Under the pieces are notes generated by a model, which was not told the DNA's origin, made no database searches, and worked only from the letters and a program-made list of their open reading frames with translations. 60,948 nt of DNA. It comes from Calothrix sp. HK-06. Its GTDB lineage: Bacteria > Cyanobacteriota > Cyanobacteriia > Cyanobacteriales > Nostocaceae. The stretch spans positions 1 to 60,948 of the forward strand of contig NZ_MRCD01000052.1 of assembly GCF_001904745.1 (NCBI RefSeq), read 5' to 3'. Positions 1-60,948 of the stretch are shown here, in pieces; the stretch's first letter is position 1, and each line of letters starts with the position of its first letter. The translations under genes were made by a program, and so were the position numbers.

Positions 1-180
1 CTAAATATAAAGTTTATATATACTGAACGGGCTAATCCTTGATAAACCTTGTTTTGGGCATTAGATGCCCAGTGACATTAATTGGTTAAGATGACAAATA
101 ATTTGTTAACTGACATTATAAGTCGGACAATAGAAAAATATTTAATTCCAAAGAACATCAACGAAAGTATTTAATGGTAA

Positions 181-209
181 GGTGCGTTAGGTGATAGCCA
201 TAACGCACC
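181..209. repeat. Short dispersed inverted repeat
   Basis: Two 9-bp arms, GGTGCGTTA and TAACGCACC, face each other across an 11-bp loop. The GGTGCGT arm recurs in other intergenic repeats of this window near 2450, 25100, 35952 and 53238. I see no gene in bases 1-220. Confidence 0.5.
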
Positions 210-220
210 ACATTCTGAAA

Positions 221-352
221 ATTGCTACATTATAACCACTTCAAGAGAATTGTGAAAGTATAAATGTAGTTCTTGACGAAGAAATTTTGACTCAATTGGA
301 TGTTGTTCATAGTCGTTATCCTAATCCCGTCCTGGAGAAAAATAAGACGCCG
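221..352 (+). pseudogene. 3'-end remnant of a duplicated aldo/keto reductase gene
   Basis: This stretch is a degraded copy of the last 110-130 bases of the intact aldo/keto reductase gene downstream (541-1578). It includes the codons for VVLDEEIL and SRYPNP, and even the few bases after that gene's stop codon are recognisable. There is no start codon and the rest of the gene is missing. The simplest explanation is a tandem duplication followed by deletion of most of the upstream copy. Confidence 0.8.
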
Positions 353-478
353 TTTATAACAATAAACATTGTGAAGTTCATACGCTTAAAGTTGAGTATT
401 ATGTCTTGAATTTGTCGCTCATTTTGGGATATGTAACGTTTCGATACTTACTATATATAATATTAAACTTTTTTAAAA

Positions 479-508
479 AATACGATTAGTGTATCGATTT
501 ACAGTATT
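479..508. promoter_or_regulatory. 30-bp dyad, candidate operator of the aldo/keto reductase gene
   Basis: AATAC-N20-GTATT with an inner TCGATTTACA, 32 bases before the start codon at 541. It belongs to a family of similar dyads (4192, 17990, 19937, 26213, 28414, 31907, 33268, 33539, 46721, 53126, 56050, 58386). The outer arm continues as GTATTAT, so it could overlap a -10 element. Confidence 0.6.
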
Positions 509-540
509 ATTATAGATAACTGACAAGATAATACAAAAAT

Positions 541-1578
541 ATGCAGTACAAACAACTTGGTGAAAGTGACATCAAAGTTTCAGAAATTTGTCTGGGAACC
601 ATGACCTACGGGCACCAAAATACTATTGAAGAAGCTCACCAACAATTAGACTATGCTGTTTCTCAAGGTGTAAATTTTCTTGATGCAGCAGAGATGTATC
701 CCGTTCCACCTCGTGGAGAAACCTATGGCTTTACAGAAACTTACATTGGGAAATGGTTAAAGCACCAGCAACGAGATAAACTGATTGTTGCCACAAAAAT
801 CGCTGGCCCTGGTCGTCATCTTAAGTGGGTACGTGATGGAGGTAATGCAATTGACAGAATTAACGTTAAACAAGCAGTAGATGATAGCTTGAAGCGATTG
901 CAAACAGATTATATAGACCTATATCAAATTCACTGGCCAGACCGCTACGTTCCTTTATTTGGCAATAAAGTATTTGACCCAAATCAAGAAAGAGAGACTG
1001 TTCCTATTTCTGAACAGTTATCGATTTTTGCCGACTTGATCAAAGAAGGAAAGATTCGGTATATAGGTTTAAGTAATGAAACTCCTTGGGGAATTGCTAC
1101 ATTTAGTAGTATTTCCAAGCAGTTAGGATTACCCAAAGTTGTTTCTATTCAAAATGCTTACAACTTGTTGAACCGGGTATTTGATTGGACATTTGCAGAA
1201 GCTTCTTACCATGAAAATATTGGGTTACTAGCTTATAGTCCTTTGGCATTTGGTTACTTAACTGGTAAATATTTATATGGCAAACCACAAAAGACAAGAA
1301 TTACTTTGTTTGAAGGTTTTGGTCAGCGCTATAATAAGCCAAATGTCACTGAAGCTGTAGCTGCTTATGTCGAAATTGCCAAGAAATATAAGCTAACACC
1401 AGCTTCCTTGGCTTTAGCATTTGTGCGAAGTCGTTGGTTTGTTAGCAGCACAATTATTGGCGCCACTACTTTAGAGCAACTTCAAGAAAATTTGGAAAGT
1501 ATAGATGTAGTTCTCGATGAAGAGATTTTGGCTGAATTGGATGCTGTTCATACTCGTTATCCTAATCCCGCTCCATAG
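541..1578 (+). CDS. Aldo/keto reductase, Tas-like
   Basis: An NADPH-dependent aldo/keto reductase of 345 residues, the usual length of the Tas branch. The TIM-barrel signature starts at once (KQLGESDIKVSEICLGTM). The catalytic Asp48 and Tyr53 (DAAEMYP) and Lys86 (ATKIAG) are visible. The fourth catalytic residue lies in YQIHWPDRY near residue 131, and the C-terminal cofactor segment is in STIIGATTLEQLQENL. Such enzymes reduce aldehydes or ketones in the cytoplasm; the substrate cannot be read from sequence. The gene stands alone behind a 30-bp dyad at 479-508 and a decayed copy of its own 3' end. Confidence 0.9.
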   Translation: MQYKQLGESDIKVSEICLGTMTYGHQNTIEEAHQQLDYAVSQGVNFLDAAEMYPVPPRGETYGFTETYIGKWLKHQQRDKLIVATKIAGPGRHLKWVRDGGNAIDRINVKQAVDDSLKRLQTDYIDLYQIHWPDRYVPLFGNKVFDPNQERETVPISEQLSIFADLIKEGKIRYIGLSNETPWGIATFSSISKQLGLPKVVSIQNAYNLLNRVFDWTFAEASYHENIGLLAYSPLAFGYLTGKYLYGKPQKTRITLFEGFGQRYNKPNVTEAVAAYVEIAKKYKLTPASLALAFVRSRWFVSSTIIGATTLEQLQENLESIDVVLDEEILAELDAVHTRYPNPAP

Positions 1579-1618
1579 GGAAAATAAGGCGCCCTAAAAT
1601 TTATATATTTATGAAAAT

Positions 1619-1692
1619 GTAGAGACGTTACATGTAACTGAGCCACTGCCATGCGGGGGTTCCCCCCGAGTCGCGCAAGTGGCGTTCTCTAC
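1619..1692. repeat. Palindromic dispersed repeat, possible terminator
   Basis: The ends GTAGAGA and TCTCTAC are inverted. Inside are a GCCACT/AGTGGC pair and a GGGGGTTCCCCCC core. GTAGAGACGTTACATGTAAC also begins the repeats at 20771 and 46491. It lies between convergent genes and could end transcription from both. Confidence 0.55.
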
Positions 1693-1713
1693 AGGGGTTT
1701 TTCAACAAGACAT

Positions 1714-2385
1714 TTAATCAGCGACAACCAGCGCAATTGCTAACCCGTCGTATCCCTTGCTGCCGACTGTTTGAATTGTAGTTGCTTTGACTCGTGGTTC
1801 AGCTGCTAGTAGTGTATTAAATTTACGCACACCTTGAACATTTTCATCAGTGCTATCCGCATCAATTACTGCCCCTTTACGGATAACATTATCGACAATT
1901 ATTACACTGCCACGTCGAGTTAGTTTCAGTGCCCAAGTGAAATAATCTGGAATATTTGCTTTATCAGCATCTATAAAGACAAAATCGAAGGGTGCTTGAC
2001 CTTCAGTAGCAAGCTGCGGCAATGTATCTAGTGCTGCTCCGATGCGGATTTCTACAATATTAGCTAGCCCAGCCCGTTCGATGTTCTCACGCGCGACTTT
2101 AGCATGTTTAAGATTGGCTTCTAGAGTAATTAATTTGCCATCTGCTGGTAGTGCCCGTGCCAGCCAAATGGTACTGTAACCTGCCAATGTCCCTAATTCT
2201 AAGATTCTACGGGCGCCTTGAATTTGAGCAAGAATATGCAGTAGTTTCCCTTGATTAGGAGCAACATTAATTTGAGGCAATTCAGCATCAATTGTAGATT
2301 GGATAGTGGCATCCAGTGCTGAGTCGGAGAGTACAAGTAAATCGTTGATGTAGTTATCAACCGCAGTCCATTGAGTTTGAGTCAT
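1714..2385 (-). CDS. Class I SAM-dependent O-methyltransferase (CCoAOMT-like)
   Basis: A 223-residue protein of the caffeoyl-CoA O-methyltransferase family. The SAM-binding motif ILELGTLAGYST is at residues 61-72. The metal-binding region FVFIDADKANIPDYF carries Asp139 and Asp141. Family members methylate catechol-type hydroxyls with a divalent metal; cyanobacterial homologues are often annotated without a known substrate. The gene is monocistronic, reads away from the HAD gene, and ends next to the palindrome at 1619-1692. No candidate operator dyad lies upstream. Confidence 0.88.
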   Translation of the reverse strand: MTQTQWTAVDNYINDLLVLSDSALDATIQSTIDAELPQINVAPNQGKLLHILAQIQGARRILELGTLAGYSTIWLARALPADGKLITLEANLKHAKVARENIERAGLANIVEIRIGAALDTLPQLATEGQAPFDFVFIDADKANIPDYFTWALKLTRRGSVIIVDNVIRKGAVIDADSTDENVQGVRKFNTLLAAEPRVKATTIQTVGSKGYDGLAIALVVAD

Positions 2386-2443
2386 GTTGATTGTTTAGTA
2401 AAATGAACAACTTTTGTATTTTATGGGATGTTTTATTTTTTAC

Positions 2444-2506
2444 GTAGGGTGCGTGATGCCATGAAAAAACTTCAATATAATTATAAGACTTGTAGCGTCA
2501 CGCACC
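2444..2506. repeat. 63-bp dispersed inverted repeat, copy 1
   Basis: GTAGGGTGCGTGA at one end and the inverse TAGCGTCACGCACC at the other. About 85% identical over its whole length to the copy at 35952-36014. The same arms form part of the larger elements at 25100 and 53238. Probably a non-autonomous, MITE-like element. Confidence 0.7.
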
Positions 2507-2567
2507 AGCTTTTAATTATTTCTCAATACTCTTACAACTCATTATTTCCAAAGCGACAGATAAATTT

Positions 2568-2687
2568 CTATATGCTTTTACTTCGATCGGTTAGTGTTTC
2601 AGCAAAAATGCGATATATAATTGGTTCGCTATTAACTAAGACACCATCGCAATCGAAAATTATAAGATTGAACTGAGTAAGGCTCAT
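2568..2687 (-). pseudogene. N-terminal remnant of a duplicated HAD phosphatase gene
   Basis: A 39-codon reading frame whose protein (IIFDCDGVLVNSEPI, then RIFAETLTD) matches the first 33 residues of the intact HAD gene at 2704-3354, then stops. Everything after the first catalytic motif is missing. It sits just downstream of its intact paralogue on the same strand, which points to tandem duplication followed by decay, as for the aldo/keto reductase remnant at 221-352. Confidence 0.8.
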
Positions 2688-2703
2688 ATAGTTATTTTTA
2701 AGG

Positions 2704-3354
2704 TTAAAAGTACAGCAGTTGAGGAAGTTTGTGCATATCGTTGAAAATAATTTTGGCGCCAGCAGCAGTAAGAGCGGCGCCATCATGGTCGTGAGCATAA
2801 CCAAAAACTGTCATTCCTGCTTTGTATGCTGCTTGTACACCTGATACAGAGTCTTCAATTACAACACAATTTTGTGGATTTGTGTTCATTTGCTGGGCTG
2901 CATAAAGATATACGTCGGGAAAAGGTTTAGGGCGAGCAACATCATTAGCACTATATAACTTTCCCTGAAAGTTATGTATAAGTCCAGTTAAATTTAAGAC
3001 TAGCTGAATATGACGGTGGTTGCTATTTGATGCAACACATTTTGGTAATGTAATTTGCTCTAACGTTTCGGTAATACCTGAAACTGGCTGTAGTTCTTGC
3101 CGTAATGCGGCAAATTCTCGCTCCTTGCAACGTTCAACAAAGTCTTTGGGAAGTGGTTTGCCGTAGGATTGCTCGATAATTTCTAGACAGGTTTTAAGTG
3201 ACTTTCCTTTAAATTGTCGAGTCGTTTCTGCATAAGTAATAGGAAAACCAACTTCGGTAAGCATTTCCGCAAAAATGCGATTCAATATTGGTTCGCTATC
3301 AACCAAAACTCCATCACAATCAAAAATTACAAGCTCGAACTGAGTTGTATCCAT
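2704..3354 (-). CDS. HAD-superfamily hydrolase, subfamily IA
   Basis: A 216-residue haloacid dehalogenase-type phosphatase resembling beta-phosphoglucomutase and 6-phosphogluconate phosphatase. Motif I is VIFDCDGVLVDSE with nucleophile Asp12 and acid/base Asp14. Motif II is in CVASNSNHR, the lysine is in ARPKPFPDVY, and the acidic motif is VVIEDSVSGVQAA. A helical cap follows motif I. The substrate is probably a small phosphorylated metabolite but is not predictable. A truncated copy lies directly downstream. It is one of four intact HAD genes in the window. Confidence 0.9.
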   Translation of the reverse strand: MDTTQFELVIFDCDGVLVDSEPILNRIFAEMLTEVGFPITYAETTRQFKGKSLKTCLEIIEQSYGKPLPKDFVERCKEREFAALRQELQPVSGITETLEQITLPKCVASNSNHRHIQLVLNLTGLIHNFQGKLYSANDVARPKPFPDVYLYAAQQMNTNPQNCVVIEDSVSGVQAAYKAGMTVFGYAHDHDGAALTAAGAKIIFNDMHKLPQLLYF

Positions 3355-3505
3355 ATTATTGTCTCAAATGTAAAAAGATGGAATTTTTGTTTTTGTAAAG
3401 AAACCTTTTTACCAGCTTTAGCCTGGTTGATATTTTGCAGAAACTCTATAATTTAGCTCTCGTTCATGAGAGTATAGCAACAGCTAACCCTTCAGTCAAG
3501 CGCGT

Positions 3506-4159
3506 TCAGAACGCTAGGCGCCCGTAGAGATCATGAAAGGGCTGGAGGATGTTTCGCCGATAGGCAGGTCGATCCTGTAAACGACCGAACCATGCGAGTA
3601 CGTTGGGAGGTTGCTCAACTTGTAGCCCCATACCGAAGTATCGGTGTAGCGTCGTGCCAGCTGGGATATCCGCCGCCGTGAAGTGCGTTCCAGCGAGGTA
3701 TTCGTTGTTCGCGAGATGCGCGTCGAGGGCGCGGAAGTTACGGTGGCAGTTGTCGAGCGCACGCTCTATGTCTCGGAAGTTTCTATCCGCCTCTGGCGTG
3801 CGATAGTAGCCCCAGAAGATTTGCATGAAGTTTGGTTGAAGTGTTGTTGCTGCCCAATCAATCCATCTGTCAGCTAGAGAGCGAGCGTATGGCTCTTCAA
3901 GCCAAAGATTACCTGGTGAGTGCTTTGCACACAAATAGCGAACGATCGAGTTGCTCTCCCATACCGCCCCCTGCTCGTCAAGAATAACTGGCACCAAGCT
4001 ATGAGGATTCATTGCACGAAACTGTGGGTCGTCCAAGCCACCGAAACTTCCGCCGGCATTGCGGTGTTCGTACTCGATACCCAGTTCATCAAGCGTCCAG
4101 AGTACCTTCTGTACGTTGAAAGAACTCTTTCGTCCCCAAATAGTGATCTTGGAAAGCAT
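3506..4159 (-). CDS. Glutathione S-transferase
   Basis: A 217-residue cytosolic GST. The N-terminal thioredoxin-fold domain (residues 1-80) has a possible catalytic serine in GRKSSFNVQK, the cis-proline loop in HSLVPVILDE, and the glutathione-contacting ESNSIVRYL. An all-helical C-terminal domain follows (LADRWIDWAATTLQPNF, AGTHFTAADIPAG). GSTs conjugate glutathione to electrophiles or cleave thioethers. Base composition is clearly richer in G and C than in the neighbours, which suggests recent acquisition. The dyad at 4192-4221 lies 32 bases before the start codon, so the gene may belong to the same regulon as the monooxygenase genes. Confidence 0.92.
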   Translation of the reverse strand: MLSKITIWGRKSSFNVQKVLWTLDELGIEYEHRNAGGSFGGLDDPQFRAMNPHSLVPVILDEQGAVWESNSIVRYLCAKHSPGNLWLEEPYARSLADRWIDWAATTLQPNFMQIFWGYYRTPEADRNFRDIERALDNCHRNFRALDAHLANNEYLAGTHFTAADIPAGTTLHRYFGMGLQVEQPPNVLAWFGRLQDRPAYRRNILQPFHDLYGRLAF

Positions 4160-4191
4160 GGTTACTGTCGTACCTTCGATTGCGAAATCTA

Positions 4192-4221
4192 ACTATTTAT
4201 TATACGAGAACTTACCGTATA
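4192..4221. promoter_or_regulatory. 30-bp dyad, candidate operator of the GST gene
   Basis: ACTAT-N20-GTATA with the inner half ACTTACC, continuing as GTATAAT. It matches the spacing of the window-wide AATAC-N20-GTA(T/G)T family and ends 32 bases upstream of the minus-strand start at 4159. Confidence 0.55.
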
Positions 4222-4386
4222 ATCTTTTTCTAAATCCAAATATGCCAAGCATTATAACTACTTCCTTTCTAAATAATCGCTGCCGTCCACCTTTTGGCTT
4301 ATCGCTTATTGATATTTAAATTACTGCGTCTAAAACTTTTTTGCGATTTCCTTTCAATGTTGGCACATTGAAGTTTAATATTTTTA

Positions 4387-4610
4387 GGACTTACGCATTT
4401 TAACGAGAAATTGTCATTCTGAGCGTAGCGTAATGCGGAGCATTTGCCGCAGGCTAGAATTCCTGAGATGCTTCACCCTTCGGGTTCGCCACTTTGGCGG
4501 AGAGCAGCGCTGTGCGGGGGTTCCCCCCGTTGAGGCGACTGCGGGGACGGAAACCGACACCGCCAAGTGGACTCACTACGTTCAGCATGAGAAAATTCTT
4601 GCGTAATACC
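4387..4610. repeat. MITE-like element of about 220 bp
   Basis: Imperfect terminal inverted repeats: GGACTTACGCA and the inverse of TTGCGTAATACC, followed inward by TTGTCATTCTGAGCGTAG and its counterpart CTACGTTCAGCATGA. The inner arms occur again in the element at 51041-51184. The middle holds a GC-rich GGGGGTTCCCCCC palindrome. No coding capacity. Confidence 0.6.
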
Positions 4611-4916
4611 AATTTTATATGAGGCTCCATATAACGCCCACAGGCAATATGCCTGGGGCTATTGATACAAAGCCTGCCTTCGCAGGCTAATTATATGCAT
4701 CTTCATATCAAAACGGTATAAATCCTGATTTTATTTAATTTTTTATTTATTGCTATATCATCTGAATATATTTATCTATTAAGATGATATTTAATTAAAG
4801 TTTCACAATTTTTTATATTATCGGTAAGATTTATAGTTAATATGGCATTACCTTTTTTTGTGTCGCAATGTTGCAAATGCTTTCGCAAACCTTAACTTAA
4901 CGTAAACGTAAACGAA
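4611..4916. other. Non-coding intergenic stretch with hairpins
   Basis: No credible gene. It contains a GCCTGCCTTCGCAGGC hairpin near 4671-4686 and an AGGCAATATGCCT hairpin near 4642-4654. A very AT-rich tract runs from about 4728 to 4850. Confidence 0.5.
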
Positions 4917-4980
4917 GTTTTCCCGCAGGGTAGTTTTCCCGCAGGGTAGTTTTCCCGCAGGGTAGTTTTCCCGCAGGGTA
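4917..4980. repeat. 16-bp tandem repeat, four copies
   Basis: The unit GTTTTCCCGCAGGGTA repeats exactly four times without interruption. A fifth copy is only begun (GTTA). It ends 24 bases from the stop codon of the GST-like gene. Confidence 0.95.
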
Positions 4981-5004
4981 GTTATGCGAAGGAAAACCCA
5001 ATGT

Positions 5005-5652
5005 TCACAAGGTTTTGTTGGGTTCCGGCTTTGCAGAACCCAAGATACAATTGTTCTTAACTTCTGGCTTCGTTACTTGCATAGAGGGACGACTGGAAAA
5101 TTGATCGTACCAATTAGCAAGTCTTAAATGTTCCTGGCGCCATTGAAATTTTTGAAGGCGGGCTTCTATAATTCCCAAGGTACAGCCAAGCATGATGTGA
5201 GCTAGCTTAGGCTGTTGGTCAAGTTTATCTGAAAGTTTTTCAAAGTGTTCCAGACACCTTAATGCCCGTAATTGCTCTAGCTCAATTATTGGAGGTGATT
5301 GCTCGGTTTTGGGGCGCCGCACTTCACGCACCCAAACAGCAACGCCATCTAAAAAACCACCAACTAGACCTTCAAGTTGTAGTGAAAAGGCATCAGAGGT
5401 ATCAGCAACCAATTTAATCTTATTATTAAAGGAATCAAAACAGGCGCAGATTATGCGCGTTTCGCTCAAGATGAATTTATCGTCAGTTTCTAGAGTTGGT
5501 ACTTTACCTGTAGGGTTATAATTAAGTAAAATACTATTTACATCCCGCACAGTAACTTTTTGCATCTCGATGTGGTCACTCAAATTTAGCTCTAGTGCAG
5601 TTACTATAGTTATGCGCGCGTATGGAGAATTTGGTGTATAAAACAATTTCAT
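5005..5652 (-). CDS. Glutathione S-transferase family protein
   Basis: A 215-residue GST-like protein. It begins MKLFYTPNSPYARITIVTA, with the putative catalytic Ser/Tyr in SPYAR. The cis-proline is in GKVPTLETDD and the glutathione-binding region in LSETRIICA. The C-terminal half is helical and matches the bacterial GST C-terminal domain only loosely. It is unrelated in detail to the GST at 3506 and has the AT-rich composition of its surroundings. It lies 38 bases downstream of the HAD gene at 5691, so it may be the last gene of the long minus-strand series. Confidence 0.85.
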   Translation of the reverse strand: MKLFYTPNSPYARITIVTALELNLSDHIEMQKVTVRDVNSILLNYNPTGKVPTLETDDKFILSETRIICACFDSFNNKIKLVADTSDAFSLQLEGLVGGFLDGVAVWVREVRRPKTEQSPPIIELEQLRALRCLEHFEKLSDKLDQQPKLAHIMLGCTLGIIEARLQKFQWRQEHLRLANWYDQFSSRPSMQVTKPEVKNNCILGSAKPEPNKTL

Positions 5653-5690
5653 AATATCAACTTAAATTAAGTATATTTAGTTGTATATTC

Positions 5691-6347
5691 TTAACTAGTT
5701 ATGAACGCTGAAGTTTTATTAATATAAATATTATCGAGCAGTTTTGAAAGTAGTTTCATATTGGAAAACACATTACTTTTTTCCTCAACTTCCTCCTCAC
5801 TGGAATATTTCAACGCATAAATTCCTGCTGAACGTGCTGCTTCTATTCCAACATCGCTATCTTCAATCACAACACAATTTTCAGGCAAAAATCCCATTTG
5901 ATTGGCTGCGTGTAAAAATAAACCTGGTTCGGGTTTCCATGAACCAATATCATAAGAACTAAACAAGCGATCCCCAAAATAATGTAACATGTTTGTTACA
6001 GTTAAAGCCTTCCGAATTTTTACCATTGGTCCACTTGATGCAACACAAAATGGATATTCAAGAGTTTTTAACATCTCTGGCACACCTGATATCGGTTGCA
6101 AGTAAAATTGAAATAACTCATCTACACGCTGACGATATGTTGCCTCAAAATCTATAGGTAGCTTTTCGCCATACCTCATTTCTATATCAGCTAAGATTGG
6201 AGCTAACTTTCTACCGCGATATCGACGAATAAGATTTTCAACTGAGTCTGTGATAAAAGGTAGCAGGTCAATAAATGCTTGGTTACATAGTCTCTCACTA
6301 TCAACTAGTGTTCCATCCAAATCAAAAATGATACAAATATGCTTCAT
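5691..6347 (-). CDS. HAD-superfamily hydrolase, subfamily IA
   Basis: A 218-residue phosphatase of the same type as the gene at 2704 but diverged. Motif I is IIFDLDGTLVDSE (Asp9, Asp11), motif II FCVASSGPM, the lysine is in WKPEPGLF, and the acidic motif is VVIEDSDVGIEAA. Cytoplasmic; substrate unknown. It follows the phosphotransferase gene by about 50 bases on the same strand. A small-molecule kinase beside a phosphatase is suggestive, but nothing in the sequence shows that they share a substrate. Confidence 0.88.
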   Translation of the reverse strand: MKHICIIFDLDGTLVDSERLCNQAFIDLLPFITDSVENLIRRYRGRKLAPILADIEMRYGEKLPIDFEATYRQRVDELFQFYLQPISGVPEMLKTLEYPFCVASSGPMVKIRKALTVTNMLHYFGDRLFSSYDIGSWKPEPGLFLHAANQMGFLPENCVVIEDSDVGIEAARSAGIYALKYSSEEEVEEKSNVFSNMKLLSKLLDNIYINKTSAFITS

Positions 6348-6398
6348 ATTCTCTTTTATAAGAAAGCAGATTCTGGTAAACTAGAGGTTTTTCAAGTG

Positions 6399-7463
6399 TC
6401 AACCAGCCAATAACTCAGAGCATTCCAAGTCCAAGAAGGCTGTTACAGACTTTTGTAATTGTGAAAACCAAAGCCATTTCATCCGTTGACGGTCTGCTTC
6501 CAAGGCGCACCAATTTGTAGCAACGTAAATACTTTGTACGACGGTGAGTTTATAGTCCTCTAATAGTTGCTCCCATTCATACCCGGAAACACCATTGCTG
6601 ATGAGATGTGTATGATACTCACGCAAAATAGGAGTTTCCCATTGCCTGCGTAAATCAGTATCCCACCAATGCACCATCACATAAGCCAAATCGCTTACCC
6701 CTAGCCATGTAGTCAGTGACCAATCAAATGGTTGGCGGTCAATTAGATAAGTTTTACCGTTACCATTTAATGGAGACAAGATATTACCAGGGTTAAGATC
6801 ACCATGAATTAGCGTAAATCCGGATGAGTTTTTTGTGCGCTTAATCATCTTAATAGGATGATTTTCAAAGACATTTTTCAATACTGAATGCCATGAATCA
6901 TCAATTTCAGTTTTAACTTCTTCTAACATTGGTAATAATCCAGGTTGAGCTTGCGCTACATACCGCTCAATTTCAGTTTTACTGGGAATATTACTGCTAA
7001 TAGCTTGTAATTTTTCAATACCCCACCAATGTGCATGTAATGTAGCTAGTGCCTTAGCAACAGCACAGCCATAAGCAAGTGTAGGTTTAATTCGCCTGTT
7101 AGAAAAATGGCTTGCAGATAGGTCTTCTAAGAGAAGGTGGTATCGACGGGGATTTTCTGCATAGCTTGCATGGTAGCAAGTAGGTATGGGTGGATTTGCT
7201 AGCTCAATATAATCTCGTATATAGTAGTTAACTTCAGATTTGCCGAAAAGATTATTGTCATCTGCACAGATTTTCAGTAGTAGGGATGCTGGGAATTTAG
7301 CTGTTGTTTCTGGCTGATATTGAAGCTGGATTTTAGCAATCCGAGAATTGTCGCTATTTACAGGGGTAATAGTAAATTCTTGGATGGTATCAGTAGCGAG
7401 TACTGAAATTAGCCAATCAAGAGTGACTTGGCTAACTTCGGTAATGACTGTATCTGTGTACAT
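6399..7463 (-). CDS. APH/EcKinase-like phosphotransferase
   Basis: A 354-residue protein with the aminoglycoside phosphotransferase/choline kinase fold. The Brenner motif FTLIHGDLNPGNIL lies near residues 217-230 and the metal-binding aspartate is in YLIDRQPFDW. The N-lobe is recognisable from LLLKICADDN and HLLLEDLSASHF. Such enzymes phosphorylate hydroxyl groups of small molecules. The substrate here is unknown, and antibiotic resistance should not be assumed. It lies 95 bases after the ferredoxin gene on the same strand and may extend that operon. Confidence 0.82.
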   Translation of the reverse strand: MYTDTVITEVSQVTLDWLISVLATDTIQEFTITPVNSDNSRIAKIQLQYQPETTAKFPASLLLKICADDNNLFGKSEVNYYIRDYIELANPPIPTCYHASYAENPRRYHLLLEDLSASHFSNRRIKPTLAYGCAVAKALATLHAHWWGIEKLQAISSNIPSKTEIERYVAQAQPGLLPMLEEVKTEIDDSWHSVLKNVFENHPIKMIKRTKNSSGFTLIHGDLNPGNILSPLNGNGKTYLIDRQPFDWSLTTWLGVSDLAYVMVHWWDTDLRRQWETPILREYHTHLISNGVSGYEWEQLLEDYKLTVVQSIYVATNWCALEADRQRMKWLWFSQLQKSVTAFLDLECSELLAG

Positions 7464-7558
7464 TTATGTGAATCTGTGGTTGCCAGGTTTACTTGATTGA
7501 GTTGCATAATGTAATAATTTATGGATACATGCCAAATATGCTAAGACTGGCGCCCAAA

Positions 7559-7900
7559 TTAACTTTGATATGGACGTGGTAGTTGACGCAATTTATGAGC
7601 TGTGTCTAATTCACTATTGTTTTTTCTGCCATATCCCCAGCCTAAGATACGACGATATTCACCCATAATACCACTTTCAATTAAATCATCCTCGTTGACT
7701 GCAATCTCGGTATGAGATTCAGGCGCCACAAAAAGTGCATCTACAGGGCAATATGCCTCACACATAAAACAAGTTTGACAGTCTTCTTTGCGCGCGATCT
7801 CTGGTGGTTGGTTAGGAACTGCATCAAAGACATTAGTAGGGCATACTTGGACGCAAACATTACAATTAATACAGAGTTTATGACTAACAAGTTCGATCAT
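7559..7900 (-). CDS. 2x[4Fe-4S] ferredoxin, AprB-like partner of the flavoprotein
   Basis: A 113-residue ferredoxin with two complete cluster motifs: Cys10, 13, 16 and 20 (CINCNVCVQVCP), and Cys41, 44, 47 and 51 (CQTCFMCEAYCP). After residue 65 comes a tail of about 45 residues without cysteines. It starts 22 bases after the flavoprotein stop codon, so the two are almost certainly co-transcribed and probably form an electron-transfer complex in the manner of adenylylsulfate reductase AprAB. A second such pair lies at 34218 and 36562. The AprAB comparison is an inference from architecture; the reaction is unknown. Confidence 0.9.
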   Translation of the reverse strand: MIELVSHKLCINCNVCVQVCPTNVFDAVPNQPPEIARKEDCQTCFMCEAYCPVDALFVAPESHTEIAVNEDDLIESGIMGEYRRILGWGYGRKNNSELDTAHKLRQLPRPYQS

Positions 7901-7922
7901 GATATTGCTCTTAATACAACTT

Positions 7923-9560
7923 TTACACTGAGGCTTTGGTTTGAGTAGTTAATACTGGTGGTGTAGCAATTGCATCCGTAATCCAATCGCGTCTTACCCA
8001 TAGTCGATCTAATCCACCTGTTGCTTGGTAATAACGTTGATTTGGATCGGTTTCGGGATAGTCTACGCGGATATGTTCGCTACGGGTTTCTGTACGATGT
8101 AAAGCACTAAAATATGCCCATCGCGCGACAGCGGTGAGAGCAGCGGCTCGACGAGAATGTTCTACATCGCGCACCGTATCCTGTTTTGGGTTCTTTTGTA
8201 CCTGCTGCCACAGTGCTTCTAATTTGGCAAGGGAATCTAGCAGCTTTTGCTCGGAGCGCAAGTAATTTTTTTCTAGCGGGAACATCTCTGCTTGGACACC
8301 ACGCACAATTGCCTCATTGTCAAATGTTTCGGAAGCGGGGGAATAAGTTCTGAATCCGGCTTGCCCAACAGGATGCACAGGTCTTTCATGGGCATGGGCG
8401 CCTAGACTCTTGGCAAAGGCAGCTGCACCTTCTCCTGCCCATTGTCCTGTGGATATTGCCCAGGCGGCATTAGGACCACCACCCCCAGAAGCTAAACCTG
8501 CTAAAAACTCTCGCGATGCTGCATCACCAGCAGCGTAGAGTCCAGGAACTTTTGTACCACAACTATCGTTGATAATCCTAATTCCACCCGTACCACGAAC
8601 TGTACCTTCTAGTACCAGTGTTACTGGTACTCGTTCTGTATAGGGGTCAATGCCAGCTTTTTTATAAGGTAGAAAAGCAATAAAGTGGGACTTTTCAATC
8701 ACTGCCTTGACTTCAGGTGTAGCTCGATCTAAACGGGCATAAACGGCGCCTTTAAGTAGGGCATTGGGAAGAAAAGATGGGTCGCGACGACCATTGATGT
8801 AACCACCAAGGTCATTGCCGGCTTCATCGGTATAACTTGCCCAGCCAAAGGGGACTCCTCGTGTCACTGTGGCATTGAAAGCAGTCGAGATCGCATAGTG
8901 ATTAGAAGCTTCCATACTCGATAGTTCGGCGCCTGCTTCTACTGCCATTAGCAAACCATCACCTGTATTTGTATTGCAACCTAATGCTTTACTCAAGAAT
9001 GCACAACCGCCATTTGCTAATACTACTGCGCTAGCACGAACGGTATAGGTACGATGATTTTGCCGCTGCACACCCCTTGCTCCTGCCACTGAGCCATCAT
9101 CAGCTAGTAAAAGCTCTAGAGCAGGACTTTGGTCGAGAATTTGAACTCCAACACGCAAAAGTTTTTTGCGAAGTACTCGCATATATTCGGGGCCGTAATA
9201 ACTCTGGCGTATAGATTCTCCATTTTCTTTGGGGAAACGATAGCCCCAATCTTCTACTAGGGGCAAACTGAGCCAAGTTTTTTCAATGACACGCTCGATC
9301 CAACGTAAGTTAGCTAAATTTTTTCCTGAGCGGTAACGTTCCCATAAAACTTTGTCCCAATTTTCCGGGGAAGGCGCCATGATACCATTACCACTGGCGG
9401 CAGCGGCGCCGCTTGTACCTAGAAAACCTTTATCAACAATGATTACTTTAACACCTTGAGATGCAGCTGCCCATGCTGCCCATGCTGCCGCAGGACCACC
9501 ACCAATTACTAATACATCGGCAGTTAATTGTAATTCATTCTCGCTATAGCTTGTTAACAA
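7923..9560 (-). CDS. Fumarate reductase/AprA-like FAD flavoprotein
   Basis: An FAD-dependent oxidoreductase of the succinate dehydrogenase/fumarate reductase/AprA family. The Rossmann motif VLVIGGGPAAAWAAWAA is near residue 20. The FAD site is completed by VPGLYAAGDAASREFLAG, and a helical C-terminal domain follows. I choose the TTG at 9560 (545 residues), which has GGGAGG 8 bases upstream. An upstream ATG would run back over the end of the ABC transporter gene and add a tail unlike the family. With the ferredoxin at 7559 it forms a likely two-subunit enzyme. The context of monooxygenase, amidohydrolase and exporter genes suggests a role in breaking down an imported organic, perhaps sulfur-containing, compound. 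Confidence 0.88.
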   Translation of the reverse strand: MLTSYSENELQLTADVLVIGGGPAAAWAAWAAASQGVKVIIVDKGFLGTSGAAAASGNGIMAPSPENWDKVLWERYRSGKNLANLRWIERVIEKTWLSLPLVEDWGYRFPKENGESIRQSYYGPEYMRVLRKKLLRVGVQILDQSPALELLLADDGSVAGARGVQRQNHRTYTVRASAVVLANGGCAFLSKALGCNTNTGDGLLMAVEAGAELSSMEASNHYAISTAFNATVTRGVPFGWASYTDEAGNDLGGYINGRRDPSFLPNALLKGAVYARLDRATPEVKAVIEKSHFIAFLPYKKAGIDPYTERVPVTLVLEGTVRGTGGIRIINDSCGTKVPGLYAAGDAASREFLAGLASGGGGPNAAWAISTGQWAGEGAAAFAKSLGAHAHERPVHPVGQAGFRTYSPASETFDNEAIVRGVQAEMFPLEKNYLRSEQKLLDSLAKLEALWQQVQKNPKQDTVRDVEHSRRAAALTAVARWAYFSALHRTETRSEHIRVDYPETDPNQRYYQATGGLDRLWVRRDWITDAIATPPVLTTQTKASV

Positions 9561-9583
9561 TTTCTTATCCTCCCTTTTTAGCT

Positions 9584-11440
9584 TTATACCTTGCCATTTT
9601 GAGTAGCTTCTACAGGCAAAAATCCACCTGCCTGCATTTCCCATAACTTATAGTAGGCGCCACGTTTTGCTGTTAATTCTTCATGGGTTCCATCTTCAAC
9701 AATGCGACCTTTATCAAAAACTAAAATACGGTCTAAGTGGGCAATAGTAGATAAGCGATGAGCTACTACGATAACCGTTTTTCCTTGCATTGCTGAATCG
9801 AGGGTATCTTGAATCGCGCGTTCGGTAATTGAATCGAGGCTGGAAGTCGCTTCATCTAAAATCAGAATTGGTGCATCTTTAAGAATTACTCTAGCTATTG
9901 CAATGCGCTGTCTTTGTCCTCCCGAAAGTTTAACACCACGTTCACCTACAAGCGAATCGTAACCCTCTTTAATTTGCGCGATAAAATCGTGAGCGTAAGC
10001 TTTGCGTGCTGCTTCAACTACTTCTTCGTCGCTTGCTTCTAATCGACCGTAACGAACATTTTCTAATAATGTTCGATGGAATAAAGATGGGTCTTGGGGA
10101 ATTAAGCTAATTTGAGAGTGAAGCGCTTCCTGAGTCATATCTCGAATATCGACTCCATCAATGAGAATCTGCCCAGCTTGAGGATCGAATAAGCGTAAAA
10201 TTAGATTGACAAAGGTAGATTTTCCTGACCCAGAAAATCCCACCAGTCCAACACGCTGACCTGGTTGAATAGTGACAAAGAGATTTTTAAATACTTGCTT
10301 TTCGTTTGAGTAGCTGAAATTGACTCTCCTAAATTCAATGCGTCCCTTAGTGATGGTGTGGGGAATTGCGTTGTCACGATCTATAATTTCGTGAGGTTGA
10401 ATAATAGTAGAAACCCCATGACTAATGTTGCCAATATGTTCAAAAATTTCTAAAAATCTTTTGCTTAAATTGCGTGATCCACTGATAATTAACAGCGACA
10501 AACTAGTTGCCACTACAAAATCAGCAGCAGCAATCTTTCCCTGACTCCAAAGGGAGAGCGAATAATACAAGGTGCCAATTTTCAAAATTGCAGCAGAGAT
10601 AGCCTGAAACCAGCGAATACGCTCCGAATACCAGTTAGACTTTCTCACCTCTACGAGTTCACGCTTTAATTGCTCGTTTAAATAGCGTCGTTCAAATCCT
10701 AAACGCGCGAATAGTCGGCTACTGGTAAGATTCGTAACAGAATCTACAATCATGCCAGTAGTTTCACTTCTTTTTGCAGCAGCTTTGCGGGCGTGAATTC
10801 GGCAGCGAGTCGCCAACCAAAACGAAATACTAGTAAAAAGAACTGCCCACCCACCTACAAATGCGGCTAATGGAGGATACGCACGATACAGTAACGCTGT
10901 TGAGACAACATTTACTATAATCACTGGCATAAATTCACTAATCAGCATTTGCATCGTCTGAGTTACACCCAGAGAAGTTTCGCTAATGCGGTGTGCCAAG
11001 GCGCCTGCAAAACTACTGCTGAGGTAGCGGTGGGAATGCTGCTGCAAGTAAGCATATAAACAGCGGACAATGTGCTGTCGGTGGACTGGATGGCGCATAG
11101 TTTGCAAAAATCCAGATGACCGTTCAAATACCACCTCTCCTACACTCAATGCAGTAAAGAGCATGAGAGGTTGACTTATAGCATCAAGGATAGGTTTGGT
11201 ATCGCCCGTCGATCTCGTCACAGCTCGGATAATCTCACCAATCGCATAAGGCAGCATGATACCGCAGGTCGCTTGTATTGCCTCCAGAATAATTATTAGC
11301 GCATACCACCAACGGTAATAATTCACGAAATATAAAATAAACCGGAAAGGTGTTGTGGGTAAGGCTGGTGCAGAAGCAGACCGTTGAAACCGTCGAGAAC
11401 GAAAATTATTGTTTTCAGTATGTATGGCTGGATTTATCAT
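9584..11440 (-). CDS. ABC transporter, fused permease-ATPase (exporter type)
   Basis: A 618-residue half-transporter of the MsbA/MdlB type. A six-helix membrane domain occupies roughly residues 35-330 and is followed by the ATPase domain. The latter shows Walker A (GFSGSGKST), the Q-loop (SLIPQDPSLF), the signature LSGGQRQRIAIAR, Walker B with glutamate (LILDEATSSLDS) and the H-loop (VVAHRLSTI). It would work as a homodimer in the plasma membrane and normally exports lipids, drugs or peptides. It begins 2 bases after the aldo/keto reductase stop and ends 23 bases before the flavoprotein start, so it sits inside the operon and may export a product or toxic intermediate. Confidence 0.93.
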   Translation of the reverse strand: MINPAIHTENNNFRSRRFQRSASAPALPTTPFRFILYFVNYYRWWYALIIILEAIQATCGIMLPYAIGEIIRAVTRSTGDTKPILDAISQPLMLFTALSVGEVVFERSSGFLQTMRHPVHRQHIVRCLYAYLQQHSHRYLSSSFAGALAHRISETSLGVTQTMQMLISEFMPVIIVNVVSTALLYRAYPPLAAFVGGWAVLFTSISFWLATRCRIHARKAAAKRSETTGMIVDSVTNLTSSRLFARLGFERRYLNEQLKRELVEVRKSNWYSERIRWFQAISAAILKIGTLYYSLSLWSQGKIAAADFVVATSLSLLIISGSRNLSKRFLEIFEHIGNISHGVSTIIQPHEIIDRDNAIPHTITKGRIEFRRVNFSYSNEKQVFKNLFVTIQPGQRVGLVGFSGSGKSTFVNLILRLFDPQAGQILIDGVDIRDMTQEALHSQISLIPQDPSLFHRTLLENVRYGRLEASDEEVVEAARKAYAHDFIAQIKEGYDSLVGERGVKLSGGQRQRIAIARVILKDAPILILDEATSSLDSITERAIQDTLDSAMQGKTVIVVAHRLSTIAHLDRILVFDKGRIVEDGTHEELTAKRGAYYKLWEMQAGGFLPVEATQNGKV

Positions 11441-11442
11441 TT

Positions 11443-12441
11443 CTAACGTACAGAATCACCTTTACGATATTCGGCAGTAATATCATCAAGTTTTTGTTTC
11501 AAATTATCATCAAGTTTTACTTCTACTGCCTTCAAAGTATCAACTAATTGCTCTGGACGACTGGCGCCAATAATAGGAGCAGTAATAATTGGATTGGCTA
11601 ATACCCAAGCCAATGCTAGGGTAGTAAGTGACCATCCTTGGGCATCTGCAACTGTGCGTAATTCCTCAACCGTATTGAACTCACGCTCATGCCAATAACG
11701 TTCTTGATAACGTTCTGCGGCAGTACCTAAAGTGAAACGAGTTCCTGGGGTGGGAGCTTGCGCGCGGTTATGTTTACCTGTAAGTAATCCTCCTGCCAAG
11801 GGATTGTAAGGAATTACACCTAAACCTTCTTCTTTTGCTAGAGGTAATAGTTCGCGCTCAATTTCACGGAATAAGAGATTGTAGCGGGGTTGAATCGAGA
11901 CAAAGCGAGTGAAATTCCGCACATCTGCACGACCTAGCGCGCGAGCAAGTCGGTAGGCTAAGAAATTGGAAACCCCAATATAGCGTACTTTACCAGCACG
12001 AACTATTAAATCTAAAGCTTCTAAGGTTTCATCAAGGGGAGTTGAGGCATCATCAGAATGTAATTGGTACAAATCAACATAATCAGTTCCCAACCTTCTT
12101 AAAGAAGCATCTATTGCATCTAGAATATGTTTGCGCGAAGCACCTTGATCCCAAGGTGCCGAACCAACCTTGCCCACACATTTAGTAGCTAGTATAAAAT
12201 GTTCGCGTTTACCTTTGAGCCAGCGTCCTATGATTTCTTCAGTACTACCAGCAGTAGCAAGCCCACCACCAAGGGGATAAACGTCGGCTGTATCCAGAAA
12301 GTTAATTCCAGCATCGGCAGCAATGTCGAGAATCTGCCTAGAAGTTTCTTCATCTGTCTGCAAACCGAAGGTCATGGTGCCGAGACAAAGACGAGAAACG
12401 GTCAATCCAGTTTGACCAAGCTTAGTAGTTGGTAATGTCAT
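11443..12441 (-). CDS. Aldo/keto reductase
   Basis: A 332-residue NAD(P)H-dependent reductase with the barrel start LGQTGLTVSRLCLGTMTFG. The catalytic residues are in FLDTADVYPLGGG (Asp/Tyr), LATKCVG (Lys) and DLYQLHSDD (His). The cofactor-binding end is in APIIGASRPEQLVDTL. It is not closely related to the reductase at 541. Its start overlaps the stop of the esterase gene by four bases (ATGA), a sign of translational coupling. In the operon it could reduce a carbonyl product of one of the monooxygenases. Confidence 0.92.
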   Translation of the reverse strand: MTLPTTKLGQTGLTVSRLCLGTMTFGLQTDEETSRQILDIAADAGINFLDTADVYPLGGGLATAGSTEEIIGRWLKGKREHFILATKCVGKVGSAPWDQGASRKHILDAIDASLRRLGTDYVDLYQLHSDDASTPLDETLEALDLIVRAGKVRYIGVSNFLAYRLARALGRADVRNFTRFVSIQPRYNLLFREIERELLPLAKEEGLGVIPYNPLAGGLLTGKHNRAQAPTPGTRFTLGTAAERYQERYWHEREFNTVEELRTVADAQGWSLTTLALAWVLANPIITAPIIGASRPEQLVDTLKAVEVKLDDNLKQKLDDITAEYRKGDSVR

Positions 12442-13097
12442 ACTGCTACAGAAGTTTTACGACGACTTTGTGAAACTAACCATTGTTGCAATTTTGGATT
12501 GCCATATACCTCATCAGCAATAAAATGATCACCATCAGAAAGTATAGTCAAATCGATTGTTCCACCTAATTTGTGCAAGGTATCAACAACATATTGTGTA
12601 TCTCCAATAGACAGTTTTTCGTCCTTTCCACCTTGGAATATTTGAATGGGAATTTCCTTAAGTGCAGCTAGTTGGGTTTCTTCTAATGTTTGAGGCGCCC
12701 GACCTGATACTGCTACCAAACCAGCAAAGCGACCGGGATGAGAAGCAGCAATATGCCAAGCTCCAGCAGTACCTAAACTAAACCCGGATAAGATTACGCG
12801 GTCAGGGTCGATAGGCTGGGAGGCAATGAGTTTATCAAGCAAAGCAATTACATCTGACTCTCGATCTACCCAAGTTTGTCCTTCGGGTAGTTGGGGAGCT
12901 GCAAAGAAATAAGGTAAAGAATCTGACGCATCCACAAAACGAGGTAAACCCCATTTCAAAAGCACATTTAGATCATTCCCACGGTCGCGCGCTCCATGCA
13001 GAAATAACACAAGAGGCGCCGATTTATTTGCATCGATAGAAGGTGAGAAAAGATAAGGCAAGCCATTGGTATTTTGGGAGCGTTTTTCTACAGGCAT
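12438..13097 (-). CDS. Alpha/beta hydrolase, esterase/phospholipase-like
   Basis: A 219-residue serine hydrolase. The oxyanion region is LFLHGARDRGND, the nucleophile elbow GFSLGTAGAW, and the catalytic His is in LSDGDHFIADEV, with an Asp likely in FQGGKDEKLS. I choose the ATG at 13097 because AGGAG stands seven bases upstream; an in-frame start at 13202 would overlap the preceding gene. The domain resembles the carboxylesterase/phospholipase and polyhydroxybutyrate depolymerase group. Coupled to the reductase gene, it may cleave an ester made by Baeyer-Villiger-type oxygenation; that is inference. Confidence 0.88.
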   Translation of the reverse strand: MPVEKRSQNTNGLPYLFSPSIDANKSAPLVLFLHGARDRGNDLNVLLKWGLPRFVDASDSLPYFFAAPQLPEGQTWVDRESDVIALLDKLIASQPIDPDRVILSGFSLGTAGAWHIAASHPGRFAGLVAVSGRAPQTLEETQLAALKEIPIQIFQGGKDEKLSIGDTQYVVDTLHKLGGTIDLTILSDGDHFIADEVYGNPKLQQWLVSQSRRKTSVAV

Positions 13098-13168
13098 CGT
13101 TTTACTCCTAAATGCTAATAGTTTTGAGGTAAAGATAATTACTTTATGCACTGCACAGGCGCCTTGGC

Positions 13169-14611
13169 CTATGCTAAAGCTGCCTCGGCAGGTTGTTTCC
13201 AAACTGCGGCTGCATATAATGACTCTTCAAAGTCAGTTGCAATGTTGTCGCTTGTAATGCGCGCCTCGTGGTGTGCCCAGTCTCCGAAAAATAAGTCATG
13301 GTTAATACGTGACACTATCGCTGGCACGTCACGCCGAATACTAGGTACATCACCGATGGGCAACCCAAAACTAACGAAGCCAGCAGGATTGAATACGTGA
13401 ATATCTTTTAGATAAGGCGCACTGCCAGGTACTTTCTCTTGGAATTCGTGGGCGCCACCAAGATAAGGGTGCGATGCCAGTTTATCGTCGCGTTGGTCTG
13501 CTGGAGGTTCGTAGCGGTCACGCCAAAGTGCGATGTTATGGGCAAAGTCAGCTAGCTCAGGTCGCCTTGTTGGGTCAACAAAGTAACCAGTACCAGCAAT
13601 GACAAAATCAAACTCGAAAACATCATCATTTACTTCGGCAACAATCCGACCATCTCGCTCGTGGGCTGTTTTCCAAGGTGCAGATAAATGTAGATGAAAA
13701 TTACGGAAAGCAATTACCCGCTCAATTGCATCTGGTGGAGGTGTGGAGCCAAGTTTATTAAAGCGCCATGCTTGAAACCAACGAGCTGCATCGGGTAGTT
13801 CTGGATAGTTGTAATAGGCACCCGGATACCCCCGTCCGCGAATTACTGGCAGCGATGCAATAGCTGGGCGCCGAGCAAACAAGTGTACAGTCCTTGCTCC
13901 AGATTCGAGCGCTACCCCTGCCGCATCGAAAGCTGAAGCAGCAGCTCCCAACACCGCTACTGTTTTGCCCTGTAATGCTGCAAAATCAATGCCCTCACTG
14001 GTGTGTGCATATAAATTGCGCGGTAGGTCAGTAAGTATAGACGGAACATTTGCACCACCAGTACCAGCCACACCGTTAGCAAAAATAATTTTGCGCGTGG
14101 TTTCTACTTGCGGCACACCATTTACTTCTAGATGTAGGCGAAAGAAACCTTCGGCTGGCTCAATTCGTACTAACTTTGTTTGGTAACGAACTTGAATACC
14201 AAGAAACTTTCGATACCAACTGAGATACTCAGCCCACAGTAACCGGGGAATACGGTCAATTGCTGCATAAGCTTCGGCGCCGTGCCGTGCTTCATACCAA
14301 GCTTGAAACGATAGTTCTGGAATACCTAGCTCATGTCCTGCTAAGTTCTTTGGTGTGCGTAGCTTGTTCATCCGCGCGCGCGTTAGCCATACCCCAGCAT
14401 TATTTTCATTCTGGGCTGCATCAATTATTGTCACGCGCCCAATGCCAGCACGCCGTAATGCAAATGCAAAAGTACTACCGCTACCACTGCCACCAACTAT
14501 TGTGACATTATGGTCGATTCCTGGGCGTTCTGGAACCCAGTTCTCTGGGTCGGCGCCGAGTAAGCGTAGTGCCTCACGGGCGCCAAAATCAGGGTCAGTC
14601 GTTGTCGTCAT
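13169..14611 (-). CDS. FAD/NAD(P)-binding monooxygenase-like protein
   Basis: A 480-residue protein with two dinucleotide-binding folds. The FAD site is VTIVGGSGSGSTFAFALRRA near residues 35-55. The NADPH site is KTVAVLGAAASAFDAAGVAL near residue 220. A further ATG motif of FAD proteins appears in FVIAGTGYFVDP. This is the layout of class B flavoprotein monooxygenases and related N-hydroxylases. I do not see a clear Baeyer-Villiger fingerprint, so the reaction stays open. It lies between the amidohydrolase gene (129 bases upstream) and the esterase gene (71 bases downstream) on one strand. Confidence 0.83.
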   Translation of the reverse strand: MTTTTDPDFGAREALRLLGADPENWVPERPGIDHNVTIVGGSGSGSTFAFALRRAGIGRVTIIDAAQNENNAGVWLTRARMNKLRTPKNLAGHELGIPELSFQAWYEARHGAEAYAAIDRIPRLLWAEYLSWYRKFLGIQVRYQTKLVRIEPAEGFFRLHLEVNGVPQVETTRKIIFANGVAGTGGANVPSILTDLPRNLYAHTSEGIDFAALQGKTVAVLGAAASAFDAAGVALESGARTVHLFARRPAIASLPVIRGRGYPGAYYNYPELPDAARWFQAWRFNKLGSTPPPDAIERVIAFRNFHLHLSAPWKTAHERDGRIVAEVNDDVFEFDFVIAGTGYFVDPTRRPELADFAHNIALWRDRYEPPADQRDDKLASHPYLGGAHEFQEKVPGSAPYLKDIHVFNPAGFVSFGLPIGDVPSIRRDVPAIVSRINHDLFFGDWAHHEARITSDNIATDFEESLYAAAVWKQPAEAALA

Positions 14612-14639
14612 GTCGATCTCCTAGACTGAATATGAAGGA

Positions 14640-14725
14640 CTTCTTCTGGAGCGGGCATCCTCGCCCGCCCCTGAATATGGAACAGGCAAGGATGCCTATT
14701 CCACAAGAAAATGCCCATTCCACAA
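14640..14725. repeat. Dispersed hairpin repeat between operon genes
   Basis: It contains GGGCATCCTCGCCCG and related GGAACAGGCAAGGATGCC/GGAATGGGC modules. A similar TGGAATGGGCATCCTTGCCCG occurs at about 60750. It lies between two co-oriented genes and might reduce read-through. Confidence 0.5.
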
Positions 14726-14740
14726 CAAGGATGGTTAATT

Positions 14741-16282
14741 TTAAGCTATTACTAAACTCTTATCGACCTGTAGAGATTCAACGTTGCTTACCTTAGATTC
14801 AATAGCTGTACCCTTAAAGAAGTTGGGGTTAGCTTCAGTGTAAAATTTATAGGGATTAGCGAAGACATAAGACTTAAAGTCTGCTTCGGAAATTACGCCT
14901 TCTTTCACTAAATCCCAGCTTTCCGCTAAGGGTGCGGTAAGGTCGGGTACATCCCAGTGACCAACATCTGAGGAGTAAATAGCGTTTATCTTGACATTTA
15001 AAGGATTGGCTTTATCGTTGAATGCTGCTGCTATGGTGCGGTCATCAGACTCAGAGCCAAAGAAGAAATTGTTTACCCAACGGTCGCGAATATCTTCAAT
15101 TGTTTCAATGCCTGCTGCTCCAAAATCCTCTAGTTCGCTACCAACTGGCTGACGGCTATGACGGGTGAAGGAGGAACCTAATACACTCTTAGTTAATTCC
15201 TCTTTGCTGAGGGAATGTCCTTTTGTTATTTCTTTACCGTAACGCTCAAATAGCTCAAACAATTCATCAGCATTTGTTAGCTCAGGGTTGTAGTTTTGCA
15301 GACCTTTAAGACTGCGTTTGGAAAAGCGGTCTACCAAATGAATGTAGACGTGGGCGCCCCAATCTGCACCACCTTCGAGCATAGCTACGCGCAACTGTGG
15401 AAAACGCTTAGTAACTCCCCCAAAGAATAATGCCTTGGCAAATGCTTGCGACCCATCGGCAAAGTGACCAATGTGGTTATTCATGTAGTTACTAATAGAA
15501 GAGCGTCCAGTCCAACCTTGACTGCCATAGTGGGTAGTAACAGGTACGCCTAGCTCAACGACTTTAGCCCAGAAGGGGTCATAGTCGTATTCGCTATCTA
15601 TACCGTAGAAATCCATGTAATAGGCATACTTTGAAATTCCAGGGAATTGATCTGCTGGATACTTATCTGCGATTGCCTTAACTGGTCTTTTCACTCCACC
15701 AGGAATATTAATTACTTTCAATCCTAGGGTATTTACTGCAAACTCTAACTCTTCAATCGCTTCTTGGGGAGTATGCATCTGGATGCCAGCTACAGGTGTT
15801 AGGCGATCACTATACGGACGGTACAAGTCAGCATGATAGTGATTTATAGCCCGTTGCAATGCTTGACGGTTTTCTTGCAGCTTTGCTCCTGTTGGCGCCA
15901 ACACATTATTAGGAAATAGTACAGAGTAGTCTGACCCCTGCTCTGCCTGACGCTCGTAGAAAAGTTCCGGCAAAGTATAAGTCGCTAAATCTAATGTATT
16001 GCGAGTGACTCTTGCCCACCAAGGCGAGCGAACTGTGCGGTTGTACTGACGTTCTTCTGGGGTTTGTTGATACCAATCTTTACCTTCGCTCTTAGAGTTA
16101 AGACGAGAAGATTCTGCTTTGCGTAATTCGTCTACAAGTTTTGCACCACCGTAATTAGCAATGTAATCCTCTAATGCGGGTGTAAAATCATTAGTGTGAA
16201 CATCAGTATCGATTACTGGATAATCAAGGGTTGCTTTAATTGCAGCAGAGCGGGAGGTTTTTAATCTGTTATATTCAGTCAT
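14741..16282 (-). CDS. Amidohydrolase family metal-dependent hydrolase
   Basis: A 513-residue TIM-barrel hydrolase of the amidohydrolase-2 (ACMSD-like) group. The N-terminal metal-binding strand reads VIDTDVHTND, a DxH version of the usual HxH. Further ligands are likely in VTTHYGSQGW, LEGGADWGAHVYIH, and a late aspartate in IYSSDVGHWDVPD. I start at the ATG at 16282, which has AAGGA upstream. Related enzymes hydrolyse or decarboxylate ring-cleavage products. It lies 74 bases after the NtaA-type monooxygenase gene and is probably co-transcribed, which suggests that it acts on that enzyme's product. Confidence 0.88.
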   Translation of the reverse strand: MTEYNRLKTSRSAAIKATLDYPVIDTDVHTNDFTPALEDYIANYGGAKLVDELRKAESSRLNSKSEGKDWYQQTPEERQYNRTVRSPWWARVTRNTLDLATYTLPELFYERQAEQGSDYSVLFPNNVLAPTGAKLQENRQALQRAINHYHADLYRPYSDRLTPVAGIQMHTPQEAIEELEFAVNTLGLKVINIPGGVKRPVKAIADKYPADQFPGISKYAYYMDFYGIDSEYDYDPFWAKVVELGVPVTTHYGSQGWTGRSSISNYMNNHIGHFADGSQAFAKALFFGGVTKRFPQLRVAMLEGGADWGAHVYIHLVDRFSKRSLKGLQNYNPELTNADELFELFERYGKEITKGHSLSKEELTKSVLGSSFTRHSRQPVGSELEDFGAAGIETIEDIRDRWVNNFFFGSESDDRTIAAAFNDKANPLNVKINAIYSSDVGHWDVPDLTAPLAESWDLVKEGVISEADFKSYVFANPYKFYTEANPNFFKGTAIESKVSNVESLQVDKSLVIA

Positions 16283-16356
16283 GTCTTTTTCCTTCAATAA
16301 ATAATTACAAGTCAAGTCAAGTCAAGTGTTTTCACTAAACATTGGTGAAAAATTGA

Positions 16357-17721
16357 TTACACTAACACCAATCTTTTTTCTGTTTGTGTAGTTGTAAAAC
16401 GATTGCTAGGACGACGCAATCCTAAATTTTCGCGCAAGGTACTACCTTCATACTCTGTACGGAAAAGCCCACGTTTTTGGAGAATGGGAACGACTAGATT
16501 AACAAAGTCATCTAACCCTGTAGGTAAAATTGGCGGCATAATATTAAACCCATCTGCCGCACCATTATTAAACCATTCCTCTAATTGGTCAGCAATGCTT
16601 TCAGGTGAGCCAATTATAGTACGATGACCTCGCGCGGTAGCCAAAGCAAGATACAATTGTCGCAATGTCAAATTGCCATTAGTCGCTAAATCTTTGACCA
16701 GTTTGAGACGACTTTTGTTATTGTTCGTATCGCTAGGTAATTCAGGCGCCAAATCGTCTAGGGAATATTTTGACAAATCAATATCTTTGTAATATGTCTT
16801 TAAAATACCCCAGGCGACATCGGGATGAATTAACGATTGTAAGAATTCATACTTCTCTTGAGCTTCTTCTTCAGTGCGTCCAATGACGGGAAAAGCTCCT
16901 GGCATAATTTTAAGGTCATCTGGGTCGCGTCCGTATGTCGCTAATCTACCTTTTAGATCAGCATAAAATTCTTGTGCATTCGCTAGAGTTTGATTAGCTG
17001 TAAAGATAACTTCGGCAGTACGCGCGGCTAAGTCTCGTCCTGCTTCAGAGGCGCCTGCTTGCACAATTACTGGATAACCTTGCGGTGGACGACCGACATT
17101 CAAAGGGCCTCTTACAGAAAAATGTTTGCCCTTGTGGTTGAGTATATGCAATTTATCCGGCTCAAAATAAATTCCAGATTCTTTATCGCGGATAAAAGCA
17201 TCATCTTCCCAACTATCCCAGAGTCCTTTGACAACTTCTACGAACTCTTCTGCACGTTCATAACGCTGGCTGTGTTCGGGGTGTTTATCATGTCCGAAAT
17301 TACCTGCGGCATTCTCATTACCTGTGGTAACTACATTCCACCCCGCGCGACCTTTACTCAAGTAATCTAAGGAAGCAAACTTACGTGCAAGGGTATAAGG
17401 TTCTTCGTAAGTAGTCGAAGCAGTAGCAATAAAGCCGATATTTTGGGTAATAGAAGACAATGCTGAAAAAAGGGTAACAGGCTCGAAATGGACGATTTTA
17501 CCATTACGACCCTCAGTTTCCGAACTACTGCTCCAAACTCCTGGGCTGTCCGCCAGAAAAACTGCATCAAACAACCCACGCTCGGCGGTTTGAGTAATTT
17601 CTTTGTAATGCTCGAAATTTAGACCAGCATCTGCTTGCGAATCTGGGTGGCGCCAAGCGGAAACATGATGTCCGGTGGCTTGAATAAATGCACCTAAACG
17701 AAACTTGCGTGTTTTGCTCAT
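16357..17721 (-). CDS. NtaA/SnaA/DszA-family flavin-dependent monooxygenase
   Basis: A 454-residue bacterial-luciferase-like monooxygenase. Family signatures are LGAFIQATGHHVSAWRHPD at the N-terminus, LFDAVFLADSPGVW, RAGWNVVTTGNENAAGNFG and GYPVIVQAGASEAGRDLA. These enzymes use FMNH2 from a separate flavin reductase to cleave C-N or C-S bonds (nitrilotriacetate, dibenzothiophene sulfone). No reductase is visible nearby. The ATG at 17721 fits the family; a TTG at 17757 would add a lysine/glutamate-rich tail. Two paralogues lie at 56152 and 59368. It is first in a likely eight-gene operon, with a weak operator-like dyad about 57 bases upstream. Confidence 0.92.
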   Translation of the reverse strand: MSKTRKFRLGAFIQATGHHVSAWRHPDSQADAGLNFEHYKEITQTAERGLFDAVFLADSPGVWSSSSETEGRNGKIVHFEPVTLFSALSSITQNIGFIATASTTYEEPYTLARKFASLDYLSKGRAGWNVVTTGNENAAGNFGHDKHPEHSQRYERAEEFVEVVKGLWDSWEDDAFIRDKESGIYFEPDKLHILNHKGKHFSVRGPLNVGRPPQGYPVIVQAGASEAGRDLAARTAEVIFTANQTLANAQEFYADLKGRLATYGRDPDDLKIMPGAFPVIGRTEEEAQEKYEFLQSLIHPDVAWGILKTYYKDIDLSKYSLDDLAPELPSDTNNNKSRLKLVKDLATNGNLTLRQLYLALATARGHRTIIGSPESIADQLEEWFNNGAADGFNIMPPILPTGLDDFVNLVVPILQKRGLFRTEYEGSTLRENLGLRRPSNRFTTTQTEKRLVLV

Positions 17722-17777
17722 CTGTTTTTTCTTTTCTTCCTCTTTTTTTGAGGTCAAGACTATAACAACAGAACTAA

Positions 17778-17807
17778 AATACTATTGCTTTGCGTGCGAT
17801 TACTATA
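17778..17807. promoter_or_regulatory. Weak copy of the 30-bp dyad before the long operon
   Basis: AATAC-N20-CTATA: the left arm is perfect, the right arm keeps only part of GTA(T/G)T, and the inner TAAATCGA-like halves are absent. Its place upstream of the minus-strand monooxygenase start is right for an operator, but the match is weak. Confidence 0.3.
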
Positions 17808-17989
17808 AATTGATGTAGCAATCTGACGCTGTAGATAGAGTTTGCATAATACACGTATACAAAATACATGCACTGCCAATCACAATTATTATGATACCCG
17901 AATTATTAGATTGTCAAACATTAAGTATTGCTAAATATTTTTTGTAAAAAGCTTGCCTTTCACAAAAAGCCGTGTAATAATTACTATTA

Positions 17990-18019
17990 AATACTGTAAA
18001 TTGACCGACAAACAGTAGT
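17990..18019. promoter_or_regulatory. 30-bp dyad between the monooxygenase and flippase genes
   Basis: AATAC-N20-GTAGT with the inner half TGTAAATTGACC. It lies 170 bases before the flippase start and 268 bases from the divergent monooxygenase start, so it could serve either. Apart from this and the weak copy at 17778, the 467-bp intergenic region holds nothing I can identify. Confidence 0.6.
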
Positions 18020-18188
18020 ATTGATGTATTGATTATAAATATTTGTTTGTTAATATTTGTTTGTTAATTAGGTAAGCTAGCCCTTGATGATGAATGGATA
18101 TGTGCTTTGAAATTAATAGGTTATTGCTGTAGAGCGCAACTTTTTATTTAATTCAAAAATTACCCTCCTACTTCAAGGTGCTTCTTTA

Positions 18189-19526
18189 ATGACTAATTCT
18201 TCGATTTCTCAAGCTTCAGGAACCGTTCAGTTAACCGAACTAGCAAAAGATACCAGTGTTGCTTTAATCGTTCAATTTACTGGTTTAGCTCTGATATACC
18301 TAGTTCAGATTTTTTTAGCCCAATGGATGGGTAAAACTGAGTACGGTATCTACGAATATGTCACGTCTTGGTCATTACTATTAGCAATTCCAGCTGAATT
18401 AGGTTTACCAATGACCGTTTTGCGTTTACTTCCAGAATATAGGGTTAAGCGGGACTGGGGAAAACTGCATGGTTTAGTTCGTGGGAGTTGGTTATTAGCG
18501 CTTTTGAATAGTTTACTGCTTATTATTTTAGCTACAGGCACCATTCTAATAATAAATCATTATCATAGCTTTGTTTATGCAACACCGTTATTGTTTAGTA
18601 TGGGATTGGTGTTGTTAAAAGTTTTGGTAAGATTTCAACAAGAAACTGGGAGGGCAATGGAAGATATTCTTACTGCCTTTATTCCATCGCAAATAGTCTT
18701 GCCTATTTTGCTGCTTTGCGGTGGATTTATTTTGCTACAACTAAATCATTCTCTTAATAGTTTGTCAATGATAGGTGTAGCAACACTTATGTTTCTAGTT
18801 GTTGTAGTATGCCAGTTTGGGGTATTGTGGCAGAAATTAAATAAAAAATATGAGCCTGCTACTCCAGTTTATGCTTACCGCGAATGGCTAGGAATAGCCG
18901 TAGTTTTATTAATTCAGGAAGCATCTTTTGCTATTTTGAGCCAAATAGATACTGTGATGATTGGTTCTTTTATTGGACCAGAAGCCGCTGGTATTTATAA
19001 TGCTGCAGTAAAAACAGCAGCTTGGACAAGTTTTGTTTTACAGATAGTGAATATGGTAGCTGCACCTGTATTTACAACTCTTTATGCCCAAGGCGATATT
19101 CAGGGATTACAAAAAACAGTTTCTCACGTCACAAATTGGATTTTCTTTCCAACTTTAGCCATTAGTTTGTTTTTAATGCTTTTCAGCCAGCCAATTCTAA
19201 GTCTTTTTGGTTCAGATTTTATTGAGGCAAGCTGGTCGTTAAAAATTTTGGTTGCGGGGCAAATGATGAATGCGTTATGCGGTTCAGTTGCGATTTTGAT
19301 GATTATGACAGGTCATCAAAAAAAATCTTTACCAGTAGTTGTTTGTAGCGCTTTAATTAATGTTGTTTTGAATGCAATTCTAATTCCATTATTTGGAATT
19401 GCTGGTGCCGCTATTGCCACTAGTTTTACAATGATTGTATGGAATGTGTGGCTAGGTATTTTGGTTGTTAAATATATCGGCGTGCGTCCTTCAATTTTGT
19501 ATAGTCTTTTCCAGTCTGAAGATTAA
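18189..19526 (+). CDS. Oligosaccharide flippase / polysaccharide biosynthesis membrane protein
   Basis: A 445-residue integral membrane protein with about 12-14 hydrophobic segments. It resembles the Wzx-like branch of the MOP superfamily. The N-terminal part (FTGLALIYLVQIFLAQWMG, TEYGIYEY) and the mid part (ILSQIDTVMIGSFIGPEAAG) match the first and seventh helix regions of such flippases. Family members move lipid-linked sugars across the plasma membrane for exopolysaccharide or cell-wall glycan synthesis. No glycosyltransferases lie nearby, so the substrate is open. The gene starts 170 bases after a 30-bp dyad. Confidence 0.87.
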   Translation: MTNSSISQASGTVQLTELAKDTSVALIVQFTGLALIYLVQIFLAQWMGKTEYGIYEYVTSWSLLLAIPAELGLPMTVLRLLPEYRVKRDWGKLHGLVRGSWLLALLNSLLLIILATGTILIINHYHSFVYATPLLFSMGLVLLKVLVRFQQETGRAMEDILTAFIPSQIVLPILLLCGGFILLQLNHSLNSLSMIGVATLMFLVVVVCQFGVLWQKLNKKYEPATPVYAYREWLGIAVVLLIQEASFAILSQIDTVMIGSFIGPEAAGIYNAAVKTAAWTSFVLQIVNMVAAPVFTTLYAQGDIQGLQKTVSHVTNWIFFPTLAISLFLMLFSQPILSLFGSDFIEASWSLKILVAGQMMNALCGSVAILMIMTGHQKKSLPVVVCSALINVVLNAILIPLFGIAGAAIATSFTMIVWNVWLGILVVKYIGVRPSILYSLFQSED

Positions 19527-19576
19527 GTACACACGTAGGTGGGGCTATGCCCTACTTACATATTACATATAATTAT

Positions 19577-19801
19577 ATGCAAATACAAACAGTTGGTATT
19601 TTTAGTCCCGGCGACATGGGAGGCGCCATTGCTGCTGTACTCAATCAAAACGGTTTAAGAACAGTAGCAGCATTAAACGACCGAAGCGAGAGAACCCAGC
19701 AATTAGCTATAGCTGCAAAAGTAGAGAATGTAGGAACGCTTGAAAATTTAGTCGTTGAATCCGACGTAGTGCTTTCTGTTGAAATGATACTTTGCCACTG
19801 A
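19577..19801 (+). pseudogene. Truncated NAD-binding 6-phosphogluconate dehydrogenase-like gene
   Basis: The frame opens with a Rossmann fold: VGIFSPGDMGGAIAAVL, then AALNDRSERT and ESDVVLSV, as in beta-hydroxyacid dehydrogenases. It stops after about 75 residues, where intact members have about 290. The rest of the NAD domain and the helical domain are absent downstream. I start at the ATG at 19577. The gene probably lost its 3' part in a deletion or insertion near 19790. An NAD-binding fragment alone is unlikely to be active. Confidence 0.7.
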
Positions 19802-19936
19802 GTTTCTTTGAGCCAATGGTACACCGTATCTTTGCTCATGAGCCTTGGAGCGAATATACAAAACAGGAATAATTATTATTTCTATTTTGCCAAAATTCTT
19901 TGACTCATTTTTCGTTTATGCTTTATTATAAGCCAA

Positions 19937-19966
19937 ACTACTGTTATTGCATCAATTTATCGTAGT
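19937..19966. promoter_or_regulatory. 30-bp dyad, candidate operator of the nitroreductase gene
   Basis: ACTAC-N20-GTAGT, perfect in the outer arms, with the inner half CAATTTATC. It lies 134 bases before the nitroreductase start. The rest of 19802-20099 holds no gene I can support. Confidence 0.6.
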
Positions 19967-20099
19967 ATAACTTTCCAGAAGCATTAGGTTTTTCAATGGC
20001 TGCAAGGCGCTTGAAATACGTAATCAATTACCAATTAGTGGTACTAAGTAGTTCATAGCTATAAATTCAAACACAGTATCAACGAGGAAATTCATTACA

Positions 20100-20705
20100 A
20101 TGACGGATAAACTTGCATTAAACGAACATCCAATTCATGACATTATCCGCAGTCGCTGGAGTCCAAGAGCTTTTGATGCTCGCCCAGTTGAACAGGAAAA
20201 GTTACTCTCCTTGTTAGAAGCCGCTCGTTGGGCGCCTTCTTCTTACAACTATCAACCTTGGAGTTTTATTGTTGCAACTAAAGATGACCCATTAGAGTAT
20301 AGTCGTTTACTCAGTACATTGGTTGAATTTAATCAAGGGTGGGCAAAAAATGCTCCGGTGTTGATACTAGCTGTAGCTAGAGTGCGCGCGGATGATGGCA
20401 AAACAAATCGACACGCATTTCACGATGTTGGACTTGCTATCGAAAATTTGGTAATTCAAGCGACTGCTCTCGGTTTATCTGTGCATCAGATAGCGGGATT
20501 TAATGCTGATGGCGCCAGAGAGTTATACCAAATTCCAGAAGATTATGAAGCTGTGACAGTGCTTACGGTTGGTTATCCCGGCGACCCGCAGAGTCTTCCT
20601 GATGGGTTGCGTGAGCGAGAATTAGCTCCGCGCGTCCGCAAGCCTTTAAAGGAATTTGTTTTCACTGGGCAGTGGGGAAGTGTCTCGCCTTTATTGAATG
20701 TATAA
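20100..20705 (+). CDS. Nitroreductase family protein
   Basis: A 201-residue FMN-dependent nitroreductase-fold protein. The FMN phosphate site is in SRWSPRAFDARPV. The conserved AARWAPSSYNYQPWSFIV follows, and GLAIENLVIQATALGLSVH is typical of the dimer interface. Members reduce nitro groups, quinones or flavins with NAD(P)H as cytoplasmic homodimers. Because the window has three FMNH2-dependent monooxygenases and no obvious flavin reductase, this enzyme could conceivably supply reduced flavin; that is speculation. A 30-bp dyad lies upstream. Confidence 0.92.
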   Translation: MTDKLALNEHPIHDIIRSRWSPRAFDARPVEQEKLLSLLEAARWAPSSYNYQPWSFIVATKDDPLEYSRLLSTLVEFNQGWAKNAPVLILAVARVRADDGKTNRHAFHDVGLAIENLVIQATALGLSVHQIAGFNADGARELYQIPEDYEAVTVLTVGYPGDPQSLPDGLRERELAPRVRKPLKEFVFTGQWGSVSPLLNV

Positions 20706-20770
20706 ATTGCAAATGAGAATAGAAAAATACCATAATTAAAATTGAGCAGTTTGCCTGAAGGGGTAATTTG

Positions 20771-20802
20771 CATTAGAGACGTTACATGTAACGTCTCTAA
20801 TG
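20771..20802. repeat. Perfect 32-bp palindrome, likely terminator or repeat
   Basis: CATTAGAGACGTTAC is followed by its exact inverse; the core ACGTTACATGTAACGT is the same as in the repeats at 1619 and 46491. It lies between the nitroreductase and MFS genes. Confidence 0.8.
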
Positions 20803-21226
20803 CTAAATAAAATTTAGGGTATCACTATAATGCCTATCAGTAAAATTAAGGCAATATTGTATTTAAATTTCTTTTCACTTGCAGTTTTCACCAGTGGCTT
20901 AAATATTGTTATTCTTCAGCTTGTTGTGAATTACGGCTTGAATGGGGAAGTTGCTGGACAACTAACAGCAATCAAAAGTATCTTCACTATAATCCCTTCT
21001 TTAGGAAGTGCTTATATTCTAAAGTTTAGATATAAAAAATCGATGTTGCTTGGTTTATTAGGTGTAACTATCGGTAGTCTAATAATTGCCGTATCTAGAA
21101 ACTTTTGGGCTATAGTTTTACTATTTGTTTTAGGAGGGTTATGCCATACATTAATTAAGTTATCAGTTTATTCTATAATTGGTCTAAGTAAGTCGGCGCC
21201 ATAATTCCTAACTATGTAACGAAAAG

Positions 21227-22325
21227 TTAAGAATAAATAGTTGAGTTAAATTTTACACGATGTGTACTGAAGCTCCTTCTCTCTCCTCTAGCTTGAACAC
21301 CATCAATCACGGCATAAGCAAGTTCCAGTTCATCGTCAAACATTTTTCCAGCTAATTCATCCTTTTTTAGGTGTTGCCACTCCAGTTCAATGGGGTTCAT
21401 CTCCGAGCAATATTTAGGCAGAAAGAAAATGTATAAGCCTTGTTGTTCCCACTTTGACCACAACTGTTGAACCTCCTTGCATCTGTGTATTGAACCATTG
21501 TCTTGGACGATTACTCTAGTACGACCAGATTTTTGTGCCTAGGAAAGCTTCAAGCTCCATCATTTGGATATAAGATTTGCTATCAACGCCACCAATAACG
21601 AGACCATAAACAAAACTAATTAATGGTTGCAAAAAGCCGATGATACTCAACCTCCGACCACGGCGCCCAGTTTGTTCTAAACGTTTTTGTTCGCCTCTAA
21701 AATAGTACGTATAACCAGGTTCACTCCACGCACAAAACCCTGATTCATCCAGATACTTTAAATCTATCTCTCCAGTCGCAGCAAACAGTTCCAGCATTTC
21801 CAGGTCTGCTTGTTTATTTGCTCGTACTACCGGGTTTTGTTTGCCTTTATGGCTTTTTCTCCCTCTTTTCCATATAACCCCCTTTTTTTGCGAAGCTCGC
21901 CACAGGGAGTACTCCCCGTGGCAGACTTCGCGAGTACCCGTCTTAATCTGTCAGGACTCAACTTAACTGAACGTTCGTTCTCTAACTTATTAGCTAATTG
22001 ATAGCTATTGTATGTACGTGGTTCGTTTCTGAGGCAATCTTCCAAAAATAATATATCGTCTTCCTTCCATCTAGTTTTTCCACCTCGACCTGGTAATTCC
22101 CAAAGCCCTTCTATGCCTAATCTCTGCCATCTATGTAACACTTCCCTAAAAGTCTATCGCAGTCCATTTAAAATGAAGAGCGATCTTTTCCACGTACCAC
22201 CCATGTGCATTCAACCTAATTATCTCCGCACGGTCTTTGACTTTTTGTGGTACATTTATTGCTCTAAGTTTTAATAAAGTTTCATCCTGCTCACGAGTTA
22301 AAAATACCCTTAAACGAGCGCCCAT
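21227..22325 (-). pseudogene. Frameshifted IS630-family transposase
   Basis: Translation on the minus strand starts at 22325 with a helix-turn-helix domain (RAEIIRLNAHGWYVEKIALH) and runs into a stop. It resumes in another frame (LHRWQRLGIEGLWELPGRGG), shifts again near 21800, and once more near 21530. The DDE residues can be followed across the frames: LKYLDESGF, VQDNGSIH and MNPIELEW. A 42-bp palindrome is inserted at 21890-21931. This copy cannot make an intact transposase without several frameshifts and could move only with help from another copy. Confidence 0.9.
21890..21931. repeat. 42-bp palindrome nested in the transposase gene
   Basis: Two 21-base arms with almost no loop: GCGAAGCTCGCCACAGGGAG on one side and the inverse of CTCCCCGTGGCAGACTTCGC on the other, about 17 of 21 matched. 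It is a multiple of three and so adds 14 codons in frame (about ATGSTPCGEL) at a place where the family has none. It looks like a small palindromic element that entered an existing IS. Confidence 0.75.
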
Positions 22326-23255
22326 ATTGTGTTACCTCATGTAGATGCATTCTCCGTGTTTATATATCTTTACATACTTTGGTTTATTGGCGCCGAATTA
22401 CTTAATATCTCATGAGCATAGAGAACATGCTAATTTAATGAACGCTATAGAGGGAGTTTATATTATTGGAGGACTATTCGGACCCTTGTTATTCTCATTA
22501 ATGATTCAATGGTATTACTGGTATAATGCATATTTAATTATTGCGGTTATAACGGTAATAGCTAGCGTGTTGCTACTCAAAACCTATATCAATGAAAGTG
22601 AAGTTTATCAAGAATCAACACAGCCTAAATTATCACAAACATTTGCGTTGCTAAATTATCCCTTGATATGGATATTTTTAATTTGCAATGTACTTTATGG
22701 AATGCTTGAGCTAGGTTTTAAATCTTGGTTACCTACATTTAATACGCAAGTATTTCAGTTATCAGAAGCACAATCTGTTTTATTTTTAAGCATTTTCTCT
22801 GGAGCAATGGCTCTTAGTCGCTCCTTAGTAGGCTATTTACAAAAAAAATTCTCATTGCTCTCAATTCAAGTAATTAACTTGATTGTTGGGTTTGTATTAA
22901 CGCTGATTGTTATGATAACTGCTACTCAAAAAGAGTATGTTATTTTATTAGCTTTTATATTAGCTTCAATCGGATTATTTTTTGGTTCTATTTATCCAAC
23001 AATTTGTTCGAGCATACTTAATCTTTTACCAAAGTATTGTCATAGTGCCATGAGTGCGTTAATTATAATTTTTGGACAAATAGGCATGACTTTAGGAGTC
23101 TCGATCATTGGAGTTTTATCTCAAAGTTTCAGTATTAATAATGCTTTCTACATTACTTTATTTCCAATGGGAGTATTGCCAATATTATTAATTATTTATA
23201 ATAAGCTATCTTATCATTTTAATTTTGGTGAATCTTAAAAAGTCAATTTATTTTT

Positions 23256-23756
23256 TCAAGTTTCAATAGAAAGCGCTAGCAATTGTGACATTGTAAATAG
23301 ACTTGTCAGATTCAGATTTTCTTTGGCTAAGTTTTCAACTCCACCTGCTTCGCGGTCAATAACACAAAGCACACCGAGGATAATAGCACCTTCATTTCTC
23401 AAAGCCCGTGCTGACTCAATAACTTGACCTCCGGAAGTTACAACATCTTCAATAATGACTAGTTTTCTTTGAATAGAACCTCCTTCCGCAAGCTTGCAAG
23501 TTCCATACTCCTTGGCCGCTTTACGAACAAAGAGCGTTGGTAGTCCACTTAATTGAGAAAGCACGGTAGCAATTGGAATACCCCCCATTTCTAACCCTGC
23601 TATCACTTCTACACCATTGGGAATGAGTGCTAAACTTGCTTGAGCAATATCTCGTAGAAGTTCGGGATTTGACTCAAACAGATACTTGTCAAAATACTCA
23701 TGACTAGTAACAGTAGGTTTTGTTGCAATATTTTGATTAAATGTTTTATAGTACAC
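23256..23756 (-). CDS. Orotate phosphoribosyltransferase-like protein
   Basis: A 166-residue type I phosphoribosyltransferase. The PRPP-binding motif is LVIIEDVVTSGGQVIESARA and the OPRT-type lysine loop is RKAAKEYGTCK. The substrate end begins YFDKYLFESNPELL. OPRT makes orotidine monophosphate from orotate and PRPP in pyrimidine synthesis. At 166 residues it is shorter than usual (about 190-210), with a reduced N-terminus. Its start overlaps the end of the MFS gene by 11 bases, so it is co-transcribed. It could be a second, specialised OPRT rather than the housekeeping pyrE. Confidence 0.85.
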   Translation of the reverse strand: MYYKTFNQNIATKPTVTSHEYFDKYLFESNPELLRDIAQASLALIPNGVEVIAGLEMGGIPIATVLSQLSGLPTLFVRKAAKEYGTCKLAEGGSIQRKLVIIEDVVTSGGQVIESARALRNEGAIILGVLCVIDREAGGVENLAKENLNLTSLFTMSQLLALSIET

Positions 23757-25032
23757 CAGATTTGGATAAATTCTTGGTCGAATTAATTTTACTCCGAATA
23801 TAATCGCTTAGAATAGGTAATTGCCTACTAAACCAGACAGATTCCGCAAAGCAAATAACACCACACGCAACTATTGTATTAGTGGCGCCTATGTACTGCG
23901 CCATACTACCAGCTAGCAAGCTACCCAAGGGTTGCATACCGATAACAGCCAAAGTATAGAAACTCATGACCCGACCTCGTTTATCATCCTCAACCAGAGT
24001 TTGAATAATTGTATTACCCCCAGAAACTTGCAGCATTCCGCTACCACCTATCACCACTATAATCAGCACAGAAAGCCATAATTCTCTAGATAGCGCGAAT
24101 GCAATTAACCCTATCCCAATTATGACTAAGGATAACGCTATTAATGGTTCTAAACCTAAAACTTGTCGGCGTAAACTGAGATAAACACAAGCTAAAAGCG
24201 AACCTACCGAACTGGCTGCCGTCAACAAACCCATTGTACCCCCATCGCCTTTGAGAATATCTGCTGCAAAAATTGGCAGAAGCGCCATGTATGACATTCC
24301 AGTCAAACCATTTAATGCTAACAGCAACAAGATAACGCGAATAGGCAATACGGTGTAAACATAGCTGAATCCTTGTTGCAATTTTTGCCAAATGTCATCG
24401 TAAGATACATTTGATTTTGGAGTAGGCGCCAGTCTCATTGCTGCCAATGTTAGCAGGGCAATAATGTAGCTCAAGCTGTCGTATAGAAAGCAATATTTGG
24501 CGCCGACCGTAGCAAGCAACATACCACCAATAGCAGGTCCAATTAACATCGAACTACTTAGTATTGCTGAATAAAGGGCGATTGCGTTACCTAAATCAGC
24601 ACGGTCATCTACTGTTTCAATGACTATTGCAGACCGAACAGGCATATCTAATCCCTTCAAAAATCCACCTAAAATTGCAACAATCATCAGTAACCGATAA
24701 TCGATAAATCCTAAAAAGGTGAGTGTAGTTAAGGTAAATGAGACAATAATCCCTAAAATTTGCACCAGCATTAGCAAATTTCGCCGACTCCAACGGTCGC
24801 ACAAAACTCCGGAAAACGGCGTTAGAATTAACGTGGGTAAAAATTGCAGAAACCCATTTAAACCTAACAACCAAGCAGAATTAGTCAGGTTATAAATCAA
24901 CCAGGAAATAGTCACCTGGGTCATGAAAGTACCTGATAATGACAGGATTTGTCCGCTAAAAAAAAGTCGAAAGTTACGCGATTTAAATGCAGGTAGATGC
25001 AAATAAATGTACTTCAAGAGCCAACCGTCCAA
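23746..25032 (-). CDS. MFS exporter, MFS_3/EntS-like
   Basis: A 428-residue transporter with about 12 membrane helices. The cytoplasmic loop motif between helices 2 and 3 is GVLCDRWSRRNLLM, and the N-terminus reads KSRNFRLFFSGQILSLSG, typical of the MFS_3 (enterobactin-exporter-like) group. VEDDKRGRVMSFYTLA marks the second half. A paralogue of the same group lies at 51678-52979. Substrates in the group vary (siderophores, drugs). The gene is followed by the phosphoribosyltransferase gene with an 11-base overlap. I find no candidate dyad upstream; instead a dispersed repeat lies at 25100-25238. Confidence 0.9.
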   Translation of the reverse strand: MDGWLLKYIYLHLPAFKSRNFRLFFSGQILSLSGTFMTQVTISWLIYNLTNSAWLLGLNGFLQFLPTLILTPFSGVLCDRWSRRNLLMLVQILGIIVSFTLTTLTFLGFIDYRLLMIVAILGGFLKGLDMPVRSAIVIETVDDRADLGNAIALYSAILSSSMLIGPAIGGMLLATVGAKYCFLYDSLSYIIALLTLAAMRLAPTPKSNVSYDDIWQKLQQGFSYVYTVLPIRVILLLLALNGLTGMSYMALLPIFAADILKGDGGTMGLLTAASSVGSLLACVYLSLRRQVLGLEPLIALSLVIIGIGLIAFALSRELWLSVLIIVVIGGSGMLQVSGGNTIIQTLVEDDKRGRVMSFYTLAVIGMQPLGSLLAGSMAQYIGATNTIVACGVICFAESVWFSRQLPILSDYIRSKINSTKNLSKSGVL

Positions 25033-25099
25033 TTAATGATGCCTCCCTGATGAGTATTTTAAACTTATTAAAGCCTAGTCATTAATTTTGATATGTTGG

Positions 25100-25238
25100 G
25101 TAGGGTGCATGAAAGCTATTACAATCTTCAATAAAACGAAAAATTAAAATGCTTTCATGCACCACCGAGTAGTCGGTGCGTGACGCTACAAAATTTTTGT
25201 GTTTAGTGGAATTTTTCAGTAGCGTTACACACCCTACA
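25100..25238. repeat. MITE-like element of about 139 bp, copy A
   Basis: Ends GTAGGGTGCATGAAAG and CACACCCTAC. Inside are ATTAAAATGCTTTCA and GAGTAGTCGGTGCGTGACGC. It is clearly related to the inverse of 53238-53374 over its full length. The dienelactone hydrolase stop codon (CTA on this strand) falls inside its right end. Confidence 0.8.
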
Positions 25239-26067
25239 CACCCTGTTGCTTCAACCAATTTTGGAGACGTTGCCAACCATCTAGAGCTTCTTTTTCACGA
25301 TAAGAGGGGCGATAGTCGGCGAAAAAGGCATGAGGTGCATCGGGATAAACTATTATTTCGGATTTACTGCTACTAGACTTGAGTTGCTCTTGTACTTGCT
25401 CCACTGTGTTCAAAGGAATACCTGTATCTTGACCGCCGTATAGTCCAAGAACCGGAACTGTAAGTTTAGAAACAACATCGATAGGATGCTTGGGCTGGAG
25501 TTCGGTAGCATCCCCTACCAGGCGCCCATACCATGCCACACCTGCTTTCAAGTTAGAATTGTGTGCTGCATATAACCAAGTAATTCGACCACCCCAACAA
25601 AAACCTGTAATTCCTAATCTGTTTCCATTACCTTTAGATGACTTAACAGCCCAATCAACTGTAGCATCTAGGTCTGACAATACTTGAGCATCAGGCACTT
25701 TAGCAACAATCAGTCGAATTTCATCAATCTTGCTCAATTTTGAAACATCACCTTGACGTATAAATAATTCAGGTGCTATCGCTAAATACCCCAACTTAGC
25801 AAGGCGCCGGGTAATATCTTGAATATGTTCATGTACGCCAAAAATCTCCTGAATTACTAAAATAACTGGAAAATTCTCACCTGTCTCAGGTTGCGCTCTG
25901 TAAGCAGGAATTTCTCCATCTTTAACAGGAATTTTCACCTCACCCGCAACTAAACCCTGAGTATCAGTTTTGATAACGCTAACAGAAATAGGTTGTACTG
26001 CAAGTGTAAAACCCGTCGTCAGAATTGCTGTTGTCATAAATTGGCACCGTGTTATATCTATTGCCAT
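25234..26067 (-). CDS. Dienelactone hydrolase family protein, possibly exported
   Basis: A 277-residue alpha/beta hydrolase of the dienelactone hydrolase family. The cysteine nucleophile is in FCWGGRITW, the acid in [10 protein letters not shown], and the His in [17 protein letters not shown] hydrophobic stretch near residues 10-30 ([15 protein letters not shown]) could be a signal anchor. I choose the ATG at 26067. The stop codon lies inside a dispersed repeat, so the last residues may have been replaced. Family members open lactone rings in aromatic degradation. It is divergent from a CmcJ-like oxidase gene, with a 30-bp dyad between the two. Confidence 0.88.
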
Positions 26068-26212
26068 CTTTTTACCTGAAGCTGATACTTGTAGGTTAGG
26101 CGTCTCGCCTGTGCGGTTGGTCAGGTGAGACACTTATGCTACGATTTTTATTAGATAACCTAATAATTAGTTAAGCATAATTTTGTTGAAAAAAACTGTA
26201 TAATAAAATTAA

Positions 26213-26242
26213 AATACGGTAAATCGACCAATAAGCCGTATC
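26213..26242. promoter_or_regulatory. 30-bp dyad between divergent hydrolase and CmcJ-like genes
   Basis: AATAC-N20-GTATC. The inner left half is GGTAAATCGACC; ATACGG and CCGTAT pair exactly. It ends 28 bases before the CmcJ-like start and lies 145 bases from the hydrolase start, so it could control both genes. Confidence 0.7.
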
Positions 26243-26270
26243 ATAAGTATTGTTTCAGAGGATGTCATCT

Positions 26271-27134
26271 ATGAGTCCGAATGCTCAAGTCTTAGACAGT
26301 CCGGTTTTCGAGACACTCCCAATAGTTGAGGCAGAACTTAGCTACTTGATTCCAATGGTAGAAAAGCCTGTCAACTATACTTACGAACCGCCCGCAGGTA
26401 CTCCAAGGCAGAATGGGAAGTATGAGATTAAGAAATTAGCAATTAGAGATGCTCGATCCATAGCACAGAACCTCTCTTTAGATCAGGAGGGTTTCGCGTT
26501 TGTTACACATAATAGTAATGTTCGCGATTTTTATGATGAAGAAGAAATACACGGTGTTTATTATCCTGAAGCCGAGCAACTCTTGAAAGATGTGACAGGT
26601 GCCAGTCAGGTAGTGATTTTTGACCATACTCTTCGTAATGCTCGACGTTTACAGCAGGGTGAAACCTGGATTAAAGAGCCAGCCAAGCGGGTACATAACG
26701 ACTTTACTGCAAAATCTGGTTATACGCGCGCAAGACTGGAGTTAACAGCAAGAAAGATAGGGAATATTGATGAACTATTGCAACAAAGGTTTGCGATAAT
26801 TAACGTTTGGCGCCCAATAGCAACAGTTCAGGAGTCACCTTTGACAGTATGCGACGCACGAAGTATTGCTGCAACAGACCTTGTAGCAGGCGACCTTGTT
26901 TATCGCCATCGAATAGGTGAAACCTACGCAGTCACATATAATACAACGCATAGATGGTTTTATTTTCCGCAAATGCAACAAAACGAGGCATTGTTAATCA
27001 AGTGCTTTGACTCTGTGGAGGATGGAATAGCAAGGTTTGCCGCTCATACTGGGTTTGACGACCCAACGAGTCCATCAAATGCTGCACCACGCGAGAGCAT
27101 AGAATTACGAACCTTAGTTTTTTATCCTAAATAA
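26271..27134 (+). CDS. CmcJ/NvfI-family oxidoreductase
   Basis: A 287-residue protein resembling the CmcJ/NvfI-type oxygenases (cephamycin 7-alpha-methoxylation partner, fungal meroterpenoid enzymes, GA4 desaturase group). The signatures are VVIFDHTLRNARR, RVHNDFTAKSGYTRAR and FAIINVWRPIATVQESPL, with HND as the probable iron-binding motif. I prefer the ATG at 26271, which has AGAGG nine bases upstream, over an ATG at 26262 or a TTG at 26250. In bacteria the function is unproven; a hydroxylation or desaturation is likely. It shares its promoter region with the dienelactone hydrolase gene. Confidence 0.82.
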   Translation: MSPNAQVLDSPVFETLPIVEAELSYLIPMVEKPVNYTYEPPAGTPRQNGKYEIKKLAIRDARSIAQNLSLDQEGFAFVTHNSNVRDFYDEEEIHGVYYPEAEQLLKDVTGASQVVIFDHTLRNARRLQQGETWIKEPAKRVHNDFTAKSGYTRARLELTARKIGNIDELLQQRFAIINVWRPIATVQESPLTVCDARSIAATDLVAGDLVYRHRIGETYAVTYNTTHRWFYFPQMQQNEALLIKCFDSVEDGIARFAAHTGFDDPTSPSNAAPRESIELRTLVFYPK

Positions 27135-27346
27135 TAGTAGATTTTGTTCTGGGATGCGCTTGATTACAAAGAACGCATCCTATAGCAGTCCTAGATAAAT
27201 GTTCTGTCATTTTTGTACTACTTTGCTCTGCGCGCCAGCCTAAAAAATAATCTATGAAAATAATCTATGACTTGTTTTAGCAAGCCATAGAATATAACAA
27301 TTCTCAAAATAATTAAATTGCCAATCAGTCGCTCTCTATGTTTAGC

Positions 27347-28315
27347 TTATGCAAGCGCTGGTTCTGCTTCCAACTTACCTAGTTTATCTTTTAAAGCTGA
27401 TGGTACTTCAACTCCAAATAGCTCACCTTCAACTGGTTGCGAACGGAAACCATCTGGTCCAACAGGAATGTCACCTGTAATGGTAGTACGATAGAGTACA
27501 CGTTCAACATCTATATGATCTATATCTTGAGGCGCCAAATGGGCGGTAGCACGATTATCCCAGAATGCAACATCACCATTGTTCCAGCGGAATCGAGCAG
27601 TGTAAGCAGGCTTAGTAATTTGCTTGAAGAACAACTCAAGTAGCAGTTCGCTTTCTTGTGGTGAAACGTCAAGAATGCGGGAGGTAAAGCCCGGATTGAC
27701 AAACAACGCACGTTCACCAGTTTCAGGATGAACACGCACTACCGGATGAATTGAAACTAGTGGATTGATAGCAATACGCTGTGCAAGTTTACTATTACTA
27801 GGAAACTGTAAACCAGCATTAAAACGATGTTCAGCTTTTAATCCGTCTGCCAGCGCACGCAGTGGTGCAGATAAACCCTCATAGGCTGCGACTAGATTAG
27901 TCCACGTTGTATCACCACCAATACTAGGAACATTAACCGCGCGTAAAATTGATCCCGCAGGTGGATTCAGAGCTGCTGTCACATCAGTATGCCAACGGCT
28001 CTCGTAACTGGAACGTCGCAAACCGTTGCGCTTCTCAAAGCGACTACGGTCAATCGTTAAGATTTCTGAAAAACCTTCAATTGGTTCATCCTCGTGTGGA
28101 TGCGCGTATGTAACATCACCAAAACGAGCCGTAAATGCAATCTGTGCAGCATGGTCAAGATTTTGATCCCGAAAGAACACGACTTTCCACTTCAATAAAG
28201 CTTGACGAATTTCTTTGACTACATCATCACTCAAAGGACGCGAAAGGTCTACACCACTAATTTCGGCGCCGGTAAAACCAGATACTGGCTTCACTTCGAT
28301 ATGATTGTTACTCAT
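27347..28315 (-). CDS. TauD/TfdA-family alpha-ketoglutarate dioxygenase
   Basis: A 322-residue non-haem iron(II)/2-oxoglutarate dioxygenase. The iron ligands are His and Asp of SRWHTDVTAALNPPAGS and the distal His of FWDNRATAHLAPQDID. The 2-oxoglutarate arginine is in VERVLYRTTITGD. WHTDVT followed by PP and GSILRA resembles the alkylsulfatase AtsK and taurine dioxygenase group, which release sulfite or sulfate from organosulfur compounds. The exact substrate is unknown. A paralogue lies at 58446. The 30-bp dyad at 28414 lies 98 bases upstream. Confidence 0.93.
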   Translation of the reverse strand: MSNNHIEVKPVSGFTGAEISGVDLSRPLSDDVVKEIRQALLKWKVVFFRDQNLDHAAQIAFTARFGDVTYAHPHEDEPIEGFSEILTIDRSRFEKRNGLRRSSYESRWHTDVTAALNPPAGSILRAVNVPSIGGDTTWTNLVAAYEGLSAPLRALADGLKAEHRFNAGLQFPSNSKLAQRIAINPLVSIHPVVRVHPETGERALFVNPGFTSRILDVSPQESELLLELFFKQITKPAYTARFRWNNGDVAFWDNRATAHLAPQDIDHIDVERVLYRTTITGDIPVGPDGFRSQPVEGELFGVEVPSALKDKLGKLEAEPALA

Positions 28316-28413
28316 GTTGATTTCTCCAGATATGTACTCGTGTACTTCATCCAGGTGTTACTTGCACTTCCAAAGAAACTTACCTGGATGGAGTAACTGT
28401 ATCTTAAAACTAT

Positions 28414-28443
28414 AATACACTAAATCGATTAATTTACCGTATT
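28414..28443. promoter_or_regulatory. 30-bp dyad upstream of the TauD-type gene
   Basis: AATAC-N20-GTATT inside a longer exact pair ATAATAC/GTATTAT, with the inner TAAATCGATTAATTTACC. It is one of the cleanest copies. It stands between divergent genes (TauD-type and GNAT). The remaining intergenic bases, including a GCAGGCTTCGCTCG-like repeat fragment near 28621-28640, hold no gene. Confidence 0.72.
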
Positions 28444-28700
28444 ATCAAAACATTGTATTTTAGCTTGCTGAACCATAGATTTATAGGCGCCTACTTATAC
28501 TATCCTGTAAATAGTTAAAATATATACTTTTATCAACGTGTTAATACTTAAATTATTGACTTATAATAAACAAGTATTTTTCTCAATCAAACGTAAAATA
28601 AAGATTTTTAGTCTGCGTAGGCAGGCTTCGCTCGTATAGCTTCACCCTTATAGGGTGTAGGTGCAAGATATAATTAAACACAGTGTTTTTAGGAGTAATA

Positions 28701-29129
28701 ATGTCAATACAATTGGCAGAGTCTGATTCTCAAATATTAGGGTGTTTTTCTGTGATGTCCCAGTTGCGTCCGCATCTTGAACAAGTTAAGTTTGTACAGC
28801 AAGTGCGTTATCAAATGAAAGAAGGATATCAACTTGCATACTTAGAAGTGGAGGGACAAACTTTAGCAGTTGCTGGGTTTCGTATATCTACGTGTTTAGC
28901 AATCGGAAAGTTTTTATACATAGATGACTTAGTTGCTGATGAGTTCAAACAGTCACAAGGTTATGGTCAACAATTATTCCAGTGGCTAATTGAATATGCA
29001 AAAAACCACAATTGTAAACACTTGAGTCTTGATTCTGGTGTTCAACGATTTAATGCTCACAGATTTTATTTAGTTCAACGCATGAAAATTACAAGTCATC
29101 ATTTTTCGATAGAGTTAGAGTCACAATAA
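28701..29129 (+). CDS. GNAT-family acetyltransferase
   Basis: A 142-residue GNAT protein. The acetyl-CoA loop is QSQGYGQQLFQWLIEYAK, preceded by the strand FLYIDDLVADE and followed by HLSLDSGVQRFNAHRFYL. I start at the ATG at 28701, which has AGGAG seven bases upstream. Members transfer an acetyl group to amines; this one resembles aminoglycoside- or histone-type small GNATs, but the substrate is unknown. It is followed by a HAD gene 26 bases later. Confidence 0.88.
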   Translation: MSIQLAESDSQILGCFSVMSQLRPHLEQVKFVQQVRYQMKEGYQLAYLEVEGQTLAVAGFRISTCLAIGKFLYIDDLVADEFKQSQGYGQQLFQWLIEYAKNHNCKHLSLDSGVQRFNAHRFYLVQRMKITSHHFSIELESQ

Positions 29130-29155
29130 TGTAAAATTAATATTTTACTACAAAA

Positions 29156-29818
29156 ATGCCGAACCTTGCAGTTTTATTCGACCTTGACGGTACACTTACC
29201 GACCCTAAAATTGGTATTACTCGTAGTATTCAGTATGCTTTGTCTGAAATGGGTTACATACCTGGTAATGGCGATTCATTAGACTGGTGTATTGGTCCAC
29301 CGTTAAAAGGCAGCTTTTCAAAATTGTTGAATACTTTGGATGTCACGGTACTCGATAAAGCAATTTCACTTTACCGCAGCCGTTTCTCTACTATTGGACT
29401 ATTTGAAAATTATCTTTATCCTCAAATTACAGAAACGTTAAAAGTTATTCGTTCTCAAAATTATAAAACTTTTGTTGCTACTTCCAAACCTCATGTCTAT
29501 GCTAAACAGATTCTTGAGCATTTTAGTTTATTGCCACTATTTGATAACGTATATGGTAGTGAGTTTGATGGTACTCGTAGTGATAAAGGGGACTTAATCC
29601 AACATATTTTACTGATGGAAAATCTTTCAACTATCTCTACTATTATGATAGGCGATCGTCAACATGATATTATCGGCGCCAAGCGTCATGGTCTTTATTC
29701 TATTGGGGTTGCTTATGGCTATGGAACTGAGCAGGAATTAAAAGCTTATGGGGCTGATTTTATTGCTTATTCTCCAGATGAAATTCCTAAATTGTTAGAA
29801 ATTTGTTTTAACAAATAA
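29156..29818 (+). CDS. HAD hydrolase, phosphoglycolate phosphatase-like
   Basis: A 220-residue HAD subfamily IA phosphatase. Motif I is AVLFDLDGTLTD (Asp9, Asp11), motif II TFVATSKPHVYA, the lysine lies in GTRSDKGDLI, and the acidic motif is IMIGDRQHDIIGA. A conserved GVAYGYGTEQEL closes it, as in phosphoglycolate and pyrophosphate phosphatases (Gph/PpaX). It is cytoplasmic and probably in an operon with the GNAT gene. It converges on the SsuA-like gene with only 7 bases between the stops. Confidence 0.9.
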   Translation: MPNLAVLFDLDGTLTDPKIGITRSIQYALSEMGYIPGNGDSLDWCIGPPLKGSFSKLLNTLDVTVLDKAISLYRSRFSTIGLFENYLYPQITETLKVIRSQNYKTFVATSKPHVYAKQILEHFSLLPLFDNVYGSEFDGTRSDKGDLIQHILLMENLSTISTIMIGDRQHDIIGAKRHGLYSIGVAYGYGTEQELKAYGADFIAYSPDEIPKLLEICFNK

Positions 29819-29825
29819 AACGAGA

Positions 29826-30857
29826 TTATGGTTTCCAAATGGCATCTTTGATTTGAATGTCTTTTGGTATTAATTTTTGATTATAGAACAAATCAACTAC
29901 TTGCTGCTGTTCACTAATAAATTCATCGGTAATATCAAATACACCAAAGTATGAGCGTCTGTCTAAAGCCCATTGCCAAATAGAAGAATCATATTCGGTT
30001 TGCTTTGCCAATAGTTGGGCAACTTCATTTTTATGACTTTTTGCCCAATCTTCTACCTTGCGTTGCTCTTCCAAAATTATCTTAACCAATTCTGGGTGTT
30101 TTTGGGCAAAATTCTGGGTGGCAATATAATATGCTCTTTGGGGTGCAATATCAGAACCTTTCGCCAAAATACGAATTGTTCCTGCTTTCTCTTTTTGTGC
30201 ATAGTAGGGGTCACTAATGGGTATAGCATCTACTTGACCTCCTTCAAAAGCAGTTATGCTATCGGGAATGTTAAGATAAACAGGTTTAATATCATTTAAT
30301 GTTAATTTTGCACTTTCGAGAGCTTTTAGTGCTAAGTATTGAAGTGCTGTTCCTTTCTGAATAGCCAGTCTTTTACCTTTTAAGTCGGTAAGAGTTTTGA
30401 TAGGAGAATCTTTTGGTACGACAATTGCTTGGGCGCCTGCATTGGAAGCTGTAGCTGCAACATAAACTATCTGATTACCACCAGCTTGTGCGAAAATTGG
30501 AGGTAAGTTACCAACGTTACCAATATCAACGTTTCCAGATGCCATTGCCTCCATCATTGGGGGTCCACCTCGAAACTCTATCCACTTAACCTTAATTCCT
30601 TCCGGAGTCAGACGTTTTTCTAAAAGTTGCTGTGCTTTCAACAAATTTAAACCGGGAGTTCCTTTTTGATGTCCAATATTAACAACATTTGGTTTTGTCA
30701 CGTTTGTAGAAGATTGACCTGCTTGAGGACTGTTTTGTTGGGTGCAACCTGTTAACGTAACAGCCCAAGTTAACAAACAAGTAATAAATGTTAAAAACGA
30801 ATAATTAATAACCCTTTGATAAGACGCAGGTAAAGAATTAATTTTATATTTTTTCAT
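29826..30857 (-). CDS. SsuA-like sulfonate ABC transporter substrate-binding lipoprotein
   Basis: A 343-residue periplasmic binding protein of the SsuA/TauA type. A signal peptide ends in a lipobox (TWAVTLTGCTQQ), so it is probably a lipoprotein. The mature part shows VVNIGHQKGTPGLNLLKAQ, VKWIEFRGGPPMMEAMASG and VDIGNVGNLPPIFAQAGG, the family signature. It would capture an alkanesulfonate or related compound. No SsuB ATPase or SsuC permease gene is adjacent, so it must share a transporter encoded elsewhere. I start at the ATG at 30857. It overlaps the MDR gene by 14 bases. A truncated paralogue lies at 32695. Confidence 0.93.
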   Translation of the reverse strand: MKKYKINSLPASYQRVINYSFLTFITCLLTWAVTLTGCTQQNSPQAGQSSTNVTKPNVVNIGHQKGTPGLNLLKAQQLLEKRLTPEGIKVKWIEFRGGPPMMEAMASGNVDIGNVGNLPPIFAQAGGNQIVYVAATASNAGAQAIVVPKDSPIKTLTDLKGKRLAIQKGTALQYLALKALESAKLTLNDIKPVYLNIPDSITAFEGGQVDAIPISDPYYAQKEKAGTIRILAKGSDIAPQRAYYIATQNFAQKHPELVKIILEEQRKVEDWAKSHKNEVAQLLAKQTEYDSSIWQWALDRRSYFGVFDITDEFISEQQQVVDLFYNQKLIPKDIQIKDAIWKP

Positions 30858-31863
30858 TATCACTAACTTGAACAACTAACTTTCCAAAGTTTTGACCTTG
30901 AAGTAATCCTATAAAAGCGCGCGGAGCGTTTTCTAAATCAACAACTACATCTTCTTTATATTTAAGTTTGCCTTGTTTTAACCACTCCGAAACATCATTT
31001 AAAAACTCTTGTTGCCGATGTTGATAATCGCTCACTAAAAAACCTTTAATTAAAGCGCGATTTATTAATAGAGCTAGTAAATTAGGACCAGGAGGAGGAG
31101 ATACTGCATTATATTCTGAAATTAATCCGACTAATGGAATTCTCGCTCCTAAATTGATTTGTTGTAATACTGTTTCTAAAATGACACCAGCCGTGTTATC
31201 GAAGTAAACATCAATTCCATTTGGGGCTGCTTCCTTGAGTGCTGAATCAATTTCTTGAGTCCTACGGTTAATTCCAACATCAAAACCTAACTCATTTACA
31301 ATATAATCTCGTTTTTCATCACTTCCAACTATTCCTACTACACGAGAACCCTTAATTTTAGCAATTTGACCTGCTACGGCGCCTACAGCACCAGAAGCTG
31401 CAGAAACTACTACTGTTTCTCCTACTTTTGGTTGGCCAATATCAAGAAGAGCAAAGTAGGCAGTCATTCCAGGCATTCCCAAAATACCTAAATAGTAATG
31501 CATAGGCGCCTGGTCAAGATCAAGTTTACGTACAGCTTCCCCTTTTGACACACCATAAGTTTGCCAACCGTTGTAATCTAAAACAAAATCTCCTTGAGAA
31601 AATTGAGGATGATTTGATTTGATTACCTTACTAACTGTACCACCAACTATTACTGAATTTAATTCAACTGATGCAGCATAAGACTTACCTTCACTAATAC
31701 GACCGCGCATATAAGGGTCTAGAGAAAGATAAATTGTACGAGTCAAAACTTCATTTTCACCAGGCTCAATAACTGGTGTTTCAACAAGTTCAAAATCACT
31801 CCCTTTAGGTTCCCCTATCGGGCGGCTTTTAAGCACGATTTGTTTATTAATTAAATCAGTCAT
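30844..31863 (-). CDS. MDR-family NADP-dependent oxidoreductase (CurA-like)
   Basis: A 339-residue zinc-free medium-chain reductase of the leukotriene B4 dehydrogenase/CurA group. The N-terminal catalytic domain has YLSLDPYMRGRIS. The Rossmann motif is VSAASGAVGAVAGQIAKIKG. The signature ANGIDVYFDNTAG-like segment (here NGIDVYFDNTAGVI) is present. These enzymes reduce the C=C bond of alpha,beta-unsaturated carbonyls with NADPH. The gene precedes and overlaps the SsuA-like gene, and a perfect 30-bp dyad lies 43 bases upstream, so it is probably part of the same regulon. Confidence 0.92.
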   Translation of the reverse strand: MTDLINKQIVLKSRPIGEPKGSDFELVETPVIEPGENEVLTRTIYLSLDPYMRGRISEGKSYAASVELNSVIVGGTVSKVIKSNHPQFSQGDFVLDYNGWQTYGVSKGEAVRKLDLDQAPMHYYLGILGMPGMTAYFALLDIGQPKVGETVVVSAASGAVGAVAGQIAKIKGSRVVGIVGSDEKRDYIVNELGFDVGINRRTQEIDSALKEAAPNGIDVYFDNTAGVILETVLQQINLGARIPLVGLISEYNAVSPPPGPNLLALLINRALIKGFLVSDYQHRQQEFLNDVSEWLKQGKLKYKEDVVVDLENAPRAFIGLLQGQNFGKLVVQVSDNEKI

Positions 31864-31906
31864 AATGACATTGATAAACTCTATTTAAAAACTCTATGTA
31901 TTAAAT

Positions 31907-31936
31907 TTTACGGTAAATTGATAGGTTTACCGTATT
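31907..31936. promoter_or_regulatory. 30-bp dyad before the MDR-SsuA operon
   Basis: TTTAC-N20-GTATT. The inner arms ACGGTAAA and TTTACCGT pair perfectly over an 8-base centre. It lies between the minus-strand MDR-SsuA unit (43 bases) and the plus-strand methyltransferase gene. It is the best-formed copy in the window. Confidence 0.75.
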
Positions 31937-32074
31937 ATGTTGATTATAAAAATACTATCATAGGCTGGTAGAAAAATTCAATGTTAAGATATGCTTCAAA
32001 CTCTTAAAGCGAAAAATTACTTAACATTTTAGATATATTGACAAAATCACTATAATGTGGATACAACTAAATTT

Positions 32075-32887
32075 ATGTCAGATATATTTGAGTCACAAAA
32101 CTTACTTTCAAATGAAACCCTTGCCCACTATGACGCTGGTCAAGAAGATCAACGATTATTACAAGGTGTGGGTCGTTTAGAATTCGCGCGTACTAAAGAA
32201 CTTCTCAGTCGCTACTTACCTCCTCCACCCGCAGTGATTTTTGATATTGGTGGAGGTTCAGGAGTTTATGCATTTTGGCTTGCTCAACAGGGATATGAAG
32301 TTCATCTTATTGATGCGGTTCCCTTACATATTGAACAAGCGCGAGCTACTTCTAAAGCTCAACAAGTTCAACTCGCAAGTATAACAGTTGGGGATGCTCG
32401 TCAATTAAATCAAGCTTCCAACAGCGTTGATGCTGTTCTCTTACTTGGACCCTTATATCATTTGATAGAACGTAGCGACCGAATAACCGCATTACGTGAA
32501 GCTTACCGTGTTTTAAAAAGTGGAGGTTTAATTTTTGCTGTTGGAGTTTCTCGTTTTGCTTCTACTCTAGATGGATTATTTAATGGATATCTTGATGACC
32601 CAGAGTTTGTAGAAATTGTCCAACGAGATTTAATTGATGGACAGCATCGTAACCCAAACAACCATCCTGCTTACTTTACCACAGCGTTCTTACATCATCC
32701 TGAAGAACTGAAAGCAGAAGTAAAAGAGGTAGGTTTTGAGAGTGAAACAATTTTAGCTATCGAAGGAGCAGGCTCTAAAAGTTGTGGTCCAGCAATAAAT
32801 TTCGACCACTCTACCTTAATACCCAATGGGTTCAAACGTTTTTCTAAAACTCCTCTCGACCTCGTTATATCTGAGGCTGAAAAATAG
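32075..32887 (+). CDS. Class I SAM-dependent methyltransferase, 3' end replaced
   Basis: A 270-residue methyltransferase. The SAM motif is VIFDIGGGSGVYAFWLA, followed by YEVHLIDAVP and DAVLLLGPLYHL. It starts at the ATG at 32075; a GTG at 32057 would add six residues. From about residue 232 (base 32770) the DNA is the antisense of the truncated SsuA-like gene, so the last 38 or so residues are not native. Family members usually end with another helix-strand unit here. The enzyme may still fold, but activity is uncertain. Substrate unknown. Confidence 0.8.
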   Translation: MSDIFESQNLLSNETLAHYDAGQEDQRLLQGVGRLEFARTKELLSRYLPPPPAVIFDIGGGSGVYAFWLAQQGYEVHLIDAVPLHIEQARATSKAQQVQLASITVGDARQLNQASNSVDAVLLLGPLYHLIERSDRITALREAYRVLKSGGLIFAVGVSRFASTLDGLFNGYLDDPEFVEIVQRDLIDGQHRNPNNHPAYFTTAFLHHPEELKAEVKEVGFESETILAIEGAGSKSCGPAINFDHSTLIPNGFKRFSKTPLDLVISEAEK

Positions 32888-33048
32888 CCTACCCTCACCA
32901 CCTTAGCCTTAATACCTGTAGCAGCAACAGCGGTTTTCTCTGGTGCATTCGGAGCTTTACAACCTACTAAAGCTGTGGATACAAATACTCCTGTTACTAA
33001 GAAAGCTAAAAAGTGCTTAACGTGGCTTCTTCTGGATATCGCTATCAT
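32695..33048 (-). pseudogene. Truncated SsuA-like substrate-binding lipoprotein gene
   Basis: The frame from 33048 begins with a signal peptide and lipobox (VFVSTALVGCKAPN), then VVRVGYFSASDITRSRGVLE and IKVEWSKFIAGPQLLEP, the start of an SsuA-like binding protein. Similarity stops near residue 92 (base 32773). Beyond that it reads antisense through the methyltransferase gene and ends at 32695. About 240 residues are lost. A deletion joined the 3' parts of two convergent genes. A 30-bp dyad (33268) lies 219 bases upstream, a relic of its regulation. Confidence 0.88.
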
Positions 33049-33267
33049 GACATACCACCAATTTTCTAATGTTTTATATGGTTGAAGATTATTTTTCCCG
33101 CTTGTAAGGGAAACTCTTGAGATTTAATGCCTTAACTGACGAGTATTAACCTGTCTCTAGCATAACTGGCATTTCACTTGCCAGTGTTAATTGAAAGTAG
33201 CAGGTGAGATTATTTATATACTTAATAGGTGACTCTACGCATCGTGCCTATTTAAGTATAATTGCAA

Positions 33268-33297
33268 ATATCGGTAAATCGATAGACTTACCGTATT
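33268..33297. promoter_or_regulatory. 30-bp dyad upstream of the truncated SsuA-like gene
   Basis: ATATC-N20-GTATT. The inner arms GGTAA and TTACC pair around AATCGATAGAC. One of two copies in the 610-bp intergenic region 33049-33658, which otherwise shows only AT-rich sequence. Confidence 0.65.
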
Positions 33298-33538
33298 TTA
33301 ATTGTAATGGTATCATAGATATATTTAGGAATCAAGAGAAAGTTTGTAAGCATATCTTAAATAAAAAATAAGTATCATATAAATATCAAAACTTGCGTAA
33401 ATTTACGTAGATGTTTTTTTAGATACTGTTTTTGCAAATAGAATAGCCATTAAGCGTATGAAGATATCAACAGAATTTATACTTACAACCCTTTTGAATT
33501 TTACTTTTAAATACTTAAAATTATGAATTTTGTTTAAA

Positions 33539-33568
33539 AATACGTTATCTTGATACGCATACAGTAGT
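33539..33568. promoter_or_regulatory. 30-bp dyad before the RpiB-like/AprA-like operon
   Basis: AATAC-N20-GTAGT with perfect outer arms, continuing as GTAGTAT. The inner halves are poor (ACGCATACA). It ends 90 bases before the start at 33659. Confidence 0.55.
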
Positions 33569-33658
33569 ATTATATTGCCATCTATAGCTTGTTATCACAG
33601 GCTATAGACTATTTCTTATGCAGGTGCCCAAAATAAAAACATTACAACATAGATATAT

Positions 33659-34108
33659 ATGAAAATTGCTATTGGCAGTGATGAACGCACGTACTTGACA
33701 GACAAGGTGATAGAAGAACTGAAAACTAGGGGGCATTCCGTTCTTGCTTTTGGTTCCTTACTCGAAAATGAATCAGAAATAGATTGGCCTCTTAGTTGTA
33801 GTAAAGTTGCTTTTGCTGTAGCAAACAATCAAGCAGATGAAGGTATTGTTTTTTGCTGGACTGGTACAGGAGCATCCATTGCTGCCAATAAAGTCTCAGG
33901 GATACGCGCGGCTTTATGTCATGATGCAGAAACTGCTCGTGGCGCCCGTATTTGGAATCACGCAAATGTTCTAGTACTGAGTCTTCGTGCCACAACAGAA
34001 GCGGTCGCCAAAGAAATATTAGATGCTTGGTTTGCTACAACATACTCAAACGACGAATGGAACCTTCAGCAAATAGAACGTATACGACAGCTAGAAAAAA
34101 CCTCGTAA
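33659..34108 (+). CDS. RpiB/LacAB-family sugar-phosphate isomerase-like protein
   Basis: A 149-residue protein of the ribose-5-phosphate isomerase B family. It has the N-terminal KIAIGSDERT (family usually has an HAA motif after the Asp). The catalytic region reads EGIVFCWTGTGASIAANKV, with Cys replaced in position and a TGTG loop for the usual C-G-(S/T)-G. GIRAALCHDAETARGARIWN contains the phosphate-contacting residues. It precedes the AprA-like flavoprotein gene by about 100 bases on the same strand. An isomerase as the first gene suggests a role outside the pentose pathway. Confidence 0.87.
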   Translation: MKIAIGSDERTYLTDKVIEELKTRGHSVLAFGSLLENESEIDWPLSCSKVAFAVANNQADEGIVFCWTGTGASIAANKVSGIRAALCHDAETARGARIWNHANVLVLSLRATTEAVAKEILDAWFATTYSNDEWNLQQIERIRQLEKTS

Positions 34109-34217
34109 GGACAGGTAACAGATATCGTCGTAAGGGCGGGTTAACCCATATCCTAAAACAGTCTTTACAATCTCGTAAACTCGTCCCCTTCCAAAATCAA
34201 CAAACAGGGTGATAAAC

Positions 34218-35921
34218 ATGAATACTCAATATGTCAAAACAGATGTGCTAGTCATTGGTGGTGGAACAGCAGGTACAATGGCAGGAATTAAAGCCAAACA
34301 GGCAAATCCCAATGGCGAAGTTTTAATTTTAGAAAAAGCAAATATTCGCCGCAGTGGCGCCATTGCAATGGGAATGGATGGAGTAAACACAGCAGTAATT
34401 CCGGGACATTCCACTCCAGAACAATACGTCCGCGAAGTCACCATTGCGAACGATGGAATTTTACACCAAAAAGCCGTTTATCAAACCGCTCTCTTAGGTT
34501 ACGAAACGATTCAAGAACTAGAAAGTTGGGGTGTTAAATTCCAAAAAGATACTCAAGGAAATTATGATGTCAAGCAAGTACATCGCGTAGGTAAATATGT
34601 ACTGCCCATGCCCGAAGGTAAAGACCTAAAAACCATTTTGACCCGACGAGTAAAACGTCATAAAGTACAAGTGACAAACCGTGTTATGGCAACACGAGTA
34701 ATGGTAAAAGATGGCAGAGCTATTGGTGCAGTTGGTTTTGACGTGCGAGGTGGGGACTTTGTTGTTATTTGCGCCAAAGCAGTAATTCTTTGTACAGGCG
34801 CCTGTGGTAGATTAGGATTACCTGCATCTGGATATCTTTACGGAACATACGAAAATCCGACAAATGCGGGGGATGGTTACTCAATGGCGTATCATGCAGG
34901 CGCCGAGCTTACCAATATTGAATCATTTCAAATCAACCCACTAATTAAAGATTACAACGGCCCCGCTTGTGCGTATGTAGCAGGTCCATTTGGCGCCTAT
35001 ACAGCAAACGCAGAAGGATACCGCTTTATAAATTGTGATTATTGGAGCGGTCAAATGATGCTAGAGATTTGGAAAGAATTAAACTCTGGCAAGGGACCAA
35101 TTCAATTAAAAATGACCCACTTAGATGAAGACACAATTTCCGAGATTGAATCTATATTATGGTCAAATGAGCGACCCAGCCGAGGACGTTTTCACGAGGG
35201 TAGAGGTGAAGACTACCGCACTCATGGTATAGAAATGAACATTTCCGAGATTGGTTTATGTAGTGGACATAGTGCTTCTGGAGTGTGGGTGAACGAGAAA
35301 GCAGAAACAACAGTACCAGGATTGTATGCAGCAGGAGACATGGCAAGCGTGCCTCACAATTATATGATTGGCGCCTTTGTATTTGGTCGTTTAGCGGGAA
35401 TAAATGCAGTAGACTACATCCAAGACTTAGAACATTTACAACCTGATATAGAATTTTTAGAAGCAGAGAAAGCAAGAATTTACGAACCATTGAATCAACC
35501 TAACGGTATTCCTCATACTCAGGTAGAGTATAAATTACGACGATTAGTTAACGATTATTTGCAACCGCCGAAATCAGGTTACAAAATGGAAATAGGGCTA
35601 AATCATTTTACTCGCTATCACGACACATTAAAGCAAATGGGCGCCCGCGATGCTCATGAACTAATGCGCTGTATGGAAGTGCATTTTATTCGCGACTGTG
35701 CAGAAATGGCCGCACGCGCGTCTTTATATCGTCGAGAAAGTCGTTGGGGTTTATATCATTATCATTTAGATTATCCAGAGAAAAATAACGACGAGTGGTT
35801 TTGTCACGTAAACTTAAAGAAAACCGAAACAGGAGAAATGGTATTATTTAAACGTCCCGTAGAGCCGTATATTATAGAAGTAGATTTAGTCAAAGAGGTT
35901 TATAACGTAGCAACAAGATAA
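34218..35921 (+). CDS. AprA-like fumarate reductase flavoprotein
   Basis: A 567-residue FAD flavoprotein of the AprA/fumarate reductase family. It begins VLVIGGGTAGTMAGIKAKQA. The FAD site is completed by VPGLYAAGDMASVPHNYM. Conserved GAFGAYTANAEGYRF-like (here GPFGAYTANAEGYRF) and SEIGLCSGHSASGVWVN follow, and a long helical C-terminal domain ends it. The ATG at 34218 has CAGGG upstream. It is only distantly similar to the flavoprotein at 7923. Its probable electron partner, the ferredoxin at 36562, lies beyond a GNAT gene and a repeat. Genes of this kind often sit beside sulfonate-uptake genes; the reaction is unproven. Confidence 0.9.
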   Translation: MNTQYVKTDVLVIGGGTAGTMAGIKAKQANPNGEVLILEKANIRRSGAIAMGMDGVNTAVIPGHSTPEQYVREVTIANDGILHQKAVYQTALLGYETIQELESWGVKFQKDTQGNYDVKQVHRVGKYVLPMPEGKDLKTILTRRVKRHKVQVTNRVMATRVMVKDGRAIGAVGFDVRGGDFVVICAKAVILCTGACGRLGLPASGYLYGTYENPTNAGDGYSMAYHAGAELTNIESFQINPLIKDYNGPACAYVAGPFGAYTANAEGYRFINCDYWSGQMMLEIWKELNSGKGPIQLKMTHLDEDTISEIESILWSNERPSRGRFHEGRGEDYRTHGIEMNISEIGLCSGHSASGVWVNEKAETTVPGLYAAGDMASVPHNYMIGAFVFGRLAGINAVDYIQDLEHLQPDIEFLEAEKARIYEPLNQPNGIPHTQVEYKLRRLVNDYLQPPKSGYKMEIGLNHFTRYHDTLKQMGARDAHELMRCMEVHFIRDCAEMAARASLYRRESRWGLYHYHLDYPEKNNDEWFCHVNLKKTETGEMVLFKRPVEPYIIEVDLVKEVYNVATR

Positions 35922-35951
35922 AATATTATGGGTAATCAATTCACACGAAAC

Positions 35952-36014
35952 GTAGGGTGCGTGACGTTATGAAAAAACCTCAACGTAGTTATAAGACTCG
36001 TAGCGTCACGCACC
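35952..36014. repeat. 63-bp dispersed inverted repeat, copy 2
   Basis: GTAGGGTGCGTGACG at the left and TAGCGTCACGCACC at the right. Nearly identical to 2444-2506. It lies between the flavoprotein and GNAT genes. Confidence 0.75.
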
Positions 36015-36045
36015 AACTCCTAATTATAGGAATATTATAAATCCG

Positions 36046-36507
36046 ATGATTAATCAATTAGCTCTTAGCAACCAAGTTAAAATCAGACAAGCCCAAATTC
36101 AAGATGCAGAAAGAATAGCTATTCTTTCCGAACAGCTTGGATATTCTGTAACACTAGAAGAAATCCAGCAACGTTTAAGCAAAATTATAAACAATGATTC
36201 TTACATCTTCTATGTTGCAACTTTAACAAATGAATATGTGATAGGTTGGGCGCAAGCACACATTTATGAAATAATACTTATGCCCACCCAAGCACTACTT
36301 CATGGTTTAGTCGTAGATGAAAACTATCGAAATAATGGAATTGGAAAGCTTTTAATGCAGCAAATTGAAGAGTGGGCTTATGACGTTGGATGCGAAAGTG
36401 TTCAACTACGTTCAAACGTTAAACGTAAAGAAGCACACTTGTTTTATGAAAAAATTGGTTACACCAACAACAAAGAACAGAAAGCTTTTCATAAAGCATT
36501 AAATTAG
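36046..36507 (+). CDS. GNAT-family acetyltransferase
   Basis: A 153-residue acetyltransferase. It opens with VKIRQAQIQDAERIAILSEQ. The acetyl-CoA loop is ENYRNNGIGKLLMQQIEEWA, and SVQLRSNVKRKEAHLFYEKI is the C-terminal signature. It is typical of small-molecule GNATs such as aminoglycoside 6'-type relatives; the substrate is unknown. It lies between the AprA-like flavoprotein gene and the ferredoxin gene, in the same direction. Confidence 0.9.
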   Translation: MINQLALSNQVKIRQAQIQDAERIAILSEQLGYSVTLEEIQQRLSKIINNDSYIFYVATLTNEYVIGWAQAHIYEIILMPTQALLHGLVVDENYRNNGIGKLLMQQIEEWAYDVGCESVQLRSNVKRKEAHLFYEKIGYTNNKEQKAFHKALN

Positions 36508-36510
36508 TAG

Positions 36511-36540
36511 CGAACCGCAAAGGACGCAAAGGACGCAAAG
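36511..36540. repeat. 30-bp inverted repeat, left copy
   Basis: CGAACCGCAAAGGACGCAAAG followed by GACGCAAAG. It is the exact inverse of 38897-38926. The two copies flank the block ferredoxin, PNPOx-like, GNAT and HEAT genes. It precedes the ferredoxin start by 21 bases. Confidence 0.9.
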
Positions 36541-36561
36541 AGAAGAATAAAGGACAAAATT

Positions 36562-36789
36562 ATGGCTTTAACAACACAAAGAATAGATGTTCCTGTAATT
36601 GTCGATGAGTCAAAATGTTTAGAAAAGTGTACGGCTTGTATTGAAGTTTGTCCACTTGATGTGTTAGCAAAAAATCCAGAAACTGGTAAGGCTTATATGA
36701 AGTATGACGAATGTTGGTTTTGTCTACCTTGTGAAAAGGAATGTCCTACAAACGCCATTACTGTACAAATACCATTTTTATTACGGTAG
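36562..36789 (+). CDS. 2x[4Fe-4S] ferredoxin, AprB-like
   Basis: A 75-residue ferredoxin with Cys19, 23, 26 and 30 (CLEKCTACIEVCP) and Cys51, 54, 57 and 61 (CWFCLPCEKECP). The first motif has three residues between the first two cysteines. This spacing, and the small size, resemble AprB-type and DsrAB-associated ferredoxins more than photosynthetic ones. It is the likely electron partner of the AprA-like flavoprotein at 34218. Its end overlaps the convergent PNPOx-like gene by 9 bases. Confidence 0.9.
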   Translation: MALTTQRIDVPVIVDESKCLEKCTACIEVCPLDVLAKNPETGKAYMKYDECWFCLPCEKECPTNAITVQIPFLLR

Positions 36790-37344
36790 TAAAAATGACT
36801 TACTTAGTGGAGTCGCTAAACTATCAATGCTAACCATATTTTTTTGCTGACGATATTCTTTAAGCCCGACTTCACCTTTTTTATGTGCCCATTTGACCAA
36901 AGTCTCCCTCTGTCCTTTATATTCATAAAGTGGTACACCTAAACCACAGGATGTTTGTACTCTTTCGATATCCGCTACTATAATTTGGCGCCCTCCAGGA
37001 ATGTTTGGAAACAATGAATATAAAGTTTCCCACTCTGGTGAACTAGGAATAACTGTGTATCCTTTACCATAAAGACGAAGAATACAAGGGGGTTCTTGAA
37101 AAGCGCAAAACATAAAAGTAATTCGCCCATTTTCTTGTAGATGAGCTGAGGTTTCGTTACCACTACCTGTCACATCCAAATATCCTACACGACGGGGAGA
37201 AAGAACGCGAAAACCTCCTAGACCTTTAGGGGAAAGGTTAACATGACCAGTGGAACTTAACGGCGCAGAACCTACAAAAAAAAGATGTTGAGCTTTAATA
37301 AATTCTTGCAGTTCTTCTGTAATCGAATCAAAAAGTTTAGCCAT
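36781..37344 (-). CDS. Pyridoxamine 5'-phosphate oxidase-family FMN-binding protein
   Basis: A 187-residue split-barrel protein of the PNPOx-like group. The signature is LFFVGSAPLSSTGHVNLSPK followed by VGYLDVTGSGNETSAHL, NGRITFMFCAFQEPP and ILRLYGKGYTV, all characteristic of a bacterial PNPOx-like family that binds FMN or F420. The reaction is unknown. Its stop overlaps the stop of the ferredoxin gene. The divergent GNAT gene begins 46 bases from its start. Confidence 0.9.
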   Translation of the reverse strand: MAKLFDSITEELQEFIKAQHLFFVGSAPLSSTGHVNLSPKGLGGFRVLSPRRVGYLDVTGSGNETSAHLQENGRITFMFCAFQEPPCILRLYGKGYTVIPSSPEWETLYSLFPNIPGGRQIIVADIERVQTSCGLGVPLYEYKGQRETLVKWAHKKGEVGLKEYRQQKNMVSIDSLATPLSKSFLLP

Positions 37345-37390
37345 AGATTGTTGCTTTAGTAGTACGTTATGTATTTTATTTTACTCTTCT

Positions 37391-37900
37391 ATGGAATTAA
37401 TTGAAACGTTTTCTACTAACTGCCTAATTGCCGAACGTCTTCAAGCCAGTCATTTCGCTGAACTTTGTCAAATGCATCAAAATTCTAAAGTAATGGCTAC
37501 ACTTGGTGGCGCCCGTTCTGACGATGTAACGCAAAAGTTTCTCCAGATAAACTTGGAGCATTGGAACCGTTATCGTTATGGAATTTGGATATTTAGAGAT
37601 AAAATGGAAGGTAAATTCGTTGGTCGTGGTGGTTTACGAAACGTTTATGTAGCTGATAACTGTGAGGTAGAATTAGCCTATGCATTAATGGAAGAATTTT
37701 GGGGTCAAGGTTTGGCGACGGAGATGGCACAAGTAATTTTGGAAGTAGGTTTCAATCAACTTGGCTTGACAAATGTGGTTTGCTTTACCCTAACAACTAA
37801 CCGCGCGTCACAAAGAGTAATGGAGAAAGTTGGATTTAAATATGAGCGAGATATTATTTACGGCAACTTACCACACCTACTTTACCGTATTACAAAGTAA
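37391..37900 (+). CDS. GNAT-family acetyltransferase, RimJ/RimL-like
   Basis: A 169-residue acetyltransferase. The GNAT core is FVGRGGLRNVYVADNCEVEL, the acetyl-CoA loop FWGQGLATEMAQVILEVGF, and the C-terminus NRASQRVMEKVGFKYERD. This is the RimJ/RimL pattern, which acetylates protein N-termini or small amines. It is followed by the HEAT-repeat gene after 9 bases, so both are probably co-transcribed. Confidence 0.92.
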   Translation: MELIETFSTNCLIAERLQASHFAELCQMHQNSKVMATLGGARSDDVTQKFLQINLEHWNRYRYGIWIFRDKMEGKFVGRGGLRNVYVADNCEVELAYALMEEFWGQGLATEMAQVILEVGFNQLGLTNVVCFTLTTNRASQRVMEKVGFKYERDIIYGNLPHLLYRITK

Positions 37901-37909
37901 TTTATATCT

Positions 37910-38866
37910 ATGTCTATAAATACAGATACTGAATTAAATCAATGGCTAGAAATGCTGCGCTCCTCTGACGTAAATGAGCGCTTAGTTGCCGTCAAAACTT
38001 TGCAACATTTAGGCGAAGAAGAAGCAATTGATGGTTTAATTATTGCCTTAGATGATGAAAGTACAGCCGTACAAAAAATTGCAGTAAGCGCACTATGGGA
38101 AATTGCTAATCCTGTCGCTGTTCCTGCTTTGCTAAAATCCCTTGCTTCTCAAAATGCAGAAATTAGTAGCGAAGCATTGTCAGCTTTAGGTGAATTAGTA
38201 TCTAACGAACATCTGCTGTTATTATTGGATGCTTTGCACCAAGAGAATGTAAATTTACAGCTTAATATTTTGATTCTTTTACGCAAAATTCATGATGCTC
38301 AATCTTTGCCTGCGGTACTGAGCTTTTTTGACTCTGAATCTCCACAACTTCGAGAAGCAGCTATTACAACTCTCAGTTATTTAAATCAAGTTAAAATATG
38401 TCCTCCTGCTCTGACTCTTATAACTGATGCTGATGATAGTGTACGTCGTGCTGCAGCTTTAACTTTAGGGCATTTAGCTGATGATAATATTGTAGATTTA
38501 CTTAGTAAAGCTATAATCAATGATACTGATTGGCAAGTCCGCCGAAATGCCGCGAAGTCTCTAGCAATTCACGCTGACGCAAAAGCACTTCCATCCGTTG
38601 CTATTGCACTTAAAGATGAACATTGGCAAGTGCGAAAATTTTCCTTACAAGTGCTGCATAAACTACCTGATAAAAGTTACTTACGCGCGGTAATTGAAGC
38701 TTTGACGGATGAATATTCTGATGTGAGGAAAGAAGCGGCAATTGCACTTGGTAATTTAGAATGTCCTGACGCTCTCAATGCTTTACAGCAAGCACTAGAC
38801 GACCCCGACAGAGAAGTTTGTATTTATGCAGAGAGAGCAATTAAAAAAATCCAGGCGCCACATTAA
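37910..38866 (+). CDS. HEAT-repeat protein (PBS lyase-like)
   Basis: A 318-residue protein built of about nine repeats of some 31 residues, such as NERLVAVKTLQHLGEEEAID, VQKIAVSALWEIANPVAVPA and VRKEAAIALGNLECPDALNA. It is the bilin-lyase-type HEAT array common in cyanobacteria. There is no enzyme signature; such proteins act as scaffolds or, in CpcE/F-like pairs, as phycobilin lyases. No phycobilisome genes lie nearby. It follows the GNAT gene closely and is bounded downstream by an inverted repeat. Confidence 0.9.
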   Translation: MSINTDTELNQWLEMLRSSDVNERLVAVKTLQHLGEEEAIDGLIIALDDESTAVQKIAVSALWEIANPVAVPALLKSLASQNAEISSEALSALGELVSNEHLLLLLDALHQENVNLQLNILILLRKIHDAQSLPAVLSFFDSESPQLREAAITTLSYLNQVKICPPALTLITDADDSVRRAAALTLGHLADDNIVDLLSKAIINDTDWQVRRNAAKSLAIHADAKALPSVAIALKDEHWQVRKFSLQVLHKLPDKSYLRAVIEALTDEYSDVRKEAAIALGNLECPDALNALQQALDDPDREVCIYAERAIKKIQAPH

Positions 38867-38896
38867 AATAATATTGCTAATTCTTTTCTTTTCTTC

Positions 38897-38926
38897 CTTT
38901 GCGTCCTTTGCGTCCTTTGCGGTTCG
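38897..38926. repeat. 30-bp inverted repeat, right copy
   Basis: CTTTGCGTCCTTTGCGTCCT followed by TTGCGGTTCG. Exact reverse complement of 36511-36540; the similarity continues for a few purine-rich bases outside. Confidence 0.9.
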
Positions 38927-38946
38927 TTACATAGATATAGTTTTTC

Positions 38947-39981
38947 ATGGATAACACAGCTTCTGCTCCCGACCCCCTTACCACAGTTCGTCAACAAGAA
39001 GTTATCCAACTTCTCAAACAAGTTATCGAACCCACCTTAAAAAACAATATTGTTAGTTTAGGAATGGTAAGAAATCTACGTATAGTTGATGACTATGTTT
39101 ATTTGCGCCTCTATATCGGTTCCCATCAACACCAGCTAGAAACAGAAGTTCAAACCGTACTATCACCCCTTTCCTGGTGCAAAAAAGCTTACATTCAACT
39201 TTGTACAATTCCAAGTGTAAGAACAACTATAGCAATTTCTAGTGGTAAAGGGGGCGTTGGTAAATCTACAACCTCTGTTAACCTAGCTATTGCATTACAA
39301 GCTTCAGGTGCCAAAGTTGGTTTACTAGATGCTGATGTTTATGGCCCCAACGTACCCCAAATGCTTGGACTAAGCAAATCTGAAGTAGAAGTTATTAACA
39401 CACCCAACGGTCAAAGATTTTTACCTTTATTAGCCCACGGTATTAAAATTATGTCTGTAGGTTTATTAACTTCCCCAGACCATCCTTTAGCATGGCGCGG
39501 CCCTGTTTTACATAAAATAATTACCCAATTCATTAATGATGTAAACTGGGGTGAATTAGATTATTTATTGATTGACCTTCCTCCTGGTACTGGTGACGCT
39601 CAAATTACTATCGTTCAGGAAAGCCCAATATGTGGAGTAATATTAGTTACCACTCCTCAACAAGTCGCTGTCTCAGATGTGCGCCGTAGTATTCATATGT
39701 TTCGCCAAGTTGGAGTCCCAGTTCTTGGTATTATTGAAAACATGAGTTATTTTATCGGTGATAAAGGAGAGCAAACCAATATTTTTGGTAGTGGTGGCGG
39801 TCAAAAGTTGGCAGAAGAACTTCAGGCGCCTTTATTAGGGCAAGTTCCAATTGACCCGCGCGTTTGCACTGGTGGGGATACAGGAGAACCATTAACACTT
39901 ATTGAACCATTATCTACTGTCGGTCAAGTTTTTACGCAGATTGCAACGGCGTTAAATGCTACATTTTCTTCCTTTGTATGA
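38947..39981 (+). CDS. Mrp/NBP35-type P-loop ATPase, Fe-S carrier
   Basis: A 344-residue Mrp/ApbC family protein. An N-terminal MIP18-like domain (VIEPTLKNNIVSLGMVRNL) is followed by the deviant Walker A SSGKGGVGKSTTSVNLA at residues 98-114. Then come GLLDADVYGPNVPQMLG and DYLLIDLPPGTGDAQIT. The CPxC motif of proteobacterial Mrp is replaced by SYFIGDKGEQTNIFGSG, as usual in cyanobacteria. It helps load or carry [4Fe-4S] clusters. It may supply clusters to the ferredoxins here but is likely general. No candidate operator precedes it. Confidence 0.94.
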   Translation: MDNTASAPDPLTTVRQQEVIQLLKQVIEPTLKNNIVSLGMVRNLRIVDDYVYLRLYIGSHQHQLETEVQTVLSPLSWCKKAYIQLCTIPSVRTTIAISSGKGGVGKSTTSVNLAIALQASGAKVGLLDADVYGPNVPQMLGLSKSEVEVINTPNGQRFLPLLAHGIKIMSVGLLTSPDHPLAWRGPVLHKIITQFINDVNWGELDYLLIDLPPGTGDAQITIVQESPICGVILVTTPQQVAVSDVRRSIHMFRQVGVPVLGIIENMSYFIGDKGEQTNIFGSGGGQKLAEELQAPLLGQVPIDPRVCTGGDTGEPLTLIEPLSTVGQVFTQIATALNATFSSFV

Positions 39982-40083
39982 GTTGTAATAATTAAAATTT
40001 GTGTATTTGTTCGGCGCCACGTTTCACAAACCGTGCCGCCAAGAACAACAAATTTCTGTGATTGTTTGCGTTGTGTTACCTTC

Positions 40084-40446
40084 TTAGCCTTCAGAGGGAG
40101 TTATCACGAAAGAGGTAAATTCGGCGATTTTATCACCTCGAAAGCGATAGATATCACAGAAAGCCTGAGTAATAGTTATTCCAGTTTGAACCTGAATTGT
40201 CAAACAACCGTAAGCCGCAACAGAGTCGCCTTCGGCAATCATCGAATCAAATGTCGTTGTTGATGGCGGCGGCGCATCACCCATTGATTTTATCAGTTGG
40301 CGAAGGGCTACTTTTCCTAATGCGGATTTGTCGCCGACCTTTGTCCATTGCGCGTCATCCGTATAAAATGATAAAAATTCTTCCAAATTGTTTGCTCTAA
40401 CCGCAGCATTGAGCTTTTTAACGATTTCTTTGTTTCTATCTGACAT
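40084..40446 (-). CDS. SnoaL/NTF2-like protein
   Basis: A 120-residue cone-shaped NTF2-like fold protein. VKKLNAAVRANNLEEFLSFY and YTDDAQWTKVGDKSALG are typical, and EFCDIYRF-like (here AFCDIYRFRGDKIAEFTSF) ends the sheet. Members include polyketide cyclases, ketosteroid isomerases and stress proteins; no catalytic residues can be assigned. It lies about 185 bases downstream of a WYL-type regulator gene on the same strand, so the regulator may control it. Confidence 0.87.
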   Translation of the reverse strand: MSDRNKEIVKKLNAAVRANNLEEFLSFYTDDAQWTKVGDKSALGKVALRQLIKSMGDAPPPSTTTFDSMIAEGDSVAAYGCLTIQVQTGITITQAFCDIYRFRGDKIAEFTSFVITPSEG

Positions 40447-40630
40447 AAAATAATCTCCGATATGTTCAAATGGATGACTTAGTTAAGCGTTTGAAGAAGG
40501 TGCATCCGATTTAACCGATAACCGCTTGATTGATTCGATGGCGCCTTTCAAACAGGGCACACCTGCCAAAAACCTGATTATCAAAATCTATCTAAACACA
40601 TCGTTTTGACAGTCTTATGTCAGGGGTTGA

Positions 40631-41341
40631 TTAATTTCCGTAAGTTTTTTTTCGATATTGGGCAAAGGTCATCGGCGAAGGTTCAAATTTTTCATCGGTA
40701 AAAATAAGTTCTTCTATTCTCGTAAGCGAAAACGTGCGAAAGTCTTTTCTCAAGCGGCAATACGCGACCAGCACCCAATCACCCTTTTCGCTGCTGTAAA
40801 CTGCAAATGGTTCCAGTTGTCTAGAGGATTTTTGATTCGATTGGTTTGTGTAGTTTATTTTGATGACAAGATACTCGACCAGAGCTTTTTGAATGTCTAA
40901 AAGATACTTACTCTTCACGCTCAAATCAGTGTAAGTTTTTGTAATGCCGATTTTTTCTTCGAGTATCTCCACTCTGGTTTTCAAGTGATCAGGAATGATC
41001 GCCTTTAATTTTTGAACTGCCGATGTAAATTCCTTAATCAGCGATTCATCCTTGCAGGAGTAGATTATAAATCCCGCTGTAATTATCGCATTCGCTTCAT
41101 CTTCGGTAAACATCACGGGTGGAATTCGATAACCCTCTATTAAACTATAACCTTTACCTTCTTCTGTAAAAATGGGAACGCCTGCATCTTCCAAAGCTCT
41201 GATGTCTCTGTAAATAGTCCTAACTGTTACGCCGAATTGTTCTGCAAGTTTCGAGGCTGTCAATAATCGTCTGGATTGCAATTGGGTTAAAATGGCAGTC
41301 AGTCTTGAAAGTCGCTTTGTATTGTTGGGATTCATTGACAT
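40631..41341 (-). CDS. YafY-type HTH/WYL-domain transcriptional regulator
   Basis: A 236-residue regulator with an N-terminal DeoR-type helix-turn-helix (RRLLTASKLAEQFGVTVRTI, residues 22-41, then YRDIRALEDAGVPI). A C-terminal WYL-like sensor follows (DWVLVAYCRLRKDFRTFSLT). Such proteins often regulate a neighbouring gene, here probably the SnoaL-like gene downstream. It has no GGCGCC sites, unlike most genes around. It is one of only two evident DNA-binding regulators in the window and could be, but is not shown to be, linked to the 30-bp dyads. Confidence 0.92.
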   Translation of the reverse strand: MSMNPNNTKRLSRLTAILTQLQSRRLLTASKLAEQFGVTVRTIYRDIRALEDAGVPIFTEEGKGYSLIEGYRIPPVMFTEDEANAIITAGFIIYSCKDESLIKEFTSAVQKLKAIIPDHLKTRVEILEEKIGITKTYTDLSVKSKYLLDIQKALVEYLVIKINYTNQSNQKSSRQLEPFAVYSSEKGDWVLVAYCRLRKDFRTFSLTRIEELIFTDEKFEPSPMTFAQYRKKTYGN

Positions 41342-41494
41342 TTGGTGTGGAAAAGGGTGGTAATATGATAATACAAATGCATTGATGTAAGATTGTCGCT
41401 GTCATCTAAAAATAAATTAAGAAATTATTGTTATTTTAGCTACTATGTATTAGTCATACTGTAGTTTTTACTTAGAAGTGCAAGATATAAGCGA

Positions 41495-42247
41495 ATGAAT
41501 CTCTCAAGCGACATCGAACTTGCTTCTTATAGCTCATGGCAAGCTTTTGAGCAAATAGATTACTATGGCTGGATTATACGTTTTGCCAACGGATATACAA
41601 AGCGAGCGAATTCTGTCAATGTACTTACGAAAGATTTTGGAAACTTACTTACGATGGTTGAGCATTGCGAGTCTTTTTATAGAGAGCGGAAACAACCAAC
41701 TATTTTTAGACTTTTATCATTTGTTGATGACGCATCATTAGATTCTTACCTTGCTAATATAGGTTATAAATACATTGACCCATCACTTGTACTTTATCAA
41801 AAGCTAGATTATAGCTATAATCAACCGCTTTCTTTAATTACTGTTGAGCAGAAATTGTGGATGCATACTTACTGTAGCATTGCAGGAATTAATTTATCTG
41901 CTCAAGAAAATCATATGAAAATTCTTAGCCAAGTTCCTAAACAATCTCTTTTTGCTATTCTTGAAGAAAATGGTCAGGCTGTAGCTTGCGGAGTCGGTGT
42001 TATTTGTAATAGTTATTTTGGAATTTTTGATATAATTACTCAGCAGCGATCTCGCAACAAAGGATACGGAACAAAATTAATAATGAATATGCTTTCGTGG
42101 GCTTGGAAAGCTGGAGCGCAAGATGCATATGTTCAGGTTATGGCTGCAAATGCTCCAGCGGTACGTCTTTATGAGAAATTAGGATATCGCCGTCTATATC
42201 ACTATTGGTATCGCATTCAAAGTCAAAACTGGAGTGTAGAAGAATGA
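41495..42247 (+). CDS. GNAT-family acetyltransferase
   Basis: A 250-residue protein with a GNAT domain in the C-terminal half: FAILEENGQAVACGVGVICN, the acetyl-CoA loop QRSRNKGYGTKLIMNMLSWA and VMAANAPAVRLYEKLGYRRL. The N-terminal 110 residues are a degenerate GNAT-like half, so the architecture is a tandem GNAT. Substrate unknown. Its stop codon overlaps the start of the kinase gene (ATGA), which shows translational coupling. Confidence 0.88.
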   Translation: MNLSSDIELASYSSWQAFEQIDYYGWIIRFANGYTKRANSVNVLTKDFGNLLTMVEHCESFYRERKQPTIFRLLSFVDDASLDSYLANIGYKYIDPSLVLYQKLDYSYNQPLSLITVEQKLWMHTYCSIAGINLSAQENHMKILSQVPKQSLFAILEENGQAVACGVGVICNSYFGIFDIITQQRSRNKGYGTKLIMNMLSWAWKAGAQDAYVQVMAANAPAVRLYEKLGYRRLYHYWYRIQSQNWSVEE

Positions 42248-42858
42248 CAGAAAATATCATCGAGACTATAAGTTTTCAGGCTCAGTCTTGTGAAACACGA
42301 GTGATTTTAATTGGTGGCGCCTCTCATACAGGAAAATCAACCCTTGCCCAAGCTTTGGCATCACACCTTGGTTGGAATTATCGTTCCACAGACAAACTTG
42401 CTCGACATCCTGGGCGCCCTTGGGTAAGTGCATATGGAAAGGCTATTCCAGAACACGTAGTAAAACATTATAATGAATTGTCTGTCGAAGCTCTTTTTTT
42501 AGATGTATTGTCACATTATGAGCAAAATGTGATACCACAAGTTGAGGCTATTATTCATTCTCATGCCTCTGGAAAATCTACAGAATGCCTTATACTCGAA
42601 GGGTCTGCGTTATGGCCAGCATTTGTAACTAATTTAGTTAGTGAAAAAGGTGTTAAAGCAATTTGGCTTACGGCTTCTGAGCAACTCCTTCAAAACCGAA
42701 TCAAGTATGGAAGTAATTTTTGTAATGTTTGTGAGAATGAAAAACATTTAATTCAAAAGTTTTTGCATCTTACCTTATTCTACAATAAACGTATGAGAGA
42801 AGAGATTGACCGTCTTGGATATACGTATGACGAAATTTTTAATGAAAGAAATTTTTAA
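42244..42858 (+). CDS. P-loop kinase-like protein
   Basis: A 204-residue protein with Walker A VILIGGASHTGKSTLAQALA at residues 19-38. STDKLARHPGRPW may form the lid or substrate pocket, and the Walker B equivalent is ECLILEGSALWP. It resembles shikimate-kinase-like or 2-phosphoglycerate-kinase-like proteins of unknown substrate. I choose the ATG at 42244 that overlaps the previous stop by one codon pair. The pair with the tandem GNAT gene suggests a modification function, perhaps on the same class of small molecule. Confidence 0.85.
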   Translation: MTENIIETISFQAQSCETRVILIGGASHTGKSTLAQALASHLGWNYRSTDKLARHPGRPWVSAYGKAIPEHVVKHYNELSVEALFLDVLSHYEQNVIPQVEAIIHSHASGKSTECLILEGSALWPAFVTNLVSEKGVKAIWLTASEQLLQNRIKYGSNFCNVCENEKHLIQKFLHLTLFYNKRMREEIDRLGYTYDEIFNERNF

Positions 42859-42922
42859 TGAAACAGATATTGCTTTTGATTGCAACAATTGTTATATTAA
42901 AAATTTAATTGAGGTATAGATA

Positions 42923-43882
42923 TTGAGTTGGATAGTTTTGTCTTACTCGCTTCCTTCTAAATCGTCTTCTAGTCCTCGTGTGGCATTATGGCGCCGACTG
43001 CGACGAATAGGAGCAATTTCGATGAAAACTGGTATTCATATTCTGCCTGCTCGTGATGAGTGTATTGAATCGTTCCAATGGCTAGCGCAGGAAGTACAAC
43101 AAACGAAAGGTGAAGCTTTAATAATGCGGGTCGAACGATTTGAGGGGTTAGCAGATTCAGAAATTATAGAGCTATTCCGTACTGCGCGCAGCCAAGAATA
43201 TCAAGAGATTGAAGCCCAAGCAATAAAACTGGAAAAGTCCATAGAAAAGTCTACAAGTGTCGGCGCCAGTTTGGAACGCAGCAGTTTTCTGGAAACTTTA
43301 GAAAAACTACGGAAACAGCATAGCGAAATTGCGCGCGTGGACTTTTTTGATTGTATTGATGGACAACGCTTAATAACTACATTGAACCGTTTATCTCAAA
43401 CACTCTCTTTAAGTATTTCTACTGTAAATATACAACATACGGCAATTACTGAATACCAAAATAAACGATGGGTAACAAGACCTAGACCTTATATAGACCG
43501 CCTAGCCTGCATTTGGCTAATTCGTCGATTTATTAATTCAAATGCCGAAATTCGATATTCTCATGAGGCTGACCCTGATGAAGTTTCCTTTGAAATGAAA
43601 GATGCTCAATTTGGACATTGTGGTAATTTTTGCACTTTTGAGGTGATGGCAGGTGCATTTCGTTTAAATAAACCAGGAATACAAGCTATCGGAGAAATTG
43701 TGCATGAAATTGATTTGCGAGACGGACAATACGCGCGTCCTGAAACCGCAGGAGTAGATGCTCTCTTACAAGGCTGGTTTATTGCAAATATGAGTGACAC
43801 TGAACTAGAAACCTGCGGTATCAACCTGTTTGAGGGTTTATATGCTGTGTTCGCCAAACAGCAGCGTGAGTTCGAGAATTAG
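42923..43882 (+). CDS. chrB: ChrB-family chromate resistance protein
   Basis: A 319-residue ChrB homologue. The N-terminal domain reads WIVLSYSLPSKSSSSPRVAL with LWRRLRRIGAISMKTGIHIL. The ChrB C-terminal domain begins WVTRPRPYIDRLACIWLIRR and contains FGHCGNFCTFEVM and HEIDLRDGQYARPETAG. In proteobacteria ChrB is a chromate-sensing regulator for the ChrA exporter. The start is a TTG at 42923 with GAGG eight bases upstream. No chrA is nearby; a general MFS transporter gene follows after about 100 bases. Confidence 0.93.
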   Translation: MSWIVLSYSLPSKSSSSPRVALWRRLRRIGAISMKTGIHILPARDECIESFQWLAQEVQQTKGEALIMRVERFEGLADSEIIELFRTARSQEYQEIEAQAIKLEKSIEKSTSVGASLERSSFLETLEKLRKQHSEIARVDFFDCIDGQRLITTLNRLSQTLSLSISTVNIQHTAITEYQNKRWVTRPRPYIDRLACIWLIRRFINSNAEIRYSHEADPDEVSFEMKDAQFGHCGNFCTFEVMAGAFRLNKPGIQAIGEIVHEIDLRDGQYARPETAGVDALLQGWFIANMSDTELETCGINLFEGLYAVFAKQQREFEN

Positions 43883-43986
43883 TACAAATACGTGTAACTA
43901 TTTTGTAACAGTGGTTGCTTTATAAAGAAACATCTATTACAGTAAGATTAAATTCAATCAGCTACGCTCTCCTTTTTGGGTTGGCG

Positions 43987-45144
43987 ATGTCTAATAATTC
44001 TGCATTTTTGCTTCTATGTTCAATTGGGGGATTGGCAATTTTTAGTTCGACAATCGCCAAAAACCCAGTGTTGCCTATCCTGACTCAACAGTTAGGCGCC
44101 AACCCAGCTACCATTGGGGCAATCGCCGCAACCTCGACACTAACTGGCATCTTAGCTAGTTTTCCAGCAGGACTACTTAGTGACTACTGGGGCAGAAAGC
44201 CTTTGTTAATGTTTGCAGGAGTAGTGTTTTGCAGCGCACCTCTAGCTTATTTATTAGTCTTCAATCCCTGGCAACTGGCGTTAGTACGTGGATATCATGG
44301 ATTGGCAACGGCGATTCTTAGTCCAGTAGCAATGGCTTATGTAACCGATTTGGCGCCCACCCATAAGGGAGAACGCTTAGGTTGGTATTCCTCGTTTACA
44401 CTGGCAGGACGTGCATTGGCGCCCGTAGTTGGCGGTTTATTTCTAACCGTAAGTACATGGCAATCTGTTTATGTCGTATGTGGCATTGTGGGCATCCTGA
44501 CTTTGGTCGGGATGAAACTACTGCCTCAAACCAAAACAAAGCGCAATCGAAAAATCAGGCAGATTAACTCAACTTTACCTGCGATTAGGAGAATTTTGTC
44601 TCATCGCATGATTCTAATTACGAGTTTGGTAGAAGCTGCTCAGTTTCTGGCATTTGGCGCCGTTGAAACTTTTCTGCCACTATACGCCTTGAGTATTGGA
44701 ATTGATAAAGCTGCTGTTGGATTAATTTTTGCCAGTCAGGTTGGAATTAAGGTACTAGCACGTCCTTTCATGGGTCGGATGAGTGACCGTTATGGACCCA
44801 AGCGGCAGATTGTCGTAGGTCTTCTGCTTACCAGCGTTGCAATGTGGCTTTTCTGCCAAACCCAATCAGTAGTTTTACTACTGTTAATCTCAGCCGTATT
44901 TGGATTAGGAATTGCCATCTCCTCATCTGCAACATCAGCTTTTGTAGCAGAGTTAGCTCCTATAGATAGTCGTGGTACTGCATTGGGAATTATGAGCGCA
45001 ATTATGGACGTGGGGCAGGCAAGCGGCCCTGTTTTATTGGGATTTTTACTGATGCATACGTCTTATCAAATTGGTTTTACAGTTGTTGGAGGATTGCTTT
45101 TGGCGAGTAGTGTATTTTTTGCTTTGGCTGCAACAGAAACATAA
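43987..45144 (+). CDS. MFS transporter
   Basis: A 385-residue major facilitator with about 12 helices. The start MSNNSAFLLLCSIGGLAIFS is followed by PVLPILTQQLGANPATIGAI, and the loop motif is GLLSDYWGRKPLLM. It matches the DHA1-type drug/proton antiporter group. I start at the ATG at 43987; an upstream TTG at 43915 is possible. It lies in the ChrB cluster where ChrA would be expected, so it may export chromate or another oxyanion, though the family does not normally do that. Confidence 0.88.
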   Translation: MSNNSAFLLLCSIGGLAIFSSTIAKNPVLPILTQQLGANPATIGAIAATSTLTGILASFPAGLLSDYWGRKPLLMFAGVVFCSAPLAYLLVFNPWQLALVRGYHGLATAILSPVAMAYVTDLAPTHKGERLGWYSSFTLAGRALAPVVGGLFLTVSTWQSVYVVCGIVGILTLVGMKLLPQTKTKRNRKIRQINSTLPAIRRILSHRMILITSLVEAAQFLAFGAVETFLPLYALSIGIDKAAVGLIFASQVGIKVLARPFMGRMSDRYGPKRQIVVGLLLTSVAMWLFCQTQSVVLLLLISAVFGLGIAISSSATSAFVAELAPIDSRGTALGIMSAIMDVGQASGPVLLGFLLMHTSYQIGFTVVGGLLLASSVFFALAATET

Positions 45145-45159
45145 AAATCGGAGGTTTGA

Positions 45160-45471
45160 ATGACTGTACAGGCGCCAAAACCGCTGGTTTGCGTTCGTAG
45201 TGTTGAGATTCCTAAAACTAATGAACAAGCTTTTTTTGATTGGATAGAGTCAAATAGGGAATTAAGACAACGATATGGCATTTTGATGGAGCGAATTCTC
45301 AAGCCTACTGATAATCAGGGGGAATGGTTGATTATCACAATGTGGGAAAGTGAGGAGAAGTTTGAGAAGTGGTTAGTTGCAAAAGAAAAGCCAAGTTTTG
45401 ATGCTTCACCAGGACACGCGCTAGTCAAATTTGGCAAAATCAAACGCTATGATACGCAAGCTGGTTATTAA
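45160..45471 (+). CDS. Antibiotic biosynthesis monooxygenase-like (ABM) protein
   Basis: A 103-residue ferredoxin-like fold protein. VCVRSVEIPKTNEQAFFDWI and WLIITMWESEEKFEKWLVAK are the ABM/NIPSNAP pattern. Members include quinol monooxygenases and haem-degrading enzymes. Neither catalytic residues nor haem ligands are evident. It begins 15 bases after the MFS gene and 27 bases before the ChrB-C gene, so it is part of the operon. Confidence 0.87.
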   Translation: MTVQAPKPLVCVRSVEIPKTNEQAFFDWIESNRELRQRYGILMERILKPTDNQGEWLIITMWESEEKFEKWLVAKEKPSFDASPGHALVKFGKIKRYDTQAGY

Positions 45472-45498
45472 TTTATAAATTAAAAGGGAAGACTTTAA

Positions 45499-45939
45499 AT
45501 GAAATGGGTAACACGCAAACACATTCGGGTAAATAGAGTTGCAACACCTTGGTTAATTCAAAGATTTGTTGATAAACAAGCAGAGTTTCTTTTTGTAGAG
45601 CCTGTAGAAGTTACTCAAGTCGAGCAGTCCCATAATGCCATTGGTTTTGATGCTCCCGGCGCCAAGTATAACCATGACTCTGGTATTACTTCCTTTGAAC
45701 AAGTTATTCGAGACTATAACTTAAATGATTCTGTATTAAAGGAATTACTTGAGATTGTTCATGCTGCTGATATTCCAGGCGCCATTGAACAAAGACCAGA
45801 AGCAAGTGGGCTGAGAGCAATTAGCCACGGTTTTCCCTTGGTGACAAATAACGATGATGAAACTTTGCAAAAAGCATTCTTTGTTTACGACTCTTTGTAT
45901 GCATACCTGCAAGCGCGTCAGCAAAATCAGGTGAAATAG
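45499..45939 (+). CDS. ChrB C-terminal domain protein
   Basis: A 146-residue protein that is only the ChrB C-terminal domain: KWVTRKHIRVNRVATPWLIQ, then GAKYNHDSGITSFEQVIRDY and HAADIPGAIEQRPEASGLRA. It lacks the N-terminal half found in the ChrB gene at 42923. It conserves the Arg and Trp positions of the full gene. A stand-alone domain of this kind may have an enzymatic role rather than sensing. It lies in the ChrB-MFS operon. Confidence 0.9.
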   Translation: MKWVTRKHIRVNRVATPWLIQRFVDKQAEFLFVEPVEVTQVEQSHNAIGFDAPGAKYNHDSGITSFEQVIRDYNLNDSVLKELLEIVHAADIPGAIEQRPEASGLRAISHGFPLVTNNDDETLQKAFFVYDSLYAYLQARQQNQVK

Positions 45940-45985
45940 TTTTTTAAGCTCACATATCGAACTTACACTTAACGGAGAAAAACAA

Positions 45986-46450
45986 ATGCCAAGTGAAATT
46001 ACCAACGAAACTGGATTGATTCCCTTACAAGCTGATACAACTCTTTTACAAGACCCCAAAAAATTCAGTAATGGCGACCTTAAAACTCTAGAAGAAATAG
46101 CTCAATTCAATCCTCGCTTTTTTGTTCGGCGCCGGATTTTCTTAACTGATTCAATGCACTTTAACATTTATTGTATTGAGCCAGGACAATCTAACCCATT
46201 ACATAAGCACTCTCAAAGTGATGAAATCTGTTACTTTGTGCAAGGAACAGGAGATGTAATTGTTGGGGATGAAATTGGCGCCGTTAAGTCTGGAGACTGC
46301 GTTCATATTCCCAAAGATGTCGGACATGAAATTATTAATACTGGTACAGAGAGAATGATTGTAGTCTTAGCTCAATCACCTCTTCCCTGTGCCCATGAAA
46401 AAGTACCCAACCCACCTTCCGAATATCGCAGAGTTGAATTCAGCCATTAA
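45986..46450 (+). CDS. Cupin-domain protein
   Basis: A 154-residue single-cupin protein. The first motif, PGQSNPLHKHSQSDEICYFV, supplies His, His and Glu, and the second, GDCVHIPKDVGHEI, the third His of a metal site. Such cupins are metal-binding dioxygenases, isomerases or sensors. It lies 46 bases after the ChrB-C gene and probably ends that operon. A perfect palindrome lies downstream at 46491. Confidence 0.92.
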   Translation: MPSEITNETGLIPLQADTTLLQDPKKFSNGDLKTLEEIAQFNPRFFVRRRIFLTDSMHFNIYCIEPGQSNPLHKHSQSDEICYFVQGTGDVIVGDEIGAVKSGDCVHIPKDVGHEIINTGTERMIVVLAQSPLPCAHEKVPNPPSEYRRVEFSH

Positions 46451-46490
46451 ATTCTTTTGGTTATATCATGTCTGGTTGATTGCCCACAAT

Positions 46491-46518
46491 GTAGAGACGT
46501 TACATGTAACGTCTCTAC
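46491..46518. repeat. Perfect 28-bp palindrome, likely terminator
   Basis: GTAGAGACGTTACA is followed by its exact inverse, as in the repeats at 1619 and 20771. It lies 40 bases after the cupin stop. The rest of 46519-46720 is AT-rich with one partial GCGCC-rich repeat near 46595 and no gene. Confidence 0.85.
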
Positions 46519-46720
46519 AAGCATTTTATTACAGTTACGCTACCGGACATGATATTATATCTTGATAGCAACATTTTGACTGCGTTTGTAAAGCGTGCGC
46601 CAAAGGCGCTCTCGCTCGTTTGACTTCATGCTATCTTTGCTATTTTCGACTTCCTCTTAACCGCGATCAGGGGTGTAAAGCGAGACAAATCTTTATGTTC
46701 TTAATGATGAACTTTATTTA

Positions 46721-46750
46721 TACTACTTTATATTGACCGATATTTAGTAG
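46721..46750. promoter_or_regulatory. 30-bp dyad overlapping the HAD operon start region
   Basis: ACTAC-N20-GTAGT, extended to a perfect 8-base pair ATACTACT/AGTAGTAT, with the inner TTGACCGATATTT. It ends only 15 bases before the ATG at 46766, leaving almost no room for a leader with a ribosome binding site. Confidence 0.7.
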
Positions 46751-46765
46751 TATGGTTGATACGTC

Positions 46766-47482
46766 ATGATTAAAGCTGTGCTTTTTGACCTTGATGATAC
46801 GTTAGTAAACCATGATTTAGCAATTAGAAAAGCAGCAGGTATATTATTTGATAGCGTTATGCCTAGCAGTGAACATGAGCGCAAGGTTTTTATTGAGCGA
46901 TGGATATCCATGAACCGAGAGTGGTACAAGCAGTTTTACGCACAAAAAGTGACATTCCAGGAATCGGGGCGAGGAAAACTACGAGACGCATTTTCTACTT
47001 ACGGTTATAAGTTTTCGGTAACAGATACTGATGCCATGTTATCCCAGTATTGGGAGTGTTATCTCAGTCAATGCAGATTATTTGATGATGTTAGTGAATG
47101 TTTCGCGAGGTTACGTGACTATAAAGTTGGGGTAGTTACAAATGGTCAACAGACACAGCAAATAGAGAAACTCAAACGGTGCGGCATTTTCTCTTGTATA
47201 GATGTAGTTGTTACTGCGGAAGCAGCAGGATTTGCAAAGCCTGCACCCCAAATTTTTCTACAAGCCTGTACTGAATTAGGAATACAGGTTGATGAGAGTG
47301 TTTATATTGGAGACAACTTAGAACTAGATGCAATTGCCGCAAGAAACGTAGGCTTAGTAGGAGTTTGGCTTAACCGTCTTCATGATGATTTGAAAAACTA
47401 TTCTCTAGATTTACAGCGAATTAAACGAATTAATATTCTCACTGAACTAGGTGTAATTATCAATACATTAGAGGAACAATGA
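46766..47482 (+). CDS. HAD-superfamily hydrolase, subfamily IA
   Basis: A 238-residue HAD protein of the YjjG-like branch. Motif I is AVLFDLDDTLVNHD (Asp8, Asp10), motif II VVTNGQQTQQIEKL, the lysine is in AGFAKPAPQIF, and the acidic motif is VYIGDNLELDAIAA. Members dephosphorylate nucleotides or FMN, among others. The 30-bp dyad lies right before it. It is followed by hydrolase, GNAT, VOC and methyltransferase genes with short gaps, so it probably leads an operon. Confidence 0.92.
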   Translation: MIKAVLFDLDDTLVNHDLAIRKAAGILFDSVMPSSEHERKVFIERWISMNREWYKQFYAQKVTFQESGRGKLRDAFSTYGYKFSVTDTDAMLSQYWECYLSQCRLFDDVSECFARLRDYKVGVVTNGQQTQQIEKLKRCGIFSCIDVVVTAEAAGFAKPAPQIFLQACTELGIQVDESVYIGDNLELDAIAARNVGLVGVWLNRLHDDLKNYSLDLQRIKRINILTELGVIINTLEEQ

Positions 47483-47527
47483 AATTATTCTAAATACAAT
47501 AATATAAAATATTGAAAGGGTTATTGA

Positions 47528-48409
47528 ATGAATAAAGATGATTTTCTTTCCTTACTCGGCGCCATGCCCACAAAAGCTTCTCTTATGTTCAATGTAGTTG
47601 AGGAGGTAGATTGCAGAACATTTGTTCGTAATAAGATTAGCTATTCTGCCGAAGAGGGAGAAACTATTAGTGCATTTCTTTGCATTCCAAAAGTAAAGCA
47701 CGCATTACTTCCTGCTGTTTATTGCTTTCATCAACACGCAGCTAACTGGCGCCTTGGCAAAAGCGAAGTTGTCGGATTTGATGGTTCACCAGACCAAGCA
47801 TATGCAAAAGAATTAGCCTAACGGGGTTATGTAACTTTGGCGCCTGATGCGATATGTTTTGAAGAGAGAGCATGTCCAAATGACCCTGTGCTTTATCATG
47901 CTTATCAACTTCATACAAGGTTGCTGAGAGGGCAAACTCTACTTGCAAAGGTGCTATTTGATATCAGTGTTGGTATTGATTTTCTTGAAAGGCTTCCAGA
48001 AGTCGACAATACGAGAATTGGTTTTATTGGACATTCATACGGTGGTAGAACCGCACTATTTGCGCCAGCATTCGATAAAAGAATTAAAGCCTCGGTTAGT
48101 AACTGCGGCTCTACCACTTTTAAACAAATGTTAGCCCAGAATATTAAAATACTGTTTGATTATGTAGTTCCCAATTTTCTAACTTTCGGTGATGTTGAAG
48201 ATGTTGTAAGATTAGTAGAGCCATGTAACCTGCTTATCCTTGGCACCGATGATGATAAATATAGTCAAAATATTGAAACCATTTTTGAATACGCTGCGGG
48301 AGCATTTGTTAATGGCACATTTGAACTACAAGTATACCCTGGTAAGCATGTATTCTCTGAGGAGATGCGTTTGAGAGCATATAAGTTTTTAGATTATCAC
48401 CTCAATTAG
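47528..48409 (+). pseudogene. Alpha/beta hydrolase gene with an in-frame stop
   Basis: The frame from 47528 runs to a TAA at 47819 after 97 codons (ending AYAKELA). It continues in the same frame with RGYVTLAPDAICFEERA to 48409. The nucleophile elbow FIGHSYGGRTALF and the probable catalytic Asp and His (LGTDDDKYSQ, YPGKHVF) are in the second part. The full protein would be 293 residues of the dienelactone hydrolase/acetyl xylan esterase group. A single base change (AAA or CAA to TAA) explains the stop. The downstream part alone lacks the first strands. Confidence 0.85.
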
Positions 48410-48411
48410 TA

Positions 48412-48831
48412 ATGAATATTAGACTTTTCCAACAATCCGATACAGAATCAGTTATTGCACTTTGGAAACAAGTGTTTTCTGATAAACAACCACATAATAA
48501 TCCAGCGTTAGTCATAAATCAGAAACTTGCCACACAACCTGAGTTATTTTTTGTTGCGGAGATTGATTCTGTAATTGTTGGCACCATTATGGCAGGATAT
48601 GACGGTCATCGTGGTTGGTTATACACAGTTGCCGTTAACCCTCAGTATCGGCGCCGTAGCATTGGAACAAAGCTAGTGCAACATGCCGAAAAGGCACTTA
48701 CAGCAATGGGATGTCTAAAAATCAATCTCCAAGTACGCGCTTCTAATGCTGAAGTAGTGGAATTTTATCAAAAACTGGGTTATCAAACTGATGGAAATAT
48801 CAGTATGGGAAAAGTCGTTATAGGAGTATAG
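48412..48831 (+). CDS. GNAT-family acetyltransferase, YpeA-like
   Basis: A 139-residue acetyltransferase. MNIRLFQQSDTESVIALWKQ, the core LYTVAVNPQYRRRSIGTKLV and VRASNAEVVEFYQKLGYQTD match the YpeA-type group. The conserved AGYDGHRGW is also present. The substrate is unknown. It begins 2 bases after the stop of the broken hydrolase gene and is thus tightly coupled to it. Confidence 0.92.
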   Translation: MNIRLFQQSDTESVIALWKQVFSDKQPHNNPALVINQKLATQPELFFVAEIDSVIVGTIMAGYDGHRGWLYTVAVNPQYRRRSIGTKLVQHAEKALTAMGCLKINLQVRASNAEVVEFYQKLGYQTDGNISMGKVVIGV

Positions 48832-48837
48832 ATAAAA

Positions 48838-49218
48838 ATGTTGATTGAAGCAATAGATCATATTCAAATTACATCGTCTCCTGATGTAGAAGATGCAATA
48901 TTATTTTTCTACAGCAATATTTTAGAGCTAACTGAAATTAGCAAACCAGAAAATCTTAAAGCTAACGGTGGCGCCTGGTATTTGTTAGGAAACATTCAGT
49001 TACACATTAGTACAGAAAAAGTAATAAATAACGAAACATCAAGACGGCATATTTGTTTTCTAGTTCGTGATTTGAATACTTTGAAGAGGCGCCTTGAAGC
49101 ACATGGAGTAGAAATAATTCCCGACCAAAATCCTATACCAGGATGGAACAGATTTTTTATCCGCGACCCAGGAGGAAATAGAGTCGAGCTAGCAGAAAGT
49201 AATATTAATGAACCATAA
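48838..49218 (+). CDS. VOC-family (glyoxalase/dioxygenase) protein
   Basis: A 126-residue vicinal-oxygen-chelate protein. AIDHIQITSSPDVEDAILFF supplies the first metal His, and the second His and Glu come from NIQLHISTEK and RFFIRDPGGNRVELAE. Members are glyoxalases, fosfomycin-modifying enzymes or extradiol dioxygenases. It begins 6 bases after the GNAT gene. The substrate is unknown. Confidence 0.92.
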   Translation: MLIEAIDHIQITSSPDVEDAILFFYSNILELTEISKPENLKANGGAWYLLGNIQLHISTEKVINNETSRRHICFLVRDLNTLKRRLEAHGVEIIPDQNPIPGWNRFFIRDPGGNRVELAESNINEP

Positions 49219-49276
49219 GCATTTAATAGTACAGCAAGTAAAAAATAGAAAAAGGTGCTAAAGGAGAAAGCAGGTA

Positions 49277-49969
49277 ATGGTAAATAATATTATTCAACAA
49301 CAGATCGAATACTACCGTGCGCGCGCTGGTGAGTATGATGAGTGGTTTTATAGACAAGGACGTTATAACCGTGGAGAGGAACTCAACGCGCGTTGGTTTA
49401 ATGAAGTAGATATTTTAAAAAGTGCATTACATCAACTTGGTAAATTCAATAATATTTTAGAATTAGCATCAGGAACAGGAATCTGGACACAGGAACTCTT
49501 AACTATTGGCGATAAAATTACTGCAATTGATGCTTCCCAAGAAGTCATTGAAATTAATCGTTACAAATTGAATTCACCAAAAGTTGAGTATCGCCAAGTT
49601 GATTTATTTGCATGGGAACCCAATGCTGAATATGATTTAGTATTTTTTTCATTTTGGTTATCCCACGTACCACCAGAATCAATTGATGTCTTTTTGCAAA
49701 AAGTATACAAATCAGTGCGTGTTGGTGGAAAAGTGTTTATTATTGACTCTCGTTTTGAGCCAACATCTACTGCTAATAATCATACTCTTAAAGATGATGG
49801 AAATGTATACATAAGTAGAAAATTGAATGATGGTCAAGAATACCAAATTGTCAAAGTTTTTTATCAGCCCGAACAACTTTACAATAAGCTTACACAAGCT
49901 GGGTTTCAGCCTGATGTTAAAGTAACAGATAATTATTTTATCTACGCAACTGGTACAAAAGTTGTATGA
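49277..49969 (+). CDS. Class I SAM-dependent methyltransferase
   Basis: A 230-residue methyltransferase. The opening YRARAGEYDEWFYRQGRYNR is followed by SAM motif ILELASGTGIWTQELL, then ITAIDASQEVIEIN and YDLVFFSFWLSHVP. This is the UbiE/Methyltransf-11/25 type. It lies 58 bases after the VOC gene with a purine-rich leader (AAGGAGAAAG) and probably ends the HAD operon. The substrate is unknown. Confidence 0.9.
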   Translation: MVNNIIQQQIEYYRARAGEYDEWFYRQGRYNRGEELNARWFNEVDILKSALHQLGKFNNILELASGTGIWTQELLTIGDKITAIDASQEVIEINRYKLNSPKVEYRQVDLFAWEPNAEYDLVFFSFWLSHVPPESIDVFLQKVYKSVRVGGKVFIIDSRFEPTSTANNHTLKDDGNVYISRKLNDGQEYQIVKVFYQPEQLYNKLTQAGFQPDVKVTDNYFIYATGTKVV

Positions 49970-50086
49970 CTACCCATTAATACTCATAGGAAAATCGAGA
50001 ATTCTTGTACTCATTTTAACTTTGACTTTATATAATGATCTAGGATTGCTATAGTTGGGCGGCATAAAACAATAATGGGGGAGATC

Positions 50087-50497
50087 ATGGCTTTAACTGG
50101 CGGTTGCTTTTGCGGAAGAGTTCAGTATCAGATTAATTCACCGCTTAGGCCAGGTCGCAGCTGCCACTGCTCTCGCTGTAGAAAGGCATTTAGCGGGGCA
50201 GGTTCTGCCTACGCTGAAGTTGCGCCAGGTTCATTTTCCTGGCTCAGTGGTAATGAGAATCTCACCTTCTATGAGACGATGCCTGGATGGGGTTTGTGCT
50301 TCTGTCGAATCTGCGGAACCACGCTGTGTGGTACAGCCGAGGGCAAGGTGCATGGAGTAACCCTCGGAAGCGTCGATGGCGATCCAGGTGTTCAGATCGA
50401 GATGCACATTTTCGTTGGCTCCAAGGCAACGTGGGATCACATCGGCGGACACGCCCCTCAGTTCTTGGAGTTTCCTCCCAAAGCTATATCGAACTAG
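50087..50497 (+). CDS. GFA-family (glutathione-dependent formaldehyde-activating-like) protein
   Basis: A 136-residue zinc-binding GFA/CENP-V-fold protein. Zinc ligands are visible in GGCFCGRVQY, SCHCSRCRKAFSGAGSAYAE and CFCRICGTTLCG. The classical role is to help glutathione react with formaldehyde; most members are uncharacterised. I choose the ATG at 50087; an ATG at 50075 adds four residues. The DNA is richer in G and C than the surroundings and lacks GGCGCC sites, which suggests transfer from another lineage. Confidence 0.9.
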   Translation: MALTGGCFCGRVQYQINSPLRPGRSCHCSRCRKAFSGAGSAYAEVAPGSFSWLSGNENLTFYETMPGWGLCFCRICGTTLCGTAEGKVHGVTLGSVDGDPGVQIEMHIFVGSKATWDHIGGHAPQFLEFPPKAISN

Positions 50498-50799
50498 CTG
50501 TTGCGAACTGCTATTTACGCCTAAAGCTAGAGAAGCTGACACAAAGTGCCATATCTCGTAAAGAAGTTCCGAATAAATTTTTGAGCCTGCCAATTGTAAA
50601 GCAGAAAATACCTACAAGCATAGTACGCACGGAATATGATTTTATTCTCGCCTTTCCCTCTATAAAAACTACCCCAGTACTTAGCTCCAATTCTTAAGCT
50701 TTTGACTGGTTCGCGACATGATTTAAATCTGAGATTTGACTTATTTTTTGTTGCAGTTTTAGAAAAAGCTGCTTTTGCATCAAAAACCGATTTTTCGCG

Positions 50800-51035
50800 T
50801 GGCGAATATGGACAGTTCACGGCATAGCAACATGAAAGAATTAAGGTTTAATGCGGGGGATGGTGTTTGGCGCGTAGCGTTTGCGTTCGACCCAAGACGG
50901 TGTGCAATACTACTGGTAGCAGGAGATAAGTCAGGGAGTGGTGAAAGTCGTTTTTATAAGTAACTTATAAAAACAGCTGATGATAGGTTTGACGCGCACT
51001 TAGCTCAACTAAAAACTGAAGAGGAAGAAAAGTGA
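50800..51035 (+). pseudogene. Broken HigB/DUF891-like toxin gene
   Basis: NMDSSRHSNMKELRFNAGDG, VWRVAFAFDPRRCAILLVAG and KSGSGESRFYK match the HigB-like phage-derived toxin family. The N-terminal 40-50 residues are unrecognisable. At 50949 a 25-bp palindrome (GTTTTTATAAGT, then its inverse) breaks the frame. The end of the protein, ADDRFDAHLAQLKTEEEEK, continues in another frame to the TGA at 51033. It precedes an XRE-type antitoxin gene, with a MITE between. The toxin cannot be functional. The bases 50498-50799 hold no other gene I can support. Confidence 0.8.
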
Positions 51036-51040
51036 GAGTA

Positions 51041-51184
51041 AGAGGTTGTTTGAAAAGTCAGATAAGGTATAAATTGTCATTCTGAGTGGAGCGTAGCGGA
51101 ACGAAGAATCTAGGATTTGAGCGTGTACTGAGATGCTTCACTGCGTTCAGCATGACACTAAACGATACTTTTCAAACATCCTCT
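51041..51184. mobile_element. 144-bp MITE between toxin and antitoxin genes
   Basis: Terminal inverted repeats AGAGGTTGTTTGAAAAGT and the inverse AGAGGATGTTTGAAAAGT (17 of 18). Inner arms TTGTCATTCTGAGTG and TTCAGCATGACA are shared with the element at 4387-4610. It contains no gene. Its right end lies 5 bases before the antitoxin ATG and has probably displaced the native ribosome binding site. Confidence 0.82.
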
Positions 51185-51189
51185 AACTT

Positions 51190-51552
51190 ATGGGTAAAAC
51201 TTTAGAGGAAAAACTAGGAGAACTGTCGCCCGAACGGCGAAAACAAATTGAAGAAGAAGCTAATCTTCTCATTGCAGAGGAAATGACACGTCGGCAACTG
51301 AGACATGCACTTAAGTTAACTCAGGAACAGATGGCAGAATTTCTTCAGGTTGACCAAGAAAATGTTTCTCGACTTGAACAACGTACTGATTTGATGCTTT
51401 CGACTCTGCGAAGATACATTGCTGCAATGGGAGGTGAGTTAAAACTTGTTGTTGAATTTCCAAACCGTCCACCCATTACCTTAGTGGTATTTCAGAAATC
51501 GAAGAACCATCAGTATCAGTCACTTGTGAGTAATTTCTCCAAGCATGGATGA
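51190..51552 (+). CDS. XRE-family antitoxin (HigA-like)
   Basis: A 120-residue helix-turn-helix protein. The HTH is HALKLTQEQMAEFLQVDQEN followed by VSRLEQRTDLMLSTLRRYI, with GELKLVVEFPNRPPIT at the end, the typical HigA/antitoxin pattern of the DUF891 toxin partner. It would repress its own operon and neutralise the toxin. The toxin gene is broken and a MITE lies just upstream, so the antitoxin is an orphan; a promoter in the MITE would be needed for its expression. Confidence 0.9.
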   Translation: MGKTLEEKLGELSPERRKQIEEEANLLIAEEMTRRQLRHALKLTQEQMAEFLQVDQENVSRLEQRTDLMLSTLRRYIAAMGGELKLVVEFPNRPPITLVVFQKSKNHQYQSLVSNFSKHG

Positions 51553-51677
51553 CTAATGACACACAGTTAAGAGAGTTAAAGTTAGGCGCCAATCTTAAAT
51601 CTCTCTTCCTCTCTTCTCTGTGCCCCCTACGCCTCTGTGGTGAAAAAAACTTTCGGCATGAAAAGTAATTACATAGC

Positions 51678-52979
51678 TCATTGTAAACCCGTCTCTAAGT
51701 ATACAGTATGTACAATTTTTTTCATCTCTGGCAACTTCTTATAAAAATAGGTAGCACCTATAAGACAGCAAGCACCACCAAAAAGTAAAGCATTATTAAC
51801 TCCAACTTTATCTGCCAGTCCACCAAAAAATAAATTGCCAAAAGGTAATATTCCTAAAAAACAAGTTGTAAATATACTTGTGACTCGACCTCGCTTATTT
51901 TCATCAGCAATAATTAATTGTACAAAGTTACCAATGGCGGCAAGGGCAAGAGTATTAGTCATCCCAACAATGAAAATTAACACAATAGCAGTTTGTAAAT
52001 CAGTTGAGCGAGAAAAAAGTATTAAAGCTAAACCGAGAATAGTAGTAGAGCTTGCAATAATTTTCTCTAACCCCTTAGCTTTATTACGAAAAACTAAGTA
52101 AATACCTGAAATTATTGAACCAAATGCTGAAGCAGTCATCAGAAAACCCATAGTTTCAGCATTACCATTTAATATATTCTTGGCAAAAATTGGCATCAAA
52201 TTTACATAAGTCATTGCCATAAAACAAATGATAATTTGTAAAATTAGAACACATTTGATTGGTACAAAACTATATGCATAAACAAAACCTTCCTTTAAAT
52301 TATCCCAAACTTTAGCTTTTTTAGCAACAGAATTATTAGGAAGCGACTGAATTTTGACAGTTAAAATAGCAGAAACAAAAGGTAAATAACTAATGACATC
52401 TACCAAAAAACACGAACCTGCTCCACTTTTAGCAAGTAATACACCTCCAATCATCGGACTAATAAACTTAGCTGAATTAACCATGAACGAATGAATAGAA
52501 ATTGCACTATAGGTATCTGTCTTGTTATCTACAAGTCTGGGAATTGCAACTAAACGCGCGGGTAAATCAAAAGCTTTTACTATTCCCTGAAGCATTCCAA
52601 TTACAATAATCCATGTGAAAGTAATGTAACCATTAAGAGTCAGAAAAGTCAAAGTAGCAGATAGTATCATAGATACCAACTGAGTAGCTAGCAGGACATG
52701 CCGTAAACTCCAACGGTCAAGTAAGACTCCCACCAAAGGTGTAATAACCAAACCCATTGCTTGACTAGTGAATCCAGCTATACCAACTAATACAGCAGAA
52801 TTAGTCAACTGATACACCAACCATATCAAAGCAATTTGAGTCATCCAAGACCCAAAGAACGAAAAGCTCTCACCCATCACGAAACAACAAACGTTTAAAG
52901 ATTTAACAGCAGGTGGTATCTGCAAAAAACCAAACAGTTGTTTGCCTGCTTTTGTATTTTCTTGATTACTAGGATGCAT
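51678..52979 (-). CDS. MFS exporter, MFS_3/EntS-like
   Basis: A 433-residue transporter paralogous to the one at 23746. It has the same layout: SFSFFGSWMTQIALIWLVYQ, the loop GVLLDRWSLRHVLL, and DENKRGRVTSIFTTCF. It is more AT-rich than its paralogue and has no GGCGCC. About 12 helices are seen. Substrate unknown. It is expressed alone; two dyads of the 30-bp family (53126, 53213) lie 146 and 233 bases upstream, so an export role in the same regulon is plausible. Confidence 0.9.
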   Translation of the reverse strand: MHPSNQENTKAGKQLFGFLQIPPAVKSLNVCCFVMGESFSFFGSWMTQIALIWLVYQLTNSAVLVGIAGFTSQAMGLVITPLVGVLLDRWSLRHVLLATQLVSMILSATLTFLTLNGYITFTWIIVIGMLQGIVKAFDLPARLVAIPRLVDNKTDTYSAISIHSFMVNSAKFISPMIGGVLLAKSGAGSCFLVDVISYLPFVSAILTVKIQSLPNNSVAKKAKVWDNLKEGFVYAYSFVPIKCVLILQIIICFMAMTYVNLMPIFAKNILNGNAETMGFLMTASAFGSIISGIYLVFRNKAKGLEKIIASSTTILGLALILFSRSTDLQTAIVLIFIVGMTNTLALAAIGNFVQLIIADENKRGRVTSIFTTCFLGILPFGNLFFGGLADKVGVNNALLFGGACCLIGATYFYKKLPEMKKIVHTVYLETGLQ

Positions 52980-53125
52980 CCCTATCTTCCTTTAGATAGC
53001 TTAAGTACACTTTTATCTCACTTCCAGAAGCTTTATTAGAAAAGCTTAAAATTAGATAACCATAAATTTAGCATACTTAGTATATATCAATCTCTGTTGT
53101 TGGTAGTAGTTGCAGCTATAGATAA

Positions 53126-53155
53126 AATACTTAAATTCAGTCGATTTACCGTAGT
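53126..53155. promoter_or_regulatory. 30-bp dyad upstream of the MFS exporter
   Basis: AATAC-N20-GTAGT with the inner GTCGATTTACC, a close match to the right half-site. It lies 146 bases before the minus-strand MFS start. Confidence 0.6.
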
Positions 53156-53212
53156 ACTTTAAGCTATAGTATATTGACAAAAATGTCATAGTATGCAGAT
53201 TACAGATATAAA

Positions 53213-53242
53213 AATTCTAAAAAGCTATCGACTTACAGTAGG
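53213..53242. promoter_or_regulatory. Degenerate 30-bp dyad abutting a repeat
   Basis: AATTC-N20-GTAGG with the inner GCTATCGACTTACA, almost the same as in the site at 56050. The right arm coincides with the left end (GTAGGGTG) of the repeat at 53238, so the repeat may have entered an operator and destroyed half of its right arm. Confidence 0.45.
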
Positions 53243-53374
53243 GTGTGACGCTACAGAAAAATTCCACTTCTTATGAAGAGACTTGTAGCGTCACGCACCG
53301 ACTACTCGATGGTGTGTGAAAGCATTTTAATTTTTCTTAAACATGAAGGCTATAATGGCTTTCACGCACCCTAC
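53238..53374. repeat. MITE-like element of about 137 bp, copy B
   Basis: GTAGGGTGTGACGCTACAG at the left and TTTCACGCACCCTAC at the right. The inverse of this stretch matches 25100-25238 over the whole length. It lies between the ABC permease gene and the MFS gene. The ends are GTAGGGTG and CACCCTAC. Confidence 0.82.
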
Positions 53375-53400
53375 GTGCATTTTTACCACTCTATTGTAAA

Positions 53401-54195
53401 TCATCCACGCATTTCCATTAAATTGCCCGAAGTATAGCGGCGCAACCCGTAATAAAATACACCAACACTTATCAAAATAACGGCGCCTGCTCCAGCAACG
53501 GCACCCAAAGTATGCAGCCATGATAAGCTTCGCAAAGCTTCTATTGGTAAATAAGTTACAAATCCAGCAGGAATCAAAGTATACAAAAGTAACTTTACCC
53601 ATCCATCAAATAAAGTTGCTGGGTAGGTACTAAAAGTAATCATGGCATTTTGCCACTGTGATGCTAGTCCTTCAGAATTTCCAAGAAAAAAACTTAGACT
53701 ACCAGTAATAACGCTAAAACCAACAAATACAAGAGCTGCGGAAATAGTCAATCCTGTAAAAAGGGCAAAATGTAATGCATCTGGTTTGACGAAAAATATA
53801 TAAACTCCATACCCAAATAACATATCTCCCCAAGCTGTTGCGTTCATTTGTCCTAACAATAAATGTGGTAGAAGGGCGCGCGGATAAAGCATCCATACAT
53901 CTAATTGTCCCCGTACAATTAAACTTGTTAATTGCAAAGCATTACCACAAATAGCATGAGCAATTCCAAATCCTGCTGATGCCATTGCCCAAAGGGTGAT
54001 AACGTCTTTTATATTCCAACCGCGTAGTACAGGAAAGCGCGTGAAAAATAATGCCCAAAAAGCTACCCAAACTAAGTTATTCAAAATCATTGCAAATACT
54101 TGGGTAACAAACGCTCCACGATATTCTAAGTGCGCTTTGAAATTAAGGCGAATATATACCGCAGCTAATTTAAGGTAAGAAATTATTACTGACAT
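53401..54195 (-). CDS. ABC-2 family transporter permease
   Basis: A 264-residue integral membrane protein with six predicted helices. It starts MSVIISYLKLAAVYIRLNFK, with FAMILNNLVWVAFWALFFTR and LDVWMLYPRALLPHLL. This matches the ABC-2 membrane-6 (DUF990) group. I take the ATG at 54195, next to the stop of the other permease (54197). It forms with the permease at 54197 and the ATPase at 55014 a complete exporter with two different permeases. The cargo is unknown. Confidence 0.88.
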   Translation of the reverse strand: MSVIISYLKLAAVYIRLNFKAHLEYRGAFVTQVFAMILNNLVWVAFWALFFTRFPVLRGWNIKDVITLWAMASAGFGIAHAICGNALQLTSLIVRGQLDVWMLYPRALLPHLLLGQMNATAWGDMLFGYGVYIFFVKPDALHFALFTGLTISAALVFVGFSVITGSLSFFLGNSEGLASQWQNAMITFSTYPATLFDGWVKLLLYTLIPAGFVTYLPIEALRSLSWLHTLGAVAGAGAVILISVGVFYYGLRRYTSGNLMEMRG

Positions 54196-54196
54196 T

Positions 54197-54994
54197 TTAC
54201 CCTCCGTTGGCATGAATACGTTTAACTCCAGCGCCATATACCAAAGCTACAAGAAACCCAAGCGCGCATATTGCAATGAACTGTTGCAATAGTAATTTAC
54301 TGGCAAATATGAAGTCAGGATGTACAAACAAACGAGCAGGTCCGTATAGAATACTAGCAAATGGTAATATTTTTAATAATGGCTGCCATTGTTCTGGTAA
54401 TAAATCCAAGGGAATAAGCATCCCTCTTAAAATCATTCTGATACGAGAATAAATAAGCAGTAACCCTGAAGTATTTTCCAGCCAAAAAGCTCCTAAGCCA
54501 ATTAGAAAAGTTGCTAAAAAATCCAGTATAAAAGCAAGTGGCAGCGAAACTACAAATATAAAAATACCTTCTACACTTAAAGGTATTACACCAACGAATA
54601 ATAGTGCCAAAGCAATAGTTACTGTAATATTCAATCCAAAAGCTACTGCGCGCTCTCCTAAAGCATTCCACAAGCGATATAACGGATAAGATAAAGGGCG
54701 AATTAATTGTATGGCTAAGGCGCCTGTTCTCACATCTTGGTCAACATCAGTAGCAACTGCTGGAGTTGAAAGCGTGATAGACTCAGTTATGCCTAAATAC
54801 CAGAGCATTTGAGCTAACGTTAAACCTCCTAATTGTTGTGCATTTGTTTCGGTGTAAGTAACACGCCAGAGTTGCAGGAATATATAAAGAATTACAAACA
54901 AAAAAATAGTTCTAGAAAAGACTTCTCCCAAATACGCCAAGTTAGAGCGCGCTGCTGTCGAGCCAATCCAAATATACTTACTTATATTATTCAT
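54197..54994 (-). CDS. ABC-2 family transporter permease
   Basis: A 265-residue membrane protein of the same DUF990 group but not closely similar to its neighbour. Start ISKYIWIGSTAARSNLAYLG, then RTIFLFVILYIFLQLW and GALAIQLIRPLSYPLYRLWN. Six or so helices. It lies 19 bases after the ATPase gene. Together the genes ATPase-permease-permease form one operon of the kind common in cyanobacteria and actinobacteria. Confidence 0.88.
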   Translation of the reverse strand: MNNISKYIWIGSTAARSNLAYLGEVFSRTIFLFVILYIFLQLWRVTYTETNAQQLGGLTLAQMLWYLGITESITLSTPAVATDVDQDVRTGALAIQLIRPLSYPLYRLWNALGERAVAFGLNITVTIALALLFVGVIPLSVEGIFIFVVSLPLAFILDFLATFLIGLGAFWLENTSGLLLIYSRIRMILRGMLIPLDLLPEQWQPLLKILPFASILYGPARLFVHPDFIFASKLLLQQFIAICALGFLVALVYGAGVKRIHANGG

Positions 54995-55013
54995 CTCGTT
55001 TCAACTCCTTGAG

Positions 55014-55976
55014 TTAACTGCTCAGGGGCGCCTGAGAATAGATATGAGCAATTACTTCTTCTAAAGGTGGGTCTTCTATTGCAATATCAGCAACTGAACC
55101 TGCTTGAAGAATATGGCTCATCACCGCTTCAATTGGAGTAATACGAGTATTTACCTCTAACTTCAGCGCGTATTCAGTTCTTTTAAGTTGCGTAACACCA
55201 GCCAAACATATTTGAGGCGCCGCTTGTTTAAATTTCACACTCAAAATCTTTGAACCAAGATATTGGCGCCGCATTGCCGAGACTTTATCATCAAATATTA
55301 CTCTTCCATGATTAATTACTATTACTCGTTGCGCGACCCTTTCAATATCCCCAGCATCATGGCTAGTCAAAAAAACTGTAACACCATTATTTTGATTCCA
55401 CTCACTTATTAAGTCCCGCAACTCTTGACGAGCAATTACATCTAAACCAATAGTCGGCTCATCCAAAAATAATAACTGTGGTGCATGAAGCAAACTTGCC
55501 GCAACTTCCGCACGCATCCTCTGTCCTAATGATAACTTTCGTACTGGTGTACTCCAAAAAGGCGCCAAGTCAAAACGCTCAACAAGTACATCACGACGTT
55601 TAATATATTCCCGACGCTCAATATTATAGATATGAGCAAGTAATTCTAAAGTATCACGAGGTGGTAAGTGATACCACAATTGCGAACGTTGCCCAAACAC
55701 AACTCCAATTTTATAAGCAAGCTGGCGCCGACTTTTCCAAGGATTCAATCCTAGTAAAGATGCTCTACCAGATGTCGGATGCAAAATACCCGTAAGCATT
55801 TTAATAGTAGTAGACTTTCCCGCACCGTTCGGGCCAATAAACGCAACAGCTTCACCCTTCTCGACATTGAGAGTAATATCATCAACCGCGATTATCTCAG
55901 AAACCGCGCGATTCCTTCCCCAACCTCGACTCAAGCTAAAAGTCTTACGTAAATTTTCCAGTTCGACAGCTGCCAT
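55014..55976 (-). CDS. ABC transporter ATP-binding protein (ABC-2 type)
   Basis: A 320-residue ATPase. Walker A is GPNGAGKSTT at residues 48-57, the Q-loop GVVFGQRSQLWYHL, the signature LSLGQRMRAEVAASLL, Walker B LLFLDEPTIGLD and the H-loop FLTSHDAGDIE. The last 90 residues form a regulatory tail. The GQRSQLWY segment is typical of the ATPases that pair with DUF990 permeases. It leads the operon with the two permeases and is divergent from the NtaA-type monooxygenase gene at 56152, with a 30-bp dyad between. Confidence 0.93.
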   Translation of the reverse strand: MAAVELENLRKTFSLSRGWGRNRAVSEIIAVDDITLNVEKGEAVAFIGPNGAGKSTTIKMLTGILHPTSGRASLLGLNPWKSRRQLAYKIGVVFGQRSQLWYHLPPRDTLELLAHIYNIERREYIKRRDVLVERFDLAPFWSTPVRKLSLGQRMRAEVAASLLHAPQLLFLDEPTIGLDVIARQELRDLISEWNQNNGVTVFLTSHDAGDIERVAQRVIVINHGRVIFDDKVSAMRRQYLGSKILSVKFKQAAPQICLAGVTQLKRTEYALKLEVNTRITPIEAVMSHILQAGSVADIAIEDPPLEEVIAHIYSQAPLSS

Positions 55977-56012
55977 CGCCTCGAAACTCCTGTAACTTTA
56001 TATTACAAATAT

Positions 56013-56029
56013 AATACAATAATTGTATT
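56013..56029. repeat. 17-bp perfect palindrome, possible second operator
   Basis: AATACAAT and ATTGTATT are separated by one base. It lies 36 bases from the ABC ATPase start and near the 30-bp dyad at 56050. It does not fit the AATAC-N20-GTATT spacing. Confidence 0.45.
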
Positions 56030-56049
56030 ACGACGAGAATAAATTAAAA

Positions 56050-56079
56050 AATACTATAAAGCTATCGATTTACAGTAGT
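56050..56079. promoter_or_regulatory. 30-bp dyad between ABC exporter and monooxygenase genes
   Basis: AATAC-N20-GTAGT, continuing as GTAGTAT, with the inner TATCGATTTACA. It lies 72 bases before the monooxygenase ATG and 73 bases from the ATPase start. Confidence 0.7.
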
Positions 56080-56151
56080 ATGATGTTAAAACGGTGTATT
56101 GGCGCCCGCGCTGAGACCGCACTTATATCACTCTTTAACCTCAGAAACACA

Positions 56152-57519
56152 ATGAATCAGAAGCAACTAAAACTAGGTGCATTTTTACCAGGTAACGGAC
56201 ATCATGTAGCAGCATGGCGCCATCCCAATGCCCAAGCGAATGGAGGTATAAATTTCCAGCATTACCAAAATATTGCACAGACAGCAGAACGGGGAAAATT
56301 TGACATGGTTTTCCTAGCAGATAACGTAGCTGTATGGGGTTGGGGTAAAGGTACTGAAGATTTAACACGTTCGGGTCAGATTATTCACTTTGAACCTTTG
56401 ACTTTATTGTCTGCTTTATCTGTTGTTACAGAGCATATTGGTTTAGCAGCTACAGCATCAACTACTTACAACGAACCTTATCACCTCGCGCGTAAATTCG
56501 CTTCATTAGACCATTTGAGTGGTGGTCGCGCGGGCTGGAATCTTGTTACCTCGGCAACAGAAGCTGAAGCAAAAAACTTTTCTCGTGATAAGCACATGGA
56601 GCATATGTTGCGTTATGAGCGTGCCAAAGAATTTGTAGATGTCGTTACATCGCTATGGGATAGTTGGGAAGACGATGCTTTTGTGCGAGATAAAGAGTCT
56701 GGTGTTTACTTCGACTCAGATAAATTGCACGTTCCCAACCATAAAGGTGAGCATTTTTCAGTTCTTGGTCCCCTCAACATCGCGCGTCCACCCCAAGGTT
56801 ATCCCGTTATTATCCAAGCAGGTTCATCTCTTGATGGTAAAAATTTAGCAGCGCAAACAGCAGAGGCAATATTCACCGCACAGCAAACTCTGACAGAAGC
56901 TCAAGCATTTTATATCGATGTAAAGCAAAGAGTCGCAAAATATGGACGCAACCCTAATGATGTCAAAATAATGCCAGGGGTGTTTCCAGTAATTGGTAGC
57001 ACCGAGCAAGAAGCATTAGAAAAATACGAGGAATTACAGGAATTAATTCATCCAAGTGTTGGTTTAGCTTTACTTTCTGGTTTAGTAGGTGGTATTGATT
57101 TATCTAAGTATCCATTAGACGAACCATTACCAGACTTACCAGAAACTAACTTTCACAAAAGTCGCTTACAGTTAATAACAGACCTTGCCCAAAGAGAAAA
57201 ATTAACTATTCGGCAACTATATTTACGCATAGCAGGCGCCCGTGGACATCGTACCATCATAGGAACACCCGAACAGATTGCCGATAAATTAGAAGAGTGG
57301 TTTATTAATGATGGCGCCGATGGGTACAATATCATGCCACCTTATTTGCCAGATGGGTTAAACGAATTCGTAGACTTAGTAATTCCTGAACTACAACGTC
57401 GAGGACTATTCCGCACCGAATACGAAGGAACAACCTTACGAGAAAATCTCGGTCTACCACGTCCAACAAATAAATTTACCAAAGTCAAAAAGGCTGAATT
57501 AGTTGGCGCCTTAATATAA
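56152..57519 (+). CDS. NtaA/SnaA/DszA-family flavin-dependent monooxygenase
   Basis: A 455-residue paralogue of the monooxygenases at 16357 and 59368. It begins KLGAFLPGNGHHVAAWRHP. KFDMVFLADNVAVWGWGKG, GGRAGWNLVTSATEAEAKNF and GYPVIIQAGSSLDGKNLAAQ follow. The ATG at 56152 fits the family start; an open frame from 56023 adds an unrelated tail across the operator. It needs FMNH2 from another protein. It stands alone behind a 30-bp dyad, opposite an ABC exporter operon. Confidence 0.94.
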   Translation: MNQKQLKLGAFLPGNGHHVAAWRHPNAQANGGINFQHYQNIAQTAERGKFDMVFLADNVAVWGWGKGTEDLTRSGQIIHFEPLTLLSALSVVTEHIGLAATASTTYNEPYHLARKFASLDHLSGGRAGWNLVTSATEAEAKNFSRDKHMEHMLRYERAKEFVDVVTSLWDSWEDDAFVRDKESGVYFDSDKLHVPNHKGEHFSVLGPLNIARPPQGYPVIIQAGSSLDGKNLAAQTAEAIFTAQQTLTEAQAFYIDVKQRVAKYGRNPNDVKIMPGVFPVIGSTEQEALEKYEELQELIHPSVGLALLSGLVGGIDLSKYPLDEPLPDLPETNFHKSRLQLITDLAQREKLTIRQLYLRIAGARGHRTIIGTPEQIADKLEEWFINDGADGYNIMPPYLPDGLNEFVDLVIPELQRRGLFRTEYEGTTLRENLGLPRPTNKFTKVKKAELVGALI

Positions 57520-57641
57520 CTCACCTTAAAAATTCATCTCAGCTTAAAAATAAATCAATGAGTGGAATGGCTGTCCCCAGCCGTTCTTATAAAAATCGCG
57601 CCTGTTATTGGATATTTGAGTTTTATTGTGGTTGATTGCAA

Positions 57642-58097
57642 TTAATATTTGCTACCATCTTTATGTAAAAAAATCCAGCCGTTCCCACTCTCCTGAGCTA
57701 CTAAATCATCATCTGGATAATATCCTTCATCATTGGGTGTTCTATCACCAACCTCTAGGTAAACAACTACTTCATTTGACTTATTAAGCAAATGATGTCC
57801 ATCTGCCTCACCTGCGGGAAAACCTGCCATCATACCTGGTGTTAATATTTGCTCTCCTGCATTTGTTATCAATGTAATTTCACCTTTAATTACGTATATA
57901 AATTCATCCTGCTTACTGTGCCAATGTCGAAGCGATGAACAACTCCCTGGTGAGAGGTGGACTAAATTTACGCCAAAATTTTTGATTCCTGCTGAATTTC
58001 CTAGAGCCTGTTTAATGCGTCCAGCTACTCGTGATTGAAATTGTTTGGGATAATTTGAAGTAGTTCTTTGAGGAACATTTTCGGGATTAATTATCAT
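57642..58097 (-). CDS. Cupin-domain protein
   Basis: A 151-residue single-cupin protein. The first cupin motif SLRHWHSKQDEFIYVIKG gives His, His and Glu, and the second, PGMMAGFPAGEADGHHLLN, carries the further His. It belongs to the cupin-2 group. It lies alone between two monooxygenase-related units and converges on the monooxygenase gene at 56152. It is not similar in detail to the cupin at 45986. Confidence 0.9.
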   Translation of the reverse strand: MIINPENVPQRTTSNYPKQFQSRVAGRIKQALGNSAGIKNFGVNLVHLSPGSCSSLRHWHSKQDEFIYVIKGEITLITNAGEQILTPGMMAGFPAGEADGHHLLNKSNEVVVYLEVGDRTPNDEGYYPDDDLVAQESGNGWIFLHKDGSKY

Positions 58098-58257
58098 ATT
58101 CAGTAAATCATTATTATAACATTCCTTGTAGGTGGCAACCAGCTAAACAACTTTTCTGGTTTATTAATTATACATTAGTATTTTCTAATAATTTTTTACT
58201 AAAAATTGTATGAATCAAGCAGCGTCCCGTCAGGATGCCCAAGCAATCGGTAAAATG

Positions 58258-58284
58258 TTGGGTGGAGCTAAGAGCGCAACCCAA
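58258..58284. repeat. Dispersed hairpin repeat
   Basis: TTGGGTGGAGCT and its near-inverse AGCGCAACCCAA with a three-base loop. Common small cyanobacterial-type intergenic repeat. The other bases of 58098-58385 hold no gene I can support. Confidence 0.6.
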
Positions 58285-58385
58285 CCTACGGATATATTTA
58301 GATAATCTAATAATTAGAATAACGTATATTTTGTTTACGCAGGGGTTGTGCTGTGTATCGGCGCCATGCAATACTACTATATAAA

Positions 58386-58415
58386 TCATCGGTAAACCAG
58401 TCGGTGATTAGTATT
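58386..58415. promoter_or_regulatory. 30-bp dyad before the TauD-monooxygenase operon
   Basis: TCATC-N20-GTATT with the inner left half GGTAAACC. The left arm is imperfect. It ends 30 bases before the ATG at 58446. Confidence 0.5.
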
Positions 58416-58445
58416 TTAGTTAATAAAGGCTCATGGTGCATAGAT

Positions 58446-59360
58446 ATGGCTTCTAAACACTTTGATATTCAACCAGTTGCAGGACGTATTGGCGCCGAGA
58501 TTGTAGGTGTTGACCTTTCGACTAACCTCAGTGACGACATTATTAGTGATATTCGCAAAACTCTTGTTCAATATAAAGTGATTTTCTTTCGTGGACAGCA
58601 TCAACTCGATGCTGATGGACAAGTAGCTTTTGCTCGTAGGTTTGGTGAAGTTACGACAGCTCACCCCACTGTGCCATCACTTGCAGAACATCCTGAAGTT
58701 CTAGATTTAGATTATGGTAGAACTGTTGCGCGCGCGAATAATTGGCATACTGATGTTACATTTGTAGACCGTCCACCTCTTGGGTCGATATTACGCGCGA
58801 TTGTTATACCTCCCATAGGAGGAGATACTGTTTGGGCAAATTCTGTTACTGCCTACGAAGATTTACCAGCACATTTACGTAATCTTGCAGATCAATTATG
58901 GGCTGTGCATAGTAATGCTTATGACTATGCTGCTGCCGCAGTTGATGTTCCTGAAAATATTAGAGCTTACCGAGATGTTTTTACTTCGACTGTGTATGAA
59001 ACTCTTCATCCAGTTGTACGTATACATCCTGAGTCTGGTGAGCGTGGGCTGTTTATTGGTGGTTTTGTGCGTCGGTTCAAGGGGTTATCTTCTACTGAGT
59101 CATCAGATATTTTACGGTTATTACAGTCTTATGTAACACGTCTTGAAAATACTGTTCGTTGGCGTTGGCAAGTTGGTGATGTGGCATTTTGGGATAACCG
59201 TGCGACTCAGCATTATGCAATTGATGATTATGGCAACCAACCTCGTCGCGTTCAACGAGTAACGATTGTTGGTGATGTTCCCGTCAGCATTGATGGCAAA
59301 CGCAGCGAAGCCATCAAAGGAGATTCTTCTAATTACAACCGTAGTTTAGTTACAGCGTAA
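58446..59360 (+). CDS. TauD/TfdA-family alpha-ketoglutarate dioxygenase
   Basis: A 304-residue paralogue of the dioxygenase at 27347. The iron ligands are in NNWHTDVTFVDRPPLGS (His, Asp) and FWDNRATQHYAIDDYG (His). The 2-oxoglutarate arginine is in RRVQRVTIVGD. It starts at the ATG at 58446 (MASKHFDIQPVAGRIGAEIV); an open frame from 58353 would cross the operator. WHTDVTF plus GSILRA again points to the AtsK/TauD-like group. It lies 7 bases before the NtaA-type monooxygenase gene, so both act in one pathway. Confidence 0.94.
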   Translation: MASKHFDIQPVAGRIGAEIVGVDLSTNLSDDIISDIRKTLVQYKVIFFRGQHQLDADGQVAFARRFGEVTTAHPTVPSLAEHPEVLDLDYGRTVARANNWHTDVTFVDRPPLGSILRAIVIPPIGGDTVWANSVTAYEDLPAHLRNLADQLWAVHSNAYDYAAAAVDVPENIRAYRDVFTSTVYETLHPVVRIHPESGERGLFIGGFVRRFKGLSSTESSDILRLLQSYVTRLENTVRWRWQVGDVAFWDNRATQHYAIDDYGNQPRRVQRVTIVGDVPVSIDGKRSEAIKGDSSNYNRSLVTA

Positions 59361-59367
59361 TTAATAT

Positions 59368-60723
59368 ATGAGTCTTGCCAATAAACAATTGAAACTAGGC
59401 GCCTTTTTGATGAGTTCTGGTCATCACGTTGCAGCTTGGCGCCATAGTAACGCACGTGCAGATGGTGGTTTGAGCTTTGAGCATTATCGACAGATTACAC
59501 AAACCGCAGAGCGAGGAAAATTTGATATGATTTTCTTCGCCGATGGTGTAGCTGTGCGTGGACGTGGCGAAGGATTGAGTCGAACGGCGCCAGTTCATTT
59601 TGAACCCCTGACTTTGCTATCTGCTTTATCTGTAGTTACACAAAATATTGGATTAGCAGCAACGGTATCGACGACTTATAACGAACCTTATCATCTCGCA
59701 CGTAAGTTTGCTTCACTCGACTATCTTAGTAATGGTCGTGCTGGCTGGAATCTTGTGACTTCTGCAAGCAACGTCGAAGCACAAAATTTTAATAAAGAAA
59801 AACATATGGAGCATACACTCCGTTATCAGCGCGCGAGAGAATTTGTTGATGTAGTCAAAGCGCTTTGGGATAGTTGGGAAGATGATGCATTTATAAGGGA
59901 TAAAGAATCAGGTATTTACTTTGATTCTGATAAATTGCATGTTCCTAATCACAAAGGTGAACATTTTTCTGTACGCGGGCCATTGAATGTAGCTCGTCCA
60001 ATACAAGGGTATCCAGTGATTATTCAAGCTGGTTCTTCCGAAGATGGTCAAGAACTTGCCGCGCAAACAGCAGAGGTAATTTTTACTGCACAGCAAACCC
60101 TTTTGGAAGCACAAACATTTTATTCAGGTATTAAGGAAAAGGTTGCTAAGTATGGACGCAACCCTGACGATGTAAAAATAATGCCTGGGGTGTTTCCTGT
60201 TATTGGTCGAACTGAGGAAGAAGCCAAGGAAAAATACGAACAACTTCAAGACTTAATTCATCCGCAAGTTGGATTAGGTTTACTTTCAGCGCTGGTAGGT
60301 GGAGTTGATTTGTCGATATATCCTATTGATGAACCTTTTCCAGATTTACCGGATACTAATTTGCAAAAAAGTCGATTAAAGTTATTAACAGACCTCGCGC
60401 GCAGAGATAATTTAACAATTCGACAATTATATTTAGCAATCGCAGGTGCGCGCGGGCATCGAACTATACTAGGAACACCCCAACAAATAGCTGACCAGTT
60501 AGAAGATTGGTTTATTAATGGTGGCGCCGATGGTTTTAATATTATGCCTCCTTATTTACCAGGTGGGTTGGATGAGTTCGTAGAGTTCGTTATTCCTGAA
60601 TTACAGCGTCGGGGGTTGTTCCGTACTGAATACGAAGGGCGAACACTTCGAGAAAATCTCGGTTTGCCTCGTCCGGTAAATAGGTTCAGTCAAGTTTTGC
60701 ATTCTTCTGAATTGGCTGCTTAA
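59368..60723 (+). CDS. NtaA/SnaA/DszA-family flavin-dependent monooxygenase
   Basis: A 451-residue monooxygenase, the closest relative of the gene at 56152 and a paralogue of the one at 16357. It begins KLGAFLMSSGHHVAAWRHSN; KFDMIFFADGVAVRGRGEG, GRAGWNLVTSASNVEAQNFN and GYPVIIQAGSSEDGQELAAQ follow. It is co-transcribed with the TauD-type gene. A dioxygenase and a flavin monooxygenase in one operon could each attack a different class of sulfonate or sulfate ester, or act in sequence. Confidence 0.94.
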   Translation: MSLANKQLKLGAFLMSSGHHVAAWRHSNARADGGLSFEHYRQITQTAERGKFDMIFFADGVAVRGRGEGLSRTAPVHFEPLTLLSALSVVTQNIGLAATVSTTYNEPYHLARKFASLDYLSNGRAGWNLVTSASNVEAQNFNKEKHMEHTLRYQRAREFVDVVKALWDSWEDDAFIRDKESGIYFDSDKLHVPNHKGEHFSVRGPLNVARPIQGYPVIIQAGSSEDGQELAAQTAEVIFTAQQTLLEAQTFYSGIKEKVAKYGRNPDDVKIMPGVFPVIGRTEEEAKEKYEQLQDLIHPQVGLGLLSALVGGVDLSIYPIDEPFPDLPDTNLQKSRLKLLTDLARRDNLTIRQLYLAIAGARGHRTILGTPQQIADQLEDWFINGGADGFNIMPPYLPGGLDEFVEFVIPELQRRGLFRTEYEGRTLRENLGLPRPVNRFSQVLHSSELAA

Positions 60724-60948
60724 GGACAAAAATTTAATTCTCCATATTGTGGAATGGGCATCCTTGCCCGTTTCAAATGTGAGGGTGTAAGTCCCTTACA
60801 TCCGAAAAAAATGAGTGGATATTTTTTTATTTGGAAGACGCACCAAACTTACCAAATAACATCAACATCAGTAAGATTGGCGCCAACGACAATTAATAAG
60901 TTCTATTTATTAAAACGAAAAGTAAGAATATTTGATTTTATTGATTAA
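60724..60948. other. Non-coding end of window with a hairpin
   Basis: TGGAATGGGCATCCTTGCCCG forms the hairpin GGGCATCCTTGCCC at 60758-60771, shared in part with the repeat at 14640. The only open frame has no similarity that I recognise and no ribosome binding site. Confidence 0.5.

Follow-up and report, generated by a model that had tools for sequence, protein, structure and literature searches.

What is the palindromic element that recurs along a contig of Calothrix sp. HK-06, and which protein reads it? The initial annotation of the window, i.e., the whole stretch of 60,948 nucleotides analysed here, had noted a 30-bp dyad, AATAC-N20-GTA(T/G)T, in front of most catabolic genes and had proposed one regulon. 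We conclude that the dyad is the predicted operator of a CymR-like sulfur-limitation regulon and that its reader is most likely a repressor of the Rrf2 family, clade A/C, a reading to which we assign a probability of about 70%. The observations are the sites themselves, their placement before many sulfur genes, a dyad in the promoter of the regulator gene, and the co-occurrence of dyad and regulator.

The dyad in the window

The exact string AATAC-N20-GTA(T/G)T matches nine times in the window, both strands taken together, against 0.34 matches expected; none of 100 shuffled windows reached nine. It is present in just six of the 13 main sites originally listed (479, 17990, 28414, 33539, 53126 and 56050) and has a stray match at 48325. 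Scoring was done with a mirror-symmetric matrix (PWM) of 44 columns, for which the window sites were the training set. A score of at least 20 is reached at 13 positions of the window, and at none with 200 column-permuted matrices. The 13 accepted sites, scoring 23.1-41.5, and their adjoining genes are:

479-508, plus strand: dyad, PWM 39.3, E 7.8e-7 in the whole-genome scan; about 33 bp before the aldo/keto reductase gene 541-1578
17990-18019, plus strand: dyad, PWM 33.8; before the flippase-like gene 18189-19526
19937-19966, plus strand: dyad, PWM 31.7; before the nitroreductase gene 20100-20705
26213-26242, plus strand: dyad, PWM 38.7; between the DLH hydrolase gene 25234-26133 (minus) and the ORF 26250-27134 (plus)
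28414-28443, plus strand: dyad, PWM 39.4; before the TauD-type dioxygenase gene 27347-28315 (minus)
29826-30875, minus strand: NMT1-type binding protein gene
30844-31863, minus strand: MDR oxidoreductase gene
31907-31936, plus strand: dyad, PWM 40.0; between the MDR/NMT1 genes (minus) and the methyltransferase gene 32057-32887 (plus)
33268-33297, plus strand: distal dyad, PWM 38.6; upstream of a LacAB/RpiB-type isomerase gene (33659) and the flavoprotein gene 34209-35921
33539-33568, plus strand: proximal dyad, PWM 29.5; upstream of the same two genes
46722-46751, plus strand: dyad, PWM 33.2; about 15 bp before the HAD hydrolase gene 46766-47482
53126-53155, plus strand: dyad, PWM 30.6; upstream of the MFS_3 transporter gene 51678-52979 (minus)
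53213-53242, plus strand: second dyad of this transporter gene, PWM 25.5
56050-56079, plus strand: dyad, PWM 41.5, E 8.2e-8; between the ABC ATPase gene 55014-55976 (minus) and a luciferase-type monooxygenase gene
58386-58415, minus strand: weakest accepted dyad, PWM 23.1, E 0.0068; before a TauD-type dioxygenase gene
58353 onwards: ORF of this TauD-type dioxygenase, accompanied by a luciferase-type monooxygenase gene at 59368-60723

Site 28414 also lies upstream of the GNAT/HAD genes at 28683 and 29156 (plus strand). The monooxygenase gene listed from 56023 and the dioxygenase gene listed from 58353 probably have their true starts downstream of sites 56050 and 58386, respectively.

Thus 13 of the 15 positions first proposed (13 main, two weaker) are retained. 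Position 4192, before the GST gene, scores 7.5, and 17778 is missing both from the top 50 of the first matrix and from the symmetric-matrix list at a threshold of 13. Site 46721 is real, with its coordinate shifted to 46722; site 53213 is sound and does not deserve the label of a weaker copy. Position 42902 was pulled in during matrix training and falls below the threshold of 13 when the symmetric matrix is used. At this threshold the stretch 33568-46722 is empty, and the dyad is indeed lacking before the Mrp, HEAT and WYL genes.

The half-site, earlier placed near AATACxGTAAAT, extends further: the consensus pooled from 47 sites of the organism's own genome is AAAATACTGTAAATCGA-TCGATTTACAGTATTTT. 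Conservation ends about 17 bp on each side of the centre; the inner repeat is GTA-N12-TAC with the strongest columns 11-13 bp from the centre. The arm GTATTAT/GTAGTAT, which had been compared to a -10 box and taken as a hint that the protein competes with RNA polymerase, has a mirror copy on the opposite side of the dyad, so the likeness may be incidental and such competition is speculative. A search of plasmid records with a 3-kb stretch of the window gave no match.

The dyad in the genome and in relatives

With E<=0.01 as the cut-off, the genome of 9.99 Mb contains no fewer than 34 distinct sites, a lower bound because the best 150 of 5974 candidates were scored. Thirteen of them are in the window and at least 21 outside; none of the latter was used for training. 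Elsewhere the dyad is not equally dense: with this model, trained on window sites, the rest of the genome has a site density some 100 times lower. Other genomes were scanned for the best 150 candidates each, or the best 53 in the family sample, strands being counted apart.

The dyads lie mostly in intergenic DNA, and the copies differ by many substitutions. According to Pfam the targets comprise Bac_luciferase, TauD, NMT1 binding proteins, sulfatase and FGE-sulfatase (the maturase); weaker sites adjoin sulfate-type SBP, permease and ATPase genes, three PALP (CysK-type) genes and a rhodanese gene. Two points count against a sulfur regulon: the sites adjoining the genes of the cysteine synthases, the sulfate transporter and the rhodanese, and that before cpcB3, have PWM scores of 13.1-25.3, and for several targets a link to sulfur is not apparent. 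The proposal of one regulon is strongly supported, its reach now widened to the whole genome and the family; its genes, first described as catabolic, are better read as serving sulfur acquisition and sulfur sparing.

The sites are conserved before orthologous genes. An upstream dyad scoring at least 13 is found in 21 of 25 ortholog rows from relatives, at loci picked for holding dyads and with some rows sharing one place. The TauD orthologs of site 28414 retain it in 4/4 rows (3 places). G002 keeps sites 26213 (39.2), 33268 (35.0) and 56050 (39.7) and the dyad before the methyltransferase of site 31907 (34.4); G015 keeps that of the nitroreductase at 19937 (29.5). The four misses are the lone row of the aldo/keto reductase (G015), the flippase (G002, 340 bp of upstream sequence), one DLH ortholog at 26213 (G015) and the GNAT ortholog at 28414 (G002, 374 bp). 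The control orthologs Mrp and HEAT have no dyad (0/2); no row turned up for the targets MDR, HAD and ABC or for two further controls, WYL and the second GNAT.

A candidate regulator of the Rrf2 family

The initial annotation saw no matching regulator gene in the window, and we agree: a strong candidate is located on another contig (G000:C230:20806-21237; locus L069:14807-15241). As anticipated it has the dyad in its own promoter, yet it belongs to the Rrf2 family (PF02082, E 3.2e-32), not to the TetR, LysR or GntR types that had been suggested. Its AlphaFold model (mean pLDDT 79.6) matched chains of IscR and of CymR with E-values between 4e-11 and 3e-9; by fold and sequence the best matches are T. 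potens IscR and B. subtilis CymR.

A dyad scoring at least 10.1 is situated upstream of all 42 clade A/C genes. The promoters of the universal paralog clade U served as a control and have none (0/19, maximum score 1.5). We fetched 80 regulator regions. Among the 80 named loci, i.e., the best 80 of 157, which partly overlap the 42 A/C genes and to which some genomes contribute two, 67 score 10 or more and 13 less; column-permuted matrices gave a mean of 0.18/80 and a maximum of 4. At least two named loci, L268 and L274, belong to clade B, and neither has the dyad. Orthologs of the A/C regulator are present in Calothrix sp. PCC 7716 and PCC 7103, among others. The distance from dyad to start codon is exactly 39 bp in 33 of the 71 loci scoring at least 5. 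Coding stretches of the regulators, a further control, contain no dyad (0/80); copies inside genes, which would have spoken against the regulon, did not appear there. The distal stretch from -1500 to -1050 has a site in 21/76 loci; the neighbourhood of the regulator is thus site-rich, perhaps through other target genes. Random 450-bp windows from the fetched loci exceed 10 in 12%, a figure that is no control because these loci were chosen for their sites.

The C-terminal tetrapeptide MYYI is present in all 83 Rrf2 proteins compared (42/42 A/C, 22/22 clade B, 19/19 clade U), so the tail does not single out the reader, nor does it define a CymR by itself. No A/C protein has more than three cysteines, and the only one common to all 42 is in the C-terminal helix.

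Which protein reads the dyad?

In 118 genomes of the family, with 2x2 tables compiled by hand, dyad and A/C regulator occur together in 64, the dyad alone in 9, the regulator alone in 8 and neither in 37 (Fisher p 1.6e-14, genomes treated as unrelated). Against an A/C reader stand the 9 of 73 dyad-positive genomes which lack the protein; we therefore claim it as the most likely reader only. Without A/C protein, G008, G042, G049, G051 and G074 have 3-6 dyad matches (strands apart) and G010 has 5 at E<=1e-3. G010, G042, G062 and G074 possess only two Rrf2 proteins each, as do the dyad-free G001, G004, G014 and G036.

Could the reader be a protein of the Crp family whose gene (L069:14038-14619) is divergent from that of the Rrf2 protein, an activator and possible counterpart of CysR, with the Rrf2 gene as one of its targets? 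We consider this unlikely, although several data speak for it. Crp orthologs, judged visually from E-value and extent of alignment, accompany the dyad in 66 of the 118 genomes, with 7 having the dyad only, 13 the Crp gene only and 32 neither, a fit nearly equal to that of the A/C gene. The gene is found in the dyad-positive, A/C-less G049, G051, G062 and G074, and in G010. In 13 of 20 genomes sampled, including the A/C-less G036, G049, G051 and G077, a dyad scoring at least 10 is situated 7-20 bp upstream of the probable start of this gene; in the Calothrix genome a dyad scoring 35.2 is at 42 bp. CysR, of the Crp family, affects sulfate assimilation in S. elongatus (PMC12016511). However, the Crp gene is missing from 7/73 dyad-positive genomes, G039 and G107 combine dyads with the Rrf2 protein and no such Crp gene, and 13 genomes have the gene without dyad matches at E<=1e-4. 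The geometry also disagrees: Crp dimers recognise about 22 bp, with GTA-N8-TAC for NtcA, unlike the wider spacing seen here. As a separate observation, the dyad carried by the Crp-type gene itself is degenerate.

Slightly less probable still is that some other protein, such as the Rrf2 paralog U, clade B or another regulator, reads the dyad in all genomes, A/C being merely an autoregulated partner or a target. G008 and G042, with 6 and 4 matches (strands apart), have neither A/C nor Crp protein, and clade B genes adjoin dyads in 9/22 rows, five of these, from the own genus or G108, with scores from 22 upwards. Yet U exists in dyad-free genomes, e.g., G001 and G004, and 16/19 U promoters bear another element, AGTGG-N3-ACCGGAGTAT. 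A LysR gene with a site (L069:4273-5196, score 17.1) was rejected as reader: at E<=1e-50 six dyad-positive genomes (G008, G039, G042, G049, G062, G107) lack it, so it is more likely a target. Finally, a short mobile repeat or an RNA hairpin would also be palindromic and numerous, but such an origin of the dyads is highly improbable given the limits of conservation, the many substitutions, the mostly intergenic placement before functionally related genes and the absence from coding stretches of the regulator gene.

A proposed CymR-like mechanism

For the A/C protein we infer direct binding, repression, CysK as the sensor and sulfur status as the signal. An A/C dimer would bind the dyad and repress under plentiful sulfur, possibly with CysK as co-repressor; three CysK-type genes lie near dyads. 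Sulfur shortage would release genes for uptake of organosulfur compounds and sulfate, C-S bond cleavage and sulfatases, as well as those for cysteine synthesis, detoxification and sulfur-poor phycocyanin.

The model is CymR, which represses sulfur genes under ample cysteine, with CysK as partner while O-acetylserine is low; O-acetylserine releases the complex. The A/C protein resembles CymR of B. subtilis and S. aureus in its Rrf2 fold and its predicted cysteine, sulfonate and sulfur targets. By analogy the hydrophobic C-terminal YI tail, MYYI in A/C and MFYI in S. aureus CymR and L. innocua 3lwf, makes the same CysK partner plausible, although T. potens IscR ends similarly. In PMC11487621 the CymR tail as CysK anchor is itself a model, and the one B. 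subtilis CymR site taken from there, CATAATACCAATACAAATAGTCGG..., contains an AATACC arm like that of the dyad. There are differences. The cyanobacterial regulator has a dyad in its own promoter, whereas cymR is called constitutive in PMC3519770; the operator is longer, a dyad that spans about 34 bp and contains GTAAATCGA; and the predicted regulon takes in sulfur-poor phycocyanin.

IscR shares the fold, yet its three cysteine ligands of the [2Fe-2S] cluster have no equivalent in the A/C proteins with their one common cysteine. IscR and CymR motifs are reported to be alike (PMC3828012). CysR of S. elongatus is likewise a cyanobacterial sulfur regulator and recalls the Crp-family gene linked to the Rrf2 gene here; it belongs to a protein family other than Rrf2, and no CysR operator appeared in the literature consulted. 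Another cyanobacterial Rrf2-type regulator, that of Synechocystis, is said to be needed for psaAB expression (attributed to Midorikawa, 2009); it is probably a universal paralog rather than a clade A/C member.

Sulfur-poor phycocyanin and a possible role in elemental sparing

Sulfate-driven elemental sparing was reportedly described by Gutu et al. in 2011. In our material a CpcB/CpcA pair with a weaker dyad upstream has 1/1 methionines and 2/1 cysteines. Counting against the proposed regulon, 3 of the 9 cpcB genes for sulfur-poor phycocyanin lack a dyad within 700 bp. In G001 and G004, of the same genus, A/C and B proteins are both missing, dyads are lacking at E<=1e-3 and CpcB is of the ordinary kind only. 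Tentatively, and at somewhat less than even odds, an Rrf2 protein of the CymR kind, sensing through cysteine synthase, may control elemental sparing in Nostocales, one operator serving both sulfur scavenging and the exchange of the main light-harvesting protein for a form with hardly any Met and Cys. If true, the long-known sulfur-dependent phycocyanin switch gains its transcriptional regulator.

In the open-licence literature, to the extent that it was accessible, no operator for sulfur control in filamentous cyanobacteria was found. The study of sulfur limitation in these organisms gains a cis-element, a list of genes and a candidate for the regulator, and the identity of the protein that switches on sulfur-poor phycocyanin becomes directly testable. 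The result further suggests that the cysteine-synthase/Rrf2 circuit of Firmicutes could be much more ancient, or more mobile.

The dyad in the window and beyond

The initial annotation had placed a 30-bp dyad, AATAC-N20-GTA(T/G)T, at 15 positions of the window. Thirteen of these score 23.1–41.5 with a mirror-symmetric matrix, with 46722 as the correct coordinate of the site put at 46721; 4192 and 17778 fail and are not supported by the matrix scores. The exact form AATAC-N20-GTAKT applies to six of the annotation's 13 main sites, and a pattern search finds it at one stray place in the window as well. At a score of ≥20 the window contains 13 positions; 200 column-permuted matrices yield none. 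Pooling 47 sites of the genome gives the consensus AAAATACTGTAAATCGATCGATTTACAGTATTTT, its columns being strongest 11–13 bp from the centre. The 13 kb from 33569 to 46721 (isomerase, flavoprotein, HEAT, Mrp and WYL genes, and others) have no dyad at threshold 13; therefore, this site-rich island is unevenly regulated.

The proposed whole-genome scan was carried out over 9.99 Mb using a sequence-only model trained on the window sites. It returned at least 34 distinct sites (E ≤ 0.01, both strands merged), a lower bound because the best 150 of 5974 candidates were scored. Thirteen are within the 61-kb window and 21, none of them in the training set, are elsewhere. Dyad density is about 100 times higher in the window, on which the model was trained, than in the rest of the genome.

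Genes downstream of the dyad

In the window dyads precede genes for an aldo/keto reductase, a flippase-like protein, a nitroreductase, a DLH hydrolase, two TauD-type dioxygenases, an MDR oxidoreductase with an NMT1-type binding protein, a methyltransferase, an isomerase/flavoprotein, HAD, MFS, an ABC ATPase and luciferase-type monooxygenases. Targets elsewhere comprise a luciferase-type monooxygenase, TauD, NMT1-type binding proteins with ABC ATPases, an OprB porin, a sulfatase, a sulfatase-maturing enzyme, an acyl-CoA-dehydrogenase-like protein and two glutathione transferases; weaker dyads (13.1–25.3) are associated with three PALP (cysteine synthase type) genes, rhodanese and sulfate-type transporter genes. 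MgtC, a pentapeptide protein, GroES-like, a cadmium-transporter family member and a glycosyltransferase are targets with no evident tie to sulfur.

A further target is a phycocyanin gene pair:

L071:7939-9084, sulfur-poor cpcB/cpcA pair, almost no Met/Cys except start and chromophore residues

The dyad is located about 44 bp before cpcB (score 24.3; genome scan E 0.017). CpcB has 1 Met and 2 Cys, the following CpcA 1 Met and 1 Cys. Such phycocyanin is reportedly made under sulfur limitation. Among the best 30 of 45 CpcB matches (25 genomes), nine have one Met and 21 have 4–8. A dyad (20.5–32.5) lies within 700 bp of six of the nine one-Met genes, those of G009, G012 and G013 having none in this range, and of none of the 21 others (maximum 3.6).

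Rrf2 regulators

The initial annotation also suggested a search for a regulator gene carrying the site; four were found.

Regulator genes with a dyad before or adjoining them
L069:14807, Rrf2 clade A
L069:14038, Crp-type gene, divergent from Rrf2 A
L065:4366, Rrf2 clade B
L069:4273, LysR

Between Rrf2 B and a divergent gene for a 417-aa protein (L065:5123-6376; no Pfam match at E ≤ 1e-8) a strong dyad (33.6) is situated.

The 450 bp upstream of 83 Rrf2 genes (80 Rrf2 regions plus two loci of this genome) were surveyed. A dyad is present in 42/42 genes of clade A/C (score ≥10.1), 9/22 of the mixed clade B (≥9.9) and 0/19 of clade U, the universal paralog. On the Rrf2 tree, in which the A/C and U forks are well supported, the dyad label takes 4 changes vs 25.8 with shuffled labels. 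Among the best 80 of 157 regulator loci, mostly Nostocales, 67 have an upstream dyad at ≥10, extending to Leptolyngbyaceae (L262, L293), Microseira (L260) and Myxacorys (L259); permuted matrices average 0.18/80. At 9.0, Tychonema (L299) is below the cut-off of 10; Chroococcus (L325) lacks an upstream dyad. Of the 71 loci with a score of ≥5, 33 share a spacing of exactly 39 bp between dyad and start codon.

Sixteen of the 19 clade U promoters (L196-L201, L203-L215) carry AGTGG-N3-ACCGGAGTAT, and a 17th has ACCGGAGTAT with an altered left arm. This element, probably the operator of paralog U, is unlike the dyad, but the GTAT end is common to both.

Co-occurrence and genomes that do not fit

In 118 genomes (dyad at E ≤ 1e-4; A/C presence by HMM A2, clean gap 1e-65 to 1e-55) 64 have dyad and A/C regulator, 9 the dyad only, 8 the regulator only and 37 neither (p 1.6e-14, relatedness ignored). 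Two regulator-only genomes, G005 and G012, show dyads at E ≤ 1e-3; thus, this class is partly a threshold effect. The same-genus genomes G001 and G004 have no A/C or B Rrf2 protein, no dyad at E ≤ 1e-3 and, among the CpcB loci compared, no sulfur-poor CpcB.

G008, G042, G049, G051 and G074 have 3–6 dyad matches each (strands counted apart) and G010 has dyads at E ≤ 1e-3, all without an A/C protein. Scores in G008, G010, G042 and G074 (L226, L218, L216, L217) reach 42.3, and some of these dyads precede, as assigned by eye, sulfatase-maturase-like, cysteine-synthase-like and luciferase-/TauD-like genes. Therefore, another reader operates there, or the regulator was recently lost or is absent from the assembly. 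The Crp-type protein is present in G049, G051, G074 and G010; none was found in G008 and G042. Dyad and Crp-type gene occur together in 66 of the 118 genomes, the dyad alone in 7, Crp alone in 13 and neither in 32. A degenerate dyad with a well-kept left arm (ACTACGGTTA..TATCG) lies 7–20 bp before the likely Crp-type start in 13/20 sampled genomes (L232-L251), four genomes with it having no A/C Rrf2.

Likeness to CymR

According to PMC3828012, CymR and CysK repress sulfur genes at ample cysteine and high O-acetylserine separates both. In a model from PMC11487621 CymR anchors itself in CysK by its C-terminus, and one B. subtilis CymR site given there, at cysK, begins with an AATACC arm, the arm of the Calothrix dyad. 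The S. aureus protein ends in MFYI. MYYI closes all 42 A/C sequences but is common to the other Rrf2 clades compared (B, U) and not A/C-specific. A three-cysteine Fe-S site is missing from the A/C proteins. By analogy, the dyad would be a repressor operator and the A/C system may work like CymR, with putative CysK binding and repression; membership in CymR is not claimed.

In view of the dyad genomes without A/C, some of which the Crp-type protein covers, we consider the A/C Rrf2 protein a likely, though not assured, main reader, and put the probability that the dyad marks a sulfur regulon at about 0.93.
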